This document shows positions 1-64,000 of a stretch of 64,000 bases of DNA, piece by piece. The DNA is taken from IMG/VR virus record IMGVR_UViG_3300042484_001250, positions 1 to 64,000 of that record. One strand, given 5' to 3'. Numbering within the stretch: position 1 is the first letter of the stretch; every line of letters starts with the position of its first letter. A program made the position numbers and the translations under genes. Below the pieces are notes generated by a model, which did not search any database, was not told the origin of the DNA, and saw nothing but the letters and a program-made list of their open reading frames with translations. This DNA is from a virus.

Positions 1-13
1 TACCCACACATTT

Positions 14-97
14 GGGAGTATCGCATAGTGGCAATTGCGGGTGACTGTAAATCACTTCTCTACGAGTTCGGAGGTTCGAGTCCTTCTACTCCCACCA
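14..97 (+). tRNA. tRNA-Tyr (GTA)
   Basis: Class II tRNA of 84 nt with encoded CCA. The acceptor stem GGGAGTA pairs with TACTCCC (87-93), followed by discriminator A and CCA at 95-97. The anticodon arm (40-56) has a 7-nt loop with GTA at 47-49, and the T loop is GTTCGAGTC. The long variable arm fits bacterial tRNA-Tyr. It is the first of a phage tRNA cluster. Confidence 0.93.
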
Positions 98-112
98 AAC
101 AAAATATAAGTT

Positions 113-679
113 ATGGCAAATCATATGAGTACCTCACTTACGATTGGGAATTTGGACCAACCATCGTATGACAAATTAAAAGAAATCTTTAACGATGGTA
201 CTAATGAGTACTATACCAATGTTGAACACATCATCAAACAAATGTATGGAGATGTGGATTTCAGCAAGTTAGATTGGTGGTATGATAACATTGGTGCAAA
301 GTGGTTGGAAGTAGAATCAGCCGTTACTGAAGACTTTGAATCCGAAGTCCAAATCTACATGACATCAGCTTGGAGTGTACCAACTCAATTTTTAGAAAAG
401 TTGACATATATATTATGTGGTATTAATAAAGATGTAGTTCTATATGGTACATACGAAGATGAATGTTTAGACCCTATGGGAGCATTTGTATTTGGATTTG
501 GTTACGATGATATGGAAGATTTGGATATTAAATTGGATTTGGATAAATATTGGAGTGAAGATGATGAAGAAGCTGAAGATTATAGACAGGGTGTAATTGA
601 TGAATTAATGGAGCATAAGGATTCTTTGTATCAGGCATATTTAGAAGTAGTAGAAGAAAGAAAAGCAGAAAAAGAGTAA
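113..679 (+). CDS. hypothetical acidic protein (188 aa)
   Basis: Unrecognised soluble protein lying between two tRNA genes. The C-terminal third is strongly acidic (Asp/Glu runs near residues 140-152) and ends in a charged helix. There is no signal peptide or membrane segment. The start at 113 follows an A-rich leader; a second ATG four codons in (125) is also possible. It ends 5 nt before tRNA-Ser, so it may be cotranscribed with the tRNAs. Confidence 0.8.
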   Translation: MANHMSTSLTIGNLDQPSYDKLKEIFNDGTNEYYTNVEHIIKQMYGDVDFSKLDWWYDNIGAKWLEVESAVTEDFESEVQIYMTSAWSVPTQFLEKLTYILCGINKDVVLYGTYEDECLDPMGAFVFGFGYDDMEDLDIKLDLDKYWSEDDEEAEDYRQGVIDELMEHKDSLYQAYLEVVEERKAEKE

Positions 680-684
680 AATAA

Positions 685-773
685 GGAGGGATGGCAGAGT
701 TGGTCTATCGCACTTGACTTGAAATCAAGAGACTGTAACAGGTCCGTGGGTTCGAATCCTACTCCCTCTTCCA
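685..773 (+). tRNA. tRNA-Ser (TGA)
   Basis: Class II tRNA of 89 nt. The acceptor GGAGGGA pairs with TCCCTCT (763-769, one G-T pair) and CCA is encoded at 771-773. The anticodon stem CTTGA/TCAAG (713-717/725-729) encloses TGA at 720-722. It has a long variable arm and a GTTCGAATC T loop. Discriminator is T rather than the usual G of tRNA-Ser. Confidence 0.92.
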
Positions 774-780
774 TTAAAAT

Positions 781-954
781 TGTAGTGTGTTGGAAAATGA
801 TTAGCACGTGTGTTAATTTGGCAGACAAGCCCTCCTGTCTCGGGGGTGATGAGTACGAAATAGGTTAGTAATATGGGGTAGACCACCAAGCCGGCCGGCG
901 GATGTTACTAACTGAATCGCATTGTGGATGGTTCGAATCCTCCCACTACAGCCA
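781..954 (+). tRNA. oversized tRNA-like element (174 nt)
   Basis: A perfect 7-bp acceptor stem (TGTAGTG 781-787 with CACTACA 944-950), discriminator G, encoded CCA (952-954) and a TTCGAAT T loop mark a tRNA. The T stem GGAGG/CCTCC only forms if T929 bulges. The body is about twice the normal length. A 7-nt direct repeat GTGTGTT (785-791, 808-814) suggests a 23-nt duplication near the D arm. A D-arm-like hairpin (811-827) and a possible anticodon arm with GTC at 837-839 follow. An 11-bp hairpin (864-874/902-912) lies where only a variable loop is expected. It could be a tRNA carrying an insertion, a decayed tRNA, or a tRNA-mimic RNA; identity is unknown. Confidence 0.45.
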
Positions 955-963
955 TATATTTAT

Positions 964-1055
964 AGAGAGTTGGGTGAGTGGCTGATACCAGTAGTTTGCT
1001 AAACTGCCGATGGGGTTAAACCTGTCCACCGGTTCGAATCCGGTACTCTCTACCA
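964..1055 (+). tRNA. tRNA-Ser (GCT)
   Basis: Class II tRNA of 92 nt. The acceptor AGAGAGT pairs with ACTCTCT (1045-1051), followed by A and encoded CCA (1053-1055). The anticodon loop 996-1002 has GCT at 998-1000. A long variable arm and GTTCGAATC T loop are present. It is the second serine isoacceptor in the cluster. Confidence 0.93.
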
Positions 1056-1099
1056 TAAACTAAAACGTTATAACAAATGATTACTTAAACAATAAAACT

Positions 1100-1555
1100 A
1101 TGGATTACAGGAAATTGTATTGTGGAGAAGAAGTTCACTTAGAGAGCTACATCGCCGAATACTTAGAAACACACCACGATGTAGATATCTTAATTGGATG
1201 CGATTCGCAAAACTTTTCGGATAAAACGATATACGCTGTTGTGGTTGCCCTGTATAATAGAGGTAAAGGTGCTCACGTATTATATCGTAGATGGAAAGTT
1301 GGAAGAGAACCAGCTCGTTCAGTTAGATTATTAAATGAAGTATGGTATGCCATTGAAACTGCGGAAACATTACAAGCTGCTGGTATTCCAAAAGCAAGAT
1401 GGATTGATGTGGACTTGAACCCAGACCCAAGATACAAATCAAACGAAGTGTTCAGACAGGCGGTTGGTATGGTTGAAGGTATGGGTTATGAAGTTAGATA
1501 CAAAACATTAGGTCCAATTGCAACTTATGCAGCTGATTACTTAGTTAAACTATAA
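1100..1555 (+). CDS. YkuK-type ribonuclease H-like protein (DUF458)
   Basis: Matches the YkuK/DUF458 family, which has an RNase H-like fold and no firmly established reaction. The first strand carries IGCDSQN (around residue 33) as in the family. It is followed by a hydrophobic strand with a tyrosine, a basic Y-R-R-W segment and a late IDVDLNPDP motif that supplies further acidic residues. Length of 151 aa is normal for the family. The start at 1100 has an A-rich AATAAAACT leader. It sits just after the tRNA cluster, so a role in RNA processing or turnover is plausible but inferred. Confidence 0.82.
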   Translation: MDYRKLYCGEEVHLESYIAEYLETHHDVDILIGCDSQNFSDKTIYAVVVALYNRGKGAHVLYRRWKVGREPARSVRLLNEVWYAIETAETLQAAGIPKARWIDVDLNPDPRYKSNEVFRQAVGMVEGMGYEVRYKTLGPIATYAADYLVKL

Positions 1556-1564
1556 AAAATAATT

Positions 1565-2110
1565 ATGAAAGATAATTTTTATCAAATGCGATTTCCTGAA
1601 CATAGAGAGGGTTTGCAACAAATGATTGATTGGGTAAATAATGTAACACCAACATCTGAAATGAGGATGATTGAAATTGGTAGTTATGTTGGTGAAAGTA
1701 CTTTAATGTTTGCCCAAAACTTTAAAGAAGTGGTATCGGTAGACCCTTTTGTTAATTATGATGTTGATTTTGATTTTATTTCAAACGGATATGCACCATT
1801 TGATAAAGTATATGCTGAATTTATAAAGAATACATTACCCCTATCAAACATAAAATCAATAAGAGATACATCAGAAAATGCGTTCCCAATCCTAAACCAA
1901 CAACAATGGGATATGGTTTACATTGATGGATTGCATACCGTTGATGGTGTTTACTATGATATTACGCATTATAAAAGTATAATTAAGCCAGGTGGGTTTG
2001 TATGTGGGCATGATTATGGTTGGGGAAATATTAGACATAACTTGGGTAAAATTTTTGATGATAAAGTAGACGCTACATTTAAAGATGGGAGTTGGGTAGT
2101 TAGAATATAA
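1565..2110 (+). CDS. class I SAM-dependent methyltransferase (Methyltransf_24 type)
   Basis: Rossmann-fold methyltransferase of 181 aa. Motif I is IEIGSYVGEST (about residues 37-47), an acidic residue ending strand 2 follows (SVDPF), then DMVYIDGLH and IKPGGFVCGHDYGW. This pattern is typical of the small Methyltransf_24 family, often found near glycan or natural-product genes. The substrate cannot be told from sequence. It lies directly upstream of the promoter of the halogenase-SET cassette and could act in the same pathway, which is inference only. Confidence 0.8.
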   Translation: MKDNFYQMRFPEHREGLQQMIDWVNNVTPTSEMRMIEIGSYVGESTLMFAQNFKEVVSVDPFVNYDVDFDFISNGYAPFDKVYAEFIKNTLPLSNIKSIRDTSENAFPILNQQQWDMVYIDGLHTVDGVYYDITHYKSIIKPGGFVCGHDYGWGNIRHNLGKIFDDKVDATFKDGSWVVRI

Positions 2111-2142
2111 TTAGGATATTCCAATATTTATTTGTATATTTA
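2111..2142 (+). promoter_or_regulatory. promoter of the halogenase-SET operon
   Basis: TTA (2111-2113) of TTAGGATATTCC, a 21-nt spacer and TATATTTA (2135-2142) fit the Bacteroidota-type promoter used elsewhere in the window. The next start codon is at 2158. Confidence 0.6.
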
Positions 2143-2157
2143 CAAAAAAATAAAAAG

Positions 2158-2415
2158 ATGGCTGAATTTAGTAAGCAATATTGCGAACTCCATAATCCCC
2201 AATTAGGATGGGATTTTGATATAGATGAAATAATAACCGAAATACCTTGTGGATATTACAAAAGTATTATTTGTGAGGGTTTTGGGTTTATAGGAGTTGG
2301 TATTGGTATGGATAGAAGAGTTAATCTACTATTCCCAGATGACGGTGGTGGATTTGATAAAGTAGACTATATCAAATTTATGAAAAATCAAAGTATAACG
2401 TCAGACGGAATTTAA
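2158..2415 (+). CDS. hypothetical protein preceding the halogenase (85 aa)
   Basis: Unrecognised small soluble acidic protein with three cysteines, one tryptophan and a glycine-rich hydrophobic centre (around residues 41-50). It is the first gene after the promoter and ends 3 nt before the halogenase start, so the two are almost certainly cotranscribed. It could be a partner or a substrate of the downstream enzymes, but nothing in the sequence proves this. Confidence 0.75.
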   Translation: MAEFSKQYCELHNPQLGWDFDIDEIITEIPCGYYKSIICEGFGFIGVGIGMDRRVNLLFPDDGGGFDKVDYIKFMKNQSITSDGI

Positions 2416-2418
2416 TAT

Positions 2419-3945
2419 ATGAAAATTGTTATAGTAGGTGGGGGAACTGCAGGTTGGATGGCTGCGTGTTATGTGGCAAGATTTAATCAATCAGGTAATA
2501 ATATAAATGATATCACAGTTATAGAATCATCCAAAATACCAATAATTGGTGCAGGTGAAGGTTCAACTGGTACATTTACTCAAATAGTAAATCATCATTT
2601 TAAAAATTGGGGTATAAATGAACCCGAATTCTTAAATAAAACTAAATCAACATTAAAGTTAGGCATACGATTTAAAGATTGGAATGGTGTGGGTACTGAA
2701 TTCCTAAGTCCTATACAACAGTCCGAAACAAATCATCATACTATTGATACTCATTTATTAGTATCTCATATATTAGGTGATTATGCAAACGCATCTCCAT
2801 CTGGTTATCTTATGAACAAAAATCTATCATCTTATATTTCAACCGATGGTAGAAGTATAATGGGCCATTCGTATCACTTTGATGCACATGCGGTGGGTAA
2901 ATATTGGAAAGAATATGCACTTAAAAATGGTGTTAGAGTAATAGATAGTGAAGTCCTATCCTTAAACAAAAATACACAAAATGGTGAGTTAGACAGTGTA
3001 GAAACTACCAAAGGAACTATCGAAGGTGATTTGTGGATTGATTGTAGTGGATTTGCTAGAGTTTTAATCAATCCAATGGGTGGTGGGTGGAAAAGTTATT
3101 CAGAATACCTACCAACAAATAATGCAATGCCATTCATCCAACAATTCGAACCAAACGAAGTTCCTAAGTTGGAAACACTATCACACGCTCTATCAAATGG
3201 ATGGATGTGGAAAATACCAACGCAAGAAAGATATGGTTGTGGGTACGTTTATTCGGATATGTTTACTACCGAAGAGAAAGCATTAGCTGAATTAAGGAAA
3301 TCATTAGGTAAAGATGTAGAACCCATCCGTAATATTAAATTTGATTGTGGTAGATTAGAAAACATTTGGGTAAAGAATGTGGTTGCGGTGGGATTATCTG
3401 CTGGATTTGTTGAACCATTAGAAGCAACATCCATACATACTACCATCGTACAATTAGATTACCTATCAACTATTTCATTAAATTTTGCCACTACAAAAGA
3501 AAATGTAAACTTTGAAACCAATATAAATCAGCACAATACTTTTTTAAATAAGTTATTTGATGATATTAAAGATTTGATTCAACTACACTATATGAGTGAT
3601 AGAGAAGATACGGAGTTTTGGAAGTATTGTAAGTATGATTTAAAACGAACCGATAAAGTAAAACATATATTAGACGTGGCAAAACACAGATGCCCATCTA
3701 CGTTGAACTTTGATTTTTATCGTGGAGCAGGTAATTGGGGGGTTTGGTGTTGGACTATGATGGGGATGGGTCATATAACTAAAGAAGTATCACAACATAC
3801 TTTAGATTCTTATGGATATACACCAAAAAGTATTAAAGATGAGTTTGATTCTGTTAATCGTAAAAATATGCTAAATGGAATTAAAGTTATGAAAAATACT
3901 GAATTCTTTGATGCACTAACTAAAGGTAAAATTAGTAAAAAATAA
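2419..3945 (+). CDS. flavin-dependent tryptophan halogenase family protein
   Basis: A 508-aa protein, the usual length for the family (PrnA/RebH type), which uses FADH2, O2 and chloride or bromide to halogenate aromatic rings. The FAD-binding GGGTAGWMAA is at residues 7-16, the halogenase signature W-M-W-K-I-P at 262-267, and the catalytic-type Glu at 335 in VEPLEATS. From remembered PrnA sequence, the residue aligned to catalytic Lys79 (in AIKFVNW) is Arg84 here (GIRFKDW), an important deviation. No flavin reductase is encoded nearby. Related genes are reported in cyanophages. It lies 3 nt after the small upstream gene and 2 nt before the SET gene, so an operon is clear; the substrate is unknown. 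Confidence 0.93.
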   Translation: MKIVIVGGGTAGWMAACYVARFNQSGNNINDITVIESSKIPIIGAGEGSTGTFTQIVNHHFKNWGINEPEFLNKTKSTLKLGIRFKDWNGVGTEFLSPIQQSETNHHTIDTHLLVSHILGDYANASPSGYLMNKNLSSYISTDGRSIMGHSYHFDAHAVGKYWKEYALKNGVRVIDSEVLSLNKNTQNGELDSVETTKGTIEGDLWIDCSGFARVLINPMGGGWKSYSEYLPTNNAMPFIQQFEPNEVPKLETLSHALSNGWMWKIPTQERYGCGYVYSDMFTTEEKALAELRKSLGKDVEPIRNIKFDCGRLENIWVKNVVAVGLSAGFVEPLEATSIHTTIVQLDYLSTISLNFATTKENVNFETNINQHNTFLNKLFDDIKDLIQLHYMSDREDTEFWKYCKYDLKRTDKVKHILDVAKHRCPSTLNFDFYRGAGNWGVWCWTMMGMGHITKEVSQHTLDSYGYTPKSIKDEFDSVNRKNMLNGIKVMKNTEFFDALTKGKISKK

Positions 3946-3947
3946 AA

Positions 3948-4364
3948 ATGGATATTGAAGAAGAAGTTATATATCATCTTTCGCAAAATGTGAAAACCGA
4001 AATAAGACCTTCTAAAGTAGATGGCGTGGGTGTATTTGCTATAAGAGATATATTAAAGGGTGAAAATGTTTTTCCAGAATGGCAGTTGAAATCTGGAATA
4101 TATTTGGTATCAAATGAAAAATTAAACAAAATTCCATCCGAAGTACTCAATTTATTAGATAAGTATTTTATAAATGGTGAGTGTGGATTTAAAATAATAA
4201 GATTGTTTGAGGGGTTAAACTTTATGTTCAATCCCTTTTGCTTTTGCAATTCGGCATATCCAAACAAAGAAAATGTAAACATATCAACCAAGGGAATTGC
4301 ACTTAGATACATAAAAAAAGATGAAGAAATATTTGAATGGTATGATGAAAATATTTTAAAATAA
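3948..4364 (+). CDS. SET-domain protein, putative lysine methyltransferase
   Basis: The 138-aa protein shows a compact SET layout. KVDGVGVFAIRDILKGENVF (residues 24-43) matches the N-terminal SET strand; a cysteine-rich FCFCNSAYPNKEN (about 97-109) takes the place of the NHS-x-x-PN motif; the end has IKKDEEIFEWYDE, the usual G-E-E-I-x-x-x-Y region. SET proteins methylate lysine in proteins using SAM. The usual NHS histidine is replaced (CNS), so activity is uncertain. It is cotranscribed with the halogenase. Confidence 0.78.
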   Translation: MDIEEEVIYHLSQNVKTEIRPSKVDGVGVFAIRDILKGENVFPEWQLKSGIYLVSNEKLNKIPSEVLNLLDKYFINGECGFKIIRLFEGLNFMFNPFCFCNSAYPNKENVNISTKGIALRYIKKDEEIFEWYDENILK

Positions 4365-4387
4365 TTTAAAAATATTTGGCAAAAAGC

Positions 4388-4418
4388 TTGTATAATTCAT
4401 AAAAATTGCGTACCTTTA
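4388..4418 (+). promoter_or_regulatory. TACCTTTA-class phage promoter
   Basis: AAGCTTG (TTG 4388-4390), 20-nt spacer, TACCTTTA (4411-4418). The start codon of the next gene is 46 nt downstream and is preceded by CCCC at 4455-4458. Confidence 0.75.
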
Positions 4419-4464
4419 TTACGTGGTACTGGAGTTAGTATCACTTCACTAAAACCCCTTTTTT

Positions 4465-4824
4465 ATGAGTTTACCATTCAATCTTAATTCAGTTTTAGAA
4501 ACCGCTTCTTTAATAGAAGGGTTTGAAGTTGTTAAAAACGCTTTCCCCGTTGAAGGACGTTTTACAAAACGTATCATCACATATGGCGATGCAGTTTATG
4601 AGGCACTTTCTGAAGTTGCCGATGATTACTCTGATTGGCCGGAAGACCAGGGGTTTGGTTCATCTGATATGACTTATGTTCGTAAGTCATTTATTGATTC
4701 ATTAATTGATATGGCTAACCTTAGAGGTTACTACGAAACCAAGTTTGCTCCTTACCTTAAAGTGGTAGAGTATTCGGAAGCAGAATACCACAATATGATG
4801 TTCCGTAGGGAGAGAGGTTTATAA
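4465..4824 (+). CDS. hypothetical protein (119 aa)
   Basis: Unrecognised soluble protein with no signal peptide. It is a single-gene unit: a TACCTTTA-class promoter and a CCCC tract 6 nt before the start on one side, and a 13-bp terminator-like hairpin directly after the stop. That arrangement is typical of phage early or middle genes that remodel the host. Confidence 0.8.
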   Translation: MSLPFNLNSVLETASLIEGFEVVKNAFPVEGRFTKRIITYGDAVYEALSEVADDYSDWPEDQGFGSSDMTYVRKSFIDSLIDMANLRGYYETKFAPYLKVVEYSEAEYHNMMFRRERGL

Positions 4825-4827
4825 AAA

Positions 4828-4862
4828 AATAAATGAGAAAAGGCTTGACTTTCTCATTTATT
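4828..4862 (+). terminator. hairpin overlapping the next promoter
   Basis: A perfect 13-bp inverted repeat, AATAAATGAGAAA (4828-4840) and TTTCTCATTTATT (4850-4862), with a 9-nt loop, followed by TTTACTTACC. The loop contains the TTG of the next promoter, so terminator and promoter are physically merged. Confidence 0.6.
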
Positions 4863-4875
4863 TTACTTACCTTTA
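4845..4875 (+). promoter_or_regulatory. TACCTTTA-class phage promoter
   Basis: TTG (4845-4847) in GGCTTGAC, 20-nt spacer, TACCTTTA (4868-4875) preceded by TTTACT. It drives the genes from 4911. Confidence 0.75.
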
Positions 4876-4910
4876 TTAAGTAATAAGAGTTCAACATAAC
4901 CCCCTTTAAT

Positions 4911-5159
4911 ATGAATAATTTCGAATTTACCTTTAAAACTTTTTCTGAATATATTTCGGCTCGTATAACTGGGTATATTCCCGATTACAAATGTGTTAGA
5001 ATGCACGTTGCCACTCCCGAAGGTGGTAGTATGGATTTCCCCTTACATAGTGAAGAGGAATATAATGAGTATTTAACCAAATACTTACCAAGCAACGGTT
5101 GTTCATTGATTAAAGTTTATCCGTCAGTTACCTTTTACGAATCAGAATATTGTTATTAA
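4911..5159 (+). CDS. hypothetical protein (82 aa)
   Basis: Unrecognised small acidic soluble protein rich in aromatic residues. The start is preceded by a C5 tract (4900-4904) and follows the 4845 promoter by about 35 nt. It is the first gene of a run continuing to 6924. Confidence 0.75.
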   Translation: MNNFEFTFKTFSEYISARITGYIPDYKCVRMHVATPEGGSMDFPLHSEEEYNEYLTKYLPSNGCSLIKVYPSVTFYESEYCY

Positions 5160-5177
5160 TCTTTAAAATATAAAACT

Positions 5178-5627
5178 ATGGGACTTTTCAGTTGGAACAC
5201 AATGGATACTAATAAGAGTATCGCTAGTACTTTCTCTAATCGTGATACGTTTAGAGTTTATATGACGGATAATGCCGGAAACATTTGGACGGAAAATGAT
5301 TACGAAGGTTATGGTGTATTTGGTGGTAAAGATTTCTATGAATTACTTGCCGAAATGAACGGATTTGTTTCCGAATTAAAAGGTGATGAATACAATAATG
5401 CTGCTAGATTGTTTGCTATTGATTTGGTATTTGCTAATAATAATCATTCTGGTGATTTTGCTGAAGGTGTGTTTTATCCTAACTTAACTGAAAAAGTAGA
5501 AGGTTGGGTGTACGATATGAAAGGACCTGAAAGATGTGAGCATCAAGGTTACTTCTACGATGATGATGAAGATGAGGATGATGAGTATAATGAAGAGGAG
5601 TACGCTGAAGAAGAAGAAAATTATTAA
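5178..5627 (+). CDS. conserved phage-type hypothetical protein (149 aa)
   Basis: The N-terminus MGLFSWNTMDTNKSI and the following D-N-A-G-N and Y-E-G-Y-G-V-F-G-G-K-D segments look like a family I have seen in large phages and some bacteria, without known function. The last 25 residues are almost all Asp, Glu and Tyr, a feature shared with DNA-mimic or histone-like inhibitors; that link is speculative. No membrane segment. Confidence 0.78.
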   Translation: MGLFSWNTMDTNKSIASTFSNRDTFRVYMTDNAGNIWTENDYEGYGVFGGKDFYELLAEMNGFVSELKGDEYNNAARLFAIDLVFANNNHSGDFAEGVFYPNLTEKVEGWVYDMKGPERCEHQGYFYDDDEDEDDEYNEEEYAEEEENY

Positions 5628-5638
5628 ACCCCAAATAT

Positions 5639-5899
5639 ATGGATATCAGAGAGAAATATAGAGAGCGAGCTATTCAATTCGCTAATGAGTGGAAATCAGA
5701 GTTTCCAAATGTAAGTGACCACAACATTGAAATGATGGTTTCGATTATGGCAACGCGTGATAAGACATCGTATCCTGGCGGTGGTTTCGTAGAAGCAGTT
5801 TGTGCTAACGATTTGGTTGGAGCAGTTACTCGTGCGGATAGTGATAACATTAGAGTTATTAAGTTATTGGCACTCACACATAAACAATGTTACTTATAA
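5639..5899 (+). CDS. hypothetical protein (86 aa)
   Basis: Unrecognised small helical protein. A CCCC tract at 5629-5632 lies 6 nt before the ATG although the gene is inside an operon, which shows that this tract is tied to translation starts as well as to promoters. It ends 4 nt before the next ATG. Confidence 0.75.
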   Translation: MDIREKYRERAIQFANEWKSEFPNVSDHNIEMMVSIMATRDKTSYPGGGFVEAVCANDLVGAVTRADSDNIRVIKLLALTHKQCYL

Positions 5900-5903
5900 T
5901 AAT

Positions 5904-6455
5904 ATGAATACTAATGTAAATAGAAGTCCTTATTTGGATGGATTGGCAGCAAAAGAAGAATTTAATAACACCTTACCATTGTTGGAAACTATTTTTGGAG
6001 AATGCATCAGAGTTGGTAGGTCTCAAGTATTTAAATTTGAAAATGATGGAAATCCAATCATAATAAGAATTATAGCAGCACCATCAAATCCTAAACTTGT
6101 TGGTGAAATGAAAAGCGTAATTAAAACGTTAAAAGACAAATTACCTTTCTATACATTTTTTACCAGAGATGTTAAGACATATCCAGAATCTAAAGAAACA
6201 TATTATGATAAATTAAAATCATTATATAAATTACGAAAACCATTCAAAGGTGCTATTATGGGTATTGATGAGTTAAAATCTCAAAATGTAATTGATACAA
6301 TAAAAAATGGGCAATTGTTACCATTAAACCTAAATCGTTACAAAGATATTGGTGGTGAGATATCGTTAGAAAGAGCATTGATGGAGCAGTTTGGAATAAC
6401 AGCTAAGAAAGCAAAAGAAAAAGCAGAAGCAATAAAAGTATTACTTATAAAATAA
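5904..6455 (+). CDS. hypothetical protein (183 aa)
   Basis: Unrecognised soluble protein, Lys-rich at the C-terminus. The open frame extends upstream to 5802, but the ATG at 5904 begins just after the previous stop and gives a sensible hydrophilic N-terminus, so it is preferred. Confidence 0.75.
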   Translation: MNTNVNRSPYLDGLAAKEEFNNTLPLLETIFGECIRVGRSQVFKFENDGNPIIIRIIAAPSNPKLVGEMKSVIKTLKDKLPFYTFFTRDVKTYPESKETYYDKLKSLYKLRKPFKGAIMGIDELKSQNVIDTIKNGQLLPLNLNRYKDIGGEISLERALMEQFGITAKKAKEKAEAIKVLLIK

Positions 6456-6462
6456 TAAAGAT

Positions 6463-6924
6463 ATGGGATTAGATATGTATTTGACTCGTAAGACCTACGT
6501 TAAACAATGGTCACATCAAGCGCCGGAAGAGCAGTTTGAAGTTACTATCACAAAGGGTGGTAAACCATACGATGGTATTGATATATCCAACGTTACCAAC
6601 ATCGAAGAGGAAGTTGGGTATTGGCGAAAGCAAAACCAAATTCACCGATGGTTCGTAGAGAATGTTCAGAATGGTGTAGATAATTGTGGGGAGTATTCCG
6701 TTAGTAAAAGTGAATTAGAAACACTTAGAAATATATGTACGGAGGTGTTGAATGACCATAGTAAAGCGGAGGAATTATTACCATCTACATCTGGTTTCTT
6801 CTTTGGAAATACCGATTACGATGAGTGGTATTACGATGGTGTTGAAAACACTATTGAAATGTTAGATAAGATAATCGGTGAAACAAATCCCAATCAGGAC
6901 ATTTATTATTCATCTTCTTGGTAA
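6463..6924 (+). CDS. conserved phage protein, MGLDMYL family (153 aa)
   Basis: The N-terminus MGLDMYLTRKTYV, the central EEVGYWRKQNQIHRWFVEN and the late LLPSTSGFFFGNTDYDEWYYD form a set that recurs in many phage and some bacterial proteins of this length. Function is not known. It is preceded by AAAGATATG, the A-rich start context common in this window, and closes the operon beginning at 4911. Confidence 0.82.
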   Translation: MGLDMYLTRKTYVKQWSHQAPEEQFEVTITKGGKPYDGIDISNVTNIEEEVGYWRKQNQIHRWFVENVQNGVDNCGEYSVSKSELETLRNICTEVLNDHSKAEELLPSTSGFFFGNTDYDEWYYDGVENTIEMLDKIIGETNPNQDIYYSSSW

Positions 6925-6927
6925 ACA

Positions 6928-6959
6928 TTAGGAAATATCAAAACTTTTTACTATATTAG
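6928..6959 (+). promoter_or_regulatory. probable promoter of the 6964 lipoprotein
   Basis: TTA (6928-6930) in TTAGGAAATATCA, 21-nt spacer, TATATTAG (6952-6959). The start codon is only 4 nt further on. Confidence 0.45.
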
Positions 6960-6963
6960 ATAT

Positions 6964-7227
6964 ATGAAAAAAACATTAGCAATTTACATAGTACTTATTG
7001 GATTAGGTGCTATGATTTTTGGAGCTTGTACAAACGAACCAATATCAAAAGAAAGAATTGGTAAGGATGATGGATTTGAAGTAGAATACCTTTTTGATAA
7101 AGATGGTGTAAAAGTTTATCGTTTTTGGGATAACGGACACTACCATTATTTTACAACCAAAGGTGAAACCATTTCCGTACAAACCGCAGGTAAAACAACT
7201 TATTCGGAAAATATAAACAATTTCTAA
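6964..7227 (+). CDS. putative lipoprotein (87 aa)
   Basis: An N-terminal signal (Lys-Lys, hydrophobic stretch 4-20) ends in a lipobox F-G-A-C with Cys21, so export and lipidation are predicted. The mature part is short, charged and contains paired aromatic residues. It somewhat resembles small Bacteroidota lipoproteins of the DUF4884 type. Possible role at the cell surface, such as superinfection exclusion, is only inference. Confidence 0.78.
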   Translation: MKKTLAIYIVLIGLGAMIFGACTNEPISKERIGKDDGFEVEYLFDKDGVKVYRFWDNGHYHYFTTKGETISVQTAGKTTYSENINNF

Positions 7228-7228
7228 G

Positions 7229-7393
7229 ATGGAACTTACTTTAGGAGATTTACAGCAAATAGAATTAATTTGTATTGAGGCATCTGCTTGGGGATTGAGA
7301 GAGGAAGTTGTCGATGAGGCAGAACGAATGATTAGAGACGGATACGAACCAGTAGATGCATACCAAGCAGCATATGATGATTGGGTTAAATGA
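7229..7393 (+). CDS. small hypothetical protein (54 aa)
   Basis: ATG at 7229 starts 1 nt after the previous stop and the frame runs 54 codons to TGA at 7391. The product begins MELTLGDLQQ and is acidic and helical. Tight packing between neighbours supports it as a gene. Confidence 0.6.
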   Translation: MELTLGDLQQIELICIEASAWGLREEVVDEAERMIRDGYEPVDAYQAAYDDWVK

Positions 7394-7394
7394 G

Positions 7395-7604
7395 ATGGAA
7401 GGAGTGAAATTTTTACACGCAAACGGAAGGGTATATGTGGTTAAGAGAATGTTTTCAGTCGATGGTTGGTTTACTAAAGCAGTAAACGAATTTGGGGGAG
7501 AACACTTAGCAGAAGTTTATGGTGTTGAAACTATTATCAAAGACCATACAACCTATTATTTAGTTAATGAGGCACCTGAAATACCTTTTGAAGAAATACA
7601 ATGA
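7395..7604 (+). CDS. small hypothetical protein (69 aa)
   Basis: The open frame starts at 7356, but the ATG at 7395 (MEGVKFLHANG) lies just after the previous stop and avoids a long overlap. Unrecognised. Its stop overlaps the next start (ATGA). Confidence 0.65.
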   Translation: MEGVKFLHANGRVYVVKRMFSVDGWFTKAVNEFGGEHLAEVYGVETIIKDHTTYYLVNEAPEIPFEEIQ

Positions 7605-7933
7605 AATATAATCCAGAAAACGAACTAACACAAAACGAACTGAATTGTTTGGATGAAAATGACTTCTTTGAGTACTTAGATTCGAAAGCAAATTACCTAA
7701 AACAATTTACTCGTCCATTAGATACCTATCATGCTAAAACATTTGCTGCATTAGCAAATGGTGGTGAATTATCTACGAAAGAATTAAAAACCGCAAAAGA
7801 AATTGGTAGAATTGGAGATGATGCCAAATATAACGCAATTTCCGAAGCTACTGAAAAATTAGGGGGAGACCCTAAGTATAAAGATGAAGGAATTAAAAAT
7901 GTAAAAACACATCGTTCCCAATGGTTCGATTAA
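7601..7933 (+). CDS. hypothetical protein (110 aa)
   Basis: Unrecognised hydrophilic helical protein rich in Lys, Glu and Asn, with a 4-nt ATGA overlap with the upstream gene, so translationally coupled. No membrane segment. Confidence 0.72.
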   Translation: MKYNPENELTQNELNCLDENDFFEYLDSKANYLKQFTRPLDTYHAKTFAALANGGELSTKELKTAKEIGRIGDDAKYNAISEATEKLGGDPKYKDEGIKNVKTHRSQWFD

Positions 7934-7945
7934 ACCTAAACTACT

Positions 7946-8269
7946 ATGAGTAAGATTAAAGAAACTAAATTAAATAACCTAACAAAAGAAGAAATGGATA
8001 ACGCAATTTATGAGATTCCCCCAATGGAATACTTTGATTTAATGGATGAATATAACAATGGTAAGTATTCTTATTTAAATCCTCAAAGTAAAAACTTTGA
8101 TGAAATGTTGGATAAGGTAAACCCAAACTATTCAGAGTATAGTGTTACCGATGCAGTTGATTATGCATTTGATGTGATGCAAGTTACCGAAGAAGAAGTT
8201 GGTAAAGATGTATATAAGGAATTGATTAAAGAGCAAATTATTTCATTCATTCGTTCAAGTAGATTCTAA
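7946..8269 (+). CDS. hypothetical protein (107 aa)
   Basis: Unrecognised soluble protein with acidic helices (EEMDNAIYEIPPMEYFDLMD region). The start has an A-rich leader. Same operon as its neighbours. Confidence 0.72.
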   Translation: MSKIKETKLNNLTKEEMDNAIYEIPPMEYFDLMDEYNNGKYSYLNPQSKNFDEMLDKVNPNYSEYSVTDAVDYAFDVMQVTEEEVGKDVYKELIKEQIISFIRSSRF

Positions 8270-8272
8270 CTT

Positions 8273-8476
8273 ATGGGTATCTATATATTTATTATAGTAT
8301 GGATAATTGCCACATATCCAATAACAAAGAGGATAAATGATAGATTGTTAGAGAGGAATGATGATGCTAGATTTCAAATATCTTTTCAACTTTTGTTATT
8401 TATTAAGGCAATATTTATAGTACCAACATTCTATTTTGGATATTGGGTAAACTTAATTAAAAAATTATTAAAATAA
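8273..8476 (+). CDS. small membrane protein (67 aa)
   Basis: Two hydrophobic segments (about residues 2-17 and 40-58) separated by a basic hydrophilic linker suggest a two-pass inner-membrane protein. Family unknown. Confidence 0.65.
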   Translation: MGIYIFIIVWIIATYPITKRINDRLLERNDDARFQISFQLLLFIKAIFIVPTFYFGYWVNLIKKLLK

Positions 8477-8480
8477 AATT

Positions 8481-8723
8481 ATGGAAAAGCAATTATTTAA
8501 ATTAGTAAATTTAGGATTAGAAGGTGAACCAGTTGTACATGGTTTACAAAATCCAGAAACATTACAGGTTATACAATATGAAAATATTAAGTATGTATCT
8601 GTTGATGGTGAAGTTAGAGATGCTAGCATCCCCAATGACCCAGATTCGTTTATAAACAACGAAAATCATTTAGGATATGCATCTGTTGATGAAAATGATA
8701 TAGCAACCTTATACTTTGACTAA
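8481..8723 (+). CDS. hypothetical protein (80 aa)
   Basis: Unrecognised acidic soluble protein that reads like a small beta-rich domain. It lies 4 nt after the membrane protein gene and 1 nt before the next ORF. Confidence 0.7.
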   Translation: MEKQLFKLVNLGLEGEPVVHGLQNPETLQVIQYENIKYVSVDGEVRDASIPNDPDSFINNENHLGYASVDENDIATLYFD

Positions 8724-8724
8724 A

Positions 8725-8859
8725 ATGGAAACCTTAAAAAAAGTTACAAAAAAGATTGAGTTTTGGTGGGATATATACTTTGTATATTTTCTATACAATG
8801 ACAAAAAGTTAGATAGATATTACGCATACATACGCAAGAAGTGGGGTAACGATATTTAA
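8725..8859 (+). CDS. small basic aromatic protein (44 aa)
   Basis: ATG at 8725 follows the previous stop directly; 44 codons to TAA at 8857. The product has a Lys-rich start and an aromatic stretch (WWDIYFVYFLY), so it may be a peripheral membrane peptide. Supported mainly by packing. Confidence 0.5.
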   Translation: METLKKVTKKIEFWWDIYFVYFLYNDKKLDRYYAYIRKKWGNDI

Positions 8860-8868
8860 TAAGTTAAA

Positions 8869-8900
8869 TTAGGATATATCAAAAAAGTTTTGTATATTTG
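8869..8900 (+). promoter_or_regulatory. TATATTTG-class promoter
   Basis: TTA (8869-8871), 21-nt spacer, TATATTTG (8893-8900). It precedes the phosphoesterase gene by about 33 nt. Confidence 0.7.
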
Positions 8901-8933
8901 TTACAATAAATAATGTTTTGTAAATTTTTTACA

Positions 8934-9677
8934 ATGAGAATAACACACATTTCAGATACCCACAACAAACACAACCAGCTTACCGCAGATTTGCCGGGTG
9001 GGGATATCATTATACACAGCGGAGATATATCTTCGTTGGGTAGGAAGAGTGAATGCGAACGATTTGTAAAATGGTTTGGTAATCTACCATACAAATACAA
9101 AGTGTTCATTGTTGGAAATCACGACCTTTCATTTGAATCCGAAATACTATATCGTAAGAAAGCACAATACTTTGATGGTACAAACGATTGGGATTTACCA
9201 GTAGTTGAAGGTAAGCCGGAATGGGTTACTGAATTGATTGGTAATCTACCCGATGGTGTTATCTATTTAGAGAATGAATCGGTTGATATTGAGGGAGTTA
9301 AGATTTGGGGTTCACCATATTCAGCACGCTTTGGTAGAGATTGGGCATTCAATGTGAGTAGGGGAGAGGATAGTAGAGAGATGTGGGGAACTATTCCGCC
9401 GGATGCTAATATCATAGTTACGCACGGTCCTCTATTTGGTGTAGTAGATAGAACCAACAATAATATGAATGTTGGATGTGAGGATTTAAGAGAAACCATA
9501 ATGAATTTAGAGCCAGATTTCCACTTATGCGGACACATTCACGAAGGCTATGGTTATGTACATTTTGGTAAAACACATTGTATAAATGGTTCTAACTTAT
9601 CATTGGGATATAACTACATTAACAAACCAGTAACATTTGATTACAATTTTAAAACAAAAGAAATAGAATTTATATGA
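8934..9677 (+). CDS. calcineurin-like metallophosphoesterase
   Basis: All five metal-site motifs are visible: D-T-H near the N-terminus (ISDTHNKHN), G-D-I (SGDISS), G-N-H-D (VGNHDLSF), T-H-G-P and C-G-H-I-H. This is a di-metal phosphoesterase of the broad Metallophos family, which includes phosphatases and nucleases. The 247-aa length is normal. The frame is open from 8913, but 8934 (MRITHISDTH) puts the first catalytic Asp at the usual distance and leaves a leader after the promoter at 8869-8900. It overlaps the next gene by 4 nt. Substrate unknown; a second phosphoesterase occurs at 32323. Confidence 0.88.
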   Translation: MRITHISDTHNKHNQLTADLPGGDIIIHSGDISSLGRKSECERFVKWFGNLPYKYKVFIVGNHDLSFESEILYRKKAQYFDGTNDWDLPVVEGKPEWVTELIGNLPDGVIYLENESVDIEGVKIWGSPYSARFGRDWAFNVSRGEDSREMWGTIPPDANIIVTHGPLFGVVDRTNNNMNVGCEDLRETIMNLEPDFHLCGHIHEGYGYVHFGKTHCINGSNLSLGYNYINKPVTFDYNFKTKEIEFI

Positions 9678-10177
9678 AAAAATTATTATTGATTTCAGCA
9701 TTATTACTATCAGTTTCATTATACGGACAAGAAAAGAATAACCATAAACTAATCTACGCAATTGGTGGAGTGAGTGGATTTACGACAAATTCTCAAAATC
9801 CCTCAATGATTTTTGGTGGATGGGTTGATTTTGGAAAAATAGGTATTGAGTTTAAACGTGGTATGACTTTGGGTGATGAAGATTTTACAAACCTTACCAA
9901 TACAAACACACATACAATTAGTAGCACTTTTAGAAATTTAGGTGTATTCGTTCCCCTATTTAATATATCACGTCATAGAGATGCAACCGTCTTTGTTTCT
10001 ATGGGTGGACAATTTGCCGATGATATTACCACAAAGGGAAATAAGAAATCTCATAATCCTTACGCTGGCTTTGGTATTGATTTTTCGTTTGGACCGGACA
10101 ATAGAGCAATCATCAGAACGGAATATCAGATTTCCAAAATATCAACGGTTGGCATGGGTGTTGGCTATAAATTTTAA
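9674..10177 (+). CDS. exported outer-membrane beta-barrel-like protein (167 aa)
   Basis: A signal peptide (MKKLLLISALLLSVSLYG then Q) is followed by alternating beta-strand segments and a terminal Phe in GVGYKF, as in small outer-membrane barrels. It is coupled to the phosphoesterase by an ATGA overlap. A phage-encoded barrel could alter host surface properties or receptor exposure, which is inference. Confidence 0.75.
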   Translation: MKKLLLISALLLSVSLYGQEKNNHKLIYAIGGVSGFTTNSQNPSMIFGGWVDFGKIGIEFKRGMTLGDEDFTNLTNTNTHTISSTFRNLGVFVPLFNISRHRDATVFVSMGGQFADDITTKGNKKSHNPYAGFGIDFSFGPDNRAIIRTEYQISKISTVGMGVGYKF

Positions 10178-10196
10178 TAAATATTTTACAAATCAT

Positions 10197-10227
10197 TTGG
10201 AAATATCAAATTTTTTACATATCTTTA
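10197..10227 (+). promoter_or_regulatory. promoter (TATCTTTA)
   Basis: TTG (10197-10199), 20-nt spacer, TATCTTTA (10220-10227), followed by CTATGTAATAAAAGATG, a leader also seen after promoters at 4845 and 43987. Confidence 0.7.
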
Positions 10228-10250
10228 CTATGTAATAAAAGATGATATAT

Positions 10251-10616
10251 ATGGAAAATTTAATTGGTCAAATGGTTCACGTGGTAGTTTCCAAAGGTGG
10301 TAAATCTGCTACTAAATTCCTTAAAGTTTGTAAGGTGAAAGCCCGCTCAGTTCTATTTATTGAAGTAGATAAGGAAAATCGTAAAAACATTTTCCGTAAG
10401 GTTAAGACAAATGATATCACACCTATTGGATTGATTGGAGAATCTCCTGCGTTTTCTATTAAAGATGGTGTGTTGCCTGATAAGTGGGAATCTGAATGGG
10501 ATACTATTGGTAATTTCTCCCGAATGGCAGCAGGTTCATTTGCTTACACACCCCGTCCTAATTATAGTAATCACTCAAAGGGTTGGGCATCAAACTCAGC
10601 ACACTTTAGAACATAA
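10251..10616 (+). CDS. hypothetical protein (121 aa)
   Basis: Basic N-terminal half with a small-barrel look (GQMVHVVVSKGGKSATKFL), suggestive of nucleic-acid binding but not assignable. ATG at 10251 is preferred over 10242 because it follows the A-T rich leader directly and starts MENL. Confidence 0.7.
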   Translation: MENLIGQMVHVVVSKGGKSATKFLKVCKVKARSVLFIEVDKENRKNIFRKVKTNDITPIGLIGESPAFSIKDGVLPDKWESEWDTIGNFSRMAAGSFAYTPRPNYSNHSKGWASNSAHFRT

Positions 10617-10617
10617 T

Positions 10618-10734
10618 ATGATGGAAAGGATAAAACAATTGTTATACGATTTTTCGATGAGTTGTGTGATAATTATATTCGCTGTTATAGCGTTCATCGA
10701 ATATTTAATTACTGAAACATTTAAAAAAAAATAA
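10618..10734 (+). CDS. single-pass membrane peptide (38 aa)
   Basis: ATG at 10618 begins right after the previous stop; 38 codons to TAA 10732. One hydrophobic helix (about residues 15-29) is flanked by Lys. Unrecognised; supported by packing and by the clear membrane segment. Confidence 0.55.
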   Translation: MMERIKQLLYDFSMSCVIIIFAVIAFIEYLITETFKKK

Positions 10735-10737
10735 GAT

Positions 10738-11019
10738 ATGAATTTAAGAGGTAGAGGTTTTGCATTGGCATTACACGGAGCAACTGCTGGTTTAGCGGCA
10801 TTCTCACTTGTTACAAACTTAATAGCAGGAAACTATGATATTAGTTGGCAGGCGAACACAATAATTTTTGTTTGCTTATCAGCAACACATATGTTAGAAG
10901 TAGTTGGTTACGAAAATGCAATTGAAACAGCAAACGCCAAAGCAGTAAAAATGTTGGAGAATGCTATGCAAGAAAAAAAGGAATTTGATAAAAAACATTC
11001 AACTAAAACTCAAAAGTAA
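10738..11019 (+). CDS. two-pass membrane protein (93 aa)
   Basis: Two predicted membrane helices (about residues 7-28 and 37-57) are followed by a charged cytoplasmic helix ending in Lys-rich sequence. AAGATATG start context. Function unknown. Confidence 0.7.
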   Translation: MNLRGRGFALALHGATAGLAAFSLVTNLIAGNYDISWQANTIIFVCLSATHMLEVVGYENAIETANAKAVKMLENAMQEKKEFDKKHSTKTQK

Positions 11020-11020
11020 T

Positions 11021-11221
11021 ATGGAAGGTAAATTAAACGTTAAGTACAGCGATTTTCAAACACAGTTATCATTTAATGAGTGGGCACAATACATTCAGGC
11101 ATCTACCTTATGGGATGAGGCAACCAATGAACGTAATAGACAATTCATTGAGCAGTACCGAAACTTTAAGTTCGCTGAGGCATTCCCCGCAAAAGAACTG
11201 TCTCTACAACCTGTATGTTAA
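11021..11221 (+). CDS. hypothetical protein (66 aa)
   Basis: ATG at 11021 begins 1 nt after the previous stop. The product (MEGKLNVKYSDFQ) is a soluble helical protein with several Gln, Asn and Trp residues. The in-frame extension to 10961 overlaps the membrane protein gene and is not used. Confidence 0.65.
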   Translation: MEGKLNVKYSDFQTQLSFNEWAQYIQASTLWDEATNERNRQFIEQYRNFKFAEAFPAKELSLQPVC

Positions 11222-11553
11222 AATTTATAGTTATTTTCGTAGCTTACATAGTTACACTATACTTACTTATTGGGTATGATAAAATACTCAATAGGTATGG
11301 TATGTTTCTTAAAAAAGAATATTGGACAGATTACAATACCATTGAGTTTTGTAGTTGGATAGCAAAGGCAATTATCATTGTACCTGGATTACTATTTGGT
11401 ATTGAGTTGTGGTATATGCATTTCTTAACTCTCGCCACATCATCTGCACTCATTTGGGCAAGTATGAGAAAGAGTTTACCAACACTAATACTATTCAATA
11501 CGATATGGATTTGTATCTCTCTAACTATTATAATCAGAAATTTGTTTCCATAA
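11215..11553 (+). CDS. multi-pass membrane protein (112 aa)
   Basis: Three to four hydrophobic segments (about 3-20, 44-62, 64-83, 90-109). It overlaps the preceding gene by 7 nt. Family unknown. Confidence 0.7.
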   Translation: MLKFIVIFVAYIVTLYLLIGYDKILNRYGMFLKKEYWTDYNTIEFCSWIAKAIIIVPGLLFGIELWYMHFLTLATSSALIWASMRKSLPTLILFNTIWICISLTIIIRNLFP

Positions 11554-11555
11554 AT

Positions 11556-11586
11556 TTGGAAATATGAAATAATTGTTGTATCTTTA
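11556..11586 (+). promoter_or_regulatory. promoter (TATCTTTA)
   Basis: TTG (11556-11558), 20-nt spacer, TATCTTTA (11579-11586). The next ATG is at 11600. Confidence 0.65.
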
Positions 11587-11599
11587 CACAAATAAAACT

Positions 11600-11806
11600 A
11601 TGGTTTTTGTACTAATATTATCCGGCGTATTACTATTTATCACATTCATCTATTTGCTAGTTGCCCATTATATATTGGCAATAGAAATAGGAGAAACTAT
11701 AAAAAATATACCACCTGATGTTAAATTGGTAGATATCACAACACTCAAATTTCCAGAAGAAATGGAATATGATGATGAGTATCACAAACCAAATTATAAA
11801 AAATAA
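11600..11806 (+). CDS. single-pass membrane protein (68 aa)
   Basis: An N-terminal hydrophobic helix of about 25 residues precedes an acidic soluble tail. The start at 11600 fits the promoter at 11556 and the AATAAAACT leader; the open frame from 11573 would begin inside the promoter. Confidence 0.65.
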   Translation: MVFVLILSGVLLFITFIYLLVAHYILAIEIGETIKNIPPDVKLVDITTLKFPEEMEYDDEYHKPNYKK

Positions 11807-11809
11807 GTT

Positions 11810-12757
11810 ATGATTAACGATTACTCTATACTTTACAATGGAATGACGGATGGTAAAACTAAATTTCACTATTCCTTAAATGCCAACGAACCAAAGGAAG
11901 TTATTGCAACAGTGTACAATCAGTTTCTAAAATTGGTTGAGTACAAATACACAATGACATTAGCACCCAATGTTGGTTATTGGACATACGTTCCATCAAA
12001 TTCAAATAATAGGTATGTAGAGTTTAGAGATGCTGAAACATATGATGTAGTTGGTATGTTTGGTTTGGATGGGGAGATTGATTACAATACTATTCCACAA
12101 ACCGATTACATACAATCATTAGTATCTGGTTTGGATACAAATGGTAAGAAGGATTTGCAGTACATATTAAATGAAATATTCTACGAAAACATATACAATA
12201 ACGATTTTGTGTGTGTTGAGAAGGGAGATGTAGTAGTTGATATTGGATTTAATTGTGGTTTATTTGCTATCGATGCATTAAAATATGAACCAAATGTTGT
12301 GTATGGATATGAACCTAATAAGAAATTAGTAGATGATTTTAATAGATGGGATATTGAAAATGTTATAGTAAACAATTCCGCAGTTTCAAATGAGAACGGA
12401 ACTGCACCATTTTATGAGAATAAGTTTGCTGGTAAATCATCTATGTATTCGGATGTAAATTCCGATACAACATTAAGAACCTACGATGTTTCAGTATTGG
12501 AATTCAATGAACTATTCCAAAATATTACTATTGATTATCTTAAAGTAGATTGTGAAGGTGGTGAGTATGCTATCTTTGAATCTATGAGTAATGAATATCT
12601 ATCTAACAACATTCGTAAGATAGCATTGGAGTTTCATCACAACATAAACGATGAAAAAGTAAAAAATTTAATACTTAAAATAGAGGGATGTGGTTTCCAA
12701 ACAAAACTATTATACAAAGATGGGGACACTACCGGTATGTTATACGCAAAAAAATAA
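11810..12757 (+). CDS. FkbM-family methyltransferase (315 aa)
   Basis: The C-terminal two thirds is a class I SAM methyltransferase of the FkbM type: GDVVVDIGFNCGLFAIDAL (motif I), Y-G-Y-E-P-N at strand 2, and DYLKVDCEGGEYAIFE, the typical FkbM motif. About 120 N-terminal residues of unknown fold precede it. FkbM enzymes usually O-methylate sugars or natural products. A second FkbM-type gene lies at 51275. Substrate here unknown; modification of surface glycan or virion sugars is possible. Confidence 0.87.
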   Translation: MINDYSILYNGMTDGKTKFHYSLNANEPKEVIATVYNQFLKLVEYKYTMTLAPNVGYWTYVPSNSNNRYVEFRDAETYDVVGMFGLDGEIDYNTIPQTDYIQSLVSGLDTNGKKDLQYILNEIFYENIYNNDFVCVEKGDVVVDIGFNCGLFAIDALKYEPNVVYGYEPNKKLVDDFNRWDIENVIVNNSAVSNENGTAPFYENKFAGKSSMYSDVNSDTTLRTYDVSVLEFNELFQNITIDYLKVDCEGGEYAIFESMSNEYLSNNIRKIALEFHHNINDEKVKNLILKIEGCGFQTKLLYKDGDTTGMLYAKK

Positions 12758-12761
12758 AATT

Positions 12762-13397
12762 ATGAAAAAACTATTAACCACTATGTTGGTGTTACTTTCA
12801 GTAGTAGCATTAGCACAAACACCAAAAGCACTACGTGTTAAAACTTACAAAGATGGAAAAGTTATAAATACAAAATTGTACAATATAATTCAACCAATAA
12901 ATGTAACTCAAATAAAATATGTGCCAAAACGGATTACAAAAACCAAAATTGTAAGAGTACCAGTTGTTAAAATAGAATACAAATTGGTTGAAGTTCCAAC
13001 AAAACCAACGGCTTTGGATACGGTATCAATTCTACAAGCATATTATCCAAAGAATGCATTTAAAGATGTATTAGTATTACCTGAAAAGCAGGGTAAAGTA
13101 ACTATCACCGATACTATTTCACACAATCGTTTGGCAAGTAGAAGTTGGGTAGCGGATATTACACCAAGAGTAGTTAAAGAGGTAGTAGAAGTACCAGCAC
13201 CTAAAATTAGAGAATACTATTTAGGGCCGGAGTTCAGTACTAATTTTCGTTCAATCAACAATTGGTATAGTTTGAACCTATTAGTTAAGAACAAATCAAA
13301 CCACATAATCAAAATTGGTGGTGGGGTAAATATGAGAGATGGTATAGCTGGTCCTCGTCCGTGGATGGCAGCTGGATTCTTTTTTAAGATTAAGTAA
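12762..13397 (+). CDS. exported protein of unknown function (211 aa)
   Basis: The start at 12762 gives a clean signal peptide (MKKLLTTMLVLLSVVALAQ). The mature part has a Val/Pro/Lys-rich stretch (about residues 55-85) that could span the periplasm, and a C-terminal beta-rich part ending FFFKIK. This resembles exported proteins seen in Bacteroidota phages; a spanin-like or envelope role is possible but unproven. Confidence 0.72.
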   Translation: MKKLLTTMLVLLSVVALAQTPKALRVKTYKDGKVINTKLYNIIQPINVTQIKYVPKRITKTKIVRVPVVKIEYKLVEVPTKPTALDTVSILQAYYPKNAFKDVLVLPEKQGKVTITDTISHNRLASRSWVADITPRVVKEVVEVPAPKIREYYLGPEFSTNFRSINNWYSLNLLVKNKSNHIIKIGGGVNMRDGIAGPRPWMAAGFFFKIK

Positions 13398-13417
13398 AAC
13401 AATTAAATAAGTTATAT

Positions 13418-13627
13418 ATGAAGTGTATCAAAAGTAAAGACGGAGAAATCCGTAGAGTATCGGATATCGATGCCGATGTGAAAGTGTTAATACATGGATG
13501 GGTATTCGTCCCAAAATCAGAATGGAAAGCTCTTCGTAAACCAGTACAAAAGCAGGAAGTAACTGCGGGTGGAGAAGAGCTGTCTATTGAGGAAAAAAGA
13601 TTAAAACGTAAAAAACAAAGTAAATAA
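13418..13627 (+). CDS. small basic protein (69 aa)
   Basis: Unrecognised; a short beta-rich N-terminal part (to about residue 40) and a Lys/Arg-rich tail that could bind nucleic acid. It ends 2 nt before the GroES-like gene. Confidence 0.68.
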   Translation: MKCIKSKDGEIRRVSDIDADVKVLIHGWVFVPKSEWKALRKPVQKQEVTAGGEELSIEEKRLKRKKQSK

Positions 13628-13629
13628 TT

Positions 13630-13941
13630 ATGGCAGAGGAGAACTTTCAATTGGCTAAACCTTTAGGGGATAGAGTGTTAATTGAATTAAAAGTAGAAGA
13701 AAAAACAGCAAGTGGTATTATTCTAACCGATTCAGCTCAAACGTTGGATGGTAAGATTGGTACGGTAGTTGCGGTAGGTAACGGAGTTTACACAAACAAC
13801 GGAGCAAAAATCCCTATGGAAGTTAAGGTAGGTGATAAGGTTATGATGCCACAAGGTGGTATGAGTGCACAAAAGGTAAAGTTAGGAGATAACGAATACT
13901 ATTTGTGTAGAGAGATGGATTTATTAATGGTAATACGATGA
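13630..13941 (+). CDS. GroES-like co-chaperonin
   Basis: A 103-aa Cpn10 domain: LGDRVLIELKVEEKTASGI at the start (compare GroES K-P-L-x-D-R-V), the mobile-loop region with Gly-Ile at its centre, GTVVAVG and VKVGDKVMMP. It would cap a host GroEL, as T4 gp31 does for capsid folding. Overlaps the next gene by 4 nt. No GroEL gene is in this window. Together with Hsp20 at 52684 it suggests a need for chaperones in virion assembly. Confidence 0.9.
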   Translation: MAEENFQLAKPLGDRVLIELKVEEKTASGIILTDSAQTLDGKIGTVVAVGNGVYTNNGAKIPMEVKVGDKVMMPQGGMSAQKVKLGDNEYYLCREMDLLMVIR

Positions 13942-14519
13942 CAGAAGAGCATAGAGTAGAACTTATTGAGTTATATCCAGAAATGTTCAGTTGGAGTTAT
14001 AGAGCTGAAGAGAAAACTGGATATGAACAATTCTACAATAAGTGTTTGAGTTGGATACATAAAAGGTTTAAATTCACTCGTAAGATTAACTACATTAAGC
14101 AGGTCAATCCATACAATTTTGGATTCGGAGTTGGTGATGGTTGGTATGGTATTCTTAAAGAACTAATCATTGGTATTAAAGCTGGTGATAGTAAGGAAAA
14201 GAATAATTGGATTACAAAGGTAACACAATGTAAAGAAAAGTTTGGAGGATTACGATTCTATGTTACAGGCACATCTAAAAAGAATTGGGAGTTAATCCGT
14301 AAAGCAGAAGATAAATCAATGGTAGTTTGTGAAGAAACCGGCTCCGAAGTTGAGGTTGGTACTTGGAACGATGGGTGGGTTAAAACTATTTGTAGAAAGA
14401 AAGCATTTGAAATGTTTGCATTAGGAAACTACAAAACCAAAACATTTGAGCAATTGTGGACACCAAAGGAGAAAGCAGTAACAATTACAACCAAAAAGAA
14501 AAATGGACAGAAGAGCTAA
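13938..14519 (+). CDS. conserved phage hypothetical protein (193 aa)
   Basis: The pattern GVGDGWYGILKELI, then QCKEKFGGLRFYV, I-R-K-A-E-x-K-S and C-E-x-x-G ... NDGWVKTIC recurs in phage proteins of similar size. The two cysteine pairs might bind zinc. Function unknown. ATGA overlap with the GroES-like gene shows translational coupling. Confidence 0.75.
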   Translation: MTEEHRVELIELYPEMFSWSYRAEEKTGYEQFYNKCLSWIHKRFKFTRKINYIKQVNPYNFGFGVGDGWYGILKELIIGIKAGDSKEKNNWITKVTQCKEKFGGLRFYVTGTSKKNWELIRKAEDKSMVVCEETGSEVEVGTWNDGWVKTICRKKAFEMFALGNYKTKTFEQLWTPKEKAVTITTKKKNGQKS

Positions 14520-14760
14520 GATTCACGAAATAAACCCTGATGCGGTATTGTGGGATGGGTTAGATGAATGTATTATTGGTATCACTCAAGACAATGTAGC
14601 AGTTTATGATATTCACAAAATGGAGTTGGAAATTATGAAGTTGCAAGATTGTACATTTGAGGAAGCAGTTGAGTGGGTAGATTTTAATATCCTAACTGCG
14701 TATGTAGGAGATGGAACACCAGAACACATTTGGATGATGCCTGAAGATGAAAGAGAATAA
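14503..14760 (+). CDS. hypothetical protein (85 aa)
   Basis: Acidic soluble protein (MDRRAKIHEINPDAVLWDG) with a helical centre. It overlaps the previous gene by 17 nt and the next by 14 nt. Unrecognised. Confidence 0.68.
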   Translation: MDRRAKIHEINPDAVLWDGLDECIIGITQDNVAVYDIHKMELEIMKLQDCTFEEAVEWVDFNILTAYVGDGTPEHIWMMPEDERE

Positions 14761-14995
14761 CGAAGAGCAAGTTGGTGGATGTTTGTTAGGATTGATGTTT
14801 ATGTCATCCTTTGTATTAGCTATCATTAAGTTGGAATGGTATTTGGATTTCAGTTGGTGGTGGGTGATTGTACCAATTATTGTTCCTGCTCTTGCAATGG
14901 TAATAGCAGTTTTATATGTTGAAGCGGAAATATTTCTGTCTGATATGGCTAAAAAACAAGTTGAAAAAGAAGAAAAACTAAAAAAACAAAAATGA
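14747..14995 (+). CDS. two-pass membrane protein (82 aa)
   Basis: Two hydrophobic helices (about residues 11-28 and 35-57) with a Lys/Glu-rich cytoplasmic tail. Overlaps both neighbours. Family unknown. Confidence 0.68.
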   Translation: MKENNEEQVGGCLLGLMFMSSFVLAIIKLEWYLDFSWWWVIVPIIVPALAMVIAVLYVEAEIFLSDMAKKQVEKEEKLKKQK

Positions 14996-15285
14996 AAAAG
15001 TTTAAATTTACTTTATTATCCGTAGTATTACTAACACTATTCGTGTCATTTCAAACTATGGCAAGGGAGAAGTATCGTATCAAAGTACAAAAAATTGAGG
15101 GTGTTGTAAAGTATATGCCACAAACAAAACGATATATTCGTGATTTTATGGTTAAACATTGGGTGGATATTTCAAATCAACCATTAGGTACACAAACTGA
15201 AGCAGAGAGGTTTATTATTAAGGAAAAGGAAGCTGAGAAAATGCTCGTTCGAAATAATAAATCTACATATATTTATATAAAATAA
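14992..15285 (+). CDS. small exported protein (97 aa)
   Basis: A signal peptide with cleavage likely after ...SFQTMA precedes a short basic mature domain ending in an aromatic/Ile-rich tail. The 4-nt overlap with the upstream membrane gene suggests a joint envelope function. Unrecognised. Confidence 0.7.
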   Translation: MKKFKFTLLSVVLLTLFVSFQTMAREKYRIKVQKIEGVVKYMPQTKRYIRDFMVKHWVDISNQPLGTQTEAERFIIKEKEAEKMLVRNNKSTYIYIK

Positions 15286-15308
15286 TATATGCTAAACTAA
15301 ACACCACC

Positions 15309-15620
15309 ATGCTTCTCGAACGTAATGATAATCGCCAAAATTTCAAATTAGAAATTACTAAATTCTTTATGGATTGGGACTTTGCCAAAGGTCCTATGTA
15401 TCCATTCCACAAAAAAGATATGATTGATATCATAGCAGGAATAAAACAAAAGATTAAAGAATTTACACCACACTTGCAATACGTTGATTATCATACATTT
15501 GGAGAAACTATTATCTTTGGATTTAGTTGGGAAGGTGAGGGTGTTTCGGTTGAGGTTAATATCAATCCAGTTAGTGAAGAGAATAAAGATAAATTTAGAG
15601 CCCTATTTAGATGGAGATAG
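15309..15620 (+). CDS. hypothetical protein (103 aa)
   Basis: Unrecognised soluble protein with a helical N-terminal half and a beta-rich C-terminal half. ATG at 15309 is preceded by AAACACCACC rather than an A-rich leader. Confidence 0.68.
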   Translation: MLLERNDNRQNFKLEITKFFMDWDFAKGPMYPFHKKDMIDIIAGIKQKIKEFTPHLQYVDYHTFGETIIFGFSWEGEGVSVEVNINPVSEENKDKFRALFRWR

Positions 15621-15703
15621 TTAAGAAACTTATTCATTACTTATACATTACAGCTATAACATTAGTAGCTATTGGGGTAGTTGTATTTTGGCTATTTGCA
15701 TAA
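15611..15703 (+). CDS. single-pass membrane peptide (30 aa)
   Basis: ATG at 15611 overlaps the previous stop; 30 codons to TAA 15701. Nearly the whole product is one membrane helix (ITLVAIGVVVFWLFA). Supported by composition and by the TAATG junction with the next ORF. Confidence 0.5.
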   Translation: MEIVKKLIHYLYITAITLVAIGVVVFWLFA

Positions 15704-15828
15704 TGAAATGCGATATACACATATGGAATACTACTGAAGATAGTTCTACCTGCTGGAAATGTAATGAGTTGAAGTACAAATATAGATTAAAAGAAAAACC
15801 AAAGAAAAAAAGTAAGAAAATCCAATAG
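15703..15828 (+). CDS. small CxxC protein (41 aa)
   Basis: ATG at 15703 overlaps the previous stop (TAATG). The product has one C-W-K-C pair and a very Lys-rich tail. Its last codons lie in the 5' arm of the terminator hairpin. Unrecognised. Confidence 0.5.
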   Translation: MKCDIHIWNTTEDSSTCWKCNELKYKYRLKEKPKKKSKKIQ

Positions 15829-15853
15829 ACATTTGTTTTATTGGATTTTTTTT
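15819..15853 (+). terminator. rho-independent terminator
   Basis: AATCCAATA (15819-15827) pairs with TATTGGATT (15839-15847), followed by a run of T. It ends the operon and overlaps the TTG of the next promoter. Confidence 0.75.
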
Positions 15854-15863
15854 CGTATATTTG
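15833..15863 (+). promoter_or_regulatory. TATATTTG-class promoter
   Basis: TTG (15833-15835) in the terminator loop, 20-nt spacer, TATATTTG (15856-15863). The only sensible ATG (15867) is 3 nt beyond, implying little or no leader. Confidence 0.7.
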
Positions 15864-15866
15864 TAT

Positions 15867-16079
15867 ATGTTATCAATCAAAAAATATATAACCGAAGGTA
15901 TTACTATCAACCAAACTAAGGATGGTTACAGAGTATTCACCACACCAACCCAACACTTTAATATCAAAGAGTTGGATGAATTAACTGCCGAACGATTTGA
16001 GTTAGAGATTGCAAATCAAAAGAAAAGTGAAGAGTTTCAAACACAATTATTTGGAGAGTACTTTAAGGATTTATTCTAA
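15867..16079 (+). CDS. small protein with candidate capsid-targeting N-terminus (70 aa)
   Basis: The first ten residues, MLSIKKYITE, match the layout of the T4 internal-protein capsid-targeting sequence, which the prohead protease cleaves after (Leu/Ile)-x-Glu. The same 10-residue layout occurs at 38647 and 45774. The rest is a small acidic/helical domain. The start lies 3 nt after the promoter element, so the mRNA may be leaderless. Assignment as a head-internal protein is inference. Confidence 0.6.
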   Translation: MLSIKKYITEGITINQTKDGYRVFTTPTQHFNIKELDELTAERFELEIANQKKSEEFQTQLFGEYFKDLF

Positions 16080-16342
16080 TGACAAGCAAACAATACAAAG
16101 AAAGACACAAAGATTATTTGACAGTAGGGCAGTTGAAAAAACAATTGGCGGATTACCCAGATGATGCATTAGTAGTTGCGCAACGCGTAGAGGATATGTA
16201 TTATGATGTGCTCAATGGATGGGAAACTTTAAAGAAACCAAACAACGTATATCCAGAATTCAATAGCGAGTACACCGCAGTTTGGAGTCCTGTATCATAT
16301 GGGGATGATAAAGAATGTTTTTATTTGGATTTGCACTATTAA
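16079..16342 (+). CDS. hypothetical phage protein (87 aa)
   Basis: The segment LTVGQLKKQLADYPDDALVV resembles a widespread small phage family with the pattern T-V-x-x-L-x-x-x-L-x-x-x-P-D-D. Function unknown. Starts within the previous stop (TAATG). Confidence 0.7.
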   Translation: MTSKQYKERHKDYLTVGQLKKQLADYPDDALVVAQRVEDMYYDVLNGWETLKKPNNVYPEFNSEYTAVWSPVSYGDDKECFYLDLHY

Positions 16343-16353
16343 ACTATACAATA

Positions 16354-16665
16354 ATGAGTTTATACAAAAATTACACAACAAAACTGACATTTGAGCAGTA
16401 TGATACGAAGGTTACATTAGAGAAACCAAATTCAGATACCACAATGGATGAGGTGTTGGAACTATTCAAAGGTGCAGCATTGGCAATGGGATATACTGAA
16501 AGGATGTGGAATCGTGCAGTATTTAATTATTGTGAAGAAAACACCGATAGTGATACAACGAATGGAATCACCGAAGAGATGTTAGATGAGGCATTCGCAC
16601 AACACAACGCACACGAAGAAGGGTTTGATATTGATTTTGATAACAAATATAAATCAGAAGAATAA
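16354..16665 (+). CDS. hypothetical protein (103 aa), paralogue of 57738
   Basis: Start at 16354 (MSLYKNYTTKL) chosen because the upstream frame runs through the previous gene. The central AALAMGYTERMWNRA matches AAAMGYTESTIKRA of the gene at 57738, and both start with a beta strand, so the two are dispersed paralogues. Possibly a small DNA- or protein-binding domain; unknown. Confidence 0.7.
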   Translation: MSLYKNYTTKLTFEQYDTKVTLEKPNSDTTMDEVLELFKGAALAMGYTERMWNRAVFNYCEENTDSDTTNGITEEMLDEAFAQHNAHEEGFDIDFDNKYKSEE

Positions 16666-16856
16666 TGGAGTTCAAATTAACAGAAGTAGAGGAAGCTAGA
16701 GTAAAGGAGTTTGAATCGGCCTTAATACAAATTTATGGTGAGACGGGTACGATTAAGTACATATTTACACCTGCATCTGGATTAGGTTATGGGATTGAAA
16801 TACATTCCGAAAAAGCAAACATTACAAAAGATATAACGGATTACGAAAGCTGGTAA
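16665..16856 (+). CDS. hypothetical protein (63 aa)
   Basis: Small acidic soluble protein; start overlaps the previous stop by 1 nt. Unrecognised. Confidence 0.65.
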   Translation: MEFKLTEVEEARVKEFESALIQIYGETGTIKYIFTPASGLGYGIEIHSEKANITKDITDYESW

Positions 16857-16859
16857 GAT

Positions 16860-17078
16860 ATGGAGGTAATTTTATTATTAATTATTGGGATATTTTTGAT
16901 ATACCGAATGATGAGAGTTGAGGAACGGATGAACAAATTGGAGCACGATATGTTGAGAGATAAGCAAGATGCTTTGTGGACTGAAGAGTTGGAAAGGCAA
17001 TATTGGGCAGAGCAACCACCAGAACCATTTGCAACACCTGAAGAGGTGGAGAAATATAATATCGATGGTAAGAAATAG
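16860..17078 (+). CDS. membrane-anchored helical protein (72 aa)
   Basis: An N-terminal membrane helix (residues 2-16) precedes a charged helix that looks like coiled coil. It overlaps the NlpC/P60 gene start by 14 nt, suggesting coupled expression with the wall hydrolase. Confidence 0.65.
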   Translation: MEVILLLIIGIFLIYRMMRVEERMNKLEHDMLRDKQDALWTEELERQYWAEQPPEPFATPEEVEKYNIDGKK

Positions 17079-17520
17079 TACAAAAATATTGGCTACAATA
17101 GCAACACTACTAATTTGGTTAATGTGCTATTGTTGCAGTGCTCAAACGCCAGATACTACATTAAATAAGTTCATTTGGCATTGGGTGGGTAAACCATACC
17201 GATTGGGTGGGCAAACTGAAAGGGGTATTGATTGTAGTAATTTCAACGCAAGATTATATAAGGAAATATTCCAAACCAATATCCCAAACGTATGTATCAA
17301 ACAATGGAATGCAACGGAAAGAGTAAAGAGGGATAGTTTAAGAGTAGGAGATTTACTATTCTTTACGAGCAGAGAATCCCCATCAGGTTGGCATTGTGGG
17401 ACATACATAGGTAATAATCTATTTGTTCACGCAGCAAATAGGGCAGAAGGAGTTAAAATTAGTACATTAGAAGAACCAAAATATAAAAGACGGTATAAAG
17501 GAGCCGGACGAAGAAGATGA
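17065..17520 (+). CDS. NlpC/P60 family peptidoglycan hydrolase, exported
   Basis: Start at 17065 gives an N-terminal membrane/signal segment ending M-C-Y-C-C-S-A-Q, which could be a lipoprotein signal. The catalytic Cys is in GIDCSNF, the catalytic His in GWHCGTYIG, and a further His in LFVHAA. NlpC/P60 enzymes cleave D-glutamyl-diamino acid bonds in wall peptides. Length of 151 aa gives a single catalytic domain (Spr-like). As a phage protein it could act in lysis or wall remodelling. Overlaps the next gene by 4 nt. The signal peptide sets it apart from ordinary cytoplasmic endolysins. Confidence 0.85.
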   Translation: MVRNSTKILATIATLLIWLMCYCCSAQTPDTTLNKFIWHWVGKPYRLGGQTERGIDCSNFNARLYKEIFQTNIPNVCIKQWNATERVKRDSLRVGDLLFFTSRESPSGWHCGTYIGNNLFVHAANRAEGVKISTLEEPKYKRRYKGAGRRR

Positions 17521-17783
17521 AAGTAAACTACGCAGTTGTATTCGCCGATGTGGTGGATGGTAATGAAATGAAAATCAAACACATTTGTGTGTATGAAAAC
17601 GAACCAGACCAATCCGATATCGATTTGTTAGCATCGGAGTTAGCAGTTGAGGAAGAGTTTGGTATGGTAGGGGATACTGATTACAAAATATATAAGTTTG
17701 ATAGGAGTATCGAAGAACACAATGAATTTATGAGTGTTGAATTAGAACTACCAGAAGAAATTGATGGTACTGAAGGATTATGA
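17517..17783 (+). CDS. hypothetical acidic protein (88 aa)
   Basis: Unrecognised small acidic protein coupled to the NlpC/P60 gene by an ATGA overlap. No signal peptide. Confidence 0.68.
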   Translation: MKVNYAVVFADVVDGNEMKIKHICVYENEPDQSDIDLLASELAVEEEFGMVGDTDYKIYKFDRSIEEHNEFMSVELELPEEIDGTEGL

Positions 17784-18013
17784 TTAGAACGAAGGAAGTT
17801 ACAAGAGCACAAAAGGAATTCATACCAAAATTGTATGCGTGGTTAGTTGCAGGTTACGATAACTACGAGATGTTCGATGGTATGAATAGAGATGTTGCCT
17901 ACTATAAAGCAATGGTAGAAAAGATAAGTATAATTGGAGAATATACGCAAGATGAGGCAGATGAACTTACTAAATTGACACAAATATATAAAAAAGAAAA
18001 GAAAATAGTATGA
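17780..18013 (+). CDS. hypothetical protein (77 aa)
   Basis: Helical soluble protein with a Lys-rich C-terminus; ATGA overlaps on both sides. Unrecognised. Confidence 0.66.
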   Translation: MIRTKEVTRAQKEFIPKLYAWLVAGYDNYEMFDGMNRDVAYYKAMVEKISIIGEYTQDEADELTKLTQIYKKEKKIV

Positions 18014-18342
18014 ATCGAAACGTAGAAAATTGGTTAAGAGCAACGCTTATGGTAGGTGGTTTTATAGGTGGGATTGGTGGTGTGATATATACAATGTTTA
18101 AGTTGTATGCTATGTTTCCAAACGGATTTCGTTATGGTGCAACGATTAGTATTTTATTAACATTTGTATATGCTATCATTTATTTTATCAAAGAAGAGTT
18201 GGATGCGAAGGATGCATCGGACAAATATTGGGAAGATACATATCCATCGTATTCCAAAACCAAAAAGAAGAAGGAAACACACAAAGAGTTTATGGAGAGG
18301 TTGGATGATGCTTGGGAACGAGATTTTGGTAAAAAAGGATAA
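18010..18342 (+). CDS. two-pass membrane protein (110 aa)
   Basis: Two hydrophobic helices (about residues 13-34 and 43-60) and a basic cytoplasmic tail rich in Lys and Glu. In a block with the wall hydrolase, so a holin-like role is conceivable, but there is no direct support. Confidence 0.66.
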   Translation: MNRNVENWLRATLMVGGFIGGIGGVIYTMFKLYAMFPNGFRYGATISILLTFVYAIIYFIKEELDAKDASDKYWEDTYPSYSKTKKKKETHKEFMERLDDAWERDFGKKG

Positions 18343-18343
18343 T

Positions 18344-18514
18344 ATGAACTTTGATGATATAATAACGGAGTTGGTTGCTTTAGAATATGAGGTAACTTTA
18401 GCCAATATGAATGGACATAAGGCAAGTGATGATGATGAATATGCCGGAAAACGAAAGAGAGTGGGGGAGTTGAGAGAACTATTAAACAAATTAGAGAATG
18501 GAGCAGAAAGATAA
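18344..18514 (+). CDS. small helical protein (56 aa)
   Basis: ATG at 18344, 1 nt after the previous stop; the product (MNFDDIITELVALEYEV) is a charged helical hairpin. The longer upstream frame is a shadow of the membrane protein gene. Confidence 0.6.
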   Translation: MNFDDIITELVALEYEVTLANMNGHKASDDDEYAGKRKRVGELRELLNKLENGAER

Positions 18515-18932
18515 TAATTGGGATATGGCTACCACATTGGGAAGGTATCTGAATAGTGGAGGTTATGGTGTGGGGTATATTAAAGATGCTATAAACGAAG
18601 GACCGGCAATAACACCTTTATTGGGATTGGAGAACCCTGAAAAACTTACCAAATTTCAAAGAACTAATATGGTAGTATTCCACATACCAATGACTGATGA
18701 ATCTTTGGAATATTCTTGGAGAGCCGAAGATGTGTTAGGGCAGAAAGGAGTTCTGAAAATTGAAAGAGAGATGGAACACAATAAATTTACAAATACAAAG
18801 CAGGTTTTGTTCAGATGGAGTGGTGAGAATAACGGAAGCGATTGGGTAGATGTAGATAGAGTAAAAGACCCACAATTTGTATTGGATTACATAGAATCCT
18901 GCTTAAATGGAAAGCACTCATTACCTTTTTAA
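18498..18932 (+). CDS. hypothetical protein (144 aa)
   Basis: Unrecognised soluble protein with mixed beta/alpha character (GVLKIEREMEHNKFTNTKQVLF in the middle is a likely hairpin). Overlaps the previous gene by 17 nt. Confidence 0.7.
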   Translation: MEQKDNNWDMATTLGRYLNSGGYGVGYIKDAINEGPAITPLLGLENPEKLTKFQRTNMVVFHIPMTDESLEYSWRAEDVLGQKGVLKIEREMEHNKFTNTKQVLFRWSGENNGSDWVDVDRVKDPQFVLDYIESCLNGKHSLPF

Positions 18933-18941
18933 TATAAAATT

Positions 18942-19235
18942 ATGACAGGAGCAGAAATAATAATGTTACTATTGATTGCCATAAATGGATTGGTAATCGC
19001 AGCGGAGTTGGTAAGTTGGACACGATATGTGAACGGACTGAACAAACGAAAGGAGGTAGATAAATACCTAAATTCGGAGCAATTCCAAATCGATAAGCAA
19101 ATGAGATTGGATGAAACCTATAAGATGATAGATAAGATTAAGGAGCAAAAGGATGCCCAATTACTATCTAAGAATCAAAAGGGAAAGAAAGAAAAGCCAA
19201 CACCAAAGGGCAGAAATATGATAGATAAGTTATGA
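18942..19235 (+). CDS. membrane-anchored coiled-coil protein (97 aa)
   Basis: One N-terminal membrane helix (residues 5-24) and a long Lys/Glu/Gln-rich helix. Overlaps the next gene by 4 nt. Unrecognised. Confidence 0.66.
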   Translation: MTGAEIIMLLLIAINGLVIAAELVSWTRYVNGLNKRKEVDKYLNSEQFQIDKQMRLDETYKMIDKIKEQKDAQLLSKNQKGKKEKPTPKGRNMIDKL

Positions 19236-19423
19236 AAAGATACCATTTAGAAGTAATTACGGGAAGTGATTTTGGTGTAGATTACGAAGTAGAGGCAGAT
19301 ACATATGATTATAGTGGAAGTGGGTGTTATACTTTCTATATTCGGCCTAATATAAATAGTTTGGAGGTTGTGGCATCCTATCCAATCAATAGAACAATTA
19401 TCAAACGAATCGAAGAGATATAA
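19232..19423 (+). CDS. hypothetical protein (63 aa)
   Basis: Small beta-rich protein with many aromatic residues; coupled to the upstream gene by ATGA. Unrecognised. Last gene before the first paralogue array. Confidence 0.64.
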   Translation: MKRYHLEVITGSDFGVDYEVEADTYDYSGSGCYTFYIRPNINSLEVVASYPINRTIIKRIEEI

Positions 19424-19426
19424 GAG

Positions 19427-19909
19427 ATGAGTTTAACGGGAGCGTGGGCAAAGTTGCAGATGCAAATGGAAATGGATAGGATACGAGCTAACTATGATAC
19501 CCAACAAAAAATTTTAGAGTTACACAAATCAATGTGGGACAGAGATGATAAAAAGAATTCAGATATGCTAACGATACAAAACATAAATAAGATAGTAGGA
19601 AGGACATTCCATATAGGAGGGAACATACTAACAATAGGAAGGATATTCGATGTGTATGAGTGGATAGATAATAGGTATGAGTTTATAGTAGAAATCAGTA
19701 CACCCGATGGTAAGATAAAACAATTCTCTTTAAACTTAAATAGAGAGAAAATACCTTATCCTATAGTCTTAAAAGATTGCTGGGAACTATCTTATGAAGA
19801 GAAACCAAACCAACTAAAAGTAGAAGCATTGGGTAAGGGAGATTTACGAAATATGGGAGAGGTTATACGGAGAATATGTAATTTAATGGAAAGGGTATTA
19901 AATCCGTAG
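19427..19909 (+). CDS. MLTI-x-N array protein 1, with N-terminal extension (160 aa)
   Basis: First copy of the tandem family. A helical, Met/Gln-rich N-terminal extension of 46 residues precedes a domain that starts MLTIQNINKIVGR at residue 47, exactly like the full-length starts of the other copies. Shared features are a beta-rich body, a conserved N-R-E/K-R-E type basic-acidic pair and a C-terminal helix. Function unknown. The extension suggests fusion with a separate helical module. Confidence 0.75.
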   Translation: MSLTGAWAKLQMQMEMDRIRANYDTQQKILELHKSMWDRDDKKNSDMLTIQNINKIVGRTFHIGGNILTIGRIFDVYEWIDNRYEFIVEISTPDGKIKQFSLNLNREKIPYPIVLKDCWELSYEEKPNQLKVEALGKGDLRNMGEVIRRICNLMERVLNP

Positions 19910-19911
19910 GC

Positions 19912-20265
19912 ATGAAATTAACGATAAAAAACATAGATAAGATATTTGGTAGACAGTTGTATTCGAAGTGGATACAAAATTCTTATGGTTGGGCAGTTCA
20001 AAGTGTTGAAGATATTGGGGATAAATACATATTCGAATTAGTAAGTAATGGTAGATTCACACATGCGGAGATACAATTGAAAAGAGAACCTGTCAAATAT
20101 AATCCCGATGATAGGGTATTTTTATATGAGTTATGGGCATGGAATTTGGAAGAGGATAAAGCAGAACAGATGTGGTTTTCAATGCAAGAATTGAATACCG
20201 TAGAGGGAATGGTAATGAGATTAGGATTGATGTTAGAAAAAGTTATACCCAAAAATATTGTATAG
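19912..20265 (+). CDS. MLTI-x-N array protein 2 (117 aa)
   Basis: Starts MKLTIKNIDKIFGR, then a Y-G-W-A-V strand and I-Q-L-K-R-E-P in the middle, ending in a C-terminal amphipathic helix. Clearly homologous to its neighbour upstream and to the array at 28679-32261. No enzyme motif is visible. Confidence 0.75.
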   Translation: MKLTIKNIDKIFGRQLYSKWIQNSYGWAVQSVEDIGDKYIFELVSNGRFTHAEIQLKREPVKYNPDDRVFLYELWAWNLEEDKAEQMWFSMQELNTVEGMVMRLGLMLEKVIPKNIV

Positions 20266-20266
20266 T

Positions 20267-20617
20267 ATGGAAAAGATACACATCCAAAACCCAAACAAAC
20301 TGATTGATTTTGTAAGCAAGAGTTTAACAAGTTGGAAAATTCATTATGTAGGAGAGAACCCAACCGGAGGTATATATGAGTATGTACTAGCGGATAAAGA
20401 AAACCCTAACATAAAGATATTAGTACAAATCTATAAGGAGACACAACAAATGTATGACCCGAATGATTTTTTGAGGCATCAATATGTAAAAATCTATTGT
20501 AATAATGTAAACGTACCCCTTGCAAGAGGATGCACTAAATTTTTAAGAGTAGAAGAATTTAAGGATATGAGAAGGGTATTTAATCAAATCCATACTGGAG
20601 CTAGACAAGTATTATAA
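20267..20617 (+). CDS. MLTI-x-N array protein 3 (116 aa)
   Basis: Start at 20267 (MEKIHIQNPNKLIDF) chosen over 20258, which overlaps the previous stop. Shares I-x-N-P-N-K-L-I-D-F with the next copy, and the beta-rich body and C-terminal helix of the family. Function unknown. Confidence 0.72.
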   Translation: MEKIHIQNPNKLIDFVSKSLTSWKIHYVGENPTGGIYEYVLADKENPNIKILVQIYKETQQMYDPNDFLRHQYVKIYCNNVNVPLARGCTKFLRVEEFKDMRRVFNQIHTGARQVL

Positions 20618-20621
20618 TAAT

Positions 20622-20975
20622 ATGAAAAAGATTAAGATAGAAAACCCAAACAAACTGATTGATTTTGCTGAAAGCAGTACCATATGGACTATCAAATATA
20701 GGAGAGAATGCGATGAGGCATATACATTTGGATTGCAGTTTGACCCTAATATAGTGTGGGATGGATACCAAATCCATATCCTAAAGAAAACGAAAGTGAT
20801 AGAGGATATGTATGATGATAGTAAATCACACTACTATGTGGATATGGTATGTGAAGCGATGACTGGAATGAGAAAGCAAATCACTAACACAATACCATTA
20901 GATGATGCGATGAGAGTGGGGAAGGTATTGGCACATATGCTGGATGGAGTGGCAGAAATGGAAGGAAGATTATAA
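20622..20975 (+). CDS. MLTI-x-N array protein 4 (117 aa)
   Basis: Starts MKKIKIENPNKLIDF, the closest relative of array protein 3. Ends within the start of the HNH gene (TAATG), so the endonuclease is tightly attached to the array. Confidence 0.72.
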   Translation: MKKIKIENPNKLIDFAESSTIWTIKYRRECDEAYTFGLQFDPNIVWDGYQIHILKKTKVIEDMYDDSKSHYYVDMVCEAMTGMRKQITNTIPLDDAMRVGKVLAHMLDGVAEMEGRL

Positions 20976-22477
20976 TGACTAAAATAAGGAAAAATTTAAA
21001 TTGCAAGGAGTGTAATAATCCCAATCCAGCAGGAAAAAGTTTTTGTTCGGATAAATGCTATGATATAAATTATAAAAAAAATAAAAAGCTAAAAAGAGAA
21101 GCAAATAAGCATTTAAGATTATTGTATAATGGATTATCTAAAATAGATGAAATAAAATACTATATAAATTTAGCAAGTAAAGTTTCATCCTACAAAGAAT
21201 TGCGTAATTTAGATACAATGCCAAACAAAAGAAGTTGTAATTGGCTTGTTAAGTATTGTAAACCCAATTGGATGATATCTGCAGATGAATATAGTAACCG
21301 AATTCAATTAGAAAAAGAGGAAAGAGATGCTGAAAGAATTAGTGAAATTGGAGAGTTATCATATGTAAAACAAATTATAAGTAGTGAGCATAAGGTGGGA
21401 TATCCTTTGAAAATACAATTTGAATGTACAAATGGGCATATTATAAAAAGACCTTATAAGTATATTATAAAAGAAGGTAAATGTTCTATATGCCATACTC
21501 AAACTAAATCTGTACATAAAAAAAAGGTTAAATTACTAGAGATAGAATCCCAACAAAATCAAAAAAAAGCTGATAAACTGAAAGAATGTTTGGAGCGTGT
21601 TAAAATGGTTTCGGACTTTATTGAAAGTGGTGAGTATAAAAATTATGATAGTTGGAATCAAACCCCAATATCATATGGGTATCATTGGTTACGAAATGGA
21701 TTTGGTAAGGAATATTTAACAAACGAATTAAAATTGGAATTGGATAGGATAAGTTATTTTACATATAAAACAGCTGGTGCAAGGTGTCCATATCCAAAAA
21801 AGAAAGGGCATAATTGGTGTAAACACTGTGAGACAGAAAAACATGAAAATGATTTTAGAAGGAATATTTGTAAGCAATGCTCGTTACAATATAGGAGGGA
21901 TACATACTATGAAGCAGGTAACATACAAGGTAGAATAAACTATCATACAAACCCAATGGTTAAATTACATGCATTGGTTAAGGTATATGTTAATTCGGCA
22001 TTGAAGGGAAAGTCAAAATCATTTCGTACAAAAGATATATTGGGTCTAGAGTGGGATGTATTTAGGGATTATATTGAAGGGATGTTTGAACCTTGGATGA
22101 CTTGGGATAATCATGGACATGGTATTGGTAAGTGGGCATTGCAACATATAATACCAAAAACATACGCAGAAACCGAAGATGACATTTATAGATTGAATTA
22201 CTATAAGAATCTAATGCCAATGGATTTTTCGGACAACGGAGCATTGCATGATAGGATACTAAGATATCAATTGAATGAATGGCATTATGATAATTGTAGT
22301 GATTTTTTAGACAAGTACAAAGACAGGATATTAGAAAGTATGGACGAAATCCACTCGAAGCCGGACACACCTAATAAAATAAATTCAGCTAAAAATACTA
22401 GTAATAATAATAAGACAATAAAAGAACTAAGTATAGGTATAGGTAGTATAGATAGAACTCCCTACCTAACGGAATAA
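20975..22477 (+). CDS. HNH endonuclease with several zinc fingers (500 aa)
   Basis: Three cysteine clusters are visible: C-K-E-C ... C-S-D-K-C at residues 9-27; C-T-N-G-H ... C-S-I-C around 149-172, the zinc-ribbon pattern common in mobile endonucleases; and W-C-K-H-C ... C-K-Q-C near 284-309. The C-terminal part has WALQHIIPKT and, 20-odd residues later, N-L-M-P-M-D, matching the H-x-x-P ... N-L core of HNH nucleases; the usual Asp before His is Gln. A low-complexity Asn/Lys tail ends the protein. It is most likely a free-standing homing-type endonuclease. It sits at the end of array 1 and just before the repeat-rich non-coding region. Confidence 0.7.
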   Translation: MTKIRKNLNCKECNNPNPAGKSFCSDKCYDINYKKNKKLKREANKHLRLLYNGLSKIDEIKYYINLASKVSSYKELRNLDTMPNKRSCNWLVKYCKPNWMISADEYSNRIQLEKEERDAERISEIGELSYVKQIISSEHKVGYPLKIQFECTNGHIIKRPYKYIIKEGKCSICHTQTKSVHKKKVKLLEIESQQNQKKADKLKECLERVKMVSDFIESGEYKNYDSWNQTPISYGYHWLRNGFGKEYLTNELKLELDRISYFTYKTAGARCPYPKKKGHNWCKHCETEKHENDFRRNICKQCSLQYRRDTYYEAGNIQGRINYHTNPMVKLHALVKVYVNSALKGKSKSFRTKDILGLEWDVFRDYIEGMFEPWMTWDNHGHGIGKWALQHIIPKTYAETEDDIYRLNYYKNLMPMDFSDNGALHDRILRYQLNEWHYDNCSDFLDKYKDRILESMDEIHSKPDTPNKINSAKNTSNNNKTIKELSIGIGSIDRTPYLTE

Positions 22478-22503
22478 CTAACAACACTAAATCAACCTAA
22501 AAT

Positions 22504-22623
22504 ATGGAAAACTTTTTATACGGAATGATAGCAGGGATAGGGATAACGATTATAACCCTAATAACGATATCACACTACCTATTTCCAACTAAGAAAGAAG
22601 ATGATAACCAATGGGAACCCTGA
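22504..22623 (+). CDS. single-pass membrane peptide (39 aa)
   Basis: ATG at 22504, 39 codons to TGA 22621. One membrane helix (GMIAGIGITIITLITI) and a short acidic tail. Overlaps the next small ORF by 13 nt. Supported by composition only. Confidence 0.5.
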   Translation: MENFLYGMIAGIGITIITLITISHYLFPTKKEDDNQWEP

Positions 22624-22754
22624 AAGAAAGGTTAAAAAAGATAGGGAAGATTAGCAAGGAACTTGTTAAGAAATACTGGTGGGTAATCCTTATATACTAC
22701 ACCCTCAAAGGGATTGCGGCTCTGCTCTTTATGTGGTTCTTAATCAACGCCTAA
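22611..22754 (+). CDS. single-pass membrane peptide (47 aa)
   Basis: ATG at 22611, 47 codons to TAA 22752. A basic amphipathic N-terminus is followed by a membrane helix (WWVILIYYTLKGIAALLF). Unrecognised. Confidence 0.52.
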   Translation: MGTLKERLKKIGKISKELVKKYWWVILIYYTLKGIAALLFMWFLINA

Positions 22755-22785
22755 GAGCACTATTATTACACACTAATAATTATCT

Positions 22786-23123
22786 ACGTTTTTTATCCAA
22801 AATCGCTTAGAATTCAACTATCGAAGAATTATCATATATGGAGTGGTTAAAAATCGTATCCATATCACACCCACATAGAGCAGTATTAAAATTACCTAAA
22901 GTTATAGGGTAATAACACCAAAAAGATAGCTAGTTAATATATCACATTACCCGATAGGCTACTACACACACCTTTTGAGAGCAAATTTTTTTTTCAAGCC
23001 CGAGCTTCCACACTATTTTTGGATACGTTTTTTATTCAAGCCAACGGTTTTGGATACGTTTTTTACTCGGAATTTTGAATACGTTTTTTATTCAAGTCCG
23101 ATGAGCTGGATACGTTTTTTATT
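22786..23123 (+). repeat. TACGTTTTTTAT repeats (5 copies)
   Basis: The core TACGTTTTTTA(T/C) occurs near 22784, 23023, 23057, 23080 and 23110. The last four are spaced roughly 23-34 nt and share flanks TTTTGGA before and TCAAG or TCGGA after. They look like iterons or clustered protein-binding sites. Confidence 0.65.
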
Positions 23124-23214
23124 CCGATAAGCTGAAAAAATCCCCATAACATATAAGTTGTGCGAAATTTACATATGTGATTAGCTAGTTTACAATTGTA
23201 TTATTCTAAGCGAT
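22802..23214. repeat. 12-bp inverted repeat flanking the iteron-like repeats
   Basis: ATCGCTTAGAAT at 22802-22813 is the exact reverse complement of ATTCTAAGCGAT at 23203-23214. The arms enclose the TACGTTTTTTAT cluster. Twelve bases could arise by chance in 64 kb, but the placement is suggestive. Confidence 0.45.
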
Positions 23215-23438
23215 GACAGCAGAATTCCCAAGGGTCAAGCGAAAAAACGTTGTACTTTTTTAAGAAACGGGCCCAATCTTAGTTTTGTACCATCATTTTT
23301 TGTTATATAATTTACATTATGTTAAGTAGAGCGGCACCATATTAGAAAAGTACAATTCCATATTCACGAATCCACGATACCGGTGCAATCCCATCCCAAA
23401 AAAATATAAAAAAAAGCTGAAAATAAATCGAAAAAGAC

Positions 23439-23469
23439 TTGACTTTATGGAATTTATTTCGTATTTTTA
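23439..23469 (+). promoter_or_regulatory. probable promoter reading out of the non-coding region
   Basis: GACTTGAC (TTG 23439-23441), 20-nt spacer, TATTTTTA (23462-23469). It lies between AAATAAAT and ATTTATTT arms, like the merged hairpin-promoter at 4828. No ORF starts before 23591, so it makes a long leader or a small RNA. Confidence 0.5.
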
Positions 23470-23554
23470 AGGTGTGGGAGGGCGGGTGATATATTCCATA
23501 TTCCAGCCTAACGTGAGACCGGTGAGCAAGTTAGCAAAATAATTCCGAATTCGT

Positions 23555-23585
23555 TTGGATATATCAGGAAGTTTTCGTATCTTTG
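23555..23585 (+). promoter_or_regulatory. TATCTTTG-class promoter
   Basis: TTG (23555-23557), 20-nt spacer, TATCTTTG (23578-23585). ATG 23591 is 5 nt beyond, implying a leaderless mRNA. Confidence 0.7.
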
Positions 23586-23590
23586 TACTG

Positions 23591-23884
23591 ATGGAAAAAA
23601 CAAGGCAGATGCACTTGGTGGCTGAACTATACACTAATAATAAGACGGGGGAGTACTACGTTGTTACGAATCCTCATTCAGATGAGCCCACATCCATTCG
23701 AAAATATTATTTACCAATCGGGCCCAAACTAATCTATCCTAAGAGATGGGGGAGGAAAGCAGGAGCACTTGAGTTGCTGAAAGCTAAGATTGAAGACCAG
23801 AAGAGAATACTACATAATGCAAATAAAGAATTACTCAAGCTTCAGGCTTGTGAAGTAGAAACTCTAAAATGGAAAGATGATTAA
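23591..23884 (+). CDS. hypothetical protein, probably leaderless (97 aa)
   Basis: The frame is open from 23555, but that codon is inside the promoter, so ATG 23591 (MEKTRQMHLVAEL) is used. Beta-rich N-terminal half and a charged coiled-coil C-terminus. Unrecognised. Confidence 0.68.
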   Translation: MEKTRQMHLVAELYTNNKTGEYYVVTNPHSDEPTSIRKYYLPIGPKLIYPKRWGRKAGALELLKAKIEDQKRILHNANKELLKLQACEVETLKWKDD

Positions 23885-24056
23885 ATACACAAGGGAATCA
23901 ATGTTGCTTATCGCAGCCTCAATGGGATTAGATGAGGAGTTGGTATCGTATGCCAAACAAATACAATCTGTGCTTTCCTCCGGTGGAGATGGGTGTCCAT
24001 ATGAAGATGCTTTGGAAATGGCTTTCGAAGAATTAATCCGGCCCAAATTAGCCTGA
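23877..24056 (+). CDS. small hypothetical protein (59 aa)
   Basis: ATG at 23877 overlaps the previous gene by 8 nt; 59 codons to TGA 24054. A helical acidic protein (MIKYTRESMLLIAASMG). Unrecognised. Confidence 0.58.
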   Translation: MIKYTRESMLLIAASMGLDEELVSYAKQIQSVLSSGGDGCPYEDALEMAFEELIRPKLA

Positions 24057-24094
24057 CAAATAGTCACACATAACCTGACACATCGTCATATATT

Positions 24095-24129
24095 TTGTTA
24101 GGAATTTCCATGTCTTTTTCATACCTTTA
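24095..24129 (+). promoter_or_regulatory. TACCTTTA-class promoter, irregular upstream element
   Basis: TACCTTTATTATATG (from 24122) is present and followed by a GAGAGAGA leader with TTCTC. The best TTG (24095-24097) is 24 nt away instead of 20, so this may be a weaker or differently controlled member. Confidence 0.55.
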
Positions 24130-24176
24130 TTATATGTGAGAGAGAGATGGTTCTCCTCCTTTAACCCCACTTTGTT

Positions 24177-24350
24177 ATGATTTCTTCCCTTTTGCTTGAT
24201 GAACGTTACGATGAGATAATCCTTGAAGATATGATGTACCAACCTATGTGTGATGAGATGAAAATCAAACCCTATGTTGGTGAAGATATTGAGGATGCCA
24301 TCTACGATTTGTTATCACATATTGAAACCTTTAATAACGTAAAACTTTAA
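24177..24350 (+). CDS. small hypothetical protein (57 aa)
   Basis: ATG at 24177 follows CCCC (24165-24168) at the end of a GAGAGA-hairpin leader; 57 codons to TAA 24348. Acidic helical protein starting MISSLLLDERYDE. Unrecognised. Confidence 0.62.
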   Translation: MISSLLLDERYDEIILEDMMYQPMCDEMKIKPYVGEDIEDAIYDLLSHIETFNNVKL

Positions 24351-24360
24351 TCCCCTATAT

Positions 24361-24600
24361 ATGAACAACGAACAAACCATTTACATCAACACTCCGGCTA
24401 ACAAAGGTAGAACCATTAAGGCTGGAACACCAATCATTTGTTTTGAAAGATTCCGCATTCCATATCGTACTAAGGCTCAACGTCAAGCGATTAGAGAGTT
24501 TATCGGATTGTATAAGACTTCCGCTGTTGAGGAGGCCTTGGCAGCCGGAAGAGGTTTGGAAGCTGGTATTCCTTCTTATGTTTTAAAATTCATTTCTTAA
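24361..24600 (+). CDS. hypothetical protein (79 aa)
   Basis: Small basic protein whose centre (IPYRTKAQRQAIREF) could be a nucleic-acid or protein binding helix. CCCC at 24352-24355 lies 5 nt before the start. Unrecognised. Confidence 0.68.
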   Translation: MNNEQTIYINTPANKGRTIKAGTPIICFERFRIPYRTKAQRQAIREFIGLYKTSAVEEALAAGRGLEAGIPSYVLKFIS

Positions 24601-24611
24601 CCCCATTCATT

Positions 24612-24854
24612 ATGAGATATTCAGATAGTAAGATTACGGATTTAGTTAAGGTAGTAGGCGAGGATACACCAGAGAACTTCTCTCCTACCTTACGTGCTAA
24701 GTTAGTACATATTAATGAGTACGCTGGGATGTGTACGATGGAGGTAGTTAAATCCATCTACCCAGCTCACTCCTTTTCAGCTTCCAATAACCATAGAGCT
24801 GGTGAGAGGTATGAGAGACCTTTGGAGTATGTATGGAACGCATTTTTCTTTTAA
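24612..24854 (+). CDS. hypothetical protein (80 aa)
   Basis: Small soluble protein; CCCC at 24601-24604 lies 7 nt before the start, directly after the upstream stop codon. Unrecognised. Confidence 0.66.
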   Translation: MRYSDSKITDLVKVVGEDTPENFSPTLRAKLVHINEYAGMCTMEVVKSIYPAHSFSASNNHRAGERYERPLEYVWNAFFF

Positions 24855-24872
24855 AAATATTTGTTAAAAGGC

Positions 24873-24903
24873 TTGTATATATCAGGAATTTTACTTACCT
24901 TTA
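24873..24903 (+). promoter_or_regulatory. TACCTTTA-class promoter
   Basis: AAGGCTTG (TTG 24873-24875), 20-nt spacer, TACCTTTA (24896-24903). Confidence 0.78.
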
Positions 24904-24907
24904 TTAT

Positions 24908-25034
24908 ATGAGAGAGAGGTTGATTGCTTTGATTGTGTTCTTAATGGTAACGGGTCACCCCTGCCGATTGAGGGTGTTAGCAATCTCTGTAAGACACCTC
25001 CCAAAAATTGAAATTGGTTTTAACCCCTTATAAT
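24908..25034 (+). promoter_or_regulatory. long structured 5' leader
   Basis: The leader between the 24873 promoter and ATG 25035 is about 125 nt, much longer than its relatives. GATTGC (24922-24927) pairs with GCAATC (24980-24985), enclosing a CACCC/GGGTG hairpin (24956-24960/24972-24976). A 41-codon ORF from ATG 24908 crosses it but has no recognisable product. It may be a regulatory leader or a small RNA; no known riboswitch is recognised. Confidence 0.45.
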
Positions 25035-25235
25035 ATGAATAACGAAGAAATTGCTGGTTTGAGTTTGGTTGAGTATGTGGACCTGTTAGAGGGTATGGCG
25101 GTGTTGAATGGTTCTACTCCTGCGAAGGTGAACTTTGATTATTGTTTTTGGTATGGTGTGATTAGTGAGGATAGGTTTGAGGAGGCTAAGTGGGCATTGA
25201 CAATTCGTAAGGTAGTTGAGAACTACTACGTGTAA
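25035..25235 (+). CDS. hypothetical protein, paralogue of 26930 (66 aa)
   Basis: ATG 25035 follows CCCC (25024-25027). The body LSLVEYVDLLEGMAVLNG ... VISEDRFEEAKWAL aligns with LSLERYVEFIEERAKALG ... VVSYDRYEEAMELI of the gene at 26930, so these are paralogues. Helical, function unknown. Confidence 0.7.
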   Translation: MNNEEIAGLSLVEYVDLLEGMAVLNGSTPAKVNFDYCFWYGVISEDRFEEAKWALTIRKVVENYYV

Positions 25236-25270
25236 GATATTAAGTGATTTGTAAACATAGTTTTTGGATT

Positions 25271-25299
25271 AAACCCCTCTGGTACTGCTGGTGGGGTTT
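25271..25299 (+). terminator. probable terminator
   Basis: AAACCCC (25271-25277) pairs with GGGGTTT (25293-25299); the T tract after it is short (GTTGT), so efficiency is uncertain. Confidence 0.5.
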
Positions 25300-25373
25300 G
25301 TTGTATGCGGAGGCCCCGGCATATACCATTAAATAAATAATTGAAAAAAAAGCAAAAATAATTGTTAAAAGGC

Positions 25374-25404
25374 TTGTTTATTTGCTAACTTTTACTTACC
25401 TTTA
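25374..25404 (+). promoter_or_regulatory. TACCTTTA-class promoter
   Basis: AAGGCTTG (TTG 25374-25376), 20-nt spacer, TACCTTTA (25397-25404), then a GTGAGAGAGACAGTTCTC leader hairpin and C6 at 25438-25443. Confidence 0.8.
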
Positions 25405-25448
25405 TTATATGTGAGAGAGACAGTTCTCCACTTTAAACCCCCCTTATT

Positions 25449-26036
25449 ATGGCTTCTTCTAAGAACACTACGAAATTTAAATTGATGGGTATCACTTTTG
25501 AATTACCCTCTGCTTGTTTAAGAACTACTAACTACTGGGGAGAACCCCTTACTAACCCTACTATCACTATTGGACGTAAGGAAGTTCCTTTGATGTTCAA
25601 ACAATTTATGAAAGTTAAATATCCTAATATGTTGGTATGGGGTAAATCCTCTACCTTCGCTAATGGTTCTTCTTCTGACTTGTATGCTTGTAACGCTGAT
25701 GGTTCGGAGTTAGAATATGGTACTAAAGAGTACTATGATATTGCTTCTTTCTGTAATATGTTCAAAGGTGGACATTACGATGGGATGCATGATTGTTATG
25801 AGTACGCTGAGAATGGTAAGAGTGATAACGGAACTGAATTAGAGTTCAACGCTAAGTATGTTTCCTTTAATGGTAAAGCCCCCTTCGGTACTTGGCCTGA
25901 AGCGAAACGTTCCCTAAGAGATATGCTAGATGGTAAGTATGTGTGGGGTGTATTAACTTTAGAGAAAGCAATTGAGAAATTAAAAGGATATTCCTACACC
26001 GAAGCTACAATCGCTAAAGCAGTGGCTAGCTTGTAA
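25449..26036 (+). CDS. hypothetical protein (195 aa)
   Basis: Unrecognised soluble protein, the largest product of the TACCTTTA regulon in this stretch. Mixed fold, rich in Gly, Tyr and Asn, with four Cys. C-rich tract 5 nt before the start and strong promoter suggest high expression early after infection, an inference from promoter similarity only. Confidence 0.78.
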   Translation: MASSKNTTKFKLMGITFELPSACLRTTNYWGEPLTNPTITIGRKEVPLMFKQFMKVKYPNMLVWGKSSTFANGSSSDLYACNADGSELEYGTKEYYDIASFCNMFKGGHYDGMHDCYEYAENGKSDNGTELEFNAKYVSFNGKAPFGTWPEAKRSLRDMLDGKYVWGVLTLEKAIEKLKGYSYTEATIAKAVASL

Positions 26037-26077
26037 TCGGACACTAATAAAAATAAATTCATTTAAACTCCCTATAT

Positions 26078-26275
26078 ATGAAACACACTAATGGTTACTT
26101 ACCCAAAATCGAATACCATACTAAACGAATAAGTGAATTGTCTTTTTCACTTCAGTATGGACACCCTAAATACATAGGGGGACTGACCACCCGAATCACT
26201 AACCACATAAAGCGGTTAGAATATTTTGTAGCCCGTCACTGTGAGGAGAGCGGAGGCGTTGTGGGTGTGTTGTAG
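26078..26275 (+). CDS. small basic protein (65 aa)
   Basis: Lys/Arg/His-rich, possibly nucleic-acid binding. The start is preceded by CTCCC (26069-26073), a variant of the C tract. The last codons run into the GCGGAGGC-containing segment. Unrecognised. Confidence 0.58.
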   Translation: MKHTNGYLPKIEYHTKRISELSFSLQYGHPKYIGGLTTRITNHIKRLEYFVARHCEESGGVVGVL

Positions 26276-26580
26276 TACCCGGCGGAGGCGGCTCGTAAAT
26301 AGATTGGATTCAAAAGGTAGAATGTGGTGGTTTGTGGCACTAATGCGGAGGCGTTGAGTGGCACTAATAAGTAGGTGGTTATACTCCGAGGTGGGGGGGG
26401 ACTGGTTACTTGTAAAAGGTCTTGCAACTTTTTTTTGGAAGGGGGCCCTAATACCTTTTCGCCCCGAGCCAGGTTTTTTTCTCTGGGGTTTACTTTTTGT
26501 GGGACAGAGTAGACTCTTGGTTTACCCCAAAGGGAGGGTTTTTAGATAGTACCTATCCAGCTTACTTGAGCTAACTTACT
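26276..26580. other. GC-rich, repeat-bearing gap
   Basis: No convincing gene. The octamer GCGGAGGC occurs at 26250, 26282 and 26345 (and at 25307 upstream). GTGGCACTAAT is repeated at 26333 and 26356. Runs of G and T follow. Base composition is much richer in G than the surroundings, so it may encode structured RNA or be a remnant of inserted DNA. Confidence 0.45.
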
Positions 26581-26617
26581 TATGTGGATTGATACAAAAA
26601 TAAATTTACCTAAATGT

Positions 26618-26648
26618 TTGGAATTCTCATTTATTTTACTTACCTTTA
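26618..26648 (+). promoter_or_regulatory. TACCTTTA-class promoter
   Basis: TTG (26618-26620), 20-nt spacer, TACCTTTA (26641-26648). The spacer TCTCATTTATTTTACT is the same as in the 4845 promoter. Confidence 0.75.
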
Positions 26649-26695
26649 ATATGTGGTTGAGAGACAACAAACCTTCCCTCCCTCCACTCTATATT

Positions 26696-26917
26696 ATGAA
26701 AACCCCAAAGATTACTAAGAAAGAGTTGATTGCTATCGCCCCCACCATTAACGCTGCAGAGTTCGAAGCCTTATGTGAGAAGAATGGTATCCACACTAGT
26801 TGGCTGGATGTAAGTGTAGAGGATTATAATAGAGAATACTACAACGTTGAGATAATGGAGTATAACCTATTCGTTGCCTACTACAATGGTAAGTTAGAAG
26901 AGATTTACGACCTATAA
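26696..26917 (+). CDS. hypothetical protein (73 aa)
   Basis: ATG 26696 (MKTPKITKKELIAIA) lies after the promoter; the frame open from 26582 runs through the promoter and is not used. The leader has CCCTCCCTCC instead of a pure C tract. Acidic small protein, unrecognised. Confidence 0.68.
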   Translation: MKTPKITKKELIAIAPTINAAEFEALCEKNGIHTSWLDVSVEDYNREYYNVEIMEYNLFVAYYNGKLEEIYDL

Positions 26918-26929
26918 AAGATATAAGAT

Positions 26930-27181
26930 ATGAAAAATGGATTAGATTTGAAACCATCAACTATTAAACGTCTTTCCTTAGAACGTTACGTTGAGTTTAT
27001 TGAAGAGAGAGCAAAAGCATTGGGTATCACCCCTAAACGAGCCAATTCAGAATACTATATAAATGAAGGTGTGGTTTCGTATGATAGATATGAAGAGGCT
27101 ATGGAGTTGATTCAAAAACGGATTAACGTTAGGAACTCAATGGCAATATCGGATTACATTGATTTTCAAATAGGAAGATAA
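26930..27181 (+). CDS. hypothetical protein, paralogue of 25035 (83 aa)
   Basis: Shares the L-S-L-x-x-Y-V-x-x-x-E and V-x-S-x-D-R-x-E-E-A motifs with the gene at 25035, with an extra N-terminal and C-terminal piece. Helical; function unknown. AAGATATG start context. Confidence 0.7.
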   Translation: MKNGLDLKPSTIKRLSLERYVEFIEERAKALGITPKRANSEYYINEGVVSYDRYEEAMELIQKRINVRNSMAISDYIDFQIGR

Positions 27182-27186
27182 AAGAT

Positions 27187-27306
27187 ATGAACAAAGAAAT
27201 GGATTTTGTATTAAAGGTAAATGGACAATACCTCATACTATCATCCCTCCAATATGAGAAGTGGTTGATGTATGGGACATTGCCAAAAGAACGGATTAAC
27301 AAATAG
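27187..27306 (+). CDS. small hypothetical protein (39 aa)
   Basis: ATG at 27187, 39 codons to TAG 27304, again with AAAGATATG start context and tight spacing on both sides. Product starts MNKEMDFVLKVNGQY. Unrecognised. Confidence 0.55.
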   Translation: MNKEMDFVLKVNGQYLILSSLQYEKWLMYGTLPKERINK

Positions 27307-27308
27307 AT

Positions 27309-27545
27309 ATGAATACATTAGAAATAGTTGGTTACTTCGCAATGGGTATGAGTGTACTCTCCTTTGCGTTCTCTAAACAAAAGCTGGTTCGGATAGTGAA
27401 CTTCTTTGCATGTTTAGTGTGGGTTTGGTATGGGTTCTTAATTCAGAATAACCCTACTATCATTGTAAACGTTATGGTATCGATGGTACACCTATATTGG
27501 TTTATTAATCGTTGGTGTAGAATCTCTAAATTAAATCGTAAATAA
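27309..27545 (+). CDS. small polytopic membrane protein, YgjV-like (78 aa)
   Basis: Three hydrophobic helices with K-Q-K-L-V-R-I-V-N between the first two and W-Y-G in the middle, a pattern reminiscent of the YgjV/SemiSWEET-like small membrane proteins. The match is weak and no transport substrate can be named. Confidence 0.6.
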   Translation: MNTLEIVGYFAMGMSVLSFAFSKQKLVRIVNFFACLVWVWYGFLIQNNPTIIVNVMVSMVHLYWFINRWCRISKLNRK

Positions 27546-27548
27546 GAT

Positions 27549-27641
27549 ATGCATTATAAAGGAAGAAACAAAGATATCATAAAGGTGATTATATCCCTAT
27601 TGGTATTGGGTATATTACTATGGATTGTTGAAATGATGTAA
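27549..27641 (+). CDS. single-pass membrane peptide (30 aa)
   Basis: ATG at 27549, 30 codons to TAA 27639. Basic N-terminus and one membrane helix (VIISLLVLGILLWIV). Directly precedes the second paralogue array. Confidence 0.5.
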   Translation: MHYKGRNKDIIKVIISLLVLGILLWIVEMM

Positions 27642-27643
27642 GG

Positions 27644-27970
27644 ATGAAAGCACCTATAAATTTTAGTACTAAGTTGCACGGATACGAATTGGAGGTAGAT
27701 GGGGAATCGTATATCCTTACTACAATCGCAAGTATGGATTCTTCTCTTTGGATAACTCCTATGAGAAATACGCCCGGCGCTATCATGCTACTATTCAATT
27801 GGAAGAGGGATGAATACGATATAGTGCCCATTAGCCGTTTGAGTGGAAAATCGGATTATTCTCGTTCAAAGCAGGATTTGGGTTTCTCTCCTCATAAGTT
27901 CAGAACATTCGATTCGTTCATAGAGTGTACTACATCCCTAATCAGAGACCATAAGGAATTATTTAATTAA
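27644..27970 (+). CDS. MKxPxNF array protein 1 (108 aa)
   Basis: First of three consecutive paralogues that start MK(A/G)P-x-N-F and share G-Y/F near residue 14, a W-I-x-P strand, I-M-L-x-F-x-W and a final F-x-(T/S)-F-x-x-F-I helix. No catalytic motif. Probably a divergent branch of the MLTI-x-N family that follows. Confidence 0.75.
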   Translation: MKAPINFSTKLHGYELEVDGESYILTTIASMDSSLWITPMRNTPGAIMLLFNWKRDEYDIVPISRLSGKSDYSRSKQDLGFSPHKFRTFDSFIECTTSLIRDHKELFN

Positions 27971-27973
27971 GAT

Positions 27974-28300
27974 ATGAAAGCACCAATCAATTTTGCTAAA
28001 CGGATTAATGGATATAAAATGCCCGGCTCATGGAGTAATTGCTATTTAGGGAATAACGAAGGGGATGACGATAAGGTATGGATATATACTAAAGATAAAT
28101 CTACCAATTCAATTATGTTAGAGTTCCGATGGGATGAGGAAGAATATAGGGTATGTATCGCAGGGAACGGAGATGGTACAAACTTTCACACCATTCTTAA
28201 ACCTTGGCGATTTGACCCAAAATTCTTCACATCCTTTGATACATTCATTGGATGGTTATTTGAGAAGTTGAATGAGTGGGGAAATCATTTTTATAATTAA
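27974..28300 (+). CDS. MKxPxNF array protein 2 (108 aa)
   Basis: Starts MKAPINFAKRINGYKM, with IMLEFRWDEEEYRVCIAGNG in the middle and F-F-T-S-F-D-T-F-I-G-W near the end. Closest to array protein 3. AAGATATG start context identical to its neighbour, consistent with duplication of a whole gene unit. Confidence 0.76.
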   Translation: MKAPINFAKRINGYKMPGSWSNCYLGNNEGDDDKVWIYTKDKSTNSIMLEFRWDEEEYRVCIAGNGDGTNFHTILKPWRFDPKFFTSFDTFIGWLFEKLNEWGNHFYN

Positions 28301-28303
28301 GAT

Positions 28304-28627
28304 ATGAAAGGACCTCAAAACTTTACGGAACGTGTTAAGGGATTCAAACTAGCTTCAGGGTTCTATAACTATCATTTGGATGCACACCGTCATAGGGATA
28401 CCATAGTATGGATATATCCTCAATCCGAATGCTCTAACGTGATTATGTTAGATTTCGATTGGAGTAACCATACCTATAAGGTGTGTGTAGTGAGGAGTGG
28501 AGATGGGGTGAACTTCCATACCACAGAAGGGAACTCTTTTAATCCTAAATACTTCAAAACATTTCCCCTATTCATAGAATGGTTATCTTTGAAGGTTGCT
28601 GATTGGTGGGATTATTTTGGATATTAA
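28304..28627 (+). CDS. MKxPxNF array protein 3 (107 aa)
   Basis: Starts MKGPQNFTERVKGFKL; shares V-W-I-Y, IMLDFDW, C-V-x-R-S-G-D-G-x-N-F-H-T and the C-terminal helix with the previous copy. Last gene before a TACCTTTA-class promoter that starts the MLTI-x-N array. Confidence 0.76.
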   Translation: MKGPQNFTERVKGFKLASGFYNYHLDAHRHRDTIVWIYPQSECSNVIMLDFDWSNHTYKVCVVRSGDGVNFHTTEGNSFNPKYFKTFPLFIEWLSLKVADWWDYFGY

Positions 28628-28628
28628 T

Positions 28629-28659
28629 TTGGAAATACGGATTTTTTTACTTACCTTTA
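28629..28659 (+). promoter_or_regulatory. TACCTTTA-class promoter of array 2
   Basis: TTG (28629-28631), 20-nt spacer, TACCTTTA (28652-28659); CCCC at 28674-28677 directly before ATG 28679. Confidence 0.75.
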
Positions 28660-28678
28660 ATACATAATCAAAACCCCT

Positions 28679-28966
28679 ATGCTAACAATACACAATTACA
28701 AAAAGCTGGAACTACATAACATCGGAGTAGGTAAATGGTATGTGAGTGCTATCTATGAACAAAATAAAGAATACACTATAAACCTACGCTCACCCGAACA
28801 CCAAGAGACTGTGTATCTAAGTAGGATTGCTAAAGTACTTCCCGATGGTAGGAAGGTGTACCAATACTATGATAGAAATGGTAGTGTTACTCTACGGAGT
28901 GTAACGATTGATTTCATACAAAACCCATCTAACCTATTACGTTCACTTAAAGGATTTTGTTTATAG
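28679..28966 (+). CDS. MLTI-x-N array protein 5 (95 aa)
   Basis: Starts MLTIHNYKKLELHN; G-K-W-Y-V near residue 18, then Y-T-I-N-L, a Y-Q-Y-Y-D-R-N-G strand and a C-terminal helix. The DNA start ATGCTAACAAT is shared with later copies. Function unknown. Confidence 0.76.
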   Translation: MLTIHNYKKLELHNIGVGKWYVSAIYEQNKEYTINLRSPEHQETVYLSRIAKVLPDGRKVYQYYDRNGSVTLRSVTIDFIQNPSNLLRSLKGFCL

Positions 28967-28969
28967 GAT

Positions 28970-29344
28970 ATGCTAACAATACGAAACCCAACAAAGGGCG
29001 CAGACCCAGATACTGGAATCGTAATAGGTTCATTCAAATTGGTAAATGCTGGGTTGTACAATCGACCCGATGAAATAACGGGCATTTCGGATAACTACGA
29101 TTATTACGCATTCTATTGGAGTTACAATGATGAGCGTAGTAGGTTCAAATGCTTTTTAGAAAGAAAACCAATAGAGGGTACAACATCTATATACAACTTT
29201 GAGATTTACGATGAGAAAAAAGGTTTCACTCATTATGGTAAAGCCGGTTTGATTTATGCTACATCTGTGGGTACAAATACTCACCTAAAAGATAGAATAG
29301 GGTTCTATACTTGGATGATAAATCAAATAGTAAAACATATGTAA
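28970..29344 (+). CDS. MLTI-x-N array protein 6 (124 aa)
   Basis: Starts MLTIRNPTKGADPDTG; contains G-S-F-K-L-V-N-A-G-L as in copy 9 (29943), and ends with F-Y-x-W-M-x-x-x-I-V as there. Copies 6 and 9 form a subfamily, so duplication has not been strictly between neighbours. Confidence 0.76.
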   Translation: MLTIRNPTKGADPDTGIVIGSFKLVNAGLYNRPDEITGISDNYDYYAFYWSYNDERSRFKCFLERKPIEGTTSIYNFEIYDEKKGFTHYGKAGLIYATSVGTNTHLKDRIGFYTWMINQIVKHM

Positions 29345-29345
29345 T

Positions 29346-29636
29346 ATGCTAACAATTAAGAATTTTTATAAACTGTGTGGTAAACCCCTTGGAAGAGATG
29401 GTTGGGAGGTTGCTTTTTGTAGAGAAACGGATAATTGGTACGAAATTAAATTAGAACACCAACACCTATCATCTATAAAGGTATATTTGGAAAGGAAACC
29501 CACAAATACAAGTAATGGTAAGGTAGCGTATATGTTTAGGAACGGAGATGGTGAACTTACACAATACGGAGTAACTCCGGATTGGATTTTGAATATGGGG
29601 AATATGTTAAAGGCATTAGATAGATTTACATGCTAA
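29346..29636 (+). CDS. MLTI-x-N array protein 7 (96 aa)
   Basis: Starts MLTIKNFYKLCGKPLG; D-G-W-E-V, W-Y-E-I-K-L and L-E-R-K-P strands, then M-F-R-N-G-D-G-E. Overlaps the next copy by 7 nt. Confidence 0.76.
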   Translation: MLTIKNFYKLCGKPLGRDGWEVAFCRETDNWYEIKLEHQHLSSIKVYLERKPTNTSNGKVAYMFRNGDGELTQYGVTPDWILNMGNMLKALDRFTC

Positions 29637-29938
29637 CAATTAAGAACTACGATAAGTTAGAGGGAAGATTATTAGAGTTTACCGCAGGGTGGGTAGTGGA
29701 ATATTGTGAAGAGTGGGATTACACCTATACAATTGGGGTACGACATCCCGCATATAAAATTACTGCTAATAGAAAGGAATTTCATTTAAGTAGAACACTT
29801 GAATCATTGGGTAATGGTGAATGGAGATACTTCTTTTATTATGAGCATAAAAAAATTGAATTTTGTGTAGATGCGGAATACCTTTCGGATATGAATATGA
29901 TGCTAGCAACCTTATGTAAAATAGTTAATAAATATTAA
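29630..29938 (+). CDS. MLTI-x-N array protein 8 (102 aa)
   Basis: Starts MLTIKNYDKLEGRLLEF; A-G-W-V-V-E-Y, Y-T-I-G-V, H-L-S-R and a final helix. Near-identical N-terminus to copies 7 and 14 while the body is highly diverged. Confidence 0.76.
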   Translation: MLTIKNYDKLEGRLLEFTAGWVVEYCEEWDYTYTIGVRHPAYKITANRKEFHLSRTLESLGNGEWRYFFYYEHKKIEFCVDAEYLSDMNMMLATLCKIVNKY

Positions 29939-29942
29939 TAAC

Positions 29943-30281
29943 ATGCTAAGGATTAAAAATGTACGGAGAGATATAGGACATGATGATGGATACCAAATTG
30001 GTGGATTCAAATTAGTAGATGGGGGTTTACACGGAGCTGTTTCCGGCAATTTGGAAAATCCATTCTATACATTCTTTTGGTCTATGGGGGATGCTAAGAG
30101 GAGGTTTAAGGTAGTGGTGAAGAGAGAGGCGGAAGATGAGGTGTACTACCATCTTTGGATTGAGGATTTGATTATGGGAATACGAATACACGATGTACGC
30201 GTTATGAGTAGTTTGTTTAAGGATAGGGAAAGGTTCTATAATTGGATGGTGGATAGGATTGTGGATTCACTATCAAATTAA
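29943..30281 (+). CDS. MLTI-x-N array protein 9 (112 aa)
   Basis: Starts MLRIKNVRRDIGHDDG; subfamily partner of copy 6 (G-G-F-K-L-V-D-G-G-L; F-Y-N-W-M-V-D-R-I-V). A-rich leader. Function unknown. Confidence 0.75.
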   Translation: MLRIKNVRRDIGHDDGYQIGGFKLVDGGLHGAVSGNLENPFYTFFWSMGDAKRRFKVVVKREAEDEVYYHLWIEDLIMGIRIHDVRVMSSLFKDRERFYNWMVDRIVDSLSN

Positions 30282-30338
30282 ACCTTTACAAAAAAATCTT
30301 AAATTCGACCCGAATGAGAGTTGATGATACTGAATATT

Positions 30339-30659
30339 ATGCTAACAATAACGAACTACAAAAAGATAAAGGATAATCAATTCAATTGTATGGGTACATT
30401 GTGGTTGATGGGTGAGATTATCGAAAGGGATGATTACTACCAATTTGCATTTCTCCCGGAGACCAAAGGGGTGTTCGCCATACACAAATCACAATTCGTT
30501 AAGTTGTATCGGCAATTAAATGAGAATGGGTTTGAGTATGATATTGAAATTATGAATTCGATGGGAACCCGAAAGAAAATACATAATCAATACATAAAAA
30601 ATCCTAAGCAATTACTTAATTGGATTAGTTCAAAATTTTTAGTATATGTTGAAGATTGA
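30339..30659 (+). CDS. MLTI-x-N array protein 10 (106 aa)
   Basis: ATG 30339 (MLTITNYKKIKDN) chosen because it matches the family start; the frame is open from 30321. G-T-L-W-L-M, Y-Y-Q-F-A-F and a C-terminal helix. Overlaps the next copy by 14 nt. Confidence 0.74.
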   Translation: MLTITNYKKIKDNQFNCMGTLWLMGEIIERDDYYQFAFLPETKGVFAIHKSQFVKLYRQLNENGFEYDIEIMNSMGTRKKIHNQYIKNPKQLLNWISSKFLVYVED

Positions 30660-30975
30660 AAACATAGATAAGTTTAAGAGTATGTTGTGTAGTGGTAAAG
30701 TTGCACACAAAGTAATTCTAAATGGGATATGGTATATATTTTATTTTAGGGTAAGTGAGTTTAGCCCAAAGGTTCAAAAGGTGTATAGGTTAATTGGAGA
30801 TGATGTTGAGATTTGGTTAGATAGAACTCCCAACGAATCAGGTAAATATGAAATGTTTGTATCGGCTTGGAAAAACGAAGTAAAGATTTTGGTTGAGTGG
30901 GATGATTTACAAAGACCATATCTACTTGCAACAACTATGGCGAAGTTATTAGAAAAATTACAAAGGGTATGCTAA
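30646..30975 (+). CDS. MLTI-x-N array protein 11 (109 aa)
   Basis: Starts MLKIENIDKFKSML; W-Y-I-F-Y-F, W-L-D-R-T-P and a final T-M-A-K-L-L-E-K-L helix. Overlaps both neighbours. Confidence 0.74.
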   Translation: MLKIENIDKFKSMLCSGKVAHKVILNGIWYIFYFRVSEFSPKVQKVYRLIGDDVEIWLDRTPNESGKYEMFVSAWKNEVKILVEWDDLQRPYLLATTMAKLLEKLQRVC

Positions 30976-31328
30976 CGATAAAGAATTTCAAATCCTCATT
31001 ACTTAATAGTTGGTGGGGTGGTTGGAAGATTACCGATGTGTTGGAGGATACATACAAATTTGATATTGATTCGAACCTCATTGGGTGTAAACAATATTCG
31101 GTTCAATTTCATTATTACCGAGCGGATGGGTTGGGTGGACCAAAGAATGTGGGTAGGTTAATATTGGAGAGAGAAACCGATGAGTTTTTAGGAGGACAGT
31201 ATCGATATAAAATATACTTAAATCAAAAGATGATTAATGGGGGTGGAGTATTCAAAACTGCGTTAGAAGATAAAAAGGCATTTATAGAATCGGTAGTAGG
31301 TGTAATAGATTACGAATTAAAAAAATAA
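30969..31328 (+). CDS. MLTI-x-N array protein 12 (119 aa)
   Basis: Starts MLTIKNFKSSLLNSW; W-G-G-W-K-I, Y-K-F-D-I, L-I-L-E-R-E-T and a C-terminal helix. Followed by a gene that does not belong to the family. Confidence 0.75.
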   Translation: MLTIKNFKSSLLNSWWGGWKITDVLEDTYKFDIDSNLIGCKQYSVQFHYYRADGLGGPKNVGRLILERETDEFLGGQYRYKIYLNQKMINGGGVFKTALEDKKAFIESVVGVIDYELKK

Positions 31329-31333
31329 TAGAT

Positions 31334-31594
31334 ATGAAAAGATTTAATGATTTAGAGTTTAACCTACACCCTATGGGAAGTGGTGTTCAAGCACTTATAG
31401 AGTTTGAGAATAGTTATGGTGCATCCGTAGTTAGAACTCCTTATACCTATGGAGGTGGTGAGGGTTTGTATGAGTTGGCAGTATTCAAAGATGGCGAAAT
31501 CCATTACGATAATCCGATTGCCGATGGAGATGTTAAGGGATACCTAACTGAAGAAGGTGTAACTGCTTTATTAGCTGAAATCCAATTATTATAA
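31334..31594 (+). CDS. hypothetical protein inside the array (86 aa)
   Basis: Not a family member: starts MKRFNDLEFNLHPMGSG, beta-rich and acidic with a Gly/Tyr-rich middle. Overlaps the next array gene by 1 nt (TAATG). Unrecognised; its body resembles small phage proteins that report on 'field' beta sheets, but no name can be given. Confidence 0.68.
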   Translation: MKRFNDLEFNLHPMGSGVQALIEFENSYGASVVRTPYTYGGGEGLYELAVFKDGEIHYDNPIADGDVKGYLTEEGVTALLAEIQLL

Positions 31595-31974
31595 TGCTAA
31601 CAATACTAAACTTTGAGTATCAACTAAATTCTTTCAAAACAAAAGTTAATAGCTTTAGGGGTTGGTACATAATGGAGGTGGAAGAAACGCGTAATGATTA
31701 CTATTCTATAATCTTACAAAAGAATGTCCCAACTGATTTTGATTGGGTTGAGATACGATTGGGTATGGAGGCGGATAAAGAATTCCCATATGATAGGGAT
31801 TCGGATGATGTGTATAAACTACAATTCGTACATAAAGATGGTTCAGTTATATACGAACATTGGTTGGGACGTAAATGGTTAAAGAAAACAACCGCATATG
31901 AATTTATGGAAAGAGTTGGTGCTATTATTGAAAACTATGTAGAGAATCATCCAAATCTAAAATTACCATTCTAA
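31594..31974 (+). CDS. MLTI-x-N array protein 13 (126 aa)
   Basis: Starts MLTILNFEYQLNSF; R-G-W-Y-I-M-E-V, Y-Y-S-I-I-L, then Y-K-L-Q-F-V-H-K-D-G and a C-terminal helix. The longest regular copy. Confidence 0.75.
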   Translation: MLTILNFEYQLNSFKTKVNSFRGWYIMEVEETRNDYYSIILQKNVPTDFDWVEIRLGMEADKEFPYDRDSDDVYKLQFVHKDGSVIYEHWLGRKWLKKTTAYEFMERVGAIIENYVENHPNLKLPF

Positions 31975-32261
31975 TGAAACTAACTATAAAGAACTACGAT
32001 AAGATTATAGGTTGTGTAGTGGGTAAATACCAAATTACACAAGTCCGGCAGTTGAGTAAGTTATATGAAATTGTGTTTAAGGGTAAGACCCGTAGAGACC
32101 ATAAGATTGTAACCATATATAGAGAACCGCTATCCGAATACGAAAAGCAGGTTTACAAAGTAGTATGTGATGGTGAGTACACAACCATTTGGAATATCAC
32201 ATTAAAGGATAAGATTGCCACTTTACAATATCTTTCATATTGGTTGGAAAATACTTTCTAA
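31974..32261 (+). CDS. MLTI-x-N array protein 14 (95 aa)
   Basis: Starts MKLTIKNYDKIIGC; K-Y-Q-I-T-Q-V, L-Y-E-I-V-F, I-Y-R-E-P and a C-terminal helix. Last copy; TAATG junction with copy 13. Confidence 0.75.
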   Translation: MKLTIKNYDKIIGCVVGKYQITQVRQLSKLYEIVFKGKTRRDHKIVTIYREPLSEYEKQVYKVVCDGEYTTIWNITLKDKIATLQYLSYWLENTF

Positions 32262-32265
32262 ATAA

Positions 32266-32297
32266 TTAGGATATATCAATTTTTTTACTTACCTTTA
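32266..32297 (+). promoter_or_regulatory. TACCTTTA-class promoter of the RNA-repair cluster
   Basis: TTA (32266-32268) in TTAGGATATATCA, 21-nt spacer, TACCTTTA (32290-32297); C5 at 32312-32316 before ATG 32323. Confidence 0.72.
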
Positions 32298-32322
32298 TCC
32301 TATAATTAAAACCCCCAATAGT

Positions 32323-32982
32323 ATGAAGATTATTTTGAATAAAGGTCAAAAGTTGTGGTTCACTTCAGATACCCACTTTAATCACGCAAATATTTGTAGA
32401 GGCACTACCGAATGGGATAAGAGCAAACCGAATCACTTTAGAGATTTTGATTCTTTGGGTGAGATGAATGATAGGTTAGTTGCTGGTATCAATACCGTAG
32501 TTGGGGAGAATGATATCCTAATCCATTTAGGTGACTGGTCTTTCGGTGGGTTTGATTCCATTAGAGAGTTCCGTAGCAGATTGAATTGCAAGAACATCCA
32601 TTTAGTATTAGGAAACCACGACCATCACATTGGAAGAAATAAAGATGGGGTGCAGGATTGTTTCATTAGTGTAAACCATTTAGTTAATTTGGTTGTTAAG
32701 TGGAATGTTGGAACTCTAAATCAAAAGGAAGCACAATTTGTTTTGATGCACTTTCCAATTGCTAGTTGGGAAAATTTAGGTAGGGGTGTTATTCACTTAC
32801 ACGGACACGTTCACTTACCTAACCATCGTAGAGTTGGTAATGGTAAAGTTATGGATGTGGGTGTAGATGGAAATGGTTTAGACCCTATTAGTTTAGAAGA
32901 GATATTAAAGATTATGGAGAAACAACCAATAGGTAGTATGATGCCAAATGACCACCACACTATGGTTGAAAATTATAGATAA
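32323..32982 (+). CDS. calcineurin-like metallophosphoesterase (219 aa)
   Basis: Motifs: S-D-T-H-F near residue 14, L-G-D-W (around 65), L-G-N-H-D-H-H, M-H-F-P and H-G-H-V-H. The D-T-H-F-x-H-x-N-I start is typical of a phage phosphoesterase subgroup. As first gene of a unit that continues with a P-loop kinase, a primase-like protein and RNA ligase, it could be the phosphatase step of RNA end healing; that role is inference. Confidence 0.88.
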   Translation: MKIILNKGQKLWFTSDTHFNHANICRGTTEWDKSKPNHFRDFDSLGEMNDRLVAGINTVVGENDILIHLGDWSFGGFDSIREFRSRLNCKNIHLVLGNHDHHIGRNKDGVQDCFISVNHLVNLVVKWNVGTLNQKEAQFVLMHFPIASWENLGRGVIHLHGHVHLPNHRRVGNGKVMDVGVDGNGLDPISLEEILKIMEKQPIGSMMPNDHHTMVENYR

Positions 32983-32985
32983 AAT

Positions 32986-33186
32986 ATGGAAAAGTTTAAT
33001 TATGTGATTGCACGAATGTGGTTTAAGGATAGTAATCAATTAAACTGCTACACATATCACAATACAGTATTCTATGGTACTATGGAAGAAGCCGAAGAAC
33101 AATTAGAGTTCATCAAAGGTAGAGCCGATACGAATATAGCAGATGAGTTTTGTATTTACAAAGTAGAAGATAAACCAATAAAGTAA
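32986..33186 (+). CDS. hypothetical protein (66 aa)
   Basis: Small soluble alpha/beta protein lying between the phosphoesterase and kinase genes, with 1-nt overlap with the latter. Unrecognised. Confidence 0.66.
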   Translation: MEKFNYVIARMWFKDSNQLNCYTYHNTVFYGTMEEAEEQLEFIKGRADTNIADEFCIYKVEDKPIK

Positions 33187-33602
33187 TGATACCAAAAATA
33201 TTAACATTAGTAAGAGGATTGCCAGGTAGTGGCAAATCAACATTCGCCAATTGGATTTGGAATGAGTATGCAATATGTGAAGCTGATAAGTTCTTCTATG
33301 ATAAAGAAGGTAACTATAACTTTGATGGTTCTAAATTAAGGCAAGCACATGAATGGTGTAGAAACCAAGTTGAGACTCGTATGAAAGATAACGAAGTCAA
33401 TCCTCAATTTTATCCTGAAATTGTAGTATCAAACACATTTACGCAAGAGTGGGAAATGGAAGCATACTATAAGTTAGCAGAACAATACGGATATAAAGTA
33501 TTCAGTATTATTGTAGAAAATAGACATGGTGGTGTAAATGAGCACGGAGTACCTGCTGAAAAGTTAGAACAAATGAAAAATCGTTTTGAAGTAAAGTTAT
33601 GA
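33186..33602 (+). CDS. P-loop kinase, polynucleotide-kinase-like
   Basis: A Walker A motif RGLPGSGKST (residues 9-18), an Asp-containing strand (E-A-D-K-F-F) and a late V-E-N-R-H ... N-E-H-G-V-P-A-E segment place this 138-aa protein in the AAA_33 / N4BP2-like group of small kinases, to which phage polynucleotide kinase domains belong. Between a phosphatase and an RNA ligase it would fit 5'-end phosphorylation. Overlaps the next gene by 4 nt. Confidence 0.8.
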   Translation: MIPKILTLVRGLPGSGKSTFANWIWNEYAICEADKFFYDKEGNYNFDGSKLRQAHEWCRNQVETRMKDNEVNPQFYPEIVVSNTFTQEWEMEAYYKLAEQYGYKVFSIIVENRHGGVNEHGVPAEKLEQMKNRFEVKL

Positions 33603-34330
33603 TAGATAATATAGAGCAAATTAAAGGATTACTTAACTTTGAGAAAGAAGGAGATTTCTATATGCTCTATATCTTTAAGCGTAAGAAAGACCAAACAACT
33701 GATAAAGCTAATCATCAATCGGTTCGTACAATCAAATCATATTGTATTGAGAGTGTAGAACATTTAGAACAACGATACGATGAGATTAAACAACTTTGTG
33801 AGATGTTTAAGGCAAGGGCATATATTCATATCAACAAACAAAAACATAAGGATGTTGGTATGCAAATGATTGTTGATATTGTCAATCGCATTCAATCGGG
33901 TCAAATCAATCAAAAGCACGTATTTGATTCGGTGGTTGGACAAGTTAAGATGCACGAAAAAAGATGGATTGTAGATATTGACACAAAGGATGAAAGTTTG
34001 ATTGGTGGTGTAATAAACACAATTGACCAATGTAAACCTATTAAATTTAGAGCAATAGTACATACATACAAAGGAGATGGTACTATTGAAAAATCACTAG
34101 ATATTGTTACAAAGGTGATTAAAAAAATCCCAACTAAATCAGGCTATCATTTAATTACTGAAAGATTTGATGTTATGGAATTTAAGAAACAATATGCTGA
34201 TATCGATATCCAAAAGAAAAACCCAACATTATTATATTACCCTGAAAGTTTAGGTACAAATACAAATAAAATAGCTTATCAAATACTACAAAACTCCACA
34301 TATGGAAAAATGGGTGGTTTGGGAGAATAA
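33599..34330 (+). CDS. unknown protein with primase-polymerase-like motifs (243 aa)
   Basis: Not firmly recognised. In order, the sequence has C-E-M-F-K-A-R-A-Y-I-H near residue 67, R-W-I-V-D-I-D-T-K (about 120-128), then K-S-G-Y-H-L-I-T-E-R-F-D (about 181-192). The hydrophobic-D-h-D, S-G-x-H and later h-D pattern is that of archaeo-eukaryotic primase (AEP) catalytic cores. If right, it would be a small nucleotidyl transferase encoded between a kinase and an RNA ligase. It could instead be an unrelated ligase partner. Confidence 0.6.
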   Translation: MIDNIEQIKGLLNFEKEGDFYMLYIFKRKKDQTTDKANHQSVRTIKSYCIESVEHLEQRYDEIKQLCEMFKARAYIHINKQKHKDVGMQMIVDIVNRIQSGQINQKHVFDSVVGQVKMHEKRWIVDIDTKDESLIGGVINTIDQCKPIKFRAIVHTYKGDGTIEKSLDIVTKVIKKIPTKSGYHLITERFDVMEFKKQYADIDIQKKNPTLLYYPESLGTNTNKIAYQILQNSTYGKMGGLGE

Positions 34331-34345
34331 ATAAAAAATTGTAAT

Positions 34346-35512
34346 ATGAAATACGATTTAACATTAATAGGTGATTACATATCCAAAGGATTGGTGATTA
34401 AACAAAATCATCCTACACTTCCATTGGCTATATACAACTATTCACGTGAATGCCAATACAATGGTATGTGGGATGATATTACTTTGAATTGCAGAGGATT
34501 AGTTTTGGATAACGAAGGTAATGTTGTTGCTAAACCTTTTCCAAAGTTCTTTAACTACGAAGAGCACAAACCAGAGGATATCCCAAATGAATACTTTGAG
34601 GTTTATGAAAAGATGGATGGTTCGTTAGGTATATTCTTTTACTATGAGGAAGAGTTGAGTGATGAAAGAAGATATAACATATGGTTTAATAATAATTACG
34701 AAACCGGTATGGAAAGGTTCTTTGACCCAAACAACTTACCTAACTTTGATGACCCATACTATGAACCAACACCAAAAATAAAAGGTGAATGGCATATGAC
34801 AACTCGTGGTTCATTTACTTCCGAACAAGCAATCAAAGGTATGGAGATTGCAAATAAGTACAACTACAATAAGATATGCGTACCTGGCTACACATATCTT
34901 TTTGAAATAATTTATCCTGAAAATCGTATCGTTGTAGATTATGGTAAAGAAGAGAGATTGGTATTGTTGGGCGTTATGAATAGAAGAGGTGAAGAGTTTC
35001 CATATGAAGAGCTTGTGGAAGAAGGTTGGGATATCGTAATGAAGTATAAGACTTGGGGAGAAGATTGGGAAACTTTGAAAAAAGAAATATCCAAAGATAA
35101 TGAAGGATATGTAATTCGTTTTTCAGGCGGTATGCGAATGAAGATTAAAGGTGATGAGTATGTTCGTCTACATAGAATCTTAACTAACTTTTCCACCAAA
35201 GATATATGGGAACTATTAAGAAATAACGAACAGTTAGAACCATTTTTGGATAGAGTACCTGATGAGTTTGATGCTTGGGTGAAAGAAGTTGTTAGGGATT
35301 TACAAACTGAATTTGATACAATTAAAAATAAAATTGAAATAGAATTCAGAGAGTTAATAGATAAGAAAGAGTTTGCTGATAAGATTGCAGATAATCCTAA
35401 TAGGTCTTTATTATTCAAAAGGTTGGATTCATATTCGCCGCAATTTGATGAAATGATTTGGAAATTGTTAAAGCCAAAGTATGAAAAACCTTTCAAAAAA
35501 GATGAAAAATAA
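34346..35512 (+). CDS. T4 Rnl1-like RNA ligase (388 aa)
   Basis: Nucleotidyl transferase motifs are clear: K-M-D-G-S (motif I, AMP-accepting Lys about residue 92) after F-E-V-Y-E; T-T-R-G-S-F; F-E-I-I-Y-P-E-N-R (IIIa); E-G-Y-V-I-R-F (IV); and M-K-I-K-G-D-E-Y (V). The upstream L-N-C-R-G-L-V-L-D strand and length match the T4 RnlA type. It joins 5'-phosphate and 3'-OH RNA ends, classically to repair tRNAs cut by host anticodon nucleases. The nearby kinase and phosphoesterase and the tRNA genes fit that role. Confidence 0.9.
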   Translation: MKYDLTLIGDYISKGLVIKQNHPTLPLAIYNYSRECQYNGMWDDITLNCRGLVLDNEGNVVAKPFPKFFNYEEHKPEDIPNEYFEVYEKMDGSLGIFFYYEEELSDERRYNIWFNNNYETGMERFFDPNNLPNFDDPYYEPTPKIKGEWHMTTRGSFTSEQAIKGMEIANKYNYNKICVPGYTYLFEIIYPENRIVVDYGKEERLVLLGVMNRRGEEFPYEELVEEGWDIVMKYKTWGEDWETLKKEISKDNEGYVIRFSGGMRMKIKGDEYVRLHRILTNFSTKDIWELLRNNEQLEPFLDRVPDEFDAWVKEVVRDLQTEFDTIKNKIEIEFRELIDKKEFADKIADNPNRSLLFKRLDSYSPQFDEMIWKLLKPKYEKPFKKDEK

Positions 35513-35524
35513 TTGATGAAAAGC

Positions 35525-35555
35525 TTGTGTATATCAAATCTTTTACTTACCTTTA
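35525..35555 (+). promoter_or_regulatory. TACCTTTA-class promoter
   Basis: AAAGCTTG (TTG 35525-35527), 20-nt spacer, TACCTTTA (35548-35555). Confidence 0.77.
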
Positions 35556-35578
35556 CTATGTACTAAGAGATACACATT

Positions 35579-35644
35579 ATGAAAGTTTTAGTTTTTGATT
35601 CGATTTGGTTTGGTTTGAGAGTGTTAAAAATGTTAGGATACTAA
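35579..35644 (+). CDS. possible leader peptide (21 aa)
   Basis: ATG 35579, 21 codons to TAA 35642, 11 nt before the SWIM protein start. Product MKVLVFDSIWFGLRVLKMLG plus Tyr. It may be a translated leader or chance; only position supports it. Confidence 0.3.
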   Translation: MKVLVFDSIWFGLRVLKMLGY

Positions 35645-35655
35645 ACAATAGACAT

Positions 35656-35838
35656 ATGAAATGGTTTTACAGCGAAATGGGTAGTGTGAATAAGAAGACT
35701 GGGAAGTATAAGCACTATAAAGTAACAGTTGAAGATTGGAAGATTACGGGTTGTAACTGCGAAGCTAGAGATTTTCGTAAATATACACCCTGTAAACATA
35801 TGATTTCAATCCATAATAAGTTAGGACATAGTTTATAA
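35656..35838 (+). CDS. small SWIM zinc-finger protein (60 aa)
   Basis: ATG 35656 (MKWFYSEMGSVNKK) is preferred over the open frame from 35605. The C-terminal half has C-N-C-E-A-R-D-F-R-K-Y-T-P-C-K-H, the C-x-C-x(n)-C-x-H SWIM signature that binds zinc and usually mediates DNA or protein contacts. At 60 aa it is only the zinc finger plus a small beta hairpin. Confidence 0.8.
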   Translation: MKWFYSEMGSVNKKTGKYKHYKVTVEDWKITGCNCEARDFRKYTPCKHMISIHNKLGHSL

Positions 35839-35857
35839 AAAATAATTAAGAAAAAGC

Positions 35858-35888
35858 TTGACATTATCAATTTTTTTACATACCTTTA
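35858..35888 (+). promoter_or_regulatory. TACCTTTA-class promoter
   Basis: AAAGCTTG (TTG 35858-35860), 20-nt spacer, TACCTTTA (35881-35888). Confidence 0.77.
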
Positions 35889-35911
35889 TTAAGTAATAAA
35901 AGATAAACAAT

Positions 35912-36178
35912 ATGAACATCGAATTTAAAAAACCCAACAAAAATCATCCTCAACCATTTATTCGTCATTCGAACTTTTCGATTATGAAAGCGGCAACTGA
36001 AAAGTATCCCGAAATGGTTGAAATCCTAAGAGGACCTTCTTATGCTAGGAAATTCTTTGGTAAGAAATTCATAAACATTGAATCCGCTATCAAAAGTGTA
36101 GATTTGATATGTGCAGAACGTATGATTGCAAAGCAGTCAATGGTTGAAACCGAGTCAATAGAGAACGCTTGGTGTTAA
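35912..36178 (+). CDS. hypothetical basic protein (88 aa)
   Basis: Single-gene unit behind a TACCTTTA-class promoter. Basic N-terminus, helical C-terminus. Unrecognised. It has no C tract before the start, unlike most members of the promoter class. Confidence 0.7.
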   Translation: MNIEFKKPNKNHPQPFIRHSNFSIMKAATEKYPEMVEILRGPSYARKFFGKKFINIESAIKSVDLICAERMIAKQSMVETESIENAWC

Positions 36179-36202
36179 ACCTTAAAAAAAACTTAAAGAA
36201 TA

Positions 36203-36234
36203 TTAGGATTTTTGATATTTTTTTTGTATATTTG
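36203..36234 (+). promoter_or_regulatory. TATATTTG-class promoter
   Basis: TTA (36203-36205) of TTAGGATT, 21-nt spacer, TATATTTG (36227-36234). It drives the small lipoprotein gene. Confidence 0.7.
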
Positions 36235-36270
36235 TATAATTATAATTAATAACCTTAAACAAAAAGTAGA

Positions 36271-36435
36271 ATGAAAAAATTATTAGCATTAGCGTTTATC
36301 GCATCTGGATTAGTATTAGCAGCATGTGGTGAATCAAAACAAGAAGTTGCAAGTGATTCTTTAGCAGTTGATACAATTGCAGTTGATAGTGTAGCAGCTG
36401 ATTCGGTAGCAGCAGACACAGCAGTTGCAAAGTAA
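36271..36435 (+). CDS. small lipoprotein with V-D-S-V-A-A-D repeats (54 aa)
   Basis: A signal peptide ends in lipobox L-A-A-C (Cys20). The mature part is a string of A-V-D-T/S, V-A-A-D-S type repeats. Short lipoproteins of just this composition are common in Bacteroidota, so it is probably host-derived. It stands alone with its own host-like promoter and terminator. Confidence 0.75.
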   Translation: MKKLLALAFIASGLVLAACGESKQEVASDSLAVDTIAVDSVAADSVAADTAVAK

Positions 36436-36462
36436 GAATTAAATTTTGATTGTGAATAATGG

Positions 36463-36495
36463 AAAGGGGTAGACTTTTAGTTTATCCCTTTTTTG
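36463..36495 (+). terminator. rho-independent terminator
   Basis: AAAGGGGTA (36463-36471) pairs with TATCCCTTT (around 36483-36491, one G-T pair), followed by TTTTG. Confidence 0.7.
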
Positions 36496-36531
36496 TGTCT
36501 AAAAATAATTTAAAAATATTTTGGTAAAAGC

Positions 36532-36562
36532 TTGTTTATATCAATTTTTTTACTTACCTTTA
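36532..36562 (+). promoter_or_regulatory. TACCTTTA-class promoter
   Basis: AAAGCTTG (TTG 36532-36534), 20-nt spacer, TACCTTTA (36555-36562), then GTGAGAGAGACAGTTCTC leader hairpin and CCCC at 36597-36600. Confidence 0.8.
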
Positions 36563-36608
36563 TTATATGTGAGAGAGACAGTTCTCTTCCTTTTAACCCC
36601 ACATTGAT

Positions 36609-36800
36609 ATGAATTATCCAAAGAAACTTAATGAGTATGTTCACTTCATTACTATCATCTATGGTGGTACAATGCGTAAAGAAGGTATCATAGAATGTAT
36701 TATGGCTAACACTATTGGTTACGCTAATGGATTAGTATCCCGTACTACTTATAGAGGAGCCGAAAAACATTTTGTAAATTTATTAAAAAATATTTCGTAA
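36609..36800 (+). CDS. hypothetical protein, paralogue of 37152 (63 aa)
   Basis: Ends Y-A-N-G-L-V-S-R-T-T-Y-R-G-A-E-K-H-F-V and I-S, matching the gene at 37152 almost motif for motif, with the same length. Small helical protein, function unknown. Confidence 0.72.
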   Translation: MNYPKKLNEYVHFITIIYGGTMRKEGIIECIMANTIGYANGLVSRTTYRGAEKHFVNLLKNIS

Positions 36801-36805
36801 AAGGC

Positions 36806-36836
36806 TTGTTTAATTCAGGAATTTTACTTACCTTTA
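36806..36836 (+). promoter_or_regulatory. TACCTTTA-class promoter
   Basis: AAGGCTTG (TTG 36806-36808), 20-nt spacer, TACCTTTA (36829-36836). The leader hairpin here is GAGG/CCTC instead of GAGA/TCTC, a compensated change; C8 at 36872-36879. Confidence 0.78.
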
Positions 36837-36885
36837 TTATATGGGAGTGAGGGACGTTCCTCCTCCATTAACCCCCCCCTTTGTT

Positions 36886-37113
36886 ATGAATATTAGAAAT
36901 TATTATGTGAATGAGTTCCCATCAGATGAGTTAGGTTTAGAGATTGACCCAAAAGCCAACTTCGAATCTTTATGGCTCGCAATTCGTGGTGATATGGTCT
37001 ATGAATACATTGGTGTTTCTGATAGTGTGATACGAGAGAGATTGTTTGAAAAGTTTTCCGAACTCACCGGTCATACTTACGATTATATTTACCAAGAATG
37101 GTTAAACGCCTAA
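36886..37113 (+). CDS. hypothetical acidic protein (75 aa)
   Basis: ATG 36886 (MNIRNYYVNEF) follows the longest C tract in the window; the frame open from 36841 begins inside the leader hairpin and is not used. Unrecognised. Confidence 0.7.
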   Translation: MNIRNYYVNEFPSDELGLEIDPKANFESLWLAIRGDMVYEYIGVSDSVIRERLFEKFSELTGHTYDYIYQEWLNA

Positions 37114-37151
37114 TAATTAAATTTTAATATTAATCTTAAACCCCTTATATT

Positions 37152-37343
37152 ATGACAATTCATTTCAAAGATTTAGATTCGTACATTAAACATTTGACAT
37201 TGGGAGTTTCCTTTTTAGGAAAAGAAACCATCATTAATTGTATTACAAAAAATGATGTGATTTATGCAAACGGACTTGTTTCCGAAAAGATTTACAAAAA
37301 AGCTGAAAAGTATTTAGTTGAAAACCTTAAATTTATTTCTTAA
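37152..37343 (+). CDS. hypothetical protein, paralogue of 36609 (63 aa)
   Basis: Shares Y-A-N-G-L-V-S-x-x-x-Y-x-x-A-E-K and the terminal I-S with 36609. CCCC at 37141-37144 lies 7 nt before the start. Function unknown. Confidence 0.72.
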   Translation: MTIHFKDLDSYIKHLTLGVSFLGKETIINCITKNDVIYANGLVSEKIYKKAEKYLVENLKFIS

Positions 37344-37369
37344 TTATTATTTCACTAAAATAAAATGTT

Positions 37370-37516
37370 ATGCAAGAAGTACCTAGATTACCTTTTACAA
37401 CAATGGATTACATTGTGCATGGATTTCATTTAGTATGTTTACTTTCAATCATAGTATTGGGAGCAGCATATATTATTCACGATTACAAAACTTTTAAACC
37501 CAAAGACAGATTTTAA
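37370..37516 (+). CDS. single-pass membrane protein (48 aa)
   Basis: ATG 37370, 48 codons to TAA 37514. One hydrophobic helix (LVCLLSIIVLGAAYII) and a basic tail. Followed 1 nt later by another membrane-anchored protein. Confidence 0.58.
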   Translation: MQEVPRLPFTTMDYIVHGFHLVCLLSIIVLGAAYIIHDYKTFKPKDRF

Positions 37517-37517
37517 T

Positions 37518-37766
37518 ATGGTAGCATATAAGCAATTTATAACAATGTGCATTGGACTTGTTGTGGGAGTAATTGCAATAAGTATATTGGCATTTGTACC
37601 CAGCAAATCGGATAAAGCAAAGTACACTATTACATCGGAAAACGGAAAAACTTATTACGCAAATACATTTCGTATGTATGGTAAGGGAGTTATGTTTGAT
37701 GATATTTATGGGAACACAGTCATCGTTCAAGGTGATTTAGAAATTAAATGTAAAAAAGTAGAATGA
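37518..37766 (+). CDS. membrane-anchored protein (82 aa)
   Basis: An N-terminal membrane helix (about residues 9-28) precedes a small beta-rich domain that ends in Lys-rich sequence. Overlaps the next gene by 4 nt. Unrecognised. Confidence 0.65.
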   Translation: MVAYKQFITMCIGLVVGVIAISILAFVPSKSDKAKYTITSENGKTYYANTFRMYGKGVMFDDIYGNTVIVQGDLEIKCKKVE

Positions 37767-38062
37767 AATTATTAAGTAAGACAAAAGAAATATTTGAAGC
37801 TTGGGCAATATCGTTTAATCCAAATGATGCCCAAGCTGAATTAGCATCAGAACGCATTCAGATTTGTGATGCCTGTGAACATAAAGTTCAAGAACCTTAC
37901 ATTCATTGTGGTCAATGCGGATGTGCTCTTAAAGCAAAGATATACACCCCTAAAACGTTTATGGATGAGGGTGGTTCATGTCCTGAAAAAAAATGGAAGG
38001 GGGTTGAAGTTCAATACCTTAAAACAAAAAATTTAAATCGTTACAACGAACTAAACAAATGA
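37763..38062 (+). CDS. zinc-ribbon protein (99 aa)
   Basis: I-C-D-A-C-E-H-K ... H-C-G-Q-C-G-C-A-L gives two C-x2-C knuckles about 17 residues apart, followed by G-G-S-C-P-E-K-K-W. This is the pattern of small zinc-ribbon proteins (DUF6171-like) frequent in phages. Specific role unknown. Confidence 0.75.
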   Translation: MKLLSKTKEIFEAWAISFNPNDAQAELASERIQICDACEHKVQEPYIHCGQCGCALKAKIYTPKTFMDEGGSCPEKKWKGVEVQYLKTKNLNRYNELNK

Positions 38063-38205
38063 TAGAATTTGTAAAGCACGCATTGGGATTATGTGGTGAA
38101 CATTGGCATCCTAACCTATTCACAATAATAGCAAGCGGATTTGGATTATTACCTGCATTTGAATATCTTAAATACAAATACTTTAAGAATGGAACAAACA
38201 AATAG
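38059..38205 (+). CDS. small membrane protein (48 aa)
   Basis: ATG 38059 overlaps the previous gene by 4 nt; 48 codons to TAG 38203. Contains one hydrophobic stretch (LFTIIASGFGLLPAF). Overlaps the ClpS-like gene start by 17 nt. Confidence 0.52.
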   Translation: MIEFVKHALGLCGEHWHPNLFTIIASGFGLLPAFEYLKYKYFKNGTNK

Positions 38206-38455
38206 TGAAGTAGAAGTATTGGAAAAAATTGAGAAGCAACATCAAATTATAGTTTACAATGATAATGTAAATACGTTTGAGCATGTCATTATGTGTTTAA
38301 TGATTATGTGTGGACACGAAATGGAACAGGCAGAACAATGTGCAATGATAATTCACTACAAAGGAAAGTGTGGAGTTAAATCAGGCACTATGGATGAATT
38401 GATTCCTATTGCCGAAGCATTAGATAGAGCAGGATTACACTTACAAATCGTTTAA
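38189..38455 (+). CDS. ClpS-like ATP-dependent Clp protease adaptor (88 aa)
   Basis: ATG 38189 (MEQTNSEVEV) gives a ClpS-sized protein with a flexible N-terminal tail. I-V-Y-N-D-N-V-N-T-F-E-H-V matches the ClpS V-x-N-D-D-x-T-P-M-E-F-V loop, and I-I-H-Y-K-G-K-C-G-V matches V-H-x-x-G-x-x-x-C-G-V. ClpS delivers N-degron substrates to ClpAP. Asn-Asp of the N-degron pocket is kept, while the second Asp and Thr-Pro-Met are replaced, so specificity may differ. A phage adaptor could redirect host proteolysis. Confidence 0.82.
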   Translation: MEQTNSEVEVLEKIEKQHQIIVYNDNVNTFEHVIMCLMIMCGHEMEQAEQCAMIIHYKGKCGVKSGTMDELIPIAEALDRAGLHLQIV

Positions 38456-38465
38456 TTCATATCTT

Positions 38466-38475
38466 TATATTTATA
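38466..38475 (+). promoter_or_regulatory. TATATTTATA motif, candidate late promoter
   Basis: Exact TATATTTATA between the ClpS-like gene and ATG 38492. The same decamer precedes genes at 45774, 52684 and 53240, none of which has a TTG-20-TAnnTTTG promoter. Confidence 0.45.
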
Positions 38476-38491
38476 TTCAAATACAATATAA

Positions 38492-38650
38492 ATGGAGACA
38501 ATGAAAATTAACTTAACGGAATACAACCAAACATTGGAGTATAGTAATCGATTTGATTTCTTAAATAAAATTGTATCGTTACAATCTAAAAAAGGAAAGG
38601 CAATCAAAAGTCAATCGCCTAATCGTAGAGCTAAAAAGATTAAAAAATGA
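38492..38650 (+). CDS. small basic protein (52 aa)
   Basis: ATG 38492, 52 codons to TGA 38648, overlapping the next start by 4 nt. Acidic-neutral front, very Lys/Arg-rich tail, so it may bind DNA. Cotranscribed with the putative internal head protein. Confidence 0.58.
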   Translation: METMKINLTEYNQTLEYSNRFDFLNKIVSLQSKKGKAIKSQSPNRRAKKIKK

Positions 38651-39399
38651 TTAAGTTAAAATCCATATTATCCGAAGACCTTCGTAATTGGTTTGGTAAA
38701 GGTAAGACGGGTTCAACTACCGGTGGTGGTTGGGATAGATACGATTCTACTGGAAAGAAAGTTGGTAAGTGTGGTGATTCAAAAGAAGGAGACCCTTATG
38801 CAGCTTGTTTATCAAAAGAGAAAGCAGCCAAATTAGGTAAAGATGGAATTGCATCATTTGTAAAAAGAAAAAGAGCTGCACAATCTAAAGCAGGTGATTC
38901 TGAAAAAGGTGGTGAACAAAAGAAAGGACAGAAACCCACATTTGTAAAAACAGGAGCTAGTGAGGGATTGGATGAGAAGTGGTCTCAAAAATATAAAAAA
39001 TCAATTAATTGTAGTAATCCGAAAGGATTCTCACAAAAAGCACATTGCCAGGGTAGAAAGAAAAACGAATTGGTTGAAGAGGCAATGGAATTATTTTTAG
39101 AGAAGAATTGTCCAACCGATTCGGCAAAGTGGTCAGCATCTAAAGCAGCAGCTAAAAAGAAGTTTGATGTATATCCATCAGCTTATGCAAATGGTTGGGC
39201 GGCAAAGAACTACAAATCAAAAGGTGGTGGTTGGAAAGTATGTAAAGAAAGTGTTATAAAAGAAGAGGAGTCTGAAATGAATCCAAAGGTATTAGATATA
39301 TCATCTGAACAAGATAAGAAAAGAAAGGAATTGGATATATACGATGAACCTAATTATGATAGTACATATTATTACACCGGAATGCAAGGTAAGAGTTAA
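38647..39399 (+). CDS. basic Gly/Lys-rich protein, putative internal head protein (250 aa)
   Basis: The N-terminus MIKLKSILSE fits a capsid-targeting sequence with a cleavage site after L-S-E. Then come a G-G-G-W-D-R-Y-D-S-T-G-K-K-V-G-K-C-G segment with A-C-L-S-K-E-K-A, a K-Y-K-K-S-I-N-C-S-N-P-K-G-F-S motif, and C-P-T-D-S-A-K-W ... G-G-G-W-K near residue 195. These modules recur in large-phage proteins (DUF5872-like). High Lys content fits a DNA-associated protein packed in the head. Role is inference. Confidence 0.72.
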   Translation: MIKLKSILSEDLRNWFGKGKTGSTTGGGWDRYDSTGKKVGKCGDSKEGDPYAACLSKEKAAKLGKDGIASFVKRKRAAQSKAGDSEKGGEQKKGQKPTFVKTGASEGLDEKWSQKYKKSINCSNPKGFSQKAHCQGRKKNELVEEAMELFLEKNCPTDSAKWSASKAAAKKKFDVYPSAYANGWAAKNYKSKGGGWKVCKESVIKEEESEMNPKVLDISSEQDKKRKELDIYDEPNYDSTYYYTGMQGKS

Positions 39400-39400
39400 A

Positions 39401-39431
39401 AAAGAAAGGGAAGATTTACTTCCCTTTTTTA
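39401..39431. terminator. bidirectional terminator between convergent genes
   Basis: AAAGGGAA (39405-39412) and TTCCCTTT (39420-39427) with a 7-nt loop, T-rich on the + side and A-rich before it, so it can serve both the + gene at 38647 and the minus genes from 40380. Confidence 0.75.
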
Positions 39432-39433
39432 TT

Positions 39434-39829
39434 TTAATCCATTAACAACTTATCATCATCTTTACTACTTTGATTTGTAAATATATTATTAGTTGTGTTT
39501 GGTATTGTATATGTACTACTATTTCCACTTGTATCCGTATAAGTTAAAGTTGAACCGGGAAATTGTGTTGTAGTAACCGAACCTCCTGTTGTAATAGTTC
39601 CACTCAATGGCATAATATTTGGAGTTCCAGTTGATATCCAACCACCACCCAATTGTGGTACTACTGCCGGAGTTCCAAACCCACCACTACCAATAGGAAA
39701 TCCAATAGGAGCATCCTCTACTTCTTTTAATTTTTCTCTGATTGAATCAAATTGTCTTTTGGTAATGTTGTATCCATCTACCGCATCTAAAAAACCTTTC
39801 AACCATTGTGTGTATTCTTGACTAGTCAT
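39434..39829 (-). CDS. hypothetical Gly/Thr-rich protein (131 aa)
   Basis: A short helical N-terminus (residues 1-45) precedes a low-complexity Gly, Thr, Ser, Asn-rich part. Composition resembles virion or surface proteins of phages. Last gene of the minus-strand island, 11 nt after the ATPase gene. Unrecognised. Confidence 0.65.
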   Translation of the reverse strand: MTSQEYTQWLKGFLDAVDGYNITKRQFDSIREKLKEVEDAPIGFPIGSGGFGTPAVVPQLGGGWISTGTPNIMPLSGTITTGGSVTTTQFPGSTLTYTDTSGNSSTYTIPNTTNNIFTNQSSKDDDKLLMD

Positions 39830-39840
39830 AATATATTCTT

Positions 39841-40380
39841 TTATAAAAGTGATAAAATTGTATCTATACTTTTTTCGTTTACTTTGATTGGATAGTAATC
39901 TATATCGTATTGTTTTAATACTGTTGTTATATCATCGTCAATCTCTTTACTTTCTTCCAAACTCTGAAATCTACCATCGGTTTGAAACATAGAATCATCT
40001 CTTTCCAATACAATGTTAATTGAGTTGTACTGCTTATGCAAATCAACTACAAACTCATTGAATGTAAATCCGTAAAATGCGGCTGGATAATCTAAATCAT
40101 TTGAGTATCGATTCTTATATACCAAACTTAACATAATAGGAGAATCAACTACAATGTAATCAACCTGCCCATGTAACCTTGCTATGTTCCTATGTTGATT
40201 AGCCAATACATACAATTGGTCTTTCACCATTTCATAACTCTTATCCCATGCTAATAACTTTGGAAACTCATATGGCATTTCTACATTCATATTAAGTTTC
40301 TTCATTTCATAATATAGACCGGCGGCTTGTGTGGATTTCCCAATGCCAGGTCCACCAAATAAATTTATAATTTTTGTCAT
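39841..40380 (-). CDS. P-loop ATPase/kinase (179 aa)
   Basis: Walker A F-G-G-P-G-I-G-K-S-T at residues 8-17, then Y-I-V-V-D-S-P as a Walker B-like strand near residue 98, and R-D-D-S-M-F-Q-T-D-G-R later. This is the small phage AAA_28/NadR-like kinase type; a nucleotide or nucleoside substrate is possible. Lies immediately downstream of the TonB-dependent receptor terminator. Confidence 0.75.
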   Translation of the reverse strand: MTKIINLFGGPGIGKSTQAAGLYYEMKKLNMNVEMPYEFPKLLAWDKSYEMVKDQLYVLANQHRNIARLHGQVDYIVVDSPIMLSLVYKNRYSNDLDYPAAFYGFTFNEFVVDLHKQYNSINIVLERDDSMFQTDGRFQSLEESKEIDDDITTVLKQYDIDYYPIKVNEKSIDTILSLL

Positions 40381-40383
40381 AGA

Positions 40384-40412
40384 TAAAAAAGGGAGGGATT
40401 TGATTCCCTCCC
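40384..40412 (-). terminator. terminator of the receptor gene
   Basis: On the minus strand GGGAGGGA pairs with TCCCTCCC and is followed by six T (plus-strand A run 40385-40390). It lies 8 nt after the receptor stop. Confidence 0.8.
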
Positions 40413-40420
40413 CTTAATTA

Positions 40421-43400
40421 TTAGTTGAATAGGTATCTTACACCTAATTGAATTTGGTAGCGAGAACCAAATCCTACGTTATCTCTGAATGAATCAGTAA
40501 ACGGAACTTTGTTTCTTCCATCCAAATATGGGAATGCGAAGATTGGTGTTTTACCATCAGTATCCAATTTAACAAAGTTAAGTGGAGTGATTGTTGTAGG
40601 TAATTGTTGAACACCCAATTTACTACTAATAAAGTTTGTGAAGTTATATACATCAGCAGTAAAACGTAATGTATGCTTTATAGCTCCAACTTTAATGTAA
40701 ACATCTTGCGTTAAATTCAAATCTAATCTATGAACCCACGGAAGAACTAATGCTTGTCTTTCTGCCATCATACCTCTACGAGTTGAAAGATAAGGATTGT
40801 TTGAAATAAAAGCATCTAATTGAGACCATAGTTCAGCTTGTGTTCTTGTATCAGCTACACCACTTACCGCAGATGCGTTAGTTAATTTGATTTGAGATGC
40901 ATCTTTAGGAACGAAGATTAAATCGTTACCATTGAAACCATCGTTATTCAAATCACCACCATATGTGTATGAAAGAGATGTTTGTGCGCTGTTAGGAGAT
41001 GCTTCATACAATAAACCAATTGAAGTTCTTGTATTCTTAATAAATTCCTTACCATAGTTCACACTAGCAATAATTCTATGAGGTAAATAGTTGTTTGAAA
41101 AACCTGCCTCAAAGTTGTTAGGGTCAGTACCAGTCGGTCTAGCTCCCCACATTGTAAATGCAGTTGAACCATTGATTGTTGCATCTACTGCCGTTTGGCG
41201 AGTATAAGAAGCGTTTACACCTAAGTTATTAAATTGTCTTTGGATTTGTAATGTTCCAAATAAAGTATGACCGATGTTTGCATTCGTCATATAGATTGCA
41301 TTACCAATGTTTGGATTCTCCGCAGTTTGAGCCGCACCAACCGCATCATATACCGAACGTTTAACGAAACGAGTTCTACCATCACTTAATGTTGTGTTAC
41401 CCGATGATGGTAATGCAACGTTTTGGAAAACAGTAGCGTTGATGTTTTGGATATAAGTTCCCTCCGCAGTTACGGTCCAACCTAATACTTTCTTATCAAC
41501 TGCTAATGTAGATTTCCAAACCTGTGGGAATTTATAATTAGGGTCAGTTACGTTAAGAGAATATGATTTGGATAAACCTGGCGTTGGCGTTGGTCTATAT
41601 TTATCAATATCAGGTGAGAATACATATCCAGTTCCATTTGTAATAGAGCCAAATAATGCCATACCACTATTAGATGCCTGATTTGAAATCCATACAAATG
41701 GTGGAGGTCCTTGGAATAAACCAGTACCACCTCGTATTTGTAAAGTTTGGTCATCATTCACATCCCAGTTAAATCCAACTCTTGGTGATATTTGTAGTGA
41801 AGCAGATGGTGCTAAACCTGTGTTTAATTTCGTACCATTATAGAACTTATCTAAACCAGCAACTACTGGATTGAAAAGGAAGTTATCAGCAAACGAAACA
41901 TAATCAGCTCTAATACCATATGTTAAAGTTAAATTATCTTTTACTCTAAACTTATCTTGCGCAAATAAACTTAACTCCATATTCTTTGGTCCAACCAATG
42001 GGAAACCACCACTCAATGAATATGATAAATCATAGAACGCTGCTGGTTTTGTTCCTGCTGCCGAAGCGTAGAAATCTGCTAAACTATTGAAACGATATGC
42101 ACCTGCGAATGAAGGTGAAAAACCATTTGAATAAGTTTTGAATGAGTTTTGTGTACCAAATGTAAATTCGTGCTTACCTTTGTATAAGTTGAAAATGTTA
42201 TTAAGTTGAATTACATCAGTATTCAATACGTTACCATATGTAAATCTTTCATAACCAAACGTTGTGTAAGGTAAGCCATTACCATCTAAGATATCTACTT
42301 GTGGGAAATTACCAACACTTAAAGGTGCTCTATAATCTCTCAATTGAGTATATCCAATTTGCAATTTGTTATTTGCCGAATTAGAGAATCGAGTGTTCAA
42401 CTCACCAATTAAGATATCCGCATCGTTGTTGATGATGTATCCACTACCAAAGAAAGGCATTGCTGTGTTACCCGGTCTTCTACCATTTGATGAGTTAATT
42501 GAACCACTATTAGATGCTGGGATATCAGCTGAAGAACGTAACATTGTATATTTCAATGAGAACGAATTCTTTGCATTAATATTCCAATCTATCTTTGCAG
42601 TTAATCTTTGTGATTTAGAACCATACTGATAACCTTGATATGCACCGGGGTCATATTTGTAAGTATCAATTAAGAACTTTCTCAACGCATCTAAATCAGA
42701 TGTTTTTGCCTGTGATACGTTAGTACCATTTGGTGTATTGTTAGCATCTGATGCTACCCATTGAGTACCCGGCTCCATTCTTTCTTCTTGCTCTCCGTTT
42801 AAGAAGAAAAACAACTTATCCTTAACAATTGCACCACCTGCGGTGAAACCTTTAAGGTCATATGTGAATGGTTGTTGTGGTAAAGTGATATCACCTACCT
42901 TATACCCTTGCAAATCTTTATTCTTAAAAAATTGGTAAACCGAACCAAATGCCTGATTCTTACCACTACGAGTTACAGTGTTCACCGAGCCACCTGCGAA
43001 ACCACCATACTTAACATCAAAAGGAGAAACGTTTACTTGGATTTGTTCAATCGCATCTAATGAGATTGGTTGCGCTCCAGTCTGTCCTCCCAATGTTCCA
43101 TCACCCAATCCAAATGAGTTATTGAAGTTCGCACCATCTAATGTTACGTTATTCAATTGAGAACTCATACCACCAAACGATAAGTTGTTTTGTGATGGTA
43201 CTAATTTAACTAAATCTTTCCAACTACGATTTACGTTTGGTACTGATTCGATTAATCTTCTATTGATAATCTCCTGCGAACCATTACGGCTTGAGTTGAA
43301 AACTTTGTTTTGACCTGATACAACAACGACTTCGTTTAAGGTAGTAGATGATTCCACTAAATTAAAGTTAGCTCTATGTGTCTGTCCTAACAATAATGTA

Positions 43401-43681
43401 ATATCATTTTGTGTTTCGTTTTTGTATCCCACAAATGATACTGTAACTACATAAGGTCCTCCAATTTTTAAGTTTGGTAGGTTATATCTTCCATCAGCAC
43501 GAGTGGTTGTACCATACTTCGTACCGGTTGGTTGATGGATAGCCTGTACAGTTGCACCTGCGATAGCTTCCTTACCTGCCAAAACATTACCTTGAATTTC
43601 TGATGTAGTTTCTTGTGCAAATGCTCCAAATGATGATACGAATACCAACAAAAGTAACATTAGATTTTTTAACTTTCTCAT
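40421..43681 (-). CDS. TonB-dependent receptor, Oar-like (1086 aa)
   Basis: Signal peptide to about residue 22 (SSFGAFAQ); a carboxypeptidase-regulatory-like domain at about 27-105 (G-N-V-L-A-G-K-E-A-I-A-G-A-T-V, Y-N-L-P-N-L-K-I-G); a plug domain from about 120 to 240; and a large beta-barrel to the terminal G-V-R-Y-L-F-N. This is the Oar/SusC-like layout of Bacteroidota outer-membrane transporters and is full length without frameshifts. It is highly unusual in a phage. It has its own promoter, leader terminator and terminator and runs against its neighbours. Possible roles are nutrient uptake during infection or masking or replacement of a receptor. Recent transfer from a host is likely. Confidence 0.92.
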   Translation of the reverse strand: MRKLKNLMLLLLVFVSSFGAFAQETTSEIQGNVLAGKEAIAGATVQAIHQPTGTKYGTTTRADGRYNLPNLKIGGPYVVTVSFVGYKNETQNDITLLLGQTHRANFNLVESSTTLNEVVVVSGQNKVFNSSRNGSQEIINRRLIESVPNVNRSWKDLVKLVPSQNNLSFGGMSSQLNNVTLDGANFNNSFGLGDGTLGGQTGAQPISLDAIEQIQVNVSPFDVKYGGFAGGSVNTVTRSGKNQAFGSVYQFFKNKDLQGYKVGDITLPQQPFTYDLKGFTAGGAIVKDKLFFFLNGEQEERMEPGTQWVASDANNTPNGTNVSQAKTSDLDALRKFLIDTYKYDPGAYQGYQYGSKSQRLTAKIDWNINAKNSFSLKYTMLRSSADIPASNSGSINSSNGRRPGNTAMPFFGSGYIINNDADILIGELNTRFSNSANNKLQIGYTQLRDYRAPLSVGNFPQVDILDGNGLPYTTFGYERFTYGNVLNTDVIQLNNIFNLYKGKHEFTFGTQNSFKTYSNGFSPSFAGAYRFNSLADFYASAAGTKPAAFYDLSYSLSGGFPLVGPKNMELSLFAQDKFRVKDNLTLTYGIRADYVSFADNFLFNPVVAGLDKFYNGTKLNTGLAPSASLQISPRVGFNWDVNDDQTLQIRGGTGLFQGPPPFVWISNQASNSGMALFGSITNGTGYVFSPDIDKYRPTPTPGLSKSYSLNVTDPNYKFPQVWKSTLAVDKKVLGWTVTAEGTYIQNINATVFQNVALPSSGNTTLSDGRTRFVKRSVYDAVGAAQTAENPNIGNAIYMTNANIGHTLFGTLQIQRQFNNLGVNASYTRQTAVDATINGSTAFTMWGARPTGTDPNNFEAGFSNNYLPHRIIASVNYGKEFIKNTRTSIGLLYEASPNSAQTSLSYTYGGDLNNDGFNGNDLIFVPKDASQIKLTNASAVSGVADTRTQAELWSQLDAFISNNPYLSTRRGMMAERQALVLPWVHRLDLNLTQDVYIKVGAIKHTLRFTADVYNFTNFISSKLGVQQLPTTITPLNFVKLDTDGKTPIFAFPYLDGRNKVPFTDSFRDNVGFGSRYQIQLGVRYLFN

Positions 43682-43711
43682 ACTTTTTTTGTTTTTGTTT
43701 TGTTTGTTTAA

Positions 43712-43746
43712 TTAAAATAAAAAAGGTGTAGGGACATCCCACACCT
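43712..43746 (-). terminator. leader terminator (possible attenuator) of the receptor gene
   Basis: On the minus strand AGGTGTGGGA pairs with TCCCTACACCT (one mismatch), followed by TTTTTTATTTT. It lies between the receptor promoter (43878-43909) and its ATG (43681), so transcripts must pass it. A regulated leader or attenuator is implied. Confidence 0.6.
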
Positions 43747-43877
43747 GCTTATAGATAGAATAATTGTACGTTAAACGGCTCGTTTGTAAATGTAACTTTT
43801 TTTAGATTTATTTGTTTGTCTAACATAGGCAATTTTTTCTATCCTTTTATAACTATTTGATAGATATAAAATTTTAA

Positions 43878-43909
43878 CAAAGATACGAAGAAAAAATGGG
43901 AAATCCTAA
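43878..43909 (-). promoter_or_regulatory. promoter of the TonB-dependent receptor gene
   Basis: On the minus strand TTA (43909-43907) of TTAGGATTT, 21-nt spacer and TATCTTTG (43885-43878). This gives a leader of about 190 nt, with an AAACGagcCGTTT hairpin near the middle. Confidence 0.68.
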
Positions 43910-43986
43910 TTTTTTATTTAGTATTTTATCAATACGATTGGTATGCTTAATATTAAAAAATAATTAAAAAATATTTACTAAAAAGC

Positions 43987-44017
43987 TTGGAAATGTGGAA
44001 TATTTTTATTACCTTTA
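43987..44017 (+). promoter_or_regulatory. TACCTTTA-class promoter
   Basis: AAAGCTTG (TTG 43987-43989), 20-nt spacer, TACCTTTA (44010-44017), divergent from the receptor promoter. Confidence 0.77.
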
Positions 44018-44043
44018 CTATGTAATAAATGATAAGATAAGAT

Positions 44044-44364
44044 ATGAAAAATTACAATAACCCCATCGTTGAAAAGTTTATTGAAAAAGTGAATGCTGAA
44101 ATCGAAGAGTATTATTCAACTCACTTATCAAACCTAACACCCAAACCAATGGAGATGCGTGTTGGTACTAAGTTTATCAAATTAATTAGTAACGGAAGTG
44201 TGTGGGGATTTATCTCCCGATATGATGGTGAATACAAAGGTGTTCCAATTAAGAAAGGTGATTTAATGAAAGCCGCTTCTCGTGATTCTCCTGCCAAACA
44301 TAGTAGAGGTAACATCGTTGATGGAACTGCTCGTTATGGTGTGTATGGAGTTCAATACCTATAA
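44044..44364 (+). CDS. hypothetical protein (106 aa)
   Basis: Helical start followed by a small beta-rich part (F-I-K-L-I-S-N-G-S-V-W-G-F). The first ten residues MKNYNNPIVE also end in I-x-E, but Pro at position 7 and the early-type promoter argue against capsid targeting. Unrecognised; first gene of the helicase operon. Confidence 0.72.
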   Translation: MKNYNNPIVEKFIEKVNAEIEEYYSTHLSNLTPKPMEMRVGTKFIKLISNGSVWGFISRYDGEYKGVPIKKGDLMKAASRDSPAKHSRGNIVDGTARYGVYGVQYL

Positions 44365-44374
44365 AAATTAAAGA

Positions 44375-45751
44375 GTGCAGTTAAGACCTAATCAAATAGA
44401 ACCTGTTAAAAAGGGAGTGGAATTCTTTAAGCAAAAGAAAGCCGTTCCCTCAATTATTGTTGCCCCAACGGCATTCGGTAAATCAATTGTTATCGCTCAG
44501 ATAGCAAAAGAAGTTGGAGAGAAGTTATTAGTTATCCAACCATCCAAAGAACTCTTAGAGCAGAACTATAATAAGTTTATAGGGTTGGGTGGGGAAGCAT
44601 CTATCTATTCGGCTGCAATGGGGGAGAAAGAGATTGGACACGTTACCTATGCAACCATTGGTTCGATTGTAAACATCGCATACAAGTTTAAGGATATGGG
44701 TATCACCAAAGTCATTATCGATGAGTGTGATAGATTTCCAAGAGACCCTAAAGGAATGATGCGAAGATTTTTAGATGCTGCAAAAACAACTCACGTATTA
44801 GGATTAACCGCAACTCCATTAAAGTTACAAACCAATATGGGGGATGATGGAAGACCTTTTTCTAAATTGGTAATGTTGACATCCCGTTCTAAAAAGGGTA
44901 TATTCTTTAAGGAGGTACTTCATGTGGCTCAAATTAAAGAGATGGTTGATTTACAATTTTGGTCTCCTCTAAAATATGAATCATATGATTTTAATACTGG
45001 GGATTTGGTTTACAATTCAACCAACGCAGAGTTCACCGATGAATCAATTCAGAAAGCTTACAAAAACCAAGATATTGGTGGTAAGATTATGAAGAAGATT
45101 TCGGATATGCCTGATAGAAAATCTATATTAGTTGCCGTACCCTCAATTGATGATGCTAAATTGTTATCAACACAATTACCATCTTGCGAAGCAGTATATA
45201 GCGGAATGCCTGATAAGGATAGAGATAGGATTATTGATGATTTCAAAAACCTACGATTACGAATTGTAGTTCAAGTTACTATTCTTTCGGTAGGATTTGA
45301 CCATCCTCAATTAGATTGTATCATTACAGGTAGACCTACTGCATCTTTAAGTTGGTGGTATCAGTTTGTGGGTAGGGTAACTCGTATCCACTCCGAAAAG
45401 CCAAATGGATTGGTTATAGATTTTGTAGGTAGTGTTCCGAAATTTGGAAAGGTTGAGGATTTATACTTTAAGAAAGAAGGTGTGATGTGGAAACTCTATG
45501 GGGAAGGTCAAAAGTTGTTGACTGGTATTCCGTTGCATGAAGTTGGATTACATATAGAAGGACAGAAATCTCCGCACGAATTAGCAGAAGAAAGTCCTGA
45601 TGTGATTATGACATTTGGAAAATACAAAGATACACCAATCAGAAAAATACCTATATGGTATAGAAAGTGGATGTTGGAGAACATTACTTGGAATCAATTT
45701 AATCAAGCTATCAAAGCTGAATTACTCCGATTAAAAAATATTGGAATTTAA
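44375..45751 (+). CDS. SF2 DNA/RNA helicase (UvsW-like) with C-terminal extension
   Basis: GTG start at 44375 (no ATG fits). Q-like R-P-N-Q; motif I A-P-T-A-F-G-K-S; motif II I-D-E-C-D; motif III L-T-A-T-P; motif VI Q-F-V-G-R-V-T-R. This two-RecA-domain layout resembles T4 UvsW, which remodels replication and recombination intermediates. The last 50 residues (M-T-F-G-K-Y-K-D-T-P-I-R-K-I-P-x-x-Y) match the small DUF3820-type domain found at the ends of nucleases, an unusual fusion. 458 aa. Confidence 0.88.
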   Translation: MQLRPNQIEPVKKGVEFFKQKKAVPSIIVAPTAFGKSIVIAQIAKEVGEKLLVIQPSKELLEQNYNKFIGLGGEASIYSAAMGEKEIGHVTYATIGSIVNIAYKFKDMGITKVIIDECDRFPRDPKGMMRRFLDAAKTTHVLGLTATPLKLQTNMGDDGRPFSKLVMLTSRSKKGIFFKEVLHVAQIKEMVDLQFWSPLKYESYDFNTGDLVYNSTNAEFTDESIQKAYKNQDIGGKIMKKISDMPDRKSILVAVPSIDDAKLLSTQLPSCEAVYSGMPDKDRDRIIDDFKNLRLRIVVQVTILSVGFDHPQLDCIITGRPTASLSWWYQFVGRVTRIHSEKPNGLVIDFVGSVPKFGKVEDLYFKKEGVMWKLYGEGQKLLTGIPLHEVGLHIEGQKSPHELAEESPDVIMTFGKYKDTPIRKIPIWYRKWMLENITWNQFNQAIKAELLRLKNIGI

Positions 45752-45758
45752 TATATTT

Positions 45759-45768
45759 TATATTTATA
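45759..45768 (+). promoter_or_regulatory. TATATTTATA motif, candidate late promoter
   Basis: Exact decamer 5 nt before ATG 45774, the start of a gene with a candidate capsid-targeting N-terminus. Confidence 0.45.
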
Positions 45769-45773
45769 GGGGT

Positions 45774-46193
45774 ATGATATCTCTTGAAAAAATATTAAAA
45801 GAATTAAACAATGTAACAGACACCTCATCTGGTGCTGTAAAAATTGGCTCAAATAATCCATCTTCACTTGCAAGAGTATTAGGACCTCAATTTTTGAAAA
45901 TTGTAATTTCCGATGAAAATGGTGGGGGTTTTTCTGATTCTAAAAAAAGAAACGAATTATTTTCTTTAATAAAAAGTGAATTAATTACACCAAACTCAAT
46001 TTTTAAATTCAATAGTTCGGAAATACAAAAGATAATGGATGAATTAAAATACTATCCAGCTACAAATAAAATTGTTGGAAACCTTCCTAAATTTATGTTT
46101 AAAACTGGAAACATCCCTTCAATGAAGAGTATTAAAATTTCAAAAGAGATTTATAACATAAGTCCTACTATTGAAATAAAACAAAAGAAATAA
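45774..46193 (+). CDS. protein with candidate capsid-targeting N-terminus (139 aa)
   Basis: ATG 45774 gives MISLEKILKE, a ten-residue prefix ending L-K-E like those at 15867 and 38647. The rest is Lys/Asn/Ser-rich with a Lys-rich end. Probably a small head-internal protein; no known domain. The frame open from 45741 begins inside the helicase gene and is not used. Confidence 0.65.
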   Translation: MISLEKILKELNNVTDTSSGAVKIGSNNPSSLARVLGPQFLKIVISDENGGGFSDSKKRNELFSLIKSELITPNSIFKFNSSEIQKIMDELKYYPATNKIVGNLPKFMFKTGNIPSMKSIKISKEIYNISPTIEIKQKK

Positions 46194-46197
46194 TAAT

Positions 46198-46434
46198 ATG
46201 GGAAAATATTTCGTACACAAGCAACTAATACCTATTGATTCAAATATGGGTGACCCGAATTGGGCAAAAAGACAGATATGGGTTTTACGCCTAAATCCAA
46301 ATGATACCATTGATGAGTTTGATACTATCGATGAGGCACAAGTTAAAGTTGGATTATTAATGAATGAAGACCCTTCTGGTAGAATCTACAAAGTTGTAGA
46401 ACAATCTGAAGATGGTACATTCTCTGATATTTAA
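46198..46434 (+). CDS. hypothetical protein (78 aa)
   Basis: Small acidic alpha/beta protein, unrecognised. Followed by a gene-free stretch. Confidence 0.66.
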   Translation: MGKYFVHKQLIPIDSNMGDPNWAKRQIWVLRLNPNDTIDEFDTIDEAQVKVGLLMNEDPSGRIYKVVEQSEDGTFSDI

Positions 46435-46673
46435 AAAAATAATAAACATACATGCGGTAACACTTCCCTGGTTTGCACTGTGTCACGTGTCTGCTTGCGA
46501 AAAGTTGTCAAAAGATTGAAATTAAAAATTTTGCCTGAACCAATAATCTTCCAACTTTCTTAGGTGATTAAAGTGTAGTATCCGAACGATACATTTATAT
46601 ATATGACCATCTTTTACCAAACGAAAGAAAAAAATCAAAAAATATTAAAAAAATAAAATATAGTTTGTTTTGT
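46435..46673. other. gene-free stretch
   Basis: About 240 nt without a plausible ORF. It includes a GC-richer segment (46451-46500, with GTGTCACGTGTC) and a near match to the TATATTTATA motif at 46590. A small RNA is possible; nothing specific is recognised. Confidence 0.35.
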
Positions 46674-46704
46674 TTGGATTTATCAATTTTTATTCTTATC
46701 TTTG
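46674..46704 (+). promoter_or_regulatory. TATCTTTG-class promoter
   Basis: TTG (46674-46676), 20-nt spacer, TATCTTTG (46697-46704). It drives the DUF1599 and dCMP deaminase genes. Confidence 0.7.
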
Positions 46705-46726
46705 TAAATTAACTAAAACAAAATAT

Positions 46727-47086
46727 ATGTTACACTCGAATTTTGAAGACCCTTCAATTGTTGAATTAGCCGAAAAGGATTACCCTGAAACTACGGCAGA
46801 GTACAAACGAATTATGTATGAACAATACGAATTGTTCTGCCGTAAACAATCAAACTATGGACCGGGAAACATTTCGGTGGGAACTGAATGTAGAAGTGAT
46901 GCTGATGTGAAGTTATCATTAACTGGCTTATGGTTTAGAATCAATGATAAGATTAATCGTTTAAAACAAATGATTATTATCGGAGCGCAAGATAATGTTG
47001 GAGAATCTCTAACGGATACATATCAAGACCTTTCAGTATATGGTATCATCGCTCAAATTGTACAAAACAAAAAGTGGGGTAAGTAA
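46727..47086 (+). CDS. DUF1599 family protein (nucleotide-modification associated)
   Basis: ATG 46727 follows the promoter. R-K-Q-S-N-Y-G-P-G-N-I-S, G-L-W-F-R-I-N-D-K-I-N-R and G-E-S-L-T-D-T-Y-Q-D-L-S-V-Y-G are the family signature of DUF1599, seen in phages near nucleotide metabolism genes and related to MazG-like folds. It is probably a nucleotide hydrolase or carrier. 1-nt overlap with the dCMP deaminase gene supports a role in dNTP metabolism. Confidence 0.82.
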   Translation: MLHSNFEDPSIVELAEKDYPETTAEYKRIMYEQYELFCRKQSNYGPGNISVGTECRSDADVKLSLTGLWFRINDKINRLKQMIIIGAQDNVGESLTDTYQDLSVYGIIAQIVQNKKWGK

Positions 47087-47526
47087 TGGAGTGGGGTGAA
47101 TACTTTATTAATATAGCCGAACAGGTTAAATTAAAATCAAAAGATAACAACACCAAAATAGGAGTGGTTATAGTTGGTAAAGATAATGAGATTGTTTCTA
47201 CCGGCTATAACTCATTTCCAAGAGGTATTGATGATAGTGTTGAAGAACGACAAGAAAAACCTGAAAAGTATTTTTGGTTTGAACATGCCGAACGAAACGC
47301 AATCTACAACGCAGCAAGAATAGGAGTATCAACTTTAGGAACTACAATGTATATGACTTGTGGTATTAGTTGTGCGGATTGTGCTAGAGCTATTATCAAT
47401 GCAGGAATTTCAAAGATTGTACTCCGTAGTGGGAAAGGTGCAATGAGTCCAAAGTGGGTAGAATCAGCCCAACGTTCAAATCAAATGTTTAAGGAAGCTG
47501 GAATCCAAATCGAATATTATGATTAA
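47086..47526 (+). CDS. dCMP deaminase (deoxycytidylate deaminase)
   Basis: Zinc site H-A-E-R-N-A-I-Y-N and C-G-I-S-C-A-D-C-A-R-A-I form the cytidine/dCMP deaminase signature. It converts dCMP to dUMP, the substrate of thymidylate synthase, encoded at 55999. 146 aa, slightly shorter than T4 Cd. Confidence 0.9.
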   Translation: MEWGEYFINIAEQVKLKSKDNNTKIGVVIVGKDNEIVSTGYNSFPRGIDDSVEERQEKPEKYFWFEHAERNAIYNAARIGVSTLGTTMYMTCGISCADCARAIINAGISKIVLRSGKGAMSPKWVESAQRSNQMFKEAGIQIEYYD

Positions 47527-47541
47527 TCCATATTTATTTAT

Positions 47542-48456
47542 ATGGAATATATTACATTAAATAAGTTAGTAAACAAATACCCAACAATTGGAAACTACGT
47601 TGCCAATGTGGTAGGTAGTATAAAATTGAATGGAATATATGCTGTAAAAAATTTTATTGATTTTAAAATATCTCCAGTCAATAATATAAAATTAGATAAT
47701 ATACAAACAATTGATAATACAAAATTTCAATTTGTATTGGGTGTAAAGAACAAATCATCAGAAACAACACCATTCAAATATTTCACATCTCCTGATTTTT
47801 TTAAAAAACTACAAGAATCAATAAATGAACCAAATCCATATTTTATTTTACAAGCTTTAAAAAAAGAATTTATAGTTGAATATTCATTAGAAGATGATAT
47901 AAATACATTAAAGGATTTATCAAAATTAGAAGCTGAAGATATGGTTACTGTTAAAAATCATATTTGGTTTTTGGAAAATGGTAATGTGGATTACAAAAAA
48001 TTAGTTCAATATATAGATTGGATAGTATCTACTCCAAACCCATTAGATACTGCTAATTTAGGTGTAATACCGGTTTCCGATATATTAACTAAAGCTGATT
48101 ATGAAATTGAGAAATTAAAATTACCTGAATTACCAAAATCAGAATCTGGTGGTAGTGCTGGTAGAGGCGGTGGTAGTTCATCTGATATTAACTACGATGA
48201 ACCATTTGGTGGTTCAAGTGGTGGTTCAAGTGGTGGTTCAAGTGGTGGTTCAAGTGGTGGTAGTGCTGGTGGTGGTGGAACGGCACCACCAGATACAACT
48301 GGCGGCCAAGGTGATGGTGGCGGTGGTGGGAGAACCAACCGTATGGAAGAAGATATCAATGATGTAATTAATGGTAATGGTCGTGGTGGACGAGGTGGTA
48401 GAAGTGGAACTGAAGATGTTGTATATGATACTGGTGGTGGAAGCAGTTTACGATAA
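47542..48456 (+). CDS. hypothetical protein with Gly/Ser-rich tail (304 aa)
   Basis: A folded N-terminal part of about 195 residues is followed by a Gly/Ser/Arg-rich low-complexity tail, including four perfect 12-bp repeats coding GGSS. Such flexible tails occur in virion proteins. The start has a CATATTTATTTATA stretch upstream, a near match to the late-type motif. Unrecognised. Confidence 0.7.
   Translation: MEYITLNKLVNKYPTIGNYVANVVGSIKLNGIYAVKNFIDFKISPVNNIKLDNIQTIDNTKFQFVLGVKNKSSETTPFKYFTSPDFFKKLQESINEPNPYFILQALKKEFIVEYSLEDDINTLKDLSKLEAEDMVTVKNHIWFLENGNVDYKKLVQYIDWIVSTPNPLDTANLGVIPVSDILTKADYEIEKLKLPELPKSESGGSAGRGGGSSSDINYDEPFGGSSGGSSGGSSGGSSGGSAGGGGTAPPDTTGGQGDGGGGGRTNRMEEDINDVINGNGRGGRGGRSGTEDVVYDTGGGSSLR
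48208..48255 (+). repeat. four 12-bp tandem repeats coding GGSS
   Basis: GGTGGTTCAAGT occurs four times without change (48208, 48220, 48232, 48244), followed by degenerate copies. Identical codons indicate recent slippage expansion. Confidence 0.9.
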
Positions 48457-48559
48457 TTAAGGTGGTAGATTTTGGTAACAAATTTATTAAATACATAAAA
48501 CAAATAAAGTTATTTTCTTTAGTTTAAGATACTTATTAGTAATAAACTAAGTTTTGCCT

Positions 48560-48925
48560 ATGGCATATTCTAAGGTACATTGGAAAAAGTATTTAGATAG
48601 TTCACATCCTACTATCAATCAATACCTTAGTGTATTTGGTGATAACTTCATCAAACAAACTCACCACCGAATCAAACAAGCTCATAAAAGAAAATTGCCT
48701 GAAATCGTTCTCATTCGATTTAAGGATTCCGATATTGTTTCCATCGTAAAAAGTAAACATTATATTTCAGTATTGGAAAATCTTCTAAATTTATGCATTA
48801 AGTTAGAGAAGTATGAGTTGTGTGGAGATATACATCAAACATTAGATTTATTAAAAAGTAAAAATAAGATTAGAATCGCACTAGGTGTGGTTGGTAAAAC
48901 TAATCCGGTTACGTTAGTGAACTAA
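48560..48925 (+). CDS. hypothetical helical protein (121 aa)
   Basis: ATG 48560 (MAYSKVHWKKY) preferred over the TTG two codons earlier. Basic helical protein, unrecognised. Lies 12 nt before the PhoH gene. Confidence 0.7.
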   Translation: MAYSKVHWKKYLDSSHPTINQYLSVFGDNFIKQTHHRIKQAHKRKLPEIVLIRFKDSDIVSIVKSKHYISVLENLLNLCIKLEKYELCGDIHQTLDLLKSKNKIRIALGVVGKTNPVTLVN

Positions 48926-48937
48926 ATAGTAATCAAT

Positions 48938-49777
48938 ATGGGAAAGAGACAACCAAAAACTCTGGATGAAGTGAGAGAGGCAATAAATGTTTTGCCAAAA
49001 GTAGTAAAGAAGATTAAATTTAAAACGAAAAATCAAAAGAGGTTTTTTAAAGCAATTGAGAATGATGGAAATAATATTGTAATGGCTCATGCATTAGCAG
49101 GAGCAGGTAAGACCTACGTTGCAATACAAAAAGGATTGGAGTTGTTATTCCACAAATCATCACCAATTGAAAAACTTATTATTATGAACCCAACGGTTGA
49201 TGTGGGTGGTGAGGATAAGTTGGGTTTCTTACCCGGCGATTTGATGGAGAAGATTGAAGTACACAACGAATCTGCTCTATACATTTTAGATAAGATAATA
49301 GGATTAGCAGAAACTCGTAGATTGATTGCGCAAGGAAAGATTGAGTTTAAAGTACTTAACTTTTTGAGAGGAAACAATATGGAAAAATCCTATGTTATAT
49401 TGGATGAAGCACAAAACGCATCACCTCTACAACTAAAAACATTGGTAACTCGTATTACGGATGATTCAAAACTTATCATTCAGGGTGACCTTTCACAATG
49501 TGATAAGTATAGAAACAATGGAACACCTGCTTACCAAAAGAGTGGGTTCTACGATGTGTGGAAACGATTGGCAGGATTGAAGGGAGTTTATCAAATAGAA
49601 TTTACTAAAGATGATTGTATCCGTTCTGGTATTGTTAAAAGAATATTGGAAAGGTACGAATTGGAAGAGGAAATCTATTTAGGAGAAAACAACTCATATG
49701 AAATAGATGTTGATTATAATCCAGCCGTAGAGATATTGGATATAGAAGAGTATCAGTTTGTTGATGAAATACAATAA
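48938..49777 (+). CDS. PhoH-like ATPase
   Basis: A-L-A-G-A-G-K-T is Walker A (residues 53-60), and Y-V-I-L-D-E-A-Q-N-A-S is Walker B with the PhoH-typical D-E-A-Q-N. Further family motifs: P-T-V-D-V-G-G-E-D-K-L-G-F-L-P-G-D and I-Q-G-D-L-S-Q-C-D. PhoH proteins are ATPases related to the SF1 helicase core, common in phages; their role in infection is unclear. 279 aa, typical of the phage form. Confidence 0.93.
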   Translation: MGKRQPKTLDEVREAINVLPKVVKKIKFKTKNQKRFFKAIENDGNNIVMAHALAGAGKTYVAIQKGLELLFHKSSPIEKLIIMNPTVDVGGEDKLGFLPGDLMEKIEVHNESALYILDKIIGLAETRRLIAQGKIEFKVLNFLRGNNMEKSYVILDEAQNASPLQLKTLVTRITDDSKLIIQGDLSQCDKYRNNGTPAYQKSGFYDVWKRLAGLKGVYQIEFTKDDCIRSGIVKRILERYELEEEIYLGENNSYEIDVDYNPAVEILDIEEYQFVDEIQ

Positions 49778-49826
49778 ATTTTGTCAGTAAAATTTTAATA
49801 AAAGTAAAAAATAAAGGGGTAAAAAT

Positions 49827-49857
49827 TTGGTAATTTCAAATAAATTTCGTATATTTG
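49827..49857 (+). promoter_or_regulatory. TATATTTG-class promoter inside an inverted repeat
   Basis: TTG (49827-49829), 20-nt spacer, TATATTTG (49850-49857). TAAAGGGGTAAA (49812-49823) and TTTACCCCTTTTA (49871-49883) flank the promoter and would pair across it. Confidence 0.7.
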
Positions 49858-49885
49858 AAAGTACTAATGATTTACCCCTTTTATT

Positions 49886-50341
49886 ATGAACAAAAAAGTT
49901 ATTTGGATTGATATGGATGGTGTGTTGGTTGATTTCGGTGGACACATCGAAACTGTAATGAGAGAAAATCCCTATCTAAATGAAGAATATACAGGAAGAG
50001 AAGATGAGATTCCAAACATATTCAGACACGCTCCCCCAATCGAAGGGGCAATTGAAGCAGTAAGAAAATTAGAAGAGAGTGGAAAGTATGAGTTGTACAT
50101 TGCAACTGCCGCTCCGTGGGGAAACCCCTCCGCTGCTATGGATAAAAGATTGTGGATTGTAGAACACTTTGGTGAGTTATTCAAAAAGAAAATGGCAATC
50201 ACTCACTTAAAGAATATGTTGATTGGGGATTACCTAATTGATGATAGAACTAAGAATGGTGCAGGTGAGTTTAACGGAACTCATATTCACTTTGGACAAA
50301 ACGGAACTGATTGGAATGAAGTTTTAAGATTGTTATTATGA
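49886..50341 (+). CDS. 5'(3')-deoxyribonucleotidase (HAD, NT5C type)
   Basis: D-M-D-G-V-L-V-D-F at residues 9-17 carries the two catalytic Asp of HAD phosphatases. F-R-H-A-P-P-I-E-G-A, Y-I-A-T-A-A-P-W-G-N-P, and G-D-Y-L-I-D-D-R-T-K-N-G-A are typical of the bacterial/phage NT5C family, which dephosphorylates deoxyribonucleotides. It fits with dCMP deaminase and ThyA in adjusting dNTP pools. Overlaps the next gene by 4 nt. Confidence 0.87.
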   Translation: MNKKVIWIDMDGVLVDFGGHIETVMRENPYLNEEYTGREDEIPNIFRHAPPIEGAIEAVRKLEESGKYELYIATAAPWGNPSAAMDKRLWIVEHFGELFKKKMAITHLKNMLIGDYLIDDRTKNGAGEFNGTHIHFGQNGTDWNEVLRLLL

Positions 50342-50880
50342 AAAAGCTAATTGTATTGGTATCGCTATTTGCCTTTGGTTGTGATGATACTCAAATGGTA
50401 GAACCATCTAAAAAATATAAATTAAGTATAGATTCAGTATTAACGCAAGATGGAAAACGTTCATTGCCAAAAGATAAAAATGGGTTTTATCACCTAACTC
50501 TAATACCTTCACCTAAGCAACAATTATATAGAGTAACTGGTAAAGTATTAGTAGATGGATATGAACCAATCGCACCGCAAAAAATAAGTTGGCAATCTAA
50601 TTTATTTTGGTATATTAAAGCAGGTGATGTTGTAACATATGTAACTAAAACTTATCTTAATTATTATACAGGTCAATATACAATTGTACAATTACCACCA
50701 TTAATTTCTCAACAAAATGATATAGTTCCAACTATTAATACATCATCCTACAGTGGAAAAGCTGGCTCGGTAAATACTATCATCGCACCGGTTGGACAAA
50801 TGAAAGGAGATACACTTATTATAAAAGCATCAAATTACGAAAATAAATTAAACGCAATCACTAAAGTAGTTTTAGAATGA
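50338..50880 (+). CDS. putative lipoprotein (180 aa)
   Basis: Signal peptide with lipobox A-F-G-C (Cys15) and an acidic residue after it (C-D-D). The mature domain is beta-rich with a Tyr/Thr-rich second half. Coupled to the nucleotidase gene by ATGA. Unrecognised; one of about ten exported proteins in the window. Confidence 0.75.
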   Translation: MKKLIVLVSLFAFGCDDTQMVEPSKKYKLSIDSVLTQDGKRSLPKDKNGFYHLTLIPSPKQQLYRVTGKVLVDGYEPIAPQKISWQSNLFWYIKAGDVVTYVTKTYLNYYTGQYTIVQLPPLISQQNDIVPTINTSSYSGKAGSVNTIIAPVGQMKGDTLIIKASNYENKLNAITKVVLE

Positions 50881-51272
50881 GAAGTAAAGAATTTAAATTA
50901 CCAACTACACCCATAACTGAAAAAACATTTATTAGGCAGGGGTGGGAAAAGAGTTATATTGGCGATAGATATATTGATGATGAGGGATTTGAAGAAGATA
51001 TCGAAGAGTTTGAAGATGATAAAGAAGAAATAGAAGATGATGATGCATATTATTGGACACTCCCATTACCAAAGAGTAGAAGGGAAGACCCTTATGCGGT
51101 TGTACTAACATCAAACGCAACCGATGAGTTAAGTGTTGTTAGAGAGTTTGGATTGCAAGATGGTTCATTTATTGTTGAGATATTCGATTCAGATGGATTA
51201 GGATTATGTACAAACGAAGAAGAGTTGGAAGTATTATATAGAGCATTAACAGGAGAAGAAATAGAAGATTAA
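50877..51272 (+). CDS. hypothetical acidic protein (131 aa)
   Basis: A basic N-terminus, a strongly acidic middle (Glu/Asp run around residues 37-58) and an alpha/beta C-terminal part. ATGA overlap with the lipoprotein gene. Unrecognised. Confidence 0.7.
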   Translation: MRSKEFKLPTTPITEKTFIRQGWEKSYIGDRYIDDEGFEEDIEEFEDDKEEIEDDDAYYWTLPLPKSRREDPYAVVLTSNATDELSVVREFGLQDGSFIVEIFDSDGLGLCTNEEELEVLYRALTGEEIED

Positions 51273-51274
51273 TT

Positions 51275-51883
51275 ATGAAATTTGAAGAATTTAAAATGAA
51301 CCCCGAGTGGGAAGATTGGATGAAAAATATGTTCCATAGTTTTTATACGGAAATATGGGATGACCACGAATACGATAGATTTGGTATTGAAATTTCCGAA
51401 GGAGATGTTGTGGTAGATTTGGGTGCAAGTATTGGATTGTTTTCGCAATATGCAGTTAGTAAAGGAGCATCCAAAGTATTTGCTTTTGAATGTATGGATG
51501 AAAGGTTTGAATTGATTAAAGAAAACATTTCAAATACGGATAAGATTACACCAATGTACGGATTGATTTCGGATAACGCAGATGGTGATAACTACAATTT
51601 GGAAAGAATCTTTAAGGATTGTAATGTAGACCATATTGATTTTATGAAGGTAGATGTGGATGGTTATGAGTATCCATTCATATTAAATGCACCTGATGAA
51701 TTATTTAAGAAAGTAGATAAGTGGGCAATGGAAGTTCACATTTGGGGGATGTTTGATAACCGAGCAGATGAGTACATAAAGATGATGCAGATTATAGAGA
51801 AGTTTAGTAAGAACGGATATAAGGTAGCTTGTGAGCACGTTCATAAGAATACAAATCTTTATATGCTATACGCTTCAAAATAA
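51275..51883 (+). CDS. FkbM-family methyltransferase (202 aa)
   Basis: G-D-V-V-V-D-L-G-A-S-I-G-L-F-S-Q (motif I), V-F-A-F-E-C at strand 2 and D-F-M-K-V-D-V-D-G-Y-E-Y-P-F-I-L are the FkbM signature. Related to the C-terminal domain of the gene at 11810, without that gene's N-terminal part. Probably O-methylates a sugar or small molecule; substrate unknown. Confidence 0.85.
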   Translation: MKFEEFKMNPEWEDWMKNMFHSFYTEIWDDHEYDRFGIEISEGDVVVDLGASIGLFSQYAVSKGASKVFAFECMDERFELIKENISNTDKITPMYGLISDNADGDNYNLERIFKDCNVDHIDFMKVDVDGYEYPFILNAPDELFKKVDKWAMEVHIWGMFDNRADEYIKMMQIIEKFSKNGYKVACEHVHKNTNLYMLYASK

Positions 51884-51885
51884 AT

Positions 51886-51916
51886 TTGGAAATATCAAAA
51901 AGTTTTATTATATTTG
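51886..51916 (+). promoter_or_regulatory. TATATTTG-class promoter
   Basis: TTG (51886-51888), 20-nt spacer, TATATTTG (51909-51916). ATG 51921 is 4 nt beyond, implying a leaderless mRNA. Confidence 0.72.
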
Positions 51917-51920
51917 TAAC

Positions 51921-52583
51921 ATGAGAAATTATACTGAACAACAATTACAAGAGAACTACGAAAAGTTCCTAAACTTCATTCGTAAAGCATTCGCTAACCA
52001 ACCGGAACGAATGGAGAAATTATTACATATGTATTCCGAAGACCAATTGGGTATGGAATTAATAATGGCACCTGCAAGTGGTAAGGCTCATTTCCATTCA
52101 GCATATGTTGGTGGTTATATTGACCATGTTATGAATGTATGTAAGAATTCAATCGGTCAGATGAATCAATTTAAAGCCAATGGTGGTACTATTGATTTTG
52201 AAGTCGAAGAGTTACTATTTGCAGCATTACATCACGACTTAGGAAAGTTAGGAGATTTGGGTAAACCATATTATGTAGAACAAGAATCAGATTGGCATCG
52301 TAAGAATCAAGGTTCCCTATTCAAACAAAATCCAAACATTAATTACTTTGATGTAACACATAGAGCCCTATGGTTATTACAAGAATATGGGATTAAGTTT
52401 ACCCAAAAAGAAATGTTGGGTATTATGTTGGCGGATGGTTTGTATAATAAAGGAAACGAAAAATACTTTATTTCATATGATGAAAACTTCCAATTAAAAA
52501 CTGAATTACCATATCTATTACATTGGGCAGACCATATGAGTTGCCGTATTGAAAATAGTGAATATAAGAATGGGGTTGTTTAA
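51921..52583 (+). CDS. HD-domain hydrolase, probably leaderless (220 aa)
   Basis: H-F-H-S-A-Y-V-G-G-Y-I-D-H and A-A-L-H-H-D-L-G-K supply the H...HD metal ligands, with L-L-H-W-A-D-H giving the last Asp. HD proteins hydrolyse phosphoesters of nucleotides, including dNTPs and alarmones; the exact substrate is not visible. The frame runs back to 51831 inside the FkbM gene, but the promoter fixes the start at 51921. Confidence 0.82.
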   Translation: MRNYTEQQLQENYEKFLNFIRKAFANQPERMEKLLHMYSEDQLGMELIMAPASGKAHFHSAYVGGYIDHVMNVCKNSIGQMNQFKANGGTIDFEVEELLFAALHHDLGKLGDLGKPYYVEQESDWHRKNQGSLFKQNPNINYFDVTHRALWLLQEYGIKFTQKEMLGIMLADGLYNKGNEKYFISYDENFQLKTELPYLLHWADHMSCRIENSEYKNGVV

Positions 52584-52597
52584 TTTTTAGACAACCT

Positions 52598-52607
52598 TAT
52601 ATTTATA
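52598..52607 (+). promoter_or_regulatory. TATATTTATA motif, candidate late promoter
   Basis: Exact decamer behind a GTTGT/ACAAC hairpin after the HD gene and 77 nt before the Hsp20 start. Confidence 0.45.
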
Positions 52608-52683
52608 TAGGATGGAGCTGGCCAGCACATCCTCGTATTATCCAAAAGGAAATACAAACTTAACGCTTAAACAAGGTAAAAAA

Positions 52684-53163
52684 ATGAAAAATCAAATCCA
52701 AAGGGGATTCCCTAACCCCGTATTTAGGGATGAGTTCTTCTCACCATTAGATACTTTATTCGATAAAGTATTTTCAGAATCATTTCCTGAATTATCAAAG
52801 GAAATAGGTATTAATCCATTCCAACAAAATGCTTATCCAAAATGTGACATCATTAATTTTGATGACCGTATTGAGATTGTAGCAGAAGTTCCTGGTCTAA
52901 CCAAAGAACAAATTACCATTGATGTAGATGGTGATGTAATTACATTAAAAGGAGAAAAAGCAAACAAAGCAAACGAAAAAGAAGGTGGTACATATCTTCG
53001 TAGAGAAGTTAAACGTTCATCGTTTCTAAGAAGTTTTACTGCTGATTCTAAAATCTTTGATTTAGATAATGTAAAAGCATCATTTGAAGATGGGGTATTG
53101 GAATTACAGATACCAAAGAGGGAACCTGAACAACCAAAAAAGAGAACTATTAAGATAGGTTAA
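52684..53163 (+). CDS. Hsp20/alpha-crystallin small heat shock protein
   Basis: The alpha-crystallin domain is at about residues 55-150: D-R-I-E-I-V-A-E-V-P-G-L-T-K-E-Q-I, Y-L-R-R-E-V-K-R-S-S-F-L-R-S-F and A-S-F-E-D-G-V-L-E-L-Q-I-P. Start at 52684 (MKNQIQRGFPNP) after an A-rich leader; 52612 is an alternative that adds 24 residues. It prevents aggregation of unfolded proteins and oligomerises. Followed by a terminator. Phage Hsp20 genes are known from cyanophages and may aid late protein production. Confidence 0.92.
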   Translation: MKNQIQRGFPNPVFRDEFFSPLDTLFDKVFSESFPELSKEIGINPFQQNAYPKCDIINFDDRIEIVAEVPGLTKEQITIDVDGDVITLKGEKANKANEKEGGTYLRREVKRSSFLRSFTADSKIFDLDNVKASFEDGVLELQIPKREPEQPKKRTIKIG

Positions 53164-53176
53164 TAATAAAAAAATG

Positions 53177-53213
53177 AGGGAGTGGGTGTCAATATTCACT
53201 CCCTTTTTATTTT
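53177..53213 (+). terminator. rho-independent terminator
   Basis: AGGGAGTG (53177-53184) pairs with CACTCCCT (53197-53204), followed by TTTTATTTTTG. Confidence 0.82.
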
Positions 53214-53216
53214 TGT

Positions 53217-53226
53217 TATATTTATA
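53217..53226 (+). promoter_or_regulatory. TATATTTATA motif, candidate late promoter
   Basis: Exact decamer directly after the Hsp20 terminator and 13 nt before ATG 53240, where a promoter is needed. Confidence 0.5.
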
Positions 53227-53239
53227 CTAAAGAATTTAT

Positions 53240-53419
53240 ATGAAACCCGAATACAAACAAAAGGCTCAAGAGAATTTAGAAGCTATTTCAAAGAGAGCAA
53301 AAGTTATTTCCGAAATGTTGCATGGTGAGAGACCGGCTAATGAGGAAGAAGCTAAGAGATTAGCAAGAGAGATTGAAAGATTGGTTGAACTTACTACTAA
53401 CATAGTAGATTTATCATAA
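53240..53419 (+). CDS. small coiled-coil protein (59 aa)
   Basis: ATG 53240, 59 codons to TAA 53417. Glu/Lys/Arg-rich helical protein starting MKPEYKQKAQ. Followed 3 nt later by the large membrane protein. Unrecognised. Confidence 0.62.
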   Translation: MKPEYKQKAQENLEAISKRAKVISEMLHGERPANEEEAKRLAREIERLVELTTNIVDLS

Positions 53420-53422
53420 TAT

Positions 53423-54658
53423 ATGAATTGGCTTAAAGTGCTTTTATTTATGGCTGCTATTGCAGTAGCTGGGACAGGAGCATACTTTTCGGTGACTGGA
53501 TTGGGTGTTCTATTTAGTGGAGCATCTACCGCTGTTATTGTTATGGCATCTACTTTGGAGTTCGCTAAATTAGTAACCGCATCATACCTTGAACAAAAAT
53601 GGCAAGAAACCACATTATTTCTAAAAGTTTACTTAACATCAGCCGTATTTATACTAATGCTCATCACATCGGCTGGTATCTTTGGCTACTTATCTAATGC
53701 TTTTCAGCAACAAAACATCAAATTACAACAAATAGATAGAGAAATTTTGGTATTTCAAACAAAAATTGACCAAAATAATTCTCAAATAGAGCAATTATCA
53801 ACCCAAATTAACGAATCAAACAAAAATCAGACAACCATATTGGGTAAGGGTAAGGTAAACAACCGACTCTTACGTTCAATTGACAACAAAGACCGTCAAA
53901 TTGGTAAAATTAACGATAAAATTTCCAAATTACAGGAAGATAACGCTAAAAATAACGAAGAAATCAACAAAATCAGGTTAAATAACTTGGATTTAGAAAA
54001 AGAAGTGGGTGGATTTAAGTTTGTTGCCCAAGCATTTGATGTAGAATTGGATAAAGTAGTAAAATGGTTTATGTTTTTGATTGTTTTTGTGTTTGACCCA
54101 CTTGCAATCGCTTTAGTTTTAGCATTAAACAAACTTTTAAAGGAAAATAAGCCAAAAACTGAAGAAAATGAACCTTTAGTGGAAAAAAATTACGAAATTT
54201 ACGGAGATAGTGGAAAAATTGCATCAATAAATGAGATTTTAAGTGTTAATGTGGAAAATAATCAACAAATGGGTTTGTATGAACCACCATTTGATAATCC
54301 ATTAATAGATAATGAAGAAATATTCACCGAAGAGGATAAAAAAGCATTAGAACCTGAAATTACTGATGAAATACTATTAAATCTACAAACCGATTACTCA
54401 AAACGAGCAATTGATGTGGATGGTGATGGTAGTGTCGATGGATATGATACTGATGGTGATGGTTTAATTAATATTATCAGAGCAGAGCACCCAAGCAGAG
54501 CTGAAGAAGTTAAAACAAAATTACCATACTACGCAAGAGGTAATTTTAATTGGTCTGATAGAAAGAATTGGATAAATGACCAAAATGCAGTAAACTATTG
54601 GATTAAGCATATTAAACAATCTCAATATCCTGAAGATTTCTCTGGAAAATCTTATTAA
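53423..54658 (+). CDS. membrane protein with coiled coil and EF-hand-like loops (411 aa)
   Basis: Membrane helices near residues 5-35, 70-93 and 215-238 flank a long Gln/Asn/Lys-rich coiled coil (about 95-195). The C-terminal cytoplasmic or exposed part contains D-V-D-G-D-G-S-V-D-G-Y-D-T-D-G-D-G-L, a pair of calcium-binding loops as in EF-hand/thrombospondin-3 repeats. Similar membrane-coiled-coil proteins occur in large phages. A role in the envelope, lysis timing or DNA entry is possible, but unproven. Confidence 0.75.
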   Translation: MNWLKVLLFMAAIAVAGTGAYFSVTGLGVLFSGASTAVIVMASTLEFAKLVTASYLEQKWQETTLFLKVYLTSAVFILMLITSAGIFGYLSNAFQQQNIKLQQIDREILVFQTKIDQNNSQIEQLSTQINESNKNQTTILGKGKVNNRLLRSIDNKDRQIGKINDKISKLQEDNAKNNEEINKIRLNNLDLEKEVGGFKFVAQAFDVELDKVVKWFMFLIVFVFDPLAIALVLALNKLLKENKPKTEENEPLVEKNYEIYGDSGKIASINEILSVNVENNQQMGLYEPPFDNPLIDNEEIFTEEDKKALEPEITDEILLNLQTDYSKRAIDVDGDGSVDGYDTDGDGLINIIRAEHPSRAEEVKTKLPYYARGNFNWSDRKNWINDQNAVNYWIKHIKQSQYPEDFSGKSY

Positions 54659-54662
54659 AAAT

Positions 54663-54693
54663 TTGGATTTCTCATAAATAATTTGTATATTTG
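54663..54693 (+). promoter_or_regulatory. TATATTTG-class promoter
   Basis: TTG (54663-54665), 20-nt spacer, TATATTTG (54686-54693). It drives the UV endonuclease operon. Confidence 0.72.
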
Positions 54694-54715
54694 TTTTCAA
54701 CATTCAAATAACACT

Positions 54716-55609
54716 ATGAATTTAGGATACGCGTGTATCAATATGAGTTTAGGAAAGAACGTAACTACAAATCGTTCTATGGTTAAACGTACATTCAATC
54801 AAAAAGGTTTAGATTATGTTTCGGAACTTGCATTAGCAAACGCCAAAGATGTACTCAAAATATTAGTGTGGAATAAGAACAATAATATAAAGTTCTTTCG
54901 TTTATCATCAGCGCTCGTTCCTTGGGGTGATGGTTTGGACCTAACAACCTTAAAAGATTATGATGAGATAAGTATCGCACTTCGTAGAGCAGGTGATTAC
55001 GCTAAAGCAAATGGTATTAGAATTAATTCACATCCTGGTCCATTCAATGTATTACCATCTCCAAACGAATCCGTTGTTCAAAAGACTTTTGCTGATTTAG
55101 AATTACATGGTAAAATATTTGACCTTATAGGGTTATCACTAACTCACTATAATAATATAAACATTCATTGTAATGGTGTTTATGGTGATAAACAATCTGC
55201 GATGGATAGATTGATTACAAACTTCAAAAGACTCTCTCCAAGCGTACGCAAACGATTGACATTGGAGAATGATGATAAGGCTTCTATGTATTCCGTAAAA
55301 GACCTTATGTACATCCATAAACATACAGGCATTCCAATTGTATTTGATTACCACCACCACCAATTTTGTACAGGTGGATTGAGTGAAGAAGAAGCACTTA
55401 AATTAGCAGCAACAACTTGGCCCAACGATATAAGACAAGAAGTTCATTATTCGGAGTCAAAAGCATTACATGAAAATAACCCAAAAGAAAAACCACAATC
55501 ACATTCCTATCTTATTAATACCCTCCCCAATACATATGGGTTGGATTTGGACATTATGGTTGAAGCAAAAGGAAAGGAATTAGCAATATTACCATTTATT
55601 AAAAAATAA
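54716..55609 (+). CDS. uvdE: UV DNA damage endonuclease (UvdE/UVDE)
   Basis: ATG 54716 gives the family start M-N-L-G-Y-A-C-I-N. Further motifs: N-R-S-M-V-K-R-T-F, F-R-L-S-S-A-L-V-P-W, S-H-P-G-P-F, L-T-L-E-N-D-D (metal-binding Glu) and V-F-D-Y-H-H-H, then E-V-H-Y-S-E. This TIM-barrel enzyme nicks DNA 5' of UV photoproducts. T4 uses the unrelated DenV for this, so UvdE here is an alternative solution. 297 aa, close to bacterial UvsE. Confidence 0.9.
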   Translation: MNLGYACINMSLGKNVTTNRSMVKRTFNQKGLDYVSELALANAKDVLKILVWNKNNNIKFFRLSSALVPWGDGLDLTTLKDYDEISIALRRAGDYAKANGIRINSHPGPFNVLPSPNESVVQKTFADLELHGKIFDLIGLSLTHYNNINIHCNGVYGDKQSAMDRLITNFKRLSPSVRKRLTLENDDKASMYSVKDLMYIHKHTGIPIVFDYHHHQFCTGGLSEEEALKLAATTWPNDIRQEVHYSESKALHENNPKEKPQSHSYLINTLPNTYGLDLDIMVEAKGKELAILPFIKK

Positions 55610-55613
55610 AATT

Positions 55614-56015
55614 ATGGATACGAACACAACATTAAAAATTACATTAGGTACAATACTAATAGTTGGAATTATAGCAATGACAATAGTATCAATAGGATTT
55701 AGTATGAATGATAAAGATAAATCGGTTGTTGCAATGAGTAGAGAAAACTATCAGATTCAAACTCATACAATAGATTCATTGACTAGAGTAGTTGATAGTT
55801 TAGAAATAGAAATACATTCACAAGCACAAAAGTTTGATAATACCGAAAAAAAATACAAAGAAATCCTATTTGAATATGAATTGGGAATTGATAGAATCGA
55901 AAACTATCATCCAAAAGCATATGAGGATTTCCATAGGATATTAGCATATAGAGAAGATTATAGTAGAGAAGCAGAAATTGAAAACAAAAAAAGATTAAAT
56001 GAATACAATAGATAA
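55614..56015 (+). CDS. membrane-anchored coiled-coil protein (133 aa)
   Basis: One N-terminal membrane helix (about residues 9-28) and a long coiled coil (40-130). Overlaps the ThyA start by 17 nt. The layout resembles i-spanins or anchor proteins, but no identification is possible. Confidence 0.68.
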   Translation: MDTNTTLKITLGTILIVGIIAMTIVSIGFSMNDKDKSVVAMSRENYQIQTHTIDSLTRVVDSLEIEIHSQAQKFDNTEKKYKEILFEYELGIDRIENYHPKAYEDFHRILAYREDYSREAEIENKKRLNEYNR

Positions 56016-57150
56016 AAAGTATCAACAATTACTTAATGATATTATTGAATTTGGTGTAGAAAAAAAAGATAGAACCGGAACAGGTACTATATCAGAGTTT
56101 GGACATCAAATACGACATAAGATGAGTGAGGGGTTTCCATTACTTACTACAAAAAAGATGCATTGGAATTCCATTGTGACAGAACTCCTATGGTTTTTAA
56201 GAGGTGATACTAACATCAAATTCCTATTGGATTACGATTGCCACATTTGGGATGGTGATACATATAAGAACTATGTAAGTAAAGTTGAAGAATATACATC
56301 TACATTAAATGTTCCTAATGATATATCCGAATTTCAAGAAGTAATGGATTCAGTAGGAAACCAAATAAAGAGTAGTGTATTATCAAAAGAAGAATTCATT
56401 AAACAAATCAAAACCAATAATGAGTTTGCAAAGAAGTGGGGAGATTTAGGTCCAATCTATGGTAAGCAATGGAGGCAATGGCAAGGGTGGATGCAATATA
56501 AGAGAGATGATGGTTCAAACGGATTTGGTTCATTGTGGTATGACCAAATCCTACAATTAGTTCATTCCTTAAAAACAAATCCAGATAGTAGAAGATTGAT
56601 GGTATCAGCTTGGAACGTAGCGGAGTTAGACCAAATGGTTTTACCACCTTGTCATTATGGATTCCAAGTTTATACAAGAGAGTTGAGTAAATTTGAAAGA
56701 AGTAGACATATGGGATTACCAGAAGGTGAACATTTTTTAGATGATGTATTAGATAAACATAACATTCCTAAACGTGCAATCTCTTTAATGTGGAATCAAC
56801 GTAGTTGTGATACATTTTTGGGATTACCTTTTAACATAGCATCTTATGCATTACTATTAGAGATTATTGCGAAAGAAGTAAATATGGTGCCGGAAGATTT
56901 GATTGGTAATTTGGGAGATGTACATTTATATAAAAACCATATCGAACAAGCCAAAGAACAAATCAGTAGAGAACCTTATAGTTTACCAAAAGTTGAAATC
57001 ACCGAAAGGAATTGGTATCAGCACGAAAAAGTAAAAGAGAATTTAGGACCAAAAACATTTAGAGATATAATACTATCTTATAGACCTGATTGTTTTGAAT
57101 TAATAGGTTACGAATCACATCCAAAAATTAAAGCACCATTATCAAATTAA
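55999..57150 (+). CDS. thyA: thymidylate synthase (ThyA)
   Basis: R-T-G-T-G-T near the N-terminus, L-G-P-I-Y-G-K-Q-W-R, catalytic Cys in L-P-P-C-H-Y, R-S-C-D-T-F-L-G-L-P-F-N-I-A-S-Y and G-D-V-H-L-Y-K-N-H define a full ThyA. It makes dTMP from dUMP with methylene-tetrahydrofolate. At 383 aa it is longer than the E. coli enzyme; extra residues lie after W-D-G-D (about 93-145) and after the catalytic Cys, both places where other ThyA enzymes vary. It works with dCMP deaminase (47086). Confidence 0.95.
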   Translation: MNTIDKKYQQLLNDIIEFGVEKKDRTGTGTISEFGHQIRHKMSEGFPLLTTKKMHWNSIVTELLWFLRGDTNIKFLLDYDCHIWDGDTYKNYVSKVEEYTSTLNVPNDISEFQEVMDSVGNQIKSSVLSKEEFIKQIKTNNEFAKKWGDLGPIYGKQWRQWQGWMQYKRDDGSNGFGSLWYDQILQLVHSLKTNPDSRRLMVSAWNVAELDQMVLPPCHYGFQVYTRELSKFERSRHMGLPEGEHFLDDVLDKHNIPKRAISLMWNQRSCDTFLGLPFNIASYALLLEIIAKEVNMVPEDLIGNLGDVHLYKNHIEQAKEQISREPYSLPKVEITERNWYQHEKVKENLGPKTFRDIILSYRPDCFELIGYESHPKIKAPLSN

Positions 57151-57161
57151 AAAATAATAAT

Positions 57162-57734
57162 ATGAAAATTAAAAAAATTGAGCAATCGCCTGTTACAAAA
57201 GAAGATATTGCAAAGTATAAAGAATTGGTACAACATAGAGAAGGTATGATGCATACTGCTAATGATGTTGGAATGAATAAAAGAATTGTTACCTTTAGAC
57301 CCGATACAAAAGATACCGAACTTACATTAGTAAATCCTCGTATTGTAGAAGGTTCGGATAACGCAGTTGTTTATTTTGAAAAGGATAACTACAAAGATAA
57401 AATCCGCAAGACTGTTCGATTATCACATTTAGTTATTGAAACTGATAATTTGGGTAAGATGGAATTCAAATCAGATAAAACAAATTGGAAAAACGCCGAT
57501 GAGTTTATGGAAGATGCTGGTTTATTTGAATCGGTTCATATTCAAAAACTAATTGATGCTATTGATGGTATTGAATTAACACATCCATCTCGTCAATACA
57601 AAGAGACTGTGAGTGTAAAAACAAAGTTGGGAAGAAACGAAAGAGTTATGTTACAATCACCGGAAGGTGAGATGGCATTTGTGAAAGCAAAACAAGCTGA
57701 TTCATATTACCAAATGGGATATAGAGCAATTTAA
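57162..57734 (+). CDS. peptide deformylase-like protein, probably inactive (190 aa)
   Basis: The order of elements follows peptide deformylase: M-M-H-T-A-N-D-V-G-M-N-K-R-I-V (for G-L-A-A-x-Q-V-G-x-x-x-R-I), L-V-N-P-R-I-V, a strand-rich middle, then I-Q-K-L-I-D-A-I-D-G-I (for Q-H-E-x-D-H-L-x-G). The catalytic E-G-C-L-S is absent and H-E-x-x-H has become K-L-x-x-A, so all metal ligands are lost. It is probably a pseudoenzyme with a structural or binding role. Phages do encode active PDFs, which supports the family call. Confidence 0.65.
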   Translation: MKIKKIEQSPVTKEDIAKYKELVQHREGMMHTANDVGMNKRIVTFRPDTKDTELTLVNPRIVEGSDNAVVYFEKDNYKDKIRKTVRLSHLVIETDNLGKMEFKSDKTNWKNADEFMEDAGLFESVHIQKLIDAIDGIELTHPSRQYKETVSVKTKLGRNERVMLQSPEGEMAFVKAKQADSYYQMGYRAI

Positions 57735-57737
57735 TTT

Positions 57738-57998
57738 ATGGCAAAGTTAATATTTAATATAGATAACGATAACTTCAGAGAAGCATCTAACATAGAACTT
57801 ATTGTGCCCGATGATATGGATATTTGGGAATACAAAATAATGTGTACCCGATTAGCCGCAGCAATGGGATATACCGAATCAACTATCAAAAGAGCATTCG
57901 GAGAAGAGAAATACAATCACACCGAAGATGAGTTACGAATCAGAGAATTTTTAGAAATAATCAATGTTTACACCGGTTCACTAATAAACACAATATAA
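57738..57998 (+). CDS. hypothetical protein, paralogue of 16354 (86 aa)
   Basis: Contains A-A-A-M-G-Y-T-E-S-T-I-K-R-A as in the gene at 16354, over 41 kb away. Small alpha/beta protein, function unknown. 1-nt overlap with the next gene. Confidence 0.7.
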   Translation: MAKLIFNIDNDNFREASNIELIVPDDMDIWEYKIMCTRLAAAMGYTESTIKRAFGEEKYNHTEDELRIREFLEIINVYTGSLINTI

Positions 57999-58243
57999 TG
58001 AACGAATTAGAAAGACAAATTTTATCATCACAAATTTTAGTAGAATCGTTGGCAGATATACTAATCCAAAAAGGAATTATGACTCAAGTTGAAATTCAAA
58101 AGTTATGTCAAGAAAGAGTTGATTCACTAACTTCCGAATTAAAGAAGGAACAAAAGAAGCAAGTAAAGAAAACAAAAACAAAACAATCCGATTCGGAGAT
58201 ACTTACAACTATGTTTATGGGTAATCAAATTGGGGAAGCATAA
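57998..58243 (+). CDS. small coiled-coil protein (81 aa)
   Basis: Glu/Gln/Lys-rich helical protein with a very basic stretch near residues 45-65. Unrecognised. Confidence 0.65.
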   Translation: MNELERQILSSQILVESLADILIQKGIMTQVEIQKLCQERVDSLTSELKKEQKKQVKKTKTKQSDSEILTTMFMGNQIGEA

Positions 58244-58259
58244 AAACTTTCCCAATAAT

Positions 58260-58290
58260 TTGGTTTATTCGAAATAATGTTGTATCTTTG
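58260..58290 (+). promoter_or_regulatory. TATCTTTG-class promoter of the sigma-factor operon
   Basis: TTG (58260-58262), 20-nt spacer, TATCTTTG (58283-58290). Host-type promoter, so the late sigma factor can be made before late transcription starts. Confidence 0.72.
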
Positions 58291-58311
58291 TAAGATATAA
58301 ACAAATAAATT

Positions 58312-58578
58312 ATGATATTGTTATATACAATCCTAACAATCTCCATTATTTTTAATATTATTCTTTTTATAAGAGGTATGATATTGGTGAAACAAAACGA
58401 AGAACTAGCTGATGCAATTTTAGAAGCTGATGATGTAGTTGAAGAATCACAAACAACATTGGAGAAAATGTTAGATGAGATGAGAGCCTTAGATATAAAA
58501 GGTTCTTTCGAAGCAGATGATGAAGTAGGAGCGGTTTTTACCGAACTTAAAAACCTCATCGAAAAATATAAAAACTAA
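58312..58578 (+). CDS. membrane-anchored acidic protein (88 aa)
   Basis: An N-terminal membrane helix (residues 2-22) and an acidic coiled-coil tail. First gene of the sigma-factor operon. Unrecognised. Confidence 0.66.
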   Translation: MILLYTILTISIIFNIILFIRGMILVKQNEELADAILEADDVVEESQTTLEKMLDEMRALDIKGSFEADDEVGAVFTELKNLIEKYKN

Positions 58579-58586
58579 TCTAACTA

Positions 58587-59336
58587 ATGCCAAGAAAGAA
58601 AAAAAGTAAAATATACTTTTCGCAAGATACCGAAAACGCAATTATAGAGTATAATAAATCAAAAGATTATGTAAAGAGAAATAGGATATATGTGGAAAGT
58701 ATTCAGTATCCTTTTGAAAAATTAGCAGAAAATATTCTAAACACATTTAAGTTCACATACTTTGATGTACCTAAAGCAGATGTTCAGAGAGAGGTGGTAT
58801 CTACTCTAATTGAAAAGATACACATGTTTAAAGAAGGTAGAGGTAAAGCATTCTCTTACTTCAGTATTGTTGCTAAGAACCACTTAATCTTAAAGAACAA
58901 CGGAAACTATAAGAGGTTTAAGAAAACTGCTCTACTATCCGAAATGCCGGAAACTTGGAATCCACCAAATGATTTTGAAGAAGTACAAACCGGTGCGGAG
59001 TTTATGGAGTTCAGAGATTTAATGTTGGCGTATTGGGATAAACATCTAACAAGAGTATTTACAAAGAAAAGAGATATCCAAATTGCAGATGCGGTATTAG
59101 AACTATTCCGTAGAAGTCAATACATCGAAAACTTTAATAAGAAACATCTATATCTCCTTATTAGAGAAATGACAGATTGTAAGACACACTACATTACAAA
59201 AGTGGTAAACGAAATGAAGAAACATCAGACAAAGATGTTAAATGATTACTTAGACCACGGATATGTAAAGGATGAGAATAACGATTTTTGGGAAGAGGAA
59301 TACTTATATGAAACGGAACAAATAGACGAAGATTAA
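58587..59336 (+). CDS. gp55-like late transcription sigma factor
   Basis: I-I-E-Y-N-K-S-K-D near residue 18, Y-P-F-E-K-L-A-E-N-I, and G-R-G-K-A-F-S-Y-F-S-I-V-A-K-N-H-L-I (about residues 85-102) are the hallmark of the T4 gp55 family in T4-like and cyanophages; the last motif corresponds to sigma region 2. The 249-aa length fits. It should direct host RNA polymerase to late promoters, possibly the TATATTTATA motif noted here. No gp33 or gp45 gene is seen in the window. Confidence 0.82.
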   Translation: MPRKKKSKIYFSQDTENAIIEYNKSKDYVKRNRIYVESIQYPFEKLAENILNTFKFTYFDVPKADVQREVVSTLIEKIHMFKEGRGKAFSYFSIVAKNHLILKNNGNYKRFKKTALLSEMPETWNPPNDFEEVQTGAEFMEFRDLMLAYWDKHLTRVFTKKRDIQIADAVLELFRRSQYIENFNKKHLYLLIREMTDCKTHYITKVVNEMKKHQTKMLNDYLDHGYVKDENNDFWEEEYLYETEQIDED

Positions 59337-59338
59337 AA

Positions 59339-59710
59339 ATGGAAGATATAGCATCAATGTTTTTTCATAGTAGAACACAAGCTCACCAATTTCATACATT
59401 GACAACTGGTGAAGGTTCATACGCAAGACATAAGGCATTAAAAAAATATTACGAAGAAATCGTACCATTGATTGATGGAATTATAGAAGCATATCAGGGT
59501 ATGTATGGTTTAATTTCTTACAAAAAAGTTGCAGGTGTTGATAATGATGCTACTAAAGAAAACATATTAAATTATTTTGATGATTTGATTAAGTTTTTGG
59601 AAACAAAAAGAAAAGATGAAAAACTACAAGTAAGTTGGATTCAAAATGAGTTAGATAATTTGGCAAAACTCTTATACTCAACTAAATATAAACTAACTTA
59701 TTTAGGATAA
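59339..59710 (+). CDS. hypothetical helical protein (123 aa)
   Basis: Soluble helical protein (H-S-R-T-Q-A-H-Q-F-H start) cotranscribed with the sigma gene. Resembles small phage proteins with a DUF5856-type look, but I cannot assign it. Followed by a terminator. Confidence 0.66.
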   Translation: MEDIASMFFHSRTQAHQFHTLTTGEGSYARHKALKKYYEEIVPLIDGIIEAYQGMYGLISYKKVAGVDNDATKENILNYFDDLIKFLETKRKDEKLQVSWIQNELDNLAKLLYSTKYKLTYLG

Positions 59711-59736
59711 TAAAAAAATAAGAAAGTACTAAAATT

Positions 59737-59773
59737 AAGGTGTTTGATATTTATATTCGGACACCTTTTTTTA
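59737..59773 (+). terminator. rho-independent terminator
   Basis: AAGGTGT (59737-59743) pairs with ACACCTT (59761-59767), followed by T7. The loop contains GATATTTATA, a one-base variant of the late-type motif. Confidence 0.78.
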
Positions 59774-59831
59774 TGTCCTATCAATATGTTACATAGTTAA
59801 AAAATTAGACAGGGATTGTACCCTATATTTT

Positions 59832-60503
59832 ATGAAAAATAATGTAACATCAATTGGTTTAAACGTTAGTGAGTTAGGTACTAACTTTCTATTGTTCATC
59901 GTATCTTCTATTGTAGCAATAGGATTATGTACTCAAGCATATTTTATATATCTTAATGTTTCTGGTAACAACGAAACTGCTAGAAACTTATCAACTAAAT
60001 TTGATGAGAAGTTTAATGGGTATTACAAAAACACACCAGGCAACATATTCTATAATGATGATGATACAATATATCATATGGAAGAAAACGAAGTGTGGGT
60101 TGACGGTGTAACTAATCAAGTTAAAATTGGTAAGTTAGCCGGAAATCGTAATTTAGAATTTGGAGTTAAAAACATATTGGAAGAGTATATTCAGGAAACC
60201 GGATTTGCTCTAACTGAAAACGCAAGTAAAAAAATTAAAGTTGAGATAATATATTTAGATGTACTCACAACAAAAAAGAACATATCGGTTTTTCATAGTA
60301 ATGAAGAAGAGGTAGTTATTCGTTTACGTGGAATGTTATATAAAGATGGTAAAAAAGTGAAAGATGTTATAGTGGAGGAATCATCATCGGAAGTATCAAT
60401 GTCAACGCTGATAGTAGACGGTGGTGGTAAGTTCAATCAAACTTCTTTAAGCAATGCGCTGAAGAAAGGTTCTGGTAAACTTATTACTAAACTATTTCAG
60501 TAA
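59832..60503 (+). CDS. membrane-anchored envelope protein (223 aa)
   Basis: One membrane helix (about residues 18-40) precedes a predicted periplasmic domain of about 180 residues. Its C-terminal part (S-T-L-I-V-D-G-G-G-K-F-N-Q-T ending L-I-T-K-L-F) resembles LptE/auxiliary-lipoprotein-like folds, but only loosely. It lies directly before the two exported cohesin/dockerin-like proteins and may serve in their assembly or be a virion protein. Confidence 0.68.
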   Translation: MKNNVTSIGLNVSELGTNFLLFIVSSIVAIGLCTQAYFIYLNVSGNNETARNLSTKFDEKFNGYYKNTPGNIFYNDDDTIYHMEENEVWVDGVTNQVKIGKLAGNRNLEFGVKNILEEYIQETGFALTENASKKIKVEIIYLDVLTTKKNISVFHSNEEEVVIRLRGMLYKDGKKVKDVIVEESSSEVSMSTLIVDGGGKFNQTSLSNALKKGSGKLITKLFQ

Positions 60504-62129
60504 ATGAAAAATTTCTTATTGGCTGTGGTACTTTCATTGGTATCACTTACATCTTTTGGTCAATTGATTATTAACCAAGAGGTAGTAAACTCAAAACCTT
60601 ATAGAGTTGGTGATACACTAACTATAAGATATAACATTATCAAAGGAACTACAAACCCTAGATACCTTTGGATGCGTTATCAATACTCAAACAAACACTT
60701 ACAAAAATTAGGTCAAACTGTATTCTCACAAGGACAAACTGCTCAAAACTTTGAAGCAACTTGGCCAAATTATATGTTTGGTCAAAATCCTACAATCGGA
60801 GTTGGTGAATTGGATAAACAATATGGTTCAACACCTTGGAACTATACCGCAAACAATGATTGGATAGCAAAGCAATTTACAACCCAAAGAGCGGATGCGG
60901 TAATTGATGGATTATGGGCAACTGAAAAGTATATCTTATTAGAAAATACATCTTATCAAGCAATACACAAATTGGATTTAGCAACTGCAACTGGAACAAA
61001 CGATGCGGCAATCACACCAATTGGTTCTCAAGTTCTTCAATTATCATTTGCTACTGGAGATGTAAAATACGTTGCGGCATTTAGAGTAAAAGTTGGGTAT
61101 CCATCCGGATTTAACCCTACATCATTATCTGTTTTAATTCAACCATTGAATACAGATGGAACTACTAATTTTACTGCTCCACAAATAGCAAAGAAAGCAT
61201 TAAACTCAGCAGGAATTGCAGATTTTGAACAATTTAACATTGGTGATAAGTTTGGAGTATATATTGTTCCAACTACTGGAGCAGATTACCTAAACAATGT
61301 GGTAACTGTTACGGATGCTTATAGAGCATTCTTAGCAGTAACCGATGTTGGATTAAATGGAACATCATCAGTATTCCAGTATCCTGCAATTGAAAAGGTG
61401 ATTGGTAATGTAACAATTGGTGATGGTGATTTTAATACAAATGATGCTTATTATTTATTTGCACACATTTTAGGACAAGATGTTGCTTCAAAGGCAAATA
61501 TAACAAGACAAGCGGCAAATCCATTACAATTTATATCGGTAAAACAATCGGCATTTCCAAACTTTGCAGCTGCGGCAACTAACAATTCTGTTACTATTGC
61601 ATCGGCAAATCAAACAGAATTGTTCTCTTATGCGTTTAGTGGTGATTTGGATTTCTCTCACTCATCTAACCCTGGTAACCCAATAACGGCAAATAGTGTA
61701 GGTGGACAAGGAACAATGAATAGAACGATAGCTAACACAGGTATCTACGCAAATCAAGTTACTAAAACTGCAACATTAAGTTTATCATCTAAAATTGAAA
61801 ACAACAAAGTTATCCTAAGTGGTAACTTAACACAAGAAGGATTGGCAGGTTTGGAAGTTATTTTGAAATACGATGACTCTAAATTAACTTTGGATGGTAT
61901 TGTATTTGATGCTGGTTCAACTGTAACTAACTTCTCAACTAACAAAGATGGTAGATTAACATTTGGTTCTATGGACCAAATTAAAACTGGTAGAATTAAA
62001 ACTGGTACACCATACAAATTAACTTTCACATCTAATGTTCCTTTAACAAATACCGCTGGTTTATTCTATACTGAATTAGCAGATGCAGTTGATGGAAAAG
62101 GAAATAAGATTGGATTAAATGTAGAGTAA
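60504..62129 (+). CDS. exported dockerin/cohesin-like protein (541 aa)
   Basis: Signal peptide (ends near S-L-T-S-F-G-Q, residue 20). Dockerin-like calcium loops occur around residue 310 (V-T-I-G-D-G-D-F-N-T-N-D-A-Y-Y-L-F). The C-terminal ~115 residues (G-L-A-G-L-E-V-I-L-K-Y-D-D-S-K-L-T-L onward) match a cohesin-type beta sandwich. The product is homologous to the next gene in domain order but lacks its lectin domain. Such modules mediate protein-protein contacts. As phage products with signal peptides they may build an extracellular or surface structure. Overlaps the next gene by 1 nt. Confidence 0.75.
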   Translation: MKNFLLAVVLSLVSLTSFGQLIINQEVVNSKPYRVGDTLTIRYNIIKGTTNPRYLWMRYQYSNKHLQKLGQTVFSQGQTAQNFEATWPNYMFGQNPTIGVGELDKQYGSTPWNYTANNDWIAKQFTTQRADAVIDGLWATEKYILLENTSYQAIHKLDLATATGTNDAAITPIGSQVLQLSFATGDVKYVAAFRVKVGYPSGFNPTSLSVLIQPLNTDGTTNFTAPQIAKKALNSAGIADFEQFNIGDKFGVYIVPTTGADYLNNVVTVTDAYRAFLAVTDVGLNGTSSVFQYPAIEKVIGNVTIGDGDFNTNDAYYLFAHILGQDVASKANITRQAANPLQFISVKQSAFPNFAAAATNNSVTIASANQTELFSYAFSGDLDFSHSSNPGNPITANSVGGQGTMNRTIANTGIYANQVTKTATLSLSSKIENNKVILSGNLTQEGLAGLEVILKYDDSKLTLDGIVFDAGSTVTNFSTNKDGRLTFGSMDQIKTGRIKTGTPYKLTFTSNVPLTNTAGLFYTELADAVDGKGNKIGLNVE

Positions 62130-64000
62130 TGAGAAAACTACTTGTTGTAATATTAATATTATTATCCAGTAGTATATCCATAGCACAATCCATTACACAA
62201 CCGCTCTCTAAAAAGTTTGAATTAAACGTAAGTGGGCAGGCGTGTAGTGGATTTGTTTTGAATGGGTTTACTTCTACTGATATTTTATTGGCATCAATAG
62301 GGTTTATCAATCCACCCGCGGGTACAACATTTAACATAACCACAACAACTGGTTTAACACCAGCATCTGGATTTACTTTAACTGGTAATAAAGCTAGATT
62401 AGTATTTACAGGTACACAAGCAAACATAAATGCAGCATTAGCAACGTTAAGAATAAATACAGGTACAACTGCTGGTAGTGTTCAGATATCGGTATCGGCA
62501 ACTGTAAATCCACCAGGATATTATTATAATCCAATCAATGGACACTTTTATTTACCAGTAACTCCGGGAGCATCTTATACGGCAGCTAGAGCAGCATCTC
62601 TATTAACTACATTTAAAGGTCAAACGGGATATTTGGTAACGATTACTTCTGCCGATGAAAATGCATTTATATTTGCTAATGTACCACAAGCTAATATATG
62701 GTTTGCGGCAACGGATGAAGTTAAAGATGGAACTTGGGTAATTGATGCTGGGCCTGAAAAGGGAACGATAATGAAAACATCAAATGGACAATTTACAGGA
62801 AACGTTTCGGATGTGTATAATAACTGGGCACCTGGTGAACCAAATGGAAATAATGGTAGCGAAAATTATGCGGTAACAAATTGGAATGGACAATCAACTT
62901 GGAACGATTTATCAAATAATTGGACTAATCCATACATAATTGAATATGGAACTTGGACTAACCCTAGTGCACAAACATTTACAAACTTCTTTTCGGCAAA
63001 CGTAATAAACCCAATAGATGTACCAACCTCAAAGGTTAATTTTTATTTTGGTGGTGGTATAAATCCAGCACAATGGACAGTAAAAAGCTATACTGCAAAT
63101 GGTACAACTGCTGTAAGTGCAACTACTGGTTTAGCTTTGGGAGCAAATGGTAGTGTAAATAACATTAGTGATTTTAACAAAACTAAAACGGATATGGTAA
63201 TGTACCTATCCAAATTACCATCTACTACATTATCTAATTTGTATGGAAGTGTATTAACTGTGGGAGATGCTTATTTAGCATTTCAAGAGTTAGCAAATAG
63301 AGGATTAAGTGGAACTGAAAGTAATACTTTTACAAGTGGAGTACAATTCTTAAACGCAGATGTGGATGGTAATAATATATTTAACGAATTGGATTCATAT
63401 AGAATATTACAACACGTTATAGGTGGTACACCAATAGTTTCAACTTGGAGTGAAGATAATTTATTTAGGTTAATAAATAAAACTACATTTGATGGGATAA
63501 CCAAAGCAAATTGGGCAACTATAAATGTACCATACAAAGCAAACTATCCATTGGCAGTTGATGCTGGTATAAGTGATTATGTTTATAATGTGGTTGTTGC
63601 ACCAAAGGGGGATGTAAACCTTTCACATACAATAGCACAAAATAGACCGGCAACTCAAAGTACAAATCGTACAATGAATTTAAGTATGCCTATGGAAGTA
63701 TCAACCTATGTATCAAGCGAAATAGTGGATGGTAAGGTAGTAGTAACTATAAAAGTTAATACATTGGGGCAATTGGTAAAAGGGATTCAATTAAAGTTAA
63801 ACTATGATAGTGATATTTTAAAATATGAAAATACCGAATATACAACTTCTGGTAATCCTTTAAACTTTTCAAATGATATTGGCAACTGCATAAGTTTTGG
63901 TTCTTTAATTTATAATAGTAATGGTTTATTAAACAATAATACGGAATACAAATTAACATTTACACCAAAAGAAGTCATAACTAATACAATTGGTTTAACA
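62129..64000 (+). CDS. exported C-type lectin + dockerin/cohesin-like protein (partial, 624+ aa)
   Basis: ATG 62129 (TAATG junction); the frame stays open to the end of the window, so the 3' end is missing. A signal peptide ends near S-I-S-I-A-Q. A C-type lectin-like domain spans about residues 140-275 (Y-T-A-A-R-A-A-S, W-F-A-A-T-D-E-V-K-D-G-T-W, N-N-W-A-P-G-E-P-N-G, E-N-Y-A-V, T-W-N-D-L, Y-I-I-E-Y-G). Then come dockerin-like loops (about residues 375 and 410: V-G-D-A-Y-L-A-F, D-V-D-G-N-N-I-F-N-E-L-D) and a cohesin-like sandwich from about 535. Likely a sugar- or protein-binding surface or fibre protein. Confidence 0.78.
   Translation, partial: MRKLLVVILILLSSSISIAQSITQPLSKKFELNVSGQACSGFVLNGFTSTDILLASIGFINPPAGTTFNITTTTGLTPASGFTLTGNKARLVFTGTQANINAALATLRINTGTTAGSVQISVSATVNPPGYYYNPINGHFYLPVTPGASYTAARAASLLTTFKGQTGYLVTITSADENAFIFANVPQANIWFAATDEVKDGTWVIDAGPEKGTIMKTSNGQFTGNVSDVYNNWAPGEPNGNNGSENYAVTNWNGQSTWNDLSNNWTNPYIIEYGTWTNPSAQTFTNFFSANVINPIDVPTSKVNFYFGGGINPAQWTVKSYTANGTTAVSATTGLALGANGSVNNISDFNKTKTDMVMYLSKLPSTTLSNLYGSVLTVGDAYLAFQELANRGLSGTESNTFTSGVQFLNADVDGNNIFNELDSYRILQHVIGGTPIVSTWSEDNLFRLINKTTFDGITKANWATINVPYKANYPLAVDAGISDYVYNVVVAPKGDVNLSHTIAQNRPATQSTNRTMNLSMPMEVSTYVSSEIVDGKVVVTIKVNTLGQLVKGIQLKLNYDSDILKYENTEYTTSGNPLNFSNDIGNCISFGSLIYNSNGLLNNNTEYKLTFTPKEVITNTIGLT

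Follow-up and report, generated by a model that had tools for sequence, protein, structure and literature searches.

Do the small genes packed between 19427 and 32261 of this phage DNA descend from one common ancestor, and what keeps their beginnings alike? The window, i.e. the whole stretch of 64,000 nt analysed here, contains all 17 ORFs listed in the original prediction. They are arranged as A1-A4 (19427-20975), B1-B3 (27644-28627) and C1-C10 (28679-32261). Within the arrays the genes are co-directional and densely packed with overlaps or gaps of 1-5 nt, except for 57 nt before C6. Judged by T4-type myovirus genes elsewhere in the record, namely terminase, baseplate wedge and SbcCD-type 46/47 (matches to phrog_2, phrog_6/219 and phrog_77/100), the carrier of the arrays is a T4-type phage.

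Common descent of the A and C genes was evaluated using held-out profiles, each built without the protein's own ortholog group, with 50-350 shuffled sequences per group as controls. All 14 A/C copies of the window were recovered with E-values from 4.6e-5 (C7, the most divergent of them) to 3.5e-15 (C1), compared to 0.033 for the best shuffled sequence. By this search the 14 genes (19565-20975 and 28679-32261) are true paralogues of one family, as predicted for the M-(L/K)-x-I-x-N-type proteins. In the A cluster (all genes on the plus strand, held-out E in brackets) the family core of A1 (19427..19909; 5.3e-10) starts at 19565 behind a 46-aa N-terminal extension which looks helical by eye. It is followed by A2 (19912..20265; 1.2e-11), A3 of the MEKIHIQNPNK type (20267..20617; 6.6e-10), which shares 80% aa identity with the copy in record L004, and A4 of the MKKIKIENPNK type (20622..20975; 3.2e-10). 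The C array, likewise on the plus strand, consists of C1 (28679..28966), C2 (28970..29344; 2.3e-9), C3 (29346..29636; 1.3e-13), C4 (29630..29938; 2.1e-15; predicted structure with pLDDT 93 and pTM 0.83), C5 (29943..30281; 2.2e-8), C6 (30339..30659; 1.1e-11; the listed ORF begins at 30321, the family start lies at 30339), C7 (30646..30975), C8 (30969..31328; 2.2e-6), C9 (31594..31974; 5.3e-7) and C10 (31974..32261; 9e-9). Within the array lies an unrelated 86-aa gene (31334..31594, plus strand, phrog_4074), relatives of which are found directly 5' of C9 also in L004, L006, L043, L044 and L045. C2 and C5 fall, together with their orthologs, into one clade (support 99/98), in line with the subfamily expected for these two copies, the sixth and ninth. 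An extra copy absent from the original list, m0 (18498..18932, plus strand), has its own N-terminal part and a family domain from about residue 42. Its E-value is 2.7e-10 against a profile including m0 itself but only 0.005 when held out (3.2 for its ortholog in L045), which makes m0 a weak fifteenth member.

The MKxPxNF genes B1 (27644-27970), B2 (27974-28300) and B3 (28304-28627), also on the plus strand, had been regarded as related to the other copies. This did not hold on the sequence level. Comparison of the B and A/C profiles with hhalign gave a probability of 0.3%, and the best of seven B proteins against the A/C profile reached E 0.6 versus 1.2 for the best shuffled sequence. B1-B3 were hence rejected as sequence relatives of A/C and represent, by sequence, a separate family, in which B2 and B3 (40% identical) could stem from a later duplication. 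Only the predicted fold order is alike, with secondary-structure elements in the same order in the A/C and B models (pLDDT 93 and 84).

The A/C protein is predicted to form one domain, a five-stranded antiparallel sheet with a C-terminal helix. In the model a conserved, hydrophobic face of the sheet contrasts with a more variable and more polar one, most clearly in strands 2-4. A variable outer face is common to any diverged fold. Fold searches returned weak matches for the A/C model, with CapZ as the best (Z 5.7, 91 residues, rmsd 3.6). For the B model a cyanobacterial NDH complex chain ranks first (Z 6.5) and CapZ second to sixth (Z 5.2-5.8). CapZ is thus found in both lists with Z <8 and no sequence match, a weak likeness in the sheet-plus-helix arrangement that is not evidence of membership or function.

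In Pfam none of the 17 listed proteins, m0 or two locus proteins scored above the curated cut-off, so that DUF3242 for C7 (E 0.0075) and an Imm33-like assignment for C9 (E 0.12) were rejected. Best E-values were 0.0025 (A1) for ten proteins against PHROGs, B3 left out, and 0.0047 for 35 A/C members, which hit 11 PHROGs families with one member each. In PADLOC, also scanned with 35 A/C members, two families were hit, in either case by a single member (best E 0.0029). The PDB sequence search gave no match, BFVD yielded weak matches only (E >0.02, nearly all uncharacterised viral proteins), and INPHARED none for the DNA 27600-32300 or the C4 and B2 proteins. Scans of cellular genome contigs for the C8 and C2 groups returned pattern matches and no relative, whereby short patterns may miss distant relatives. 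In these scans no array protein matched a known anti-defence or defence family. As Pfam, PHROGs, PADLOC, PDB sequence and fold searches showed nothing consistent, assignment to a known family was rejected, PDB families outside the VIA list excepted, just as the first inspection had recognised none.

The A/C family occurs in nine records with 1-15 copies each, some of the records being fragments, and with 4 to 15 copies in each of those >100 kb. Copy number is therefore not fixed, as had been anticipated. Ortholog groups are patchy and most are missing from several of the records >100 kb. The C8 ortholog is found in all nine, three of which were detected by the C8-group search itself. The A/C family, which lacks known relatives, would provide roughly 18 ortholog groups as material for binding screens. 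Could the paralogues be subunits of one hetero-oligomeric phage structure, a virion part or an intracellular complex, comparable to CapZ alpha/beta heterodimers? Co-directional, overlapping genes would suit such a structure, as would dimeric scaffolds among the weak fold neighbours (CapZ, Z 5.7) and the occurrence of C8 in all nine records, albeit three were found through C8. However, a content this patchy, at 4 to 15 copies in the large records and with most groups missing from several, argues against it, as does the position of the C array behind a host-type promoter motif and beside RNA repair rather than structural genes. We consider it unlikely.

In a 62-row tree (B genes left out; few columns and many open forks) every one of the 15 A/C/m0 copies of the window clusters with counterparts in other phages, and in no case with a second copy from the window. 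The A/C duplications hence appear to predate the phages, and recent duplication inside the window was rejected within the limits of this tree. Pairwise dN/dS (Nei-Gojobori, several dS values close to saturation) ranges from 0.08 to 0.85 in all 27 pairs (25 A/C, 2 B), with 26 of them between 0.08 and 0.48. Being <1 throughout, these ratios point to purifying selection on gene average, and positive selection on gene average was rejected with the same reservation about dS. The repeated duplication with rapid divergence proposed originally is therefore not supported. Values in the array are mostly above those of flanking genes and reach 0.85 in one pair, as near-neutral ORFans kept by chance might show. 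Such an origin is nevertheless very improbable, being largely refuted by the range in the other 26 pairs, and the orthologs are intact in other phages.

What is retained despite the divergence of the bodies is the start. In most copies the coding sequence opens with ATGCTAACAATAxxxAAC, conserved at synonymous sites as well. Of 42 M-L members, 39 encode the leucine at codon 2 by CTA, and CTA is the prevailing form in 11 of 12 ortholog groups, compared to 14% CTA in gene bodies. In 180 control ORFs, CTA accounts for 15 of 112 leucines within codons 2-6, and conserved leucine sites of the bodies show no comparable excess. Given the contrast to the bodies, the shared start is constrained as DNA or RNA. 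With at most one mismatch allowed, the window has 14 matches to ATGCTAACAAT versus 2.84 expected (maximum 7 in 100 shuffles), and 6 of 7 exact and 8 of 14 overall matches are at family gene starts. The claim that copies keep the DNA start is thus valid for most, with C7, which begins with ATGTTGAAG instead of the usual form, and the MK-type genes, which lack CTA at codon 2, as exceptions. Across the nine records ATGCTAACNATNNNNAA occurs 44 times (36 without the twin record G001), always on the array strand, with 43 occurrences being starts of family members and one a remnant. The shorter start form has one exact match on the opposite strand at 42737.

Gene-order differences between phages join different bodies at or near this shared start. 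We inspected 12 triples, picked with earlier results already in view and several of them sharing a gene (C3, C8). Ten of them match one phage on the upstream side and a different gene on the downstream side, the breakpoints lying between -2 and +25. Triple e1 gives no downstream signal, e13 does not fit, and e6 is weak downstream (19 vs 13 of 40). The junction of e7 is at the ATG although its left gene does not have the common start. In L004 a remnant reads MLTIENYNKI followed by a stop, the body being gone, and the gene directly after it has weak GIY-YIG-type matches. Synonymous divergence from L044 is 0.15-0.35 in non-array genes (one 0.68) and 0.22-1.9 in seven array genes, which fits replaced alleles. 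No such contrast exists to L045 (0.06-0.74 for genes outside the array, 0.10-0.56 for m0 and the A genes).

As neighbouring genes overlap or are separated by 1-5 nt, apart from the 57 nt ahead of C6, any clean gain or loss must break near an ATG. The conserved start may be an RNA signal, i.e. a translational operator or special initiation sequence of co-regulated genes, with junctions located there only due to the spacer-less packing. The conserved stretch coincides precisely with the initiation region, T4-type phages provide a precedent with RegA-style translational repression at start regions, and the remnant in L004, which reaches into the beginning of the gene behind it, might still function in initiation. 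On the other hand, a general initiation bias is not expected to prefer CTA over TTA or AAC over AAT, the 180 control ORFs have no such bias, and the exact pattern is confined to starts of this family (the shorter form once elsewhere, at 42737). An RNA signal is a possibility that we regard as doubtful. Separately, a search of the nine records for RegA (PF01818) gave no match, but as the control matched nowhere either it is uninformative.

In our preferred reading, the shared start would instead provide a short seam of homology where entire genes can be gained, lost or exchanged. This would occur during co-infection by related phages, so that each phage holds its own selection from a common pool. 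We tentatively put forward, with somewhat less than even credence, that these are recombinase-free cassettes: constancy of the ~18-bp start would allow recombination between all such genes, by which related phages could reshuffle whole early host-binding proteins and foreign genes, e.g. a GIY-YIG-like nuclease, could enter the same slots. If the preferred reading is right, it accounts for the ability of phages to carry many early proteins that look unrelated and to exchange them cleanly, the seam being the coding start itself. A start conserved at synonymous sites would then be a practical way to look for genes of host takeover or counter-defence in phages not studied so far.

Expression and neighbourhood bear on the function. 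A promoter motif with 14 matches versus 2.25 expected is close to the published consensus TTTG / TAnnTTTG, as quoted from PMC7366714. The hosts of this array-bearing T4-like virus group are probably Bacteroidota. The C array begins behind a copy of this Bacteroidota-type motif (-7 region at 28646..28659, plus strand, preceding C1; repeat copy 28625-28677) and ends before the next copy (32284..32297, plus strand), just past the array and directly 5' of the phosphoesterase gene. A copy directly before the array is found in the window and L004 only; the A cluster has none, and L007 lacks the motif completely. A loose promoter expression, with 8 matches upstream of the A cluster and no background estimate, was set aside. 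In the window, L044 and L045 the C array lies directly 5' of RNA repair genes (phosphoesterase, kinase-like ATPase, RNA ligase), and in L004 and L006 a Q member comes after the ligase relative. Both arrangements would be expected if the arrays were accessory factors of the repair genes, countering tRNA-cutting systems specifically. Yet the repair genes carry their own motif copy in the three former records, the A cluster is several kb away with other genes between, and no RNA-binding family was matched, which makes this role quite improbable.

Our preferred reading, in which belief and doubt are about balanced, is that the A/C arrays represent an early, exchangeable, phage-clade-specific set of binding proteins in which the start is a putative recombination seam. 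The promoters would make the C set early, the variable sheet face would bind different host proteins, and the most likely role of the set would be to take over the host or to counter its defences. The original idea of arms race inhibitors is plausible in view of the promoter motif of host type, the patchy content and the variable sheet face.

Among openly accessible papers on phage tandem paralogue arrays or clustered anti-defence genes, no title or abstract mentions this family or a conserved coding seam. In the T4-type gp38 adhesin, conserved short motifs flank exchanged hypervariable segments. There, exchange takes place within one receptor-binding protein, here it would concern whole genes of an array. 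Modular shuffling mediated by promoter early stem loops (PeSL) in T4-type phages was reportedly described by Arbiol in 2010 and Comeau in 2014. According to PMC4503421, T4-like phages shuffle genes at these repeated elements. The T4-like carrier and a repeated promoter motif are common to both cases, but the PeSL seam is an intergenic promoter with stem-loop, whereas our junctions are at the coding start inside a paralogue array. The AcrID1 family has 12 homologs in rudivirus SIRV2, seven of them behind a shared early promoter (PMC11065993). Scans of the array proteins against Pfam and PDB sequences returned no AcrID1 row, which is not a direct comparison. AcrID1 sets belong to archaeal viruses and act as anti-CRISPRs, with no conserved coding start described in the passages of PMC11065993 consulted, but like our arrays comprise many very diverged small paralogues close together in one virus. 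Taken together, the arrays resemble, in arrangement rather than by shown relationship, both the modular shuffling of T4-type phages and the paralogue sets of AcrID1.

All 17 small open reading frames originally predicted in two arrays (19427-32261) are present and open, and the array is both real and unusual. It comprises the genes A1-A4 (19427-20975), B1-B3 (27644-28627) and C1-C10 (28679-32261). The C genes are co-directional and overlap or lie 1-5 nt apart, except for 57 nt upstream of C6; C8 and C9 are separated by an unrelated 86-aa gene (phrog_4074). Downstream of the C array follow a calcineurin-like phosphoesterase, an AAA_33/polynucleotide-kinase-like ATPase and a T4 Rnl1-type RNA ligase. 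Directly downstream of the A array, a 500-aa gene (20975-22477, + strand) with weak treble-clef matches is possibly an HNH-type nuclease as judged by eye; in the related locus L045, the sequence at the corresponding position resembles it at the 3' end only. A small membrane protein near the YgjV/SemiSWEET families (27309-27545, + strand; below cut-off) recurs in related phages at 79-94% DNA identity, and its counterparts in the loci L044 and L045 are 99-100% identical at the protein level.

The virus record containing the window spans 133 kb. Outside the window it encodes T4-type terminase and baseplate wedge proteins along with SbcCD-type ones, which identifies the phage as a T4-type myovirus. 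A second record, of 207 kb, has the same sequence as the window across 17974-39935. The phage also carries a tryptophan halogenase (2419-3945, + strand; Pfam E 1.2e-101), GroES-like (13630-13941), PhoH (48938-49777), Hsp20 (52612-53163) and thymidylate synthase (55999-57150) genes and, in an ORF-poor stretch at 23017-23124, a short tandem repeat with a period of 31 and 3.7 copies. Two TonB-dependent-receptor-like outer-membrane proteins (CarboxypepD_reg, Plug and beta-barrel) are encoded at 40421-43681 (- strand) and in locus L095 (5488-7971, corresponding to 69488-71971 of record G000). L044 and L045 align with the window from 37327 to about 42300, where the compared loci end, at 93-94% DNA identity, including part of the first of these genes.

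The motif TTTACTTACCTTTA occurs at 14 sites in the window with at most two mismatches versus 2.25 expected, a number reached by 0 of 100 shuffles. Nine copies are exact (4862, 24890, 25391, 26635, 28646, 32284, 35542, 36549 and 36823, + strand); most have an A-rich upstream part, and a longer leader, GAGAGAGACAGTTCTCC...AACCCC, is common to several of them. A TTG or TTAG element lies ~20 nt upstream of the TACCTTTA-like part in 13 of the 14 sites, the exception being 39415. The motif closely resembles the sigma-ABfr consensus given in PMC7366714, with TTTG near -33 and TAnnTTTG near -7. Its last base is A in the window copies (T at 39415) and G in several copies of L004, L006 and L043. From the motif together with the outer-membrane receptor-like genes we infer a host among the Bacteroidota. 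In the window, copies are found directly upstream of C1 and directly downstream of C10. Since they bracket C1-C10, the C array there probably forms one transcription unit, whose promoter is of host type and possibly early. L004 has one copy upstream of its B gene and one after C9, and L006, L043, L044 and L045 each have one after the last array gene; none was found in L007 or in the A cluster of the window.

The 17 genes had been taken as paralogues of one family, which holds for the 14 A/C copies. Profiles built from all other ortholog groups were searched against the left-out group and shuffled sequences. They recover 14/14 window copies (E 4.6e-5 to 3.5e-15; best shuffled sequence of any group 0.033). 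A further copy, m0 (18498-18932), is weaker (E 0.005; its L045 ortholog 3.2). B1-B3 do not join the family by sequence: the A/C profile finds none of seven B proteins (best E 0.6, best shuffled 1.2) and profile-profile comparison gives no relation. As the fold similarity also stays below a claimable level, we count B as companion genes, possibly very distant relatives. As originally predicted, no known family is recognised: there was no convincing match in Pfam (0/17 proteins over cut-off), PHROGs and PADLOC (weak matches only, each to one single member in member scans), PDB sequences (A/C best E 0.096, B nothing) or INPHARED (no match, with the DNA of 27600-32300 and the C4 and B2 proteins as queries). 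IMG/VR scans found the A/C and B families in eight contigs beyond the window's own record; scans of cellular genomes found no relative. Two further weak members lie apart from the main arrays (G002:C1 76214-76884), one with the common start.

The predicted models (A/C: pLDDT 93.1, pTM 0.83; B: pLDDT 84.0, pTM 0.78) share the order short helix, five strands, short helix, long helix. CapZ ranks near the top of PDB fold comparisons for both with Z 5-6, below the level for claiming a shared fold. Mapping the alignment on the A/C model, strand positions 23, 35, 37, 51, 53, 69 and 80 are always hydrophobic, as is tyrosine 33. More polar, high-entropy sites alternate with them, most clearly in strands 2-4. 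N6 (34/35 rows) and Y33 (34/34) are nearly invariant, position 55 is R in 30/35, and loop lengths vary. The model thus suggests a binding scaffold in which one sheet face would pack under the helix while the other is free and variable. A1 and L004:2321 have N-terminal additions, helical by eye, and a member in L006 (4110-4565) is fused to an N-terminal CxxC...CxxC segment, zinc-ribbon-like by eye; hence additional modules can be attached to the domain.

Copy number is not fixed among related phages. A 35-row A/C profile counts 15 copies each in G000 and G001 (the same virus), 14 in G002, 4 in G003 (a 24-kb fragment) and G004, 1 in G005 (a 47-kb fragment), 8 in G006 and G007 and 10 in G008; B genes number 3, 3, 1, 1, 1, 1, 1, 0 and 0 in the same order. 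Records may be incomplete, but genes present in the same stretch of other records are absent from G006, G007 and G008 (111-195 kb). Repeated duplication with rapid divergence, the original prediction, does not agree with a 62-copy tree, in which 15/15 window copies stand beside copies of other phages and none beside another window copy. The tree has few columns and uneven support, but the grouping is general; by this phylogeny the window copies are old lineages. Over 27 ortholog pairs (25 A/C, 2 B) dN/dS is 0.08-0.85, and ≤0.48 in 26; neighbouring genes give 0.00-0.25 plus two values of 0.43 and 0.55 (19 comparisons). Recent duplication with rapid divergence is thus disfavoured by old lineages and dN/dS below 1; a host-directed role in an arms race stays plausible. 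Between the window and L044, dS is 0.15-0.35 outside the array (one gene 0.68) versus 0.22 (C1) to 1.9 (C6) within it and 1.4 for the inserted 86-aa gene. Such unequal dS at equal divergence time fits allele replacement from other phages. The contrast is absent in the comparison with L045, where dS is 0.06-0.74 for genes outside the array and 0.10-0.56 for m0 and the A genes.

The start of the family is constrained as nucleic acid, to judge from codon usage and motif counts. Of 42 members beginning with M-L, 39 have CTA as codon 2, and CTA is the majority form in 11/12 ortholog groups (group-level p about 5e-9). CTA makes up 14% of Leu codons in array gene bodies and 15/112 in codons 2-6 of 180 mechanical control ORFs (≥100 aa, related phages counted separately). 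In the same 35 rows, conserved body Leu sites use CTA in at most 3/9 cases versus 22/28 at codon 2. Asn at codon 6 is AAC in 31/41 versus 31% (9/12 groups with ties, p 0.002). Across the nine records the sequence ATGCTAACNATNNNNAA has 44 sites, or 36 after exclusion of the twin G001, all on the array strand; its reversed control has 3. Member starts account for 43; the remaining one lies in L004, where the stretch 9492-9997 holds a remnant start, MLTIENYNKI, followed by a stop and no body, and directly after it a gene that weakly resembles the GIY-YIG type (below cut-off for both T5orf172, E 0.007, and MUG113, E 0.003).

Between phages, upstream similarity often extends beyond the end of a gene and breaks off within the first few bases of the one that follows, which is non-orthologous. 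In 10 of 12 three-way comparisons, hand-picked with knowledge of where similarity stops, the 90 nt upstream are closer to one phage and the body to another gene, with best breakpoints at -2 to +25. L045 C3 resembles L044 C1 upstream (87/92 sites) and L044 C3 downstream (36/40); L045 C5 resembles L044 C6 (88/93) and then C5 (39/41). Comparison e6 is weak downstream (19 vs 13 of 40), e1 lacks any signal downstream, and e13, the zinc-ribbon-like fusion in L006, is a misfit. In e7 one partner, a B gene, lacks the common start, yet the break falls at the ATG. Because the genes are so tightly packed, junction position alone does not prove crossing at the start, and the shared start may instead be an RNA signal. 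Crossing at the start is the better reading in view of the L004 remnant, the unequal dS and the conservation at synonymous sites: the start would act as a seam at which gene order changes between phages.

In this respect the array behaves like the modular shuffling of T4-type phages (PMC4503421). It also works like the sets of AcrID1 paralogues in archaeal viruses (PMC11065993), which consist of many diverged small genes, many of them early; neither likeness by itself implies membership.
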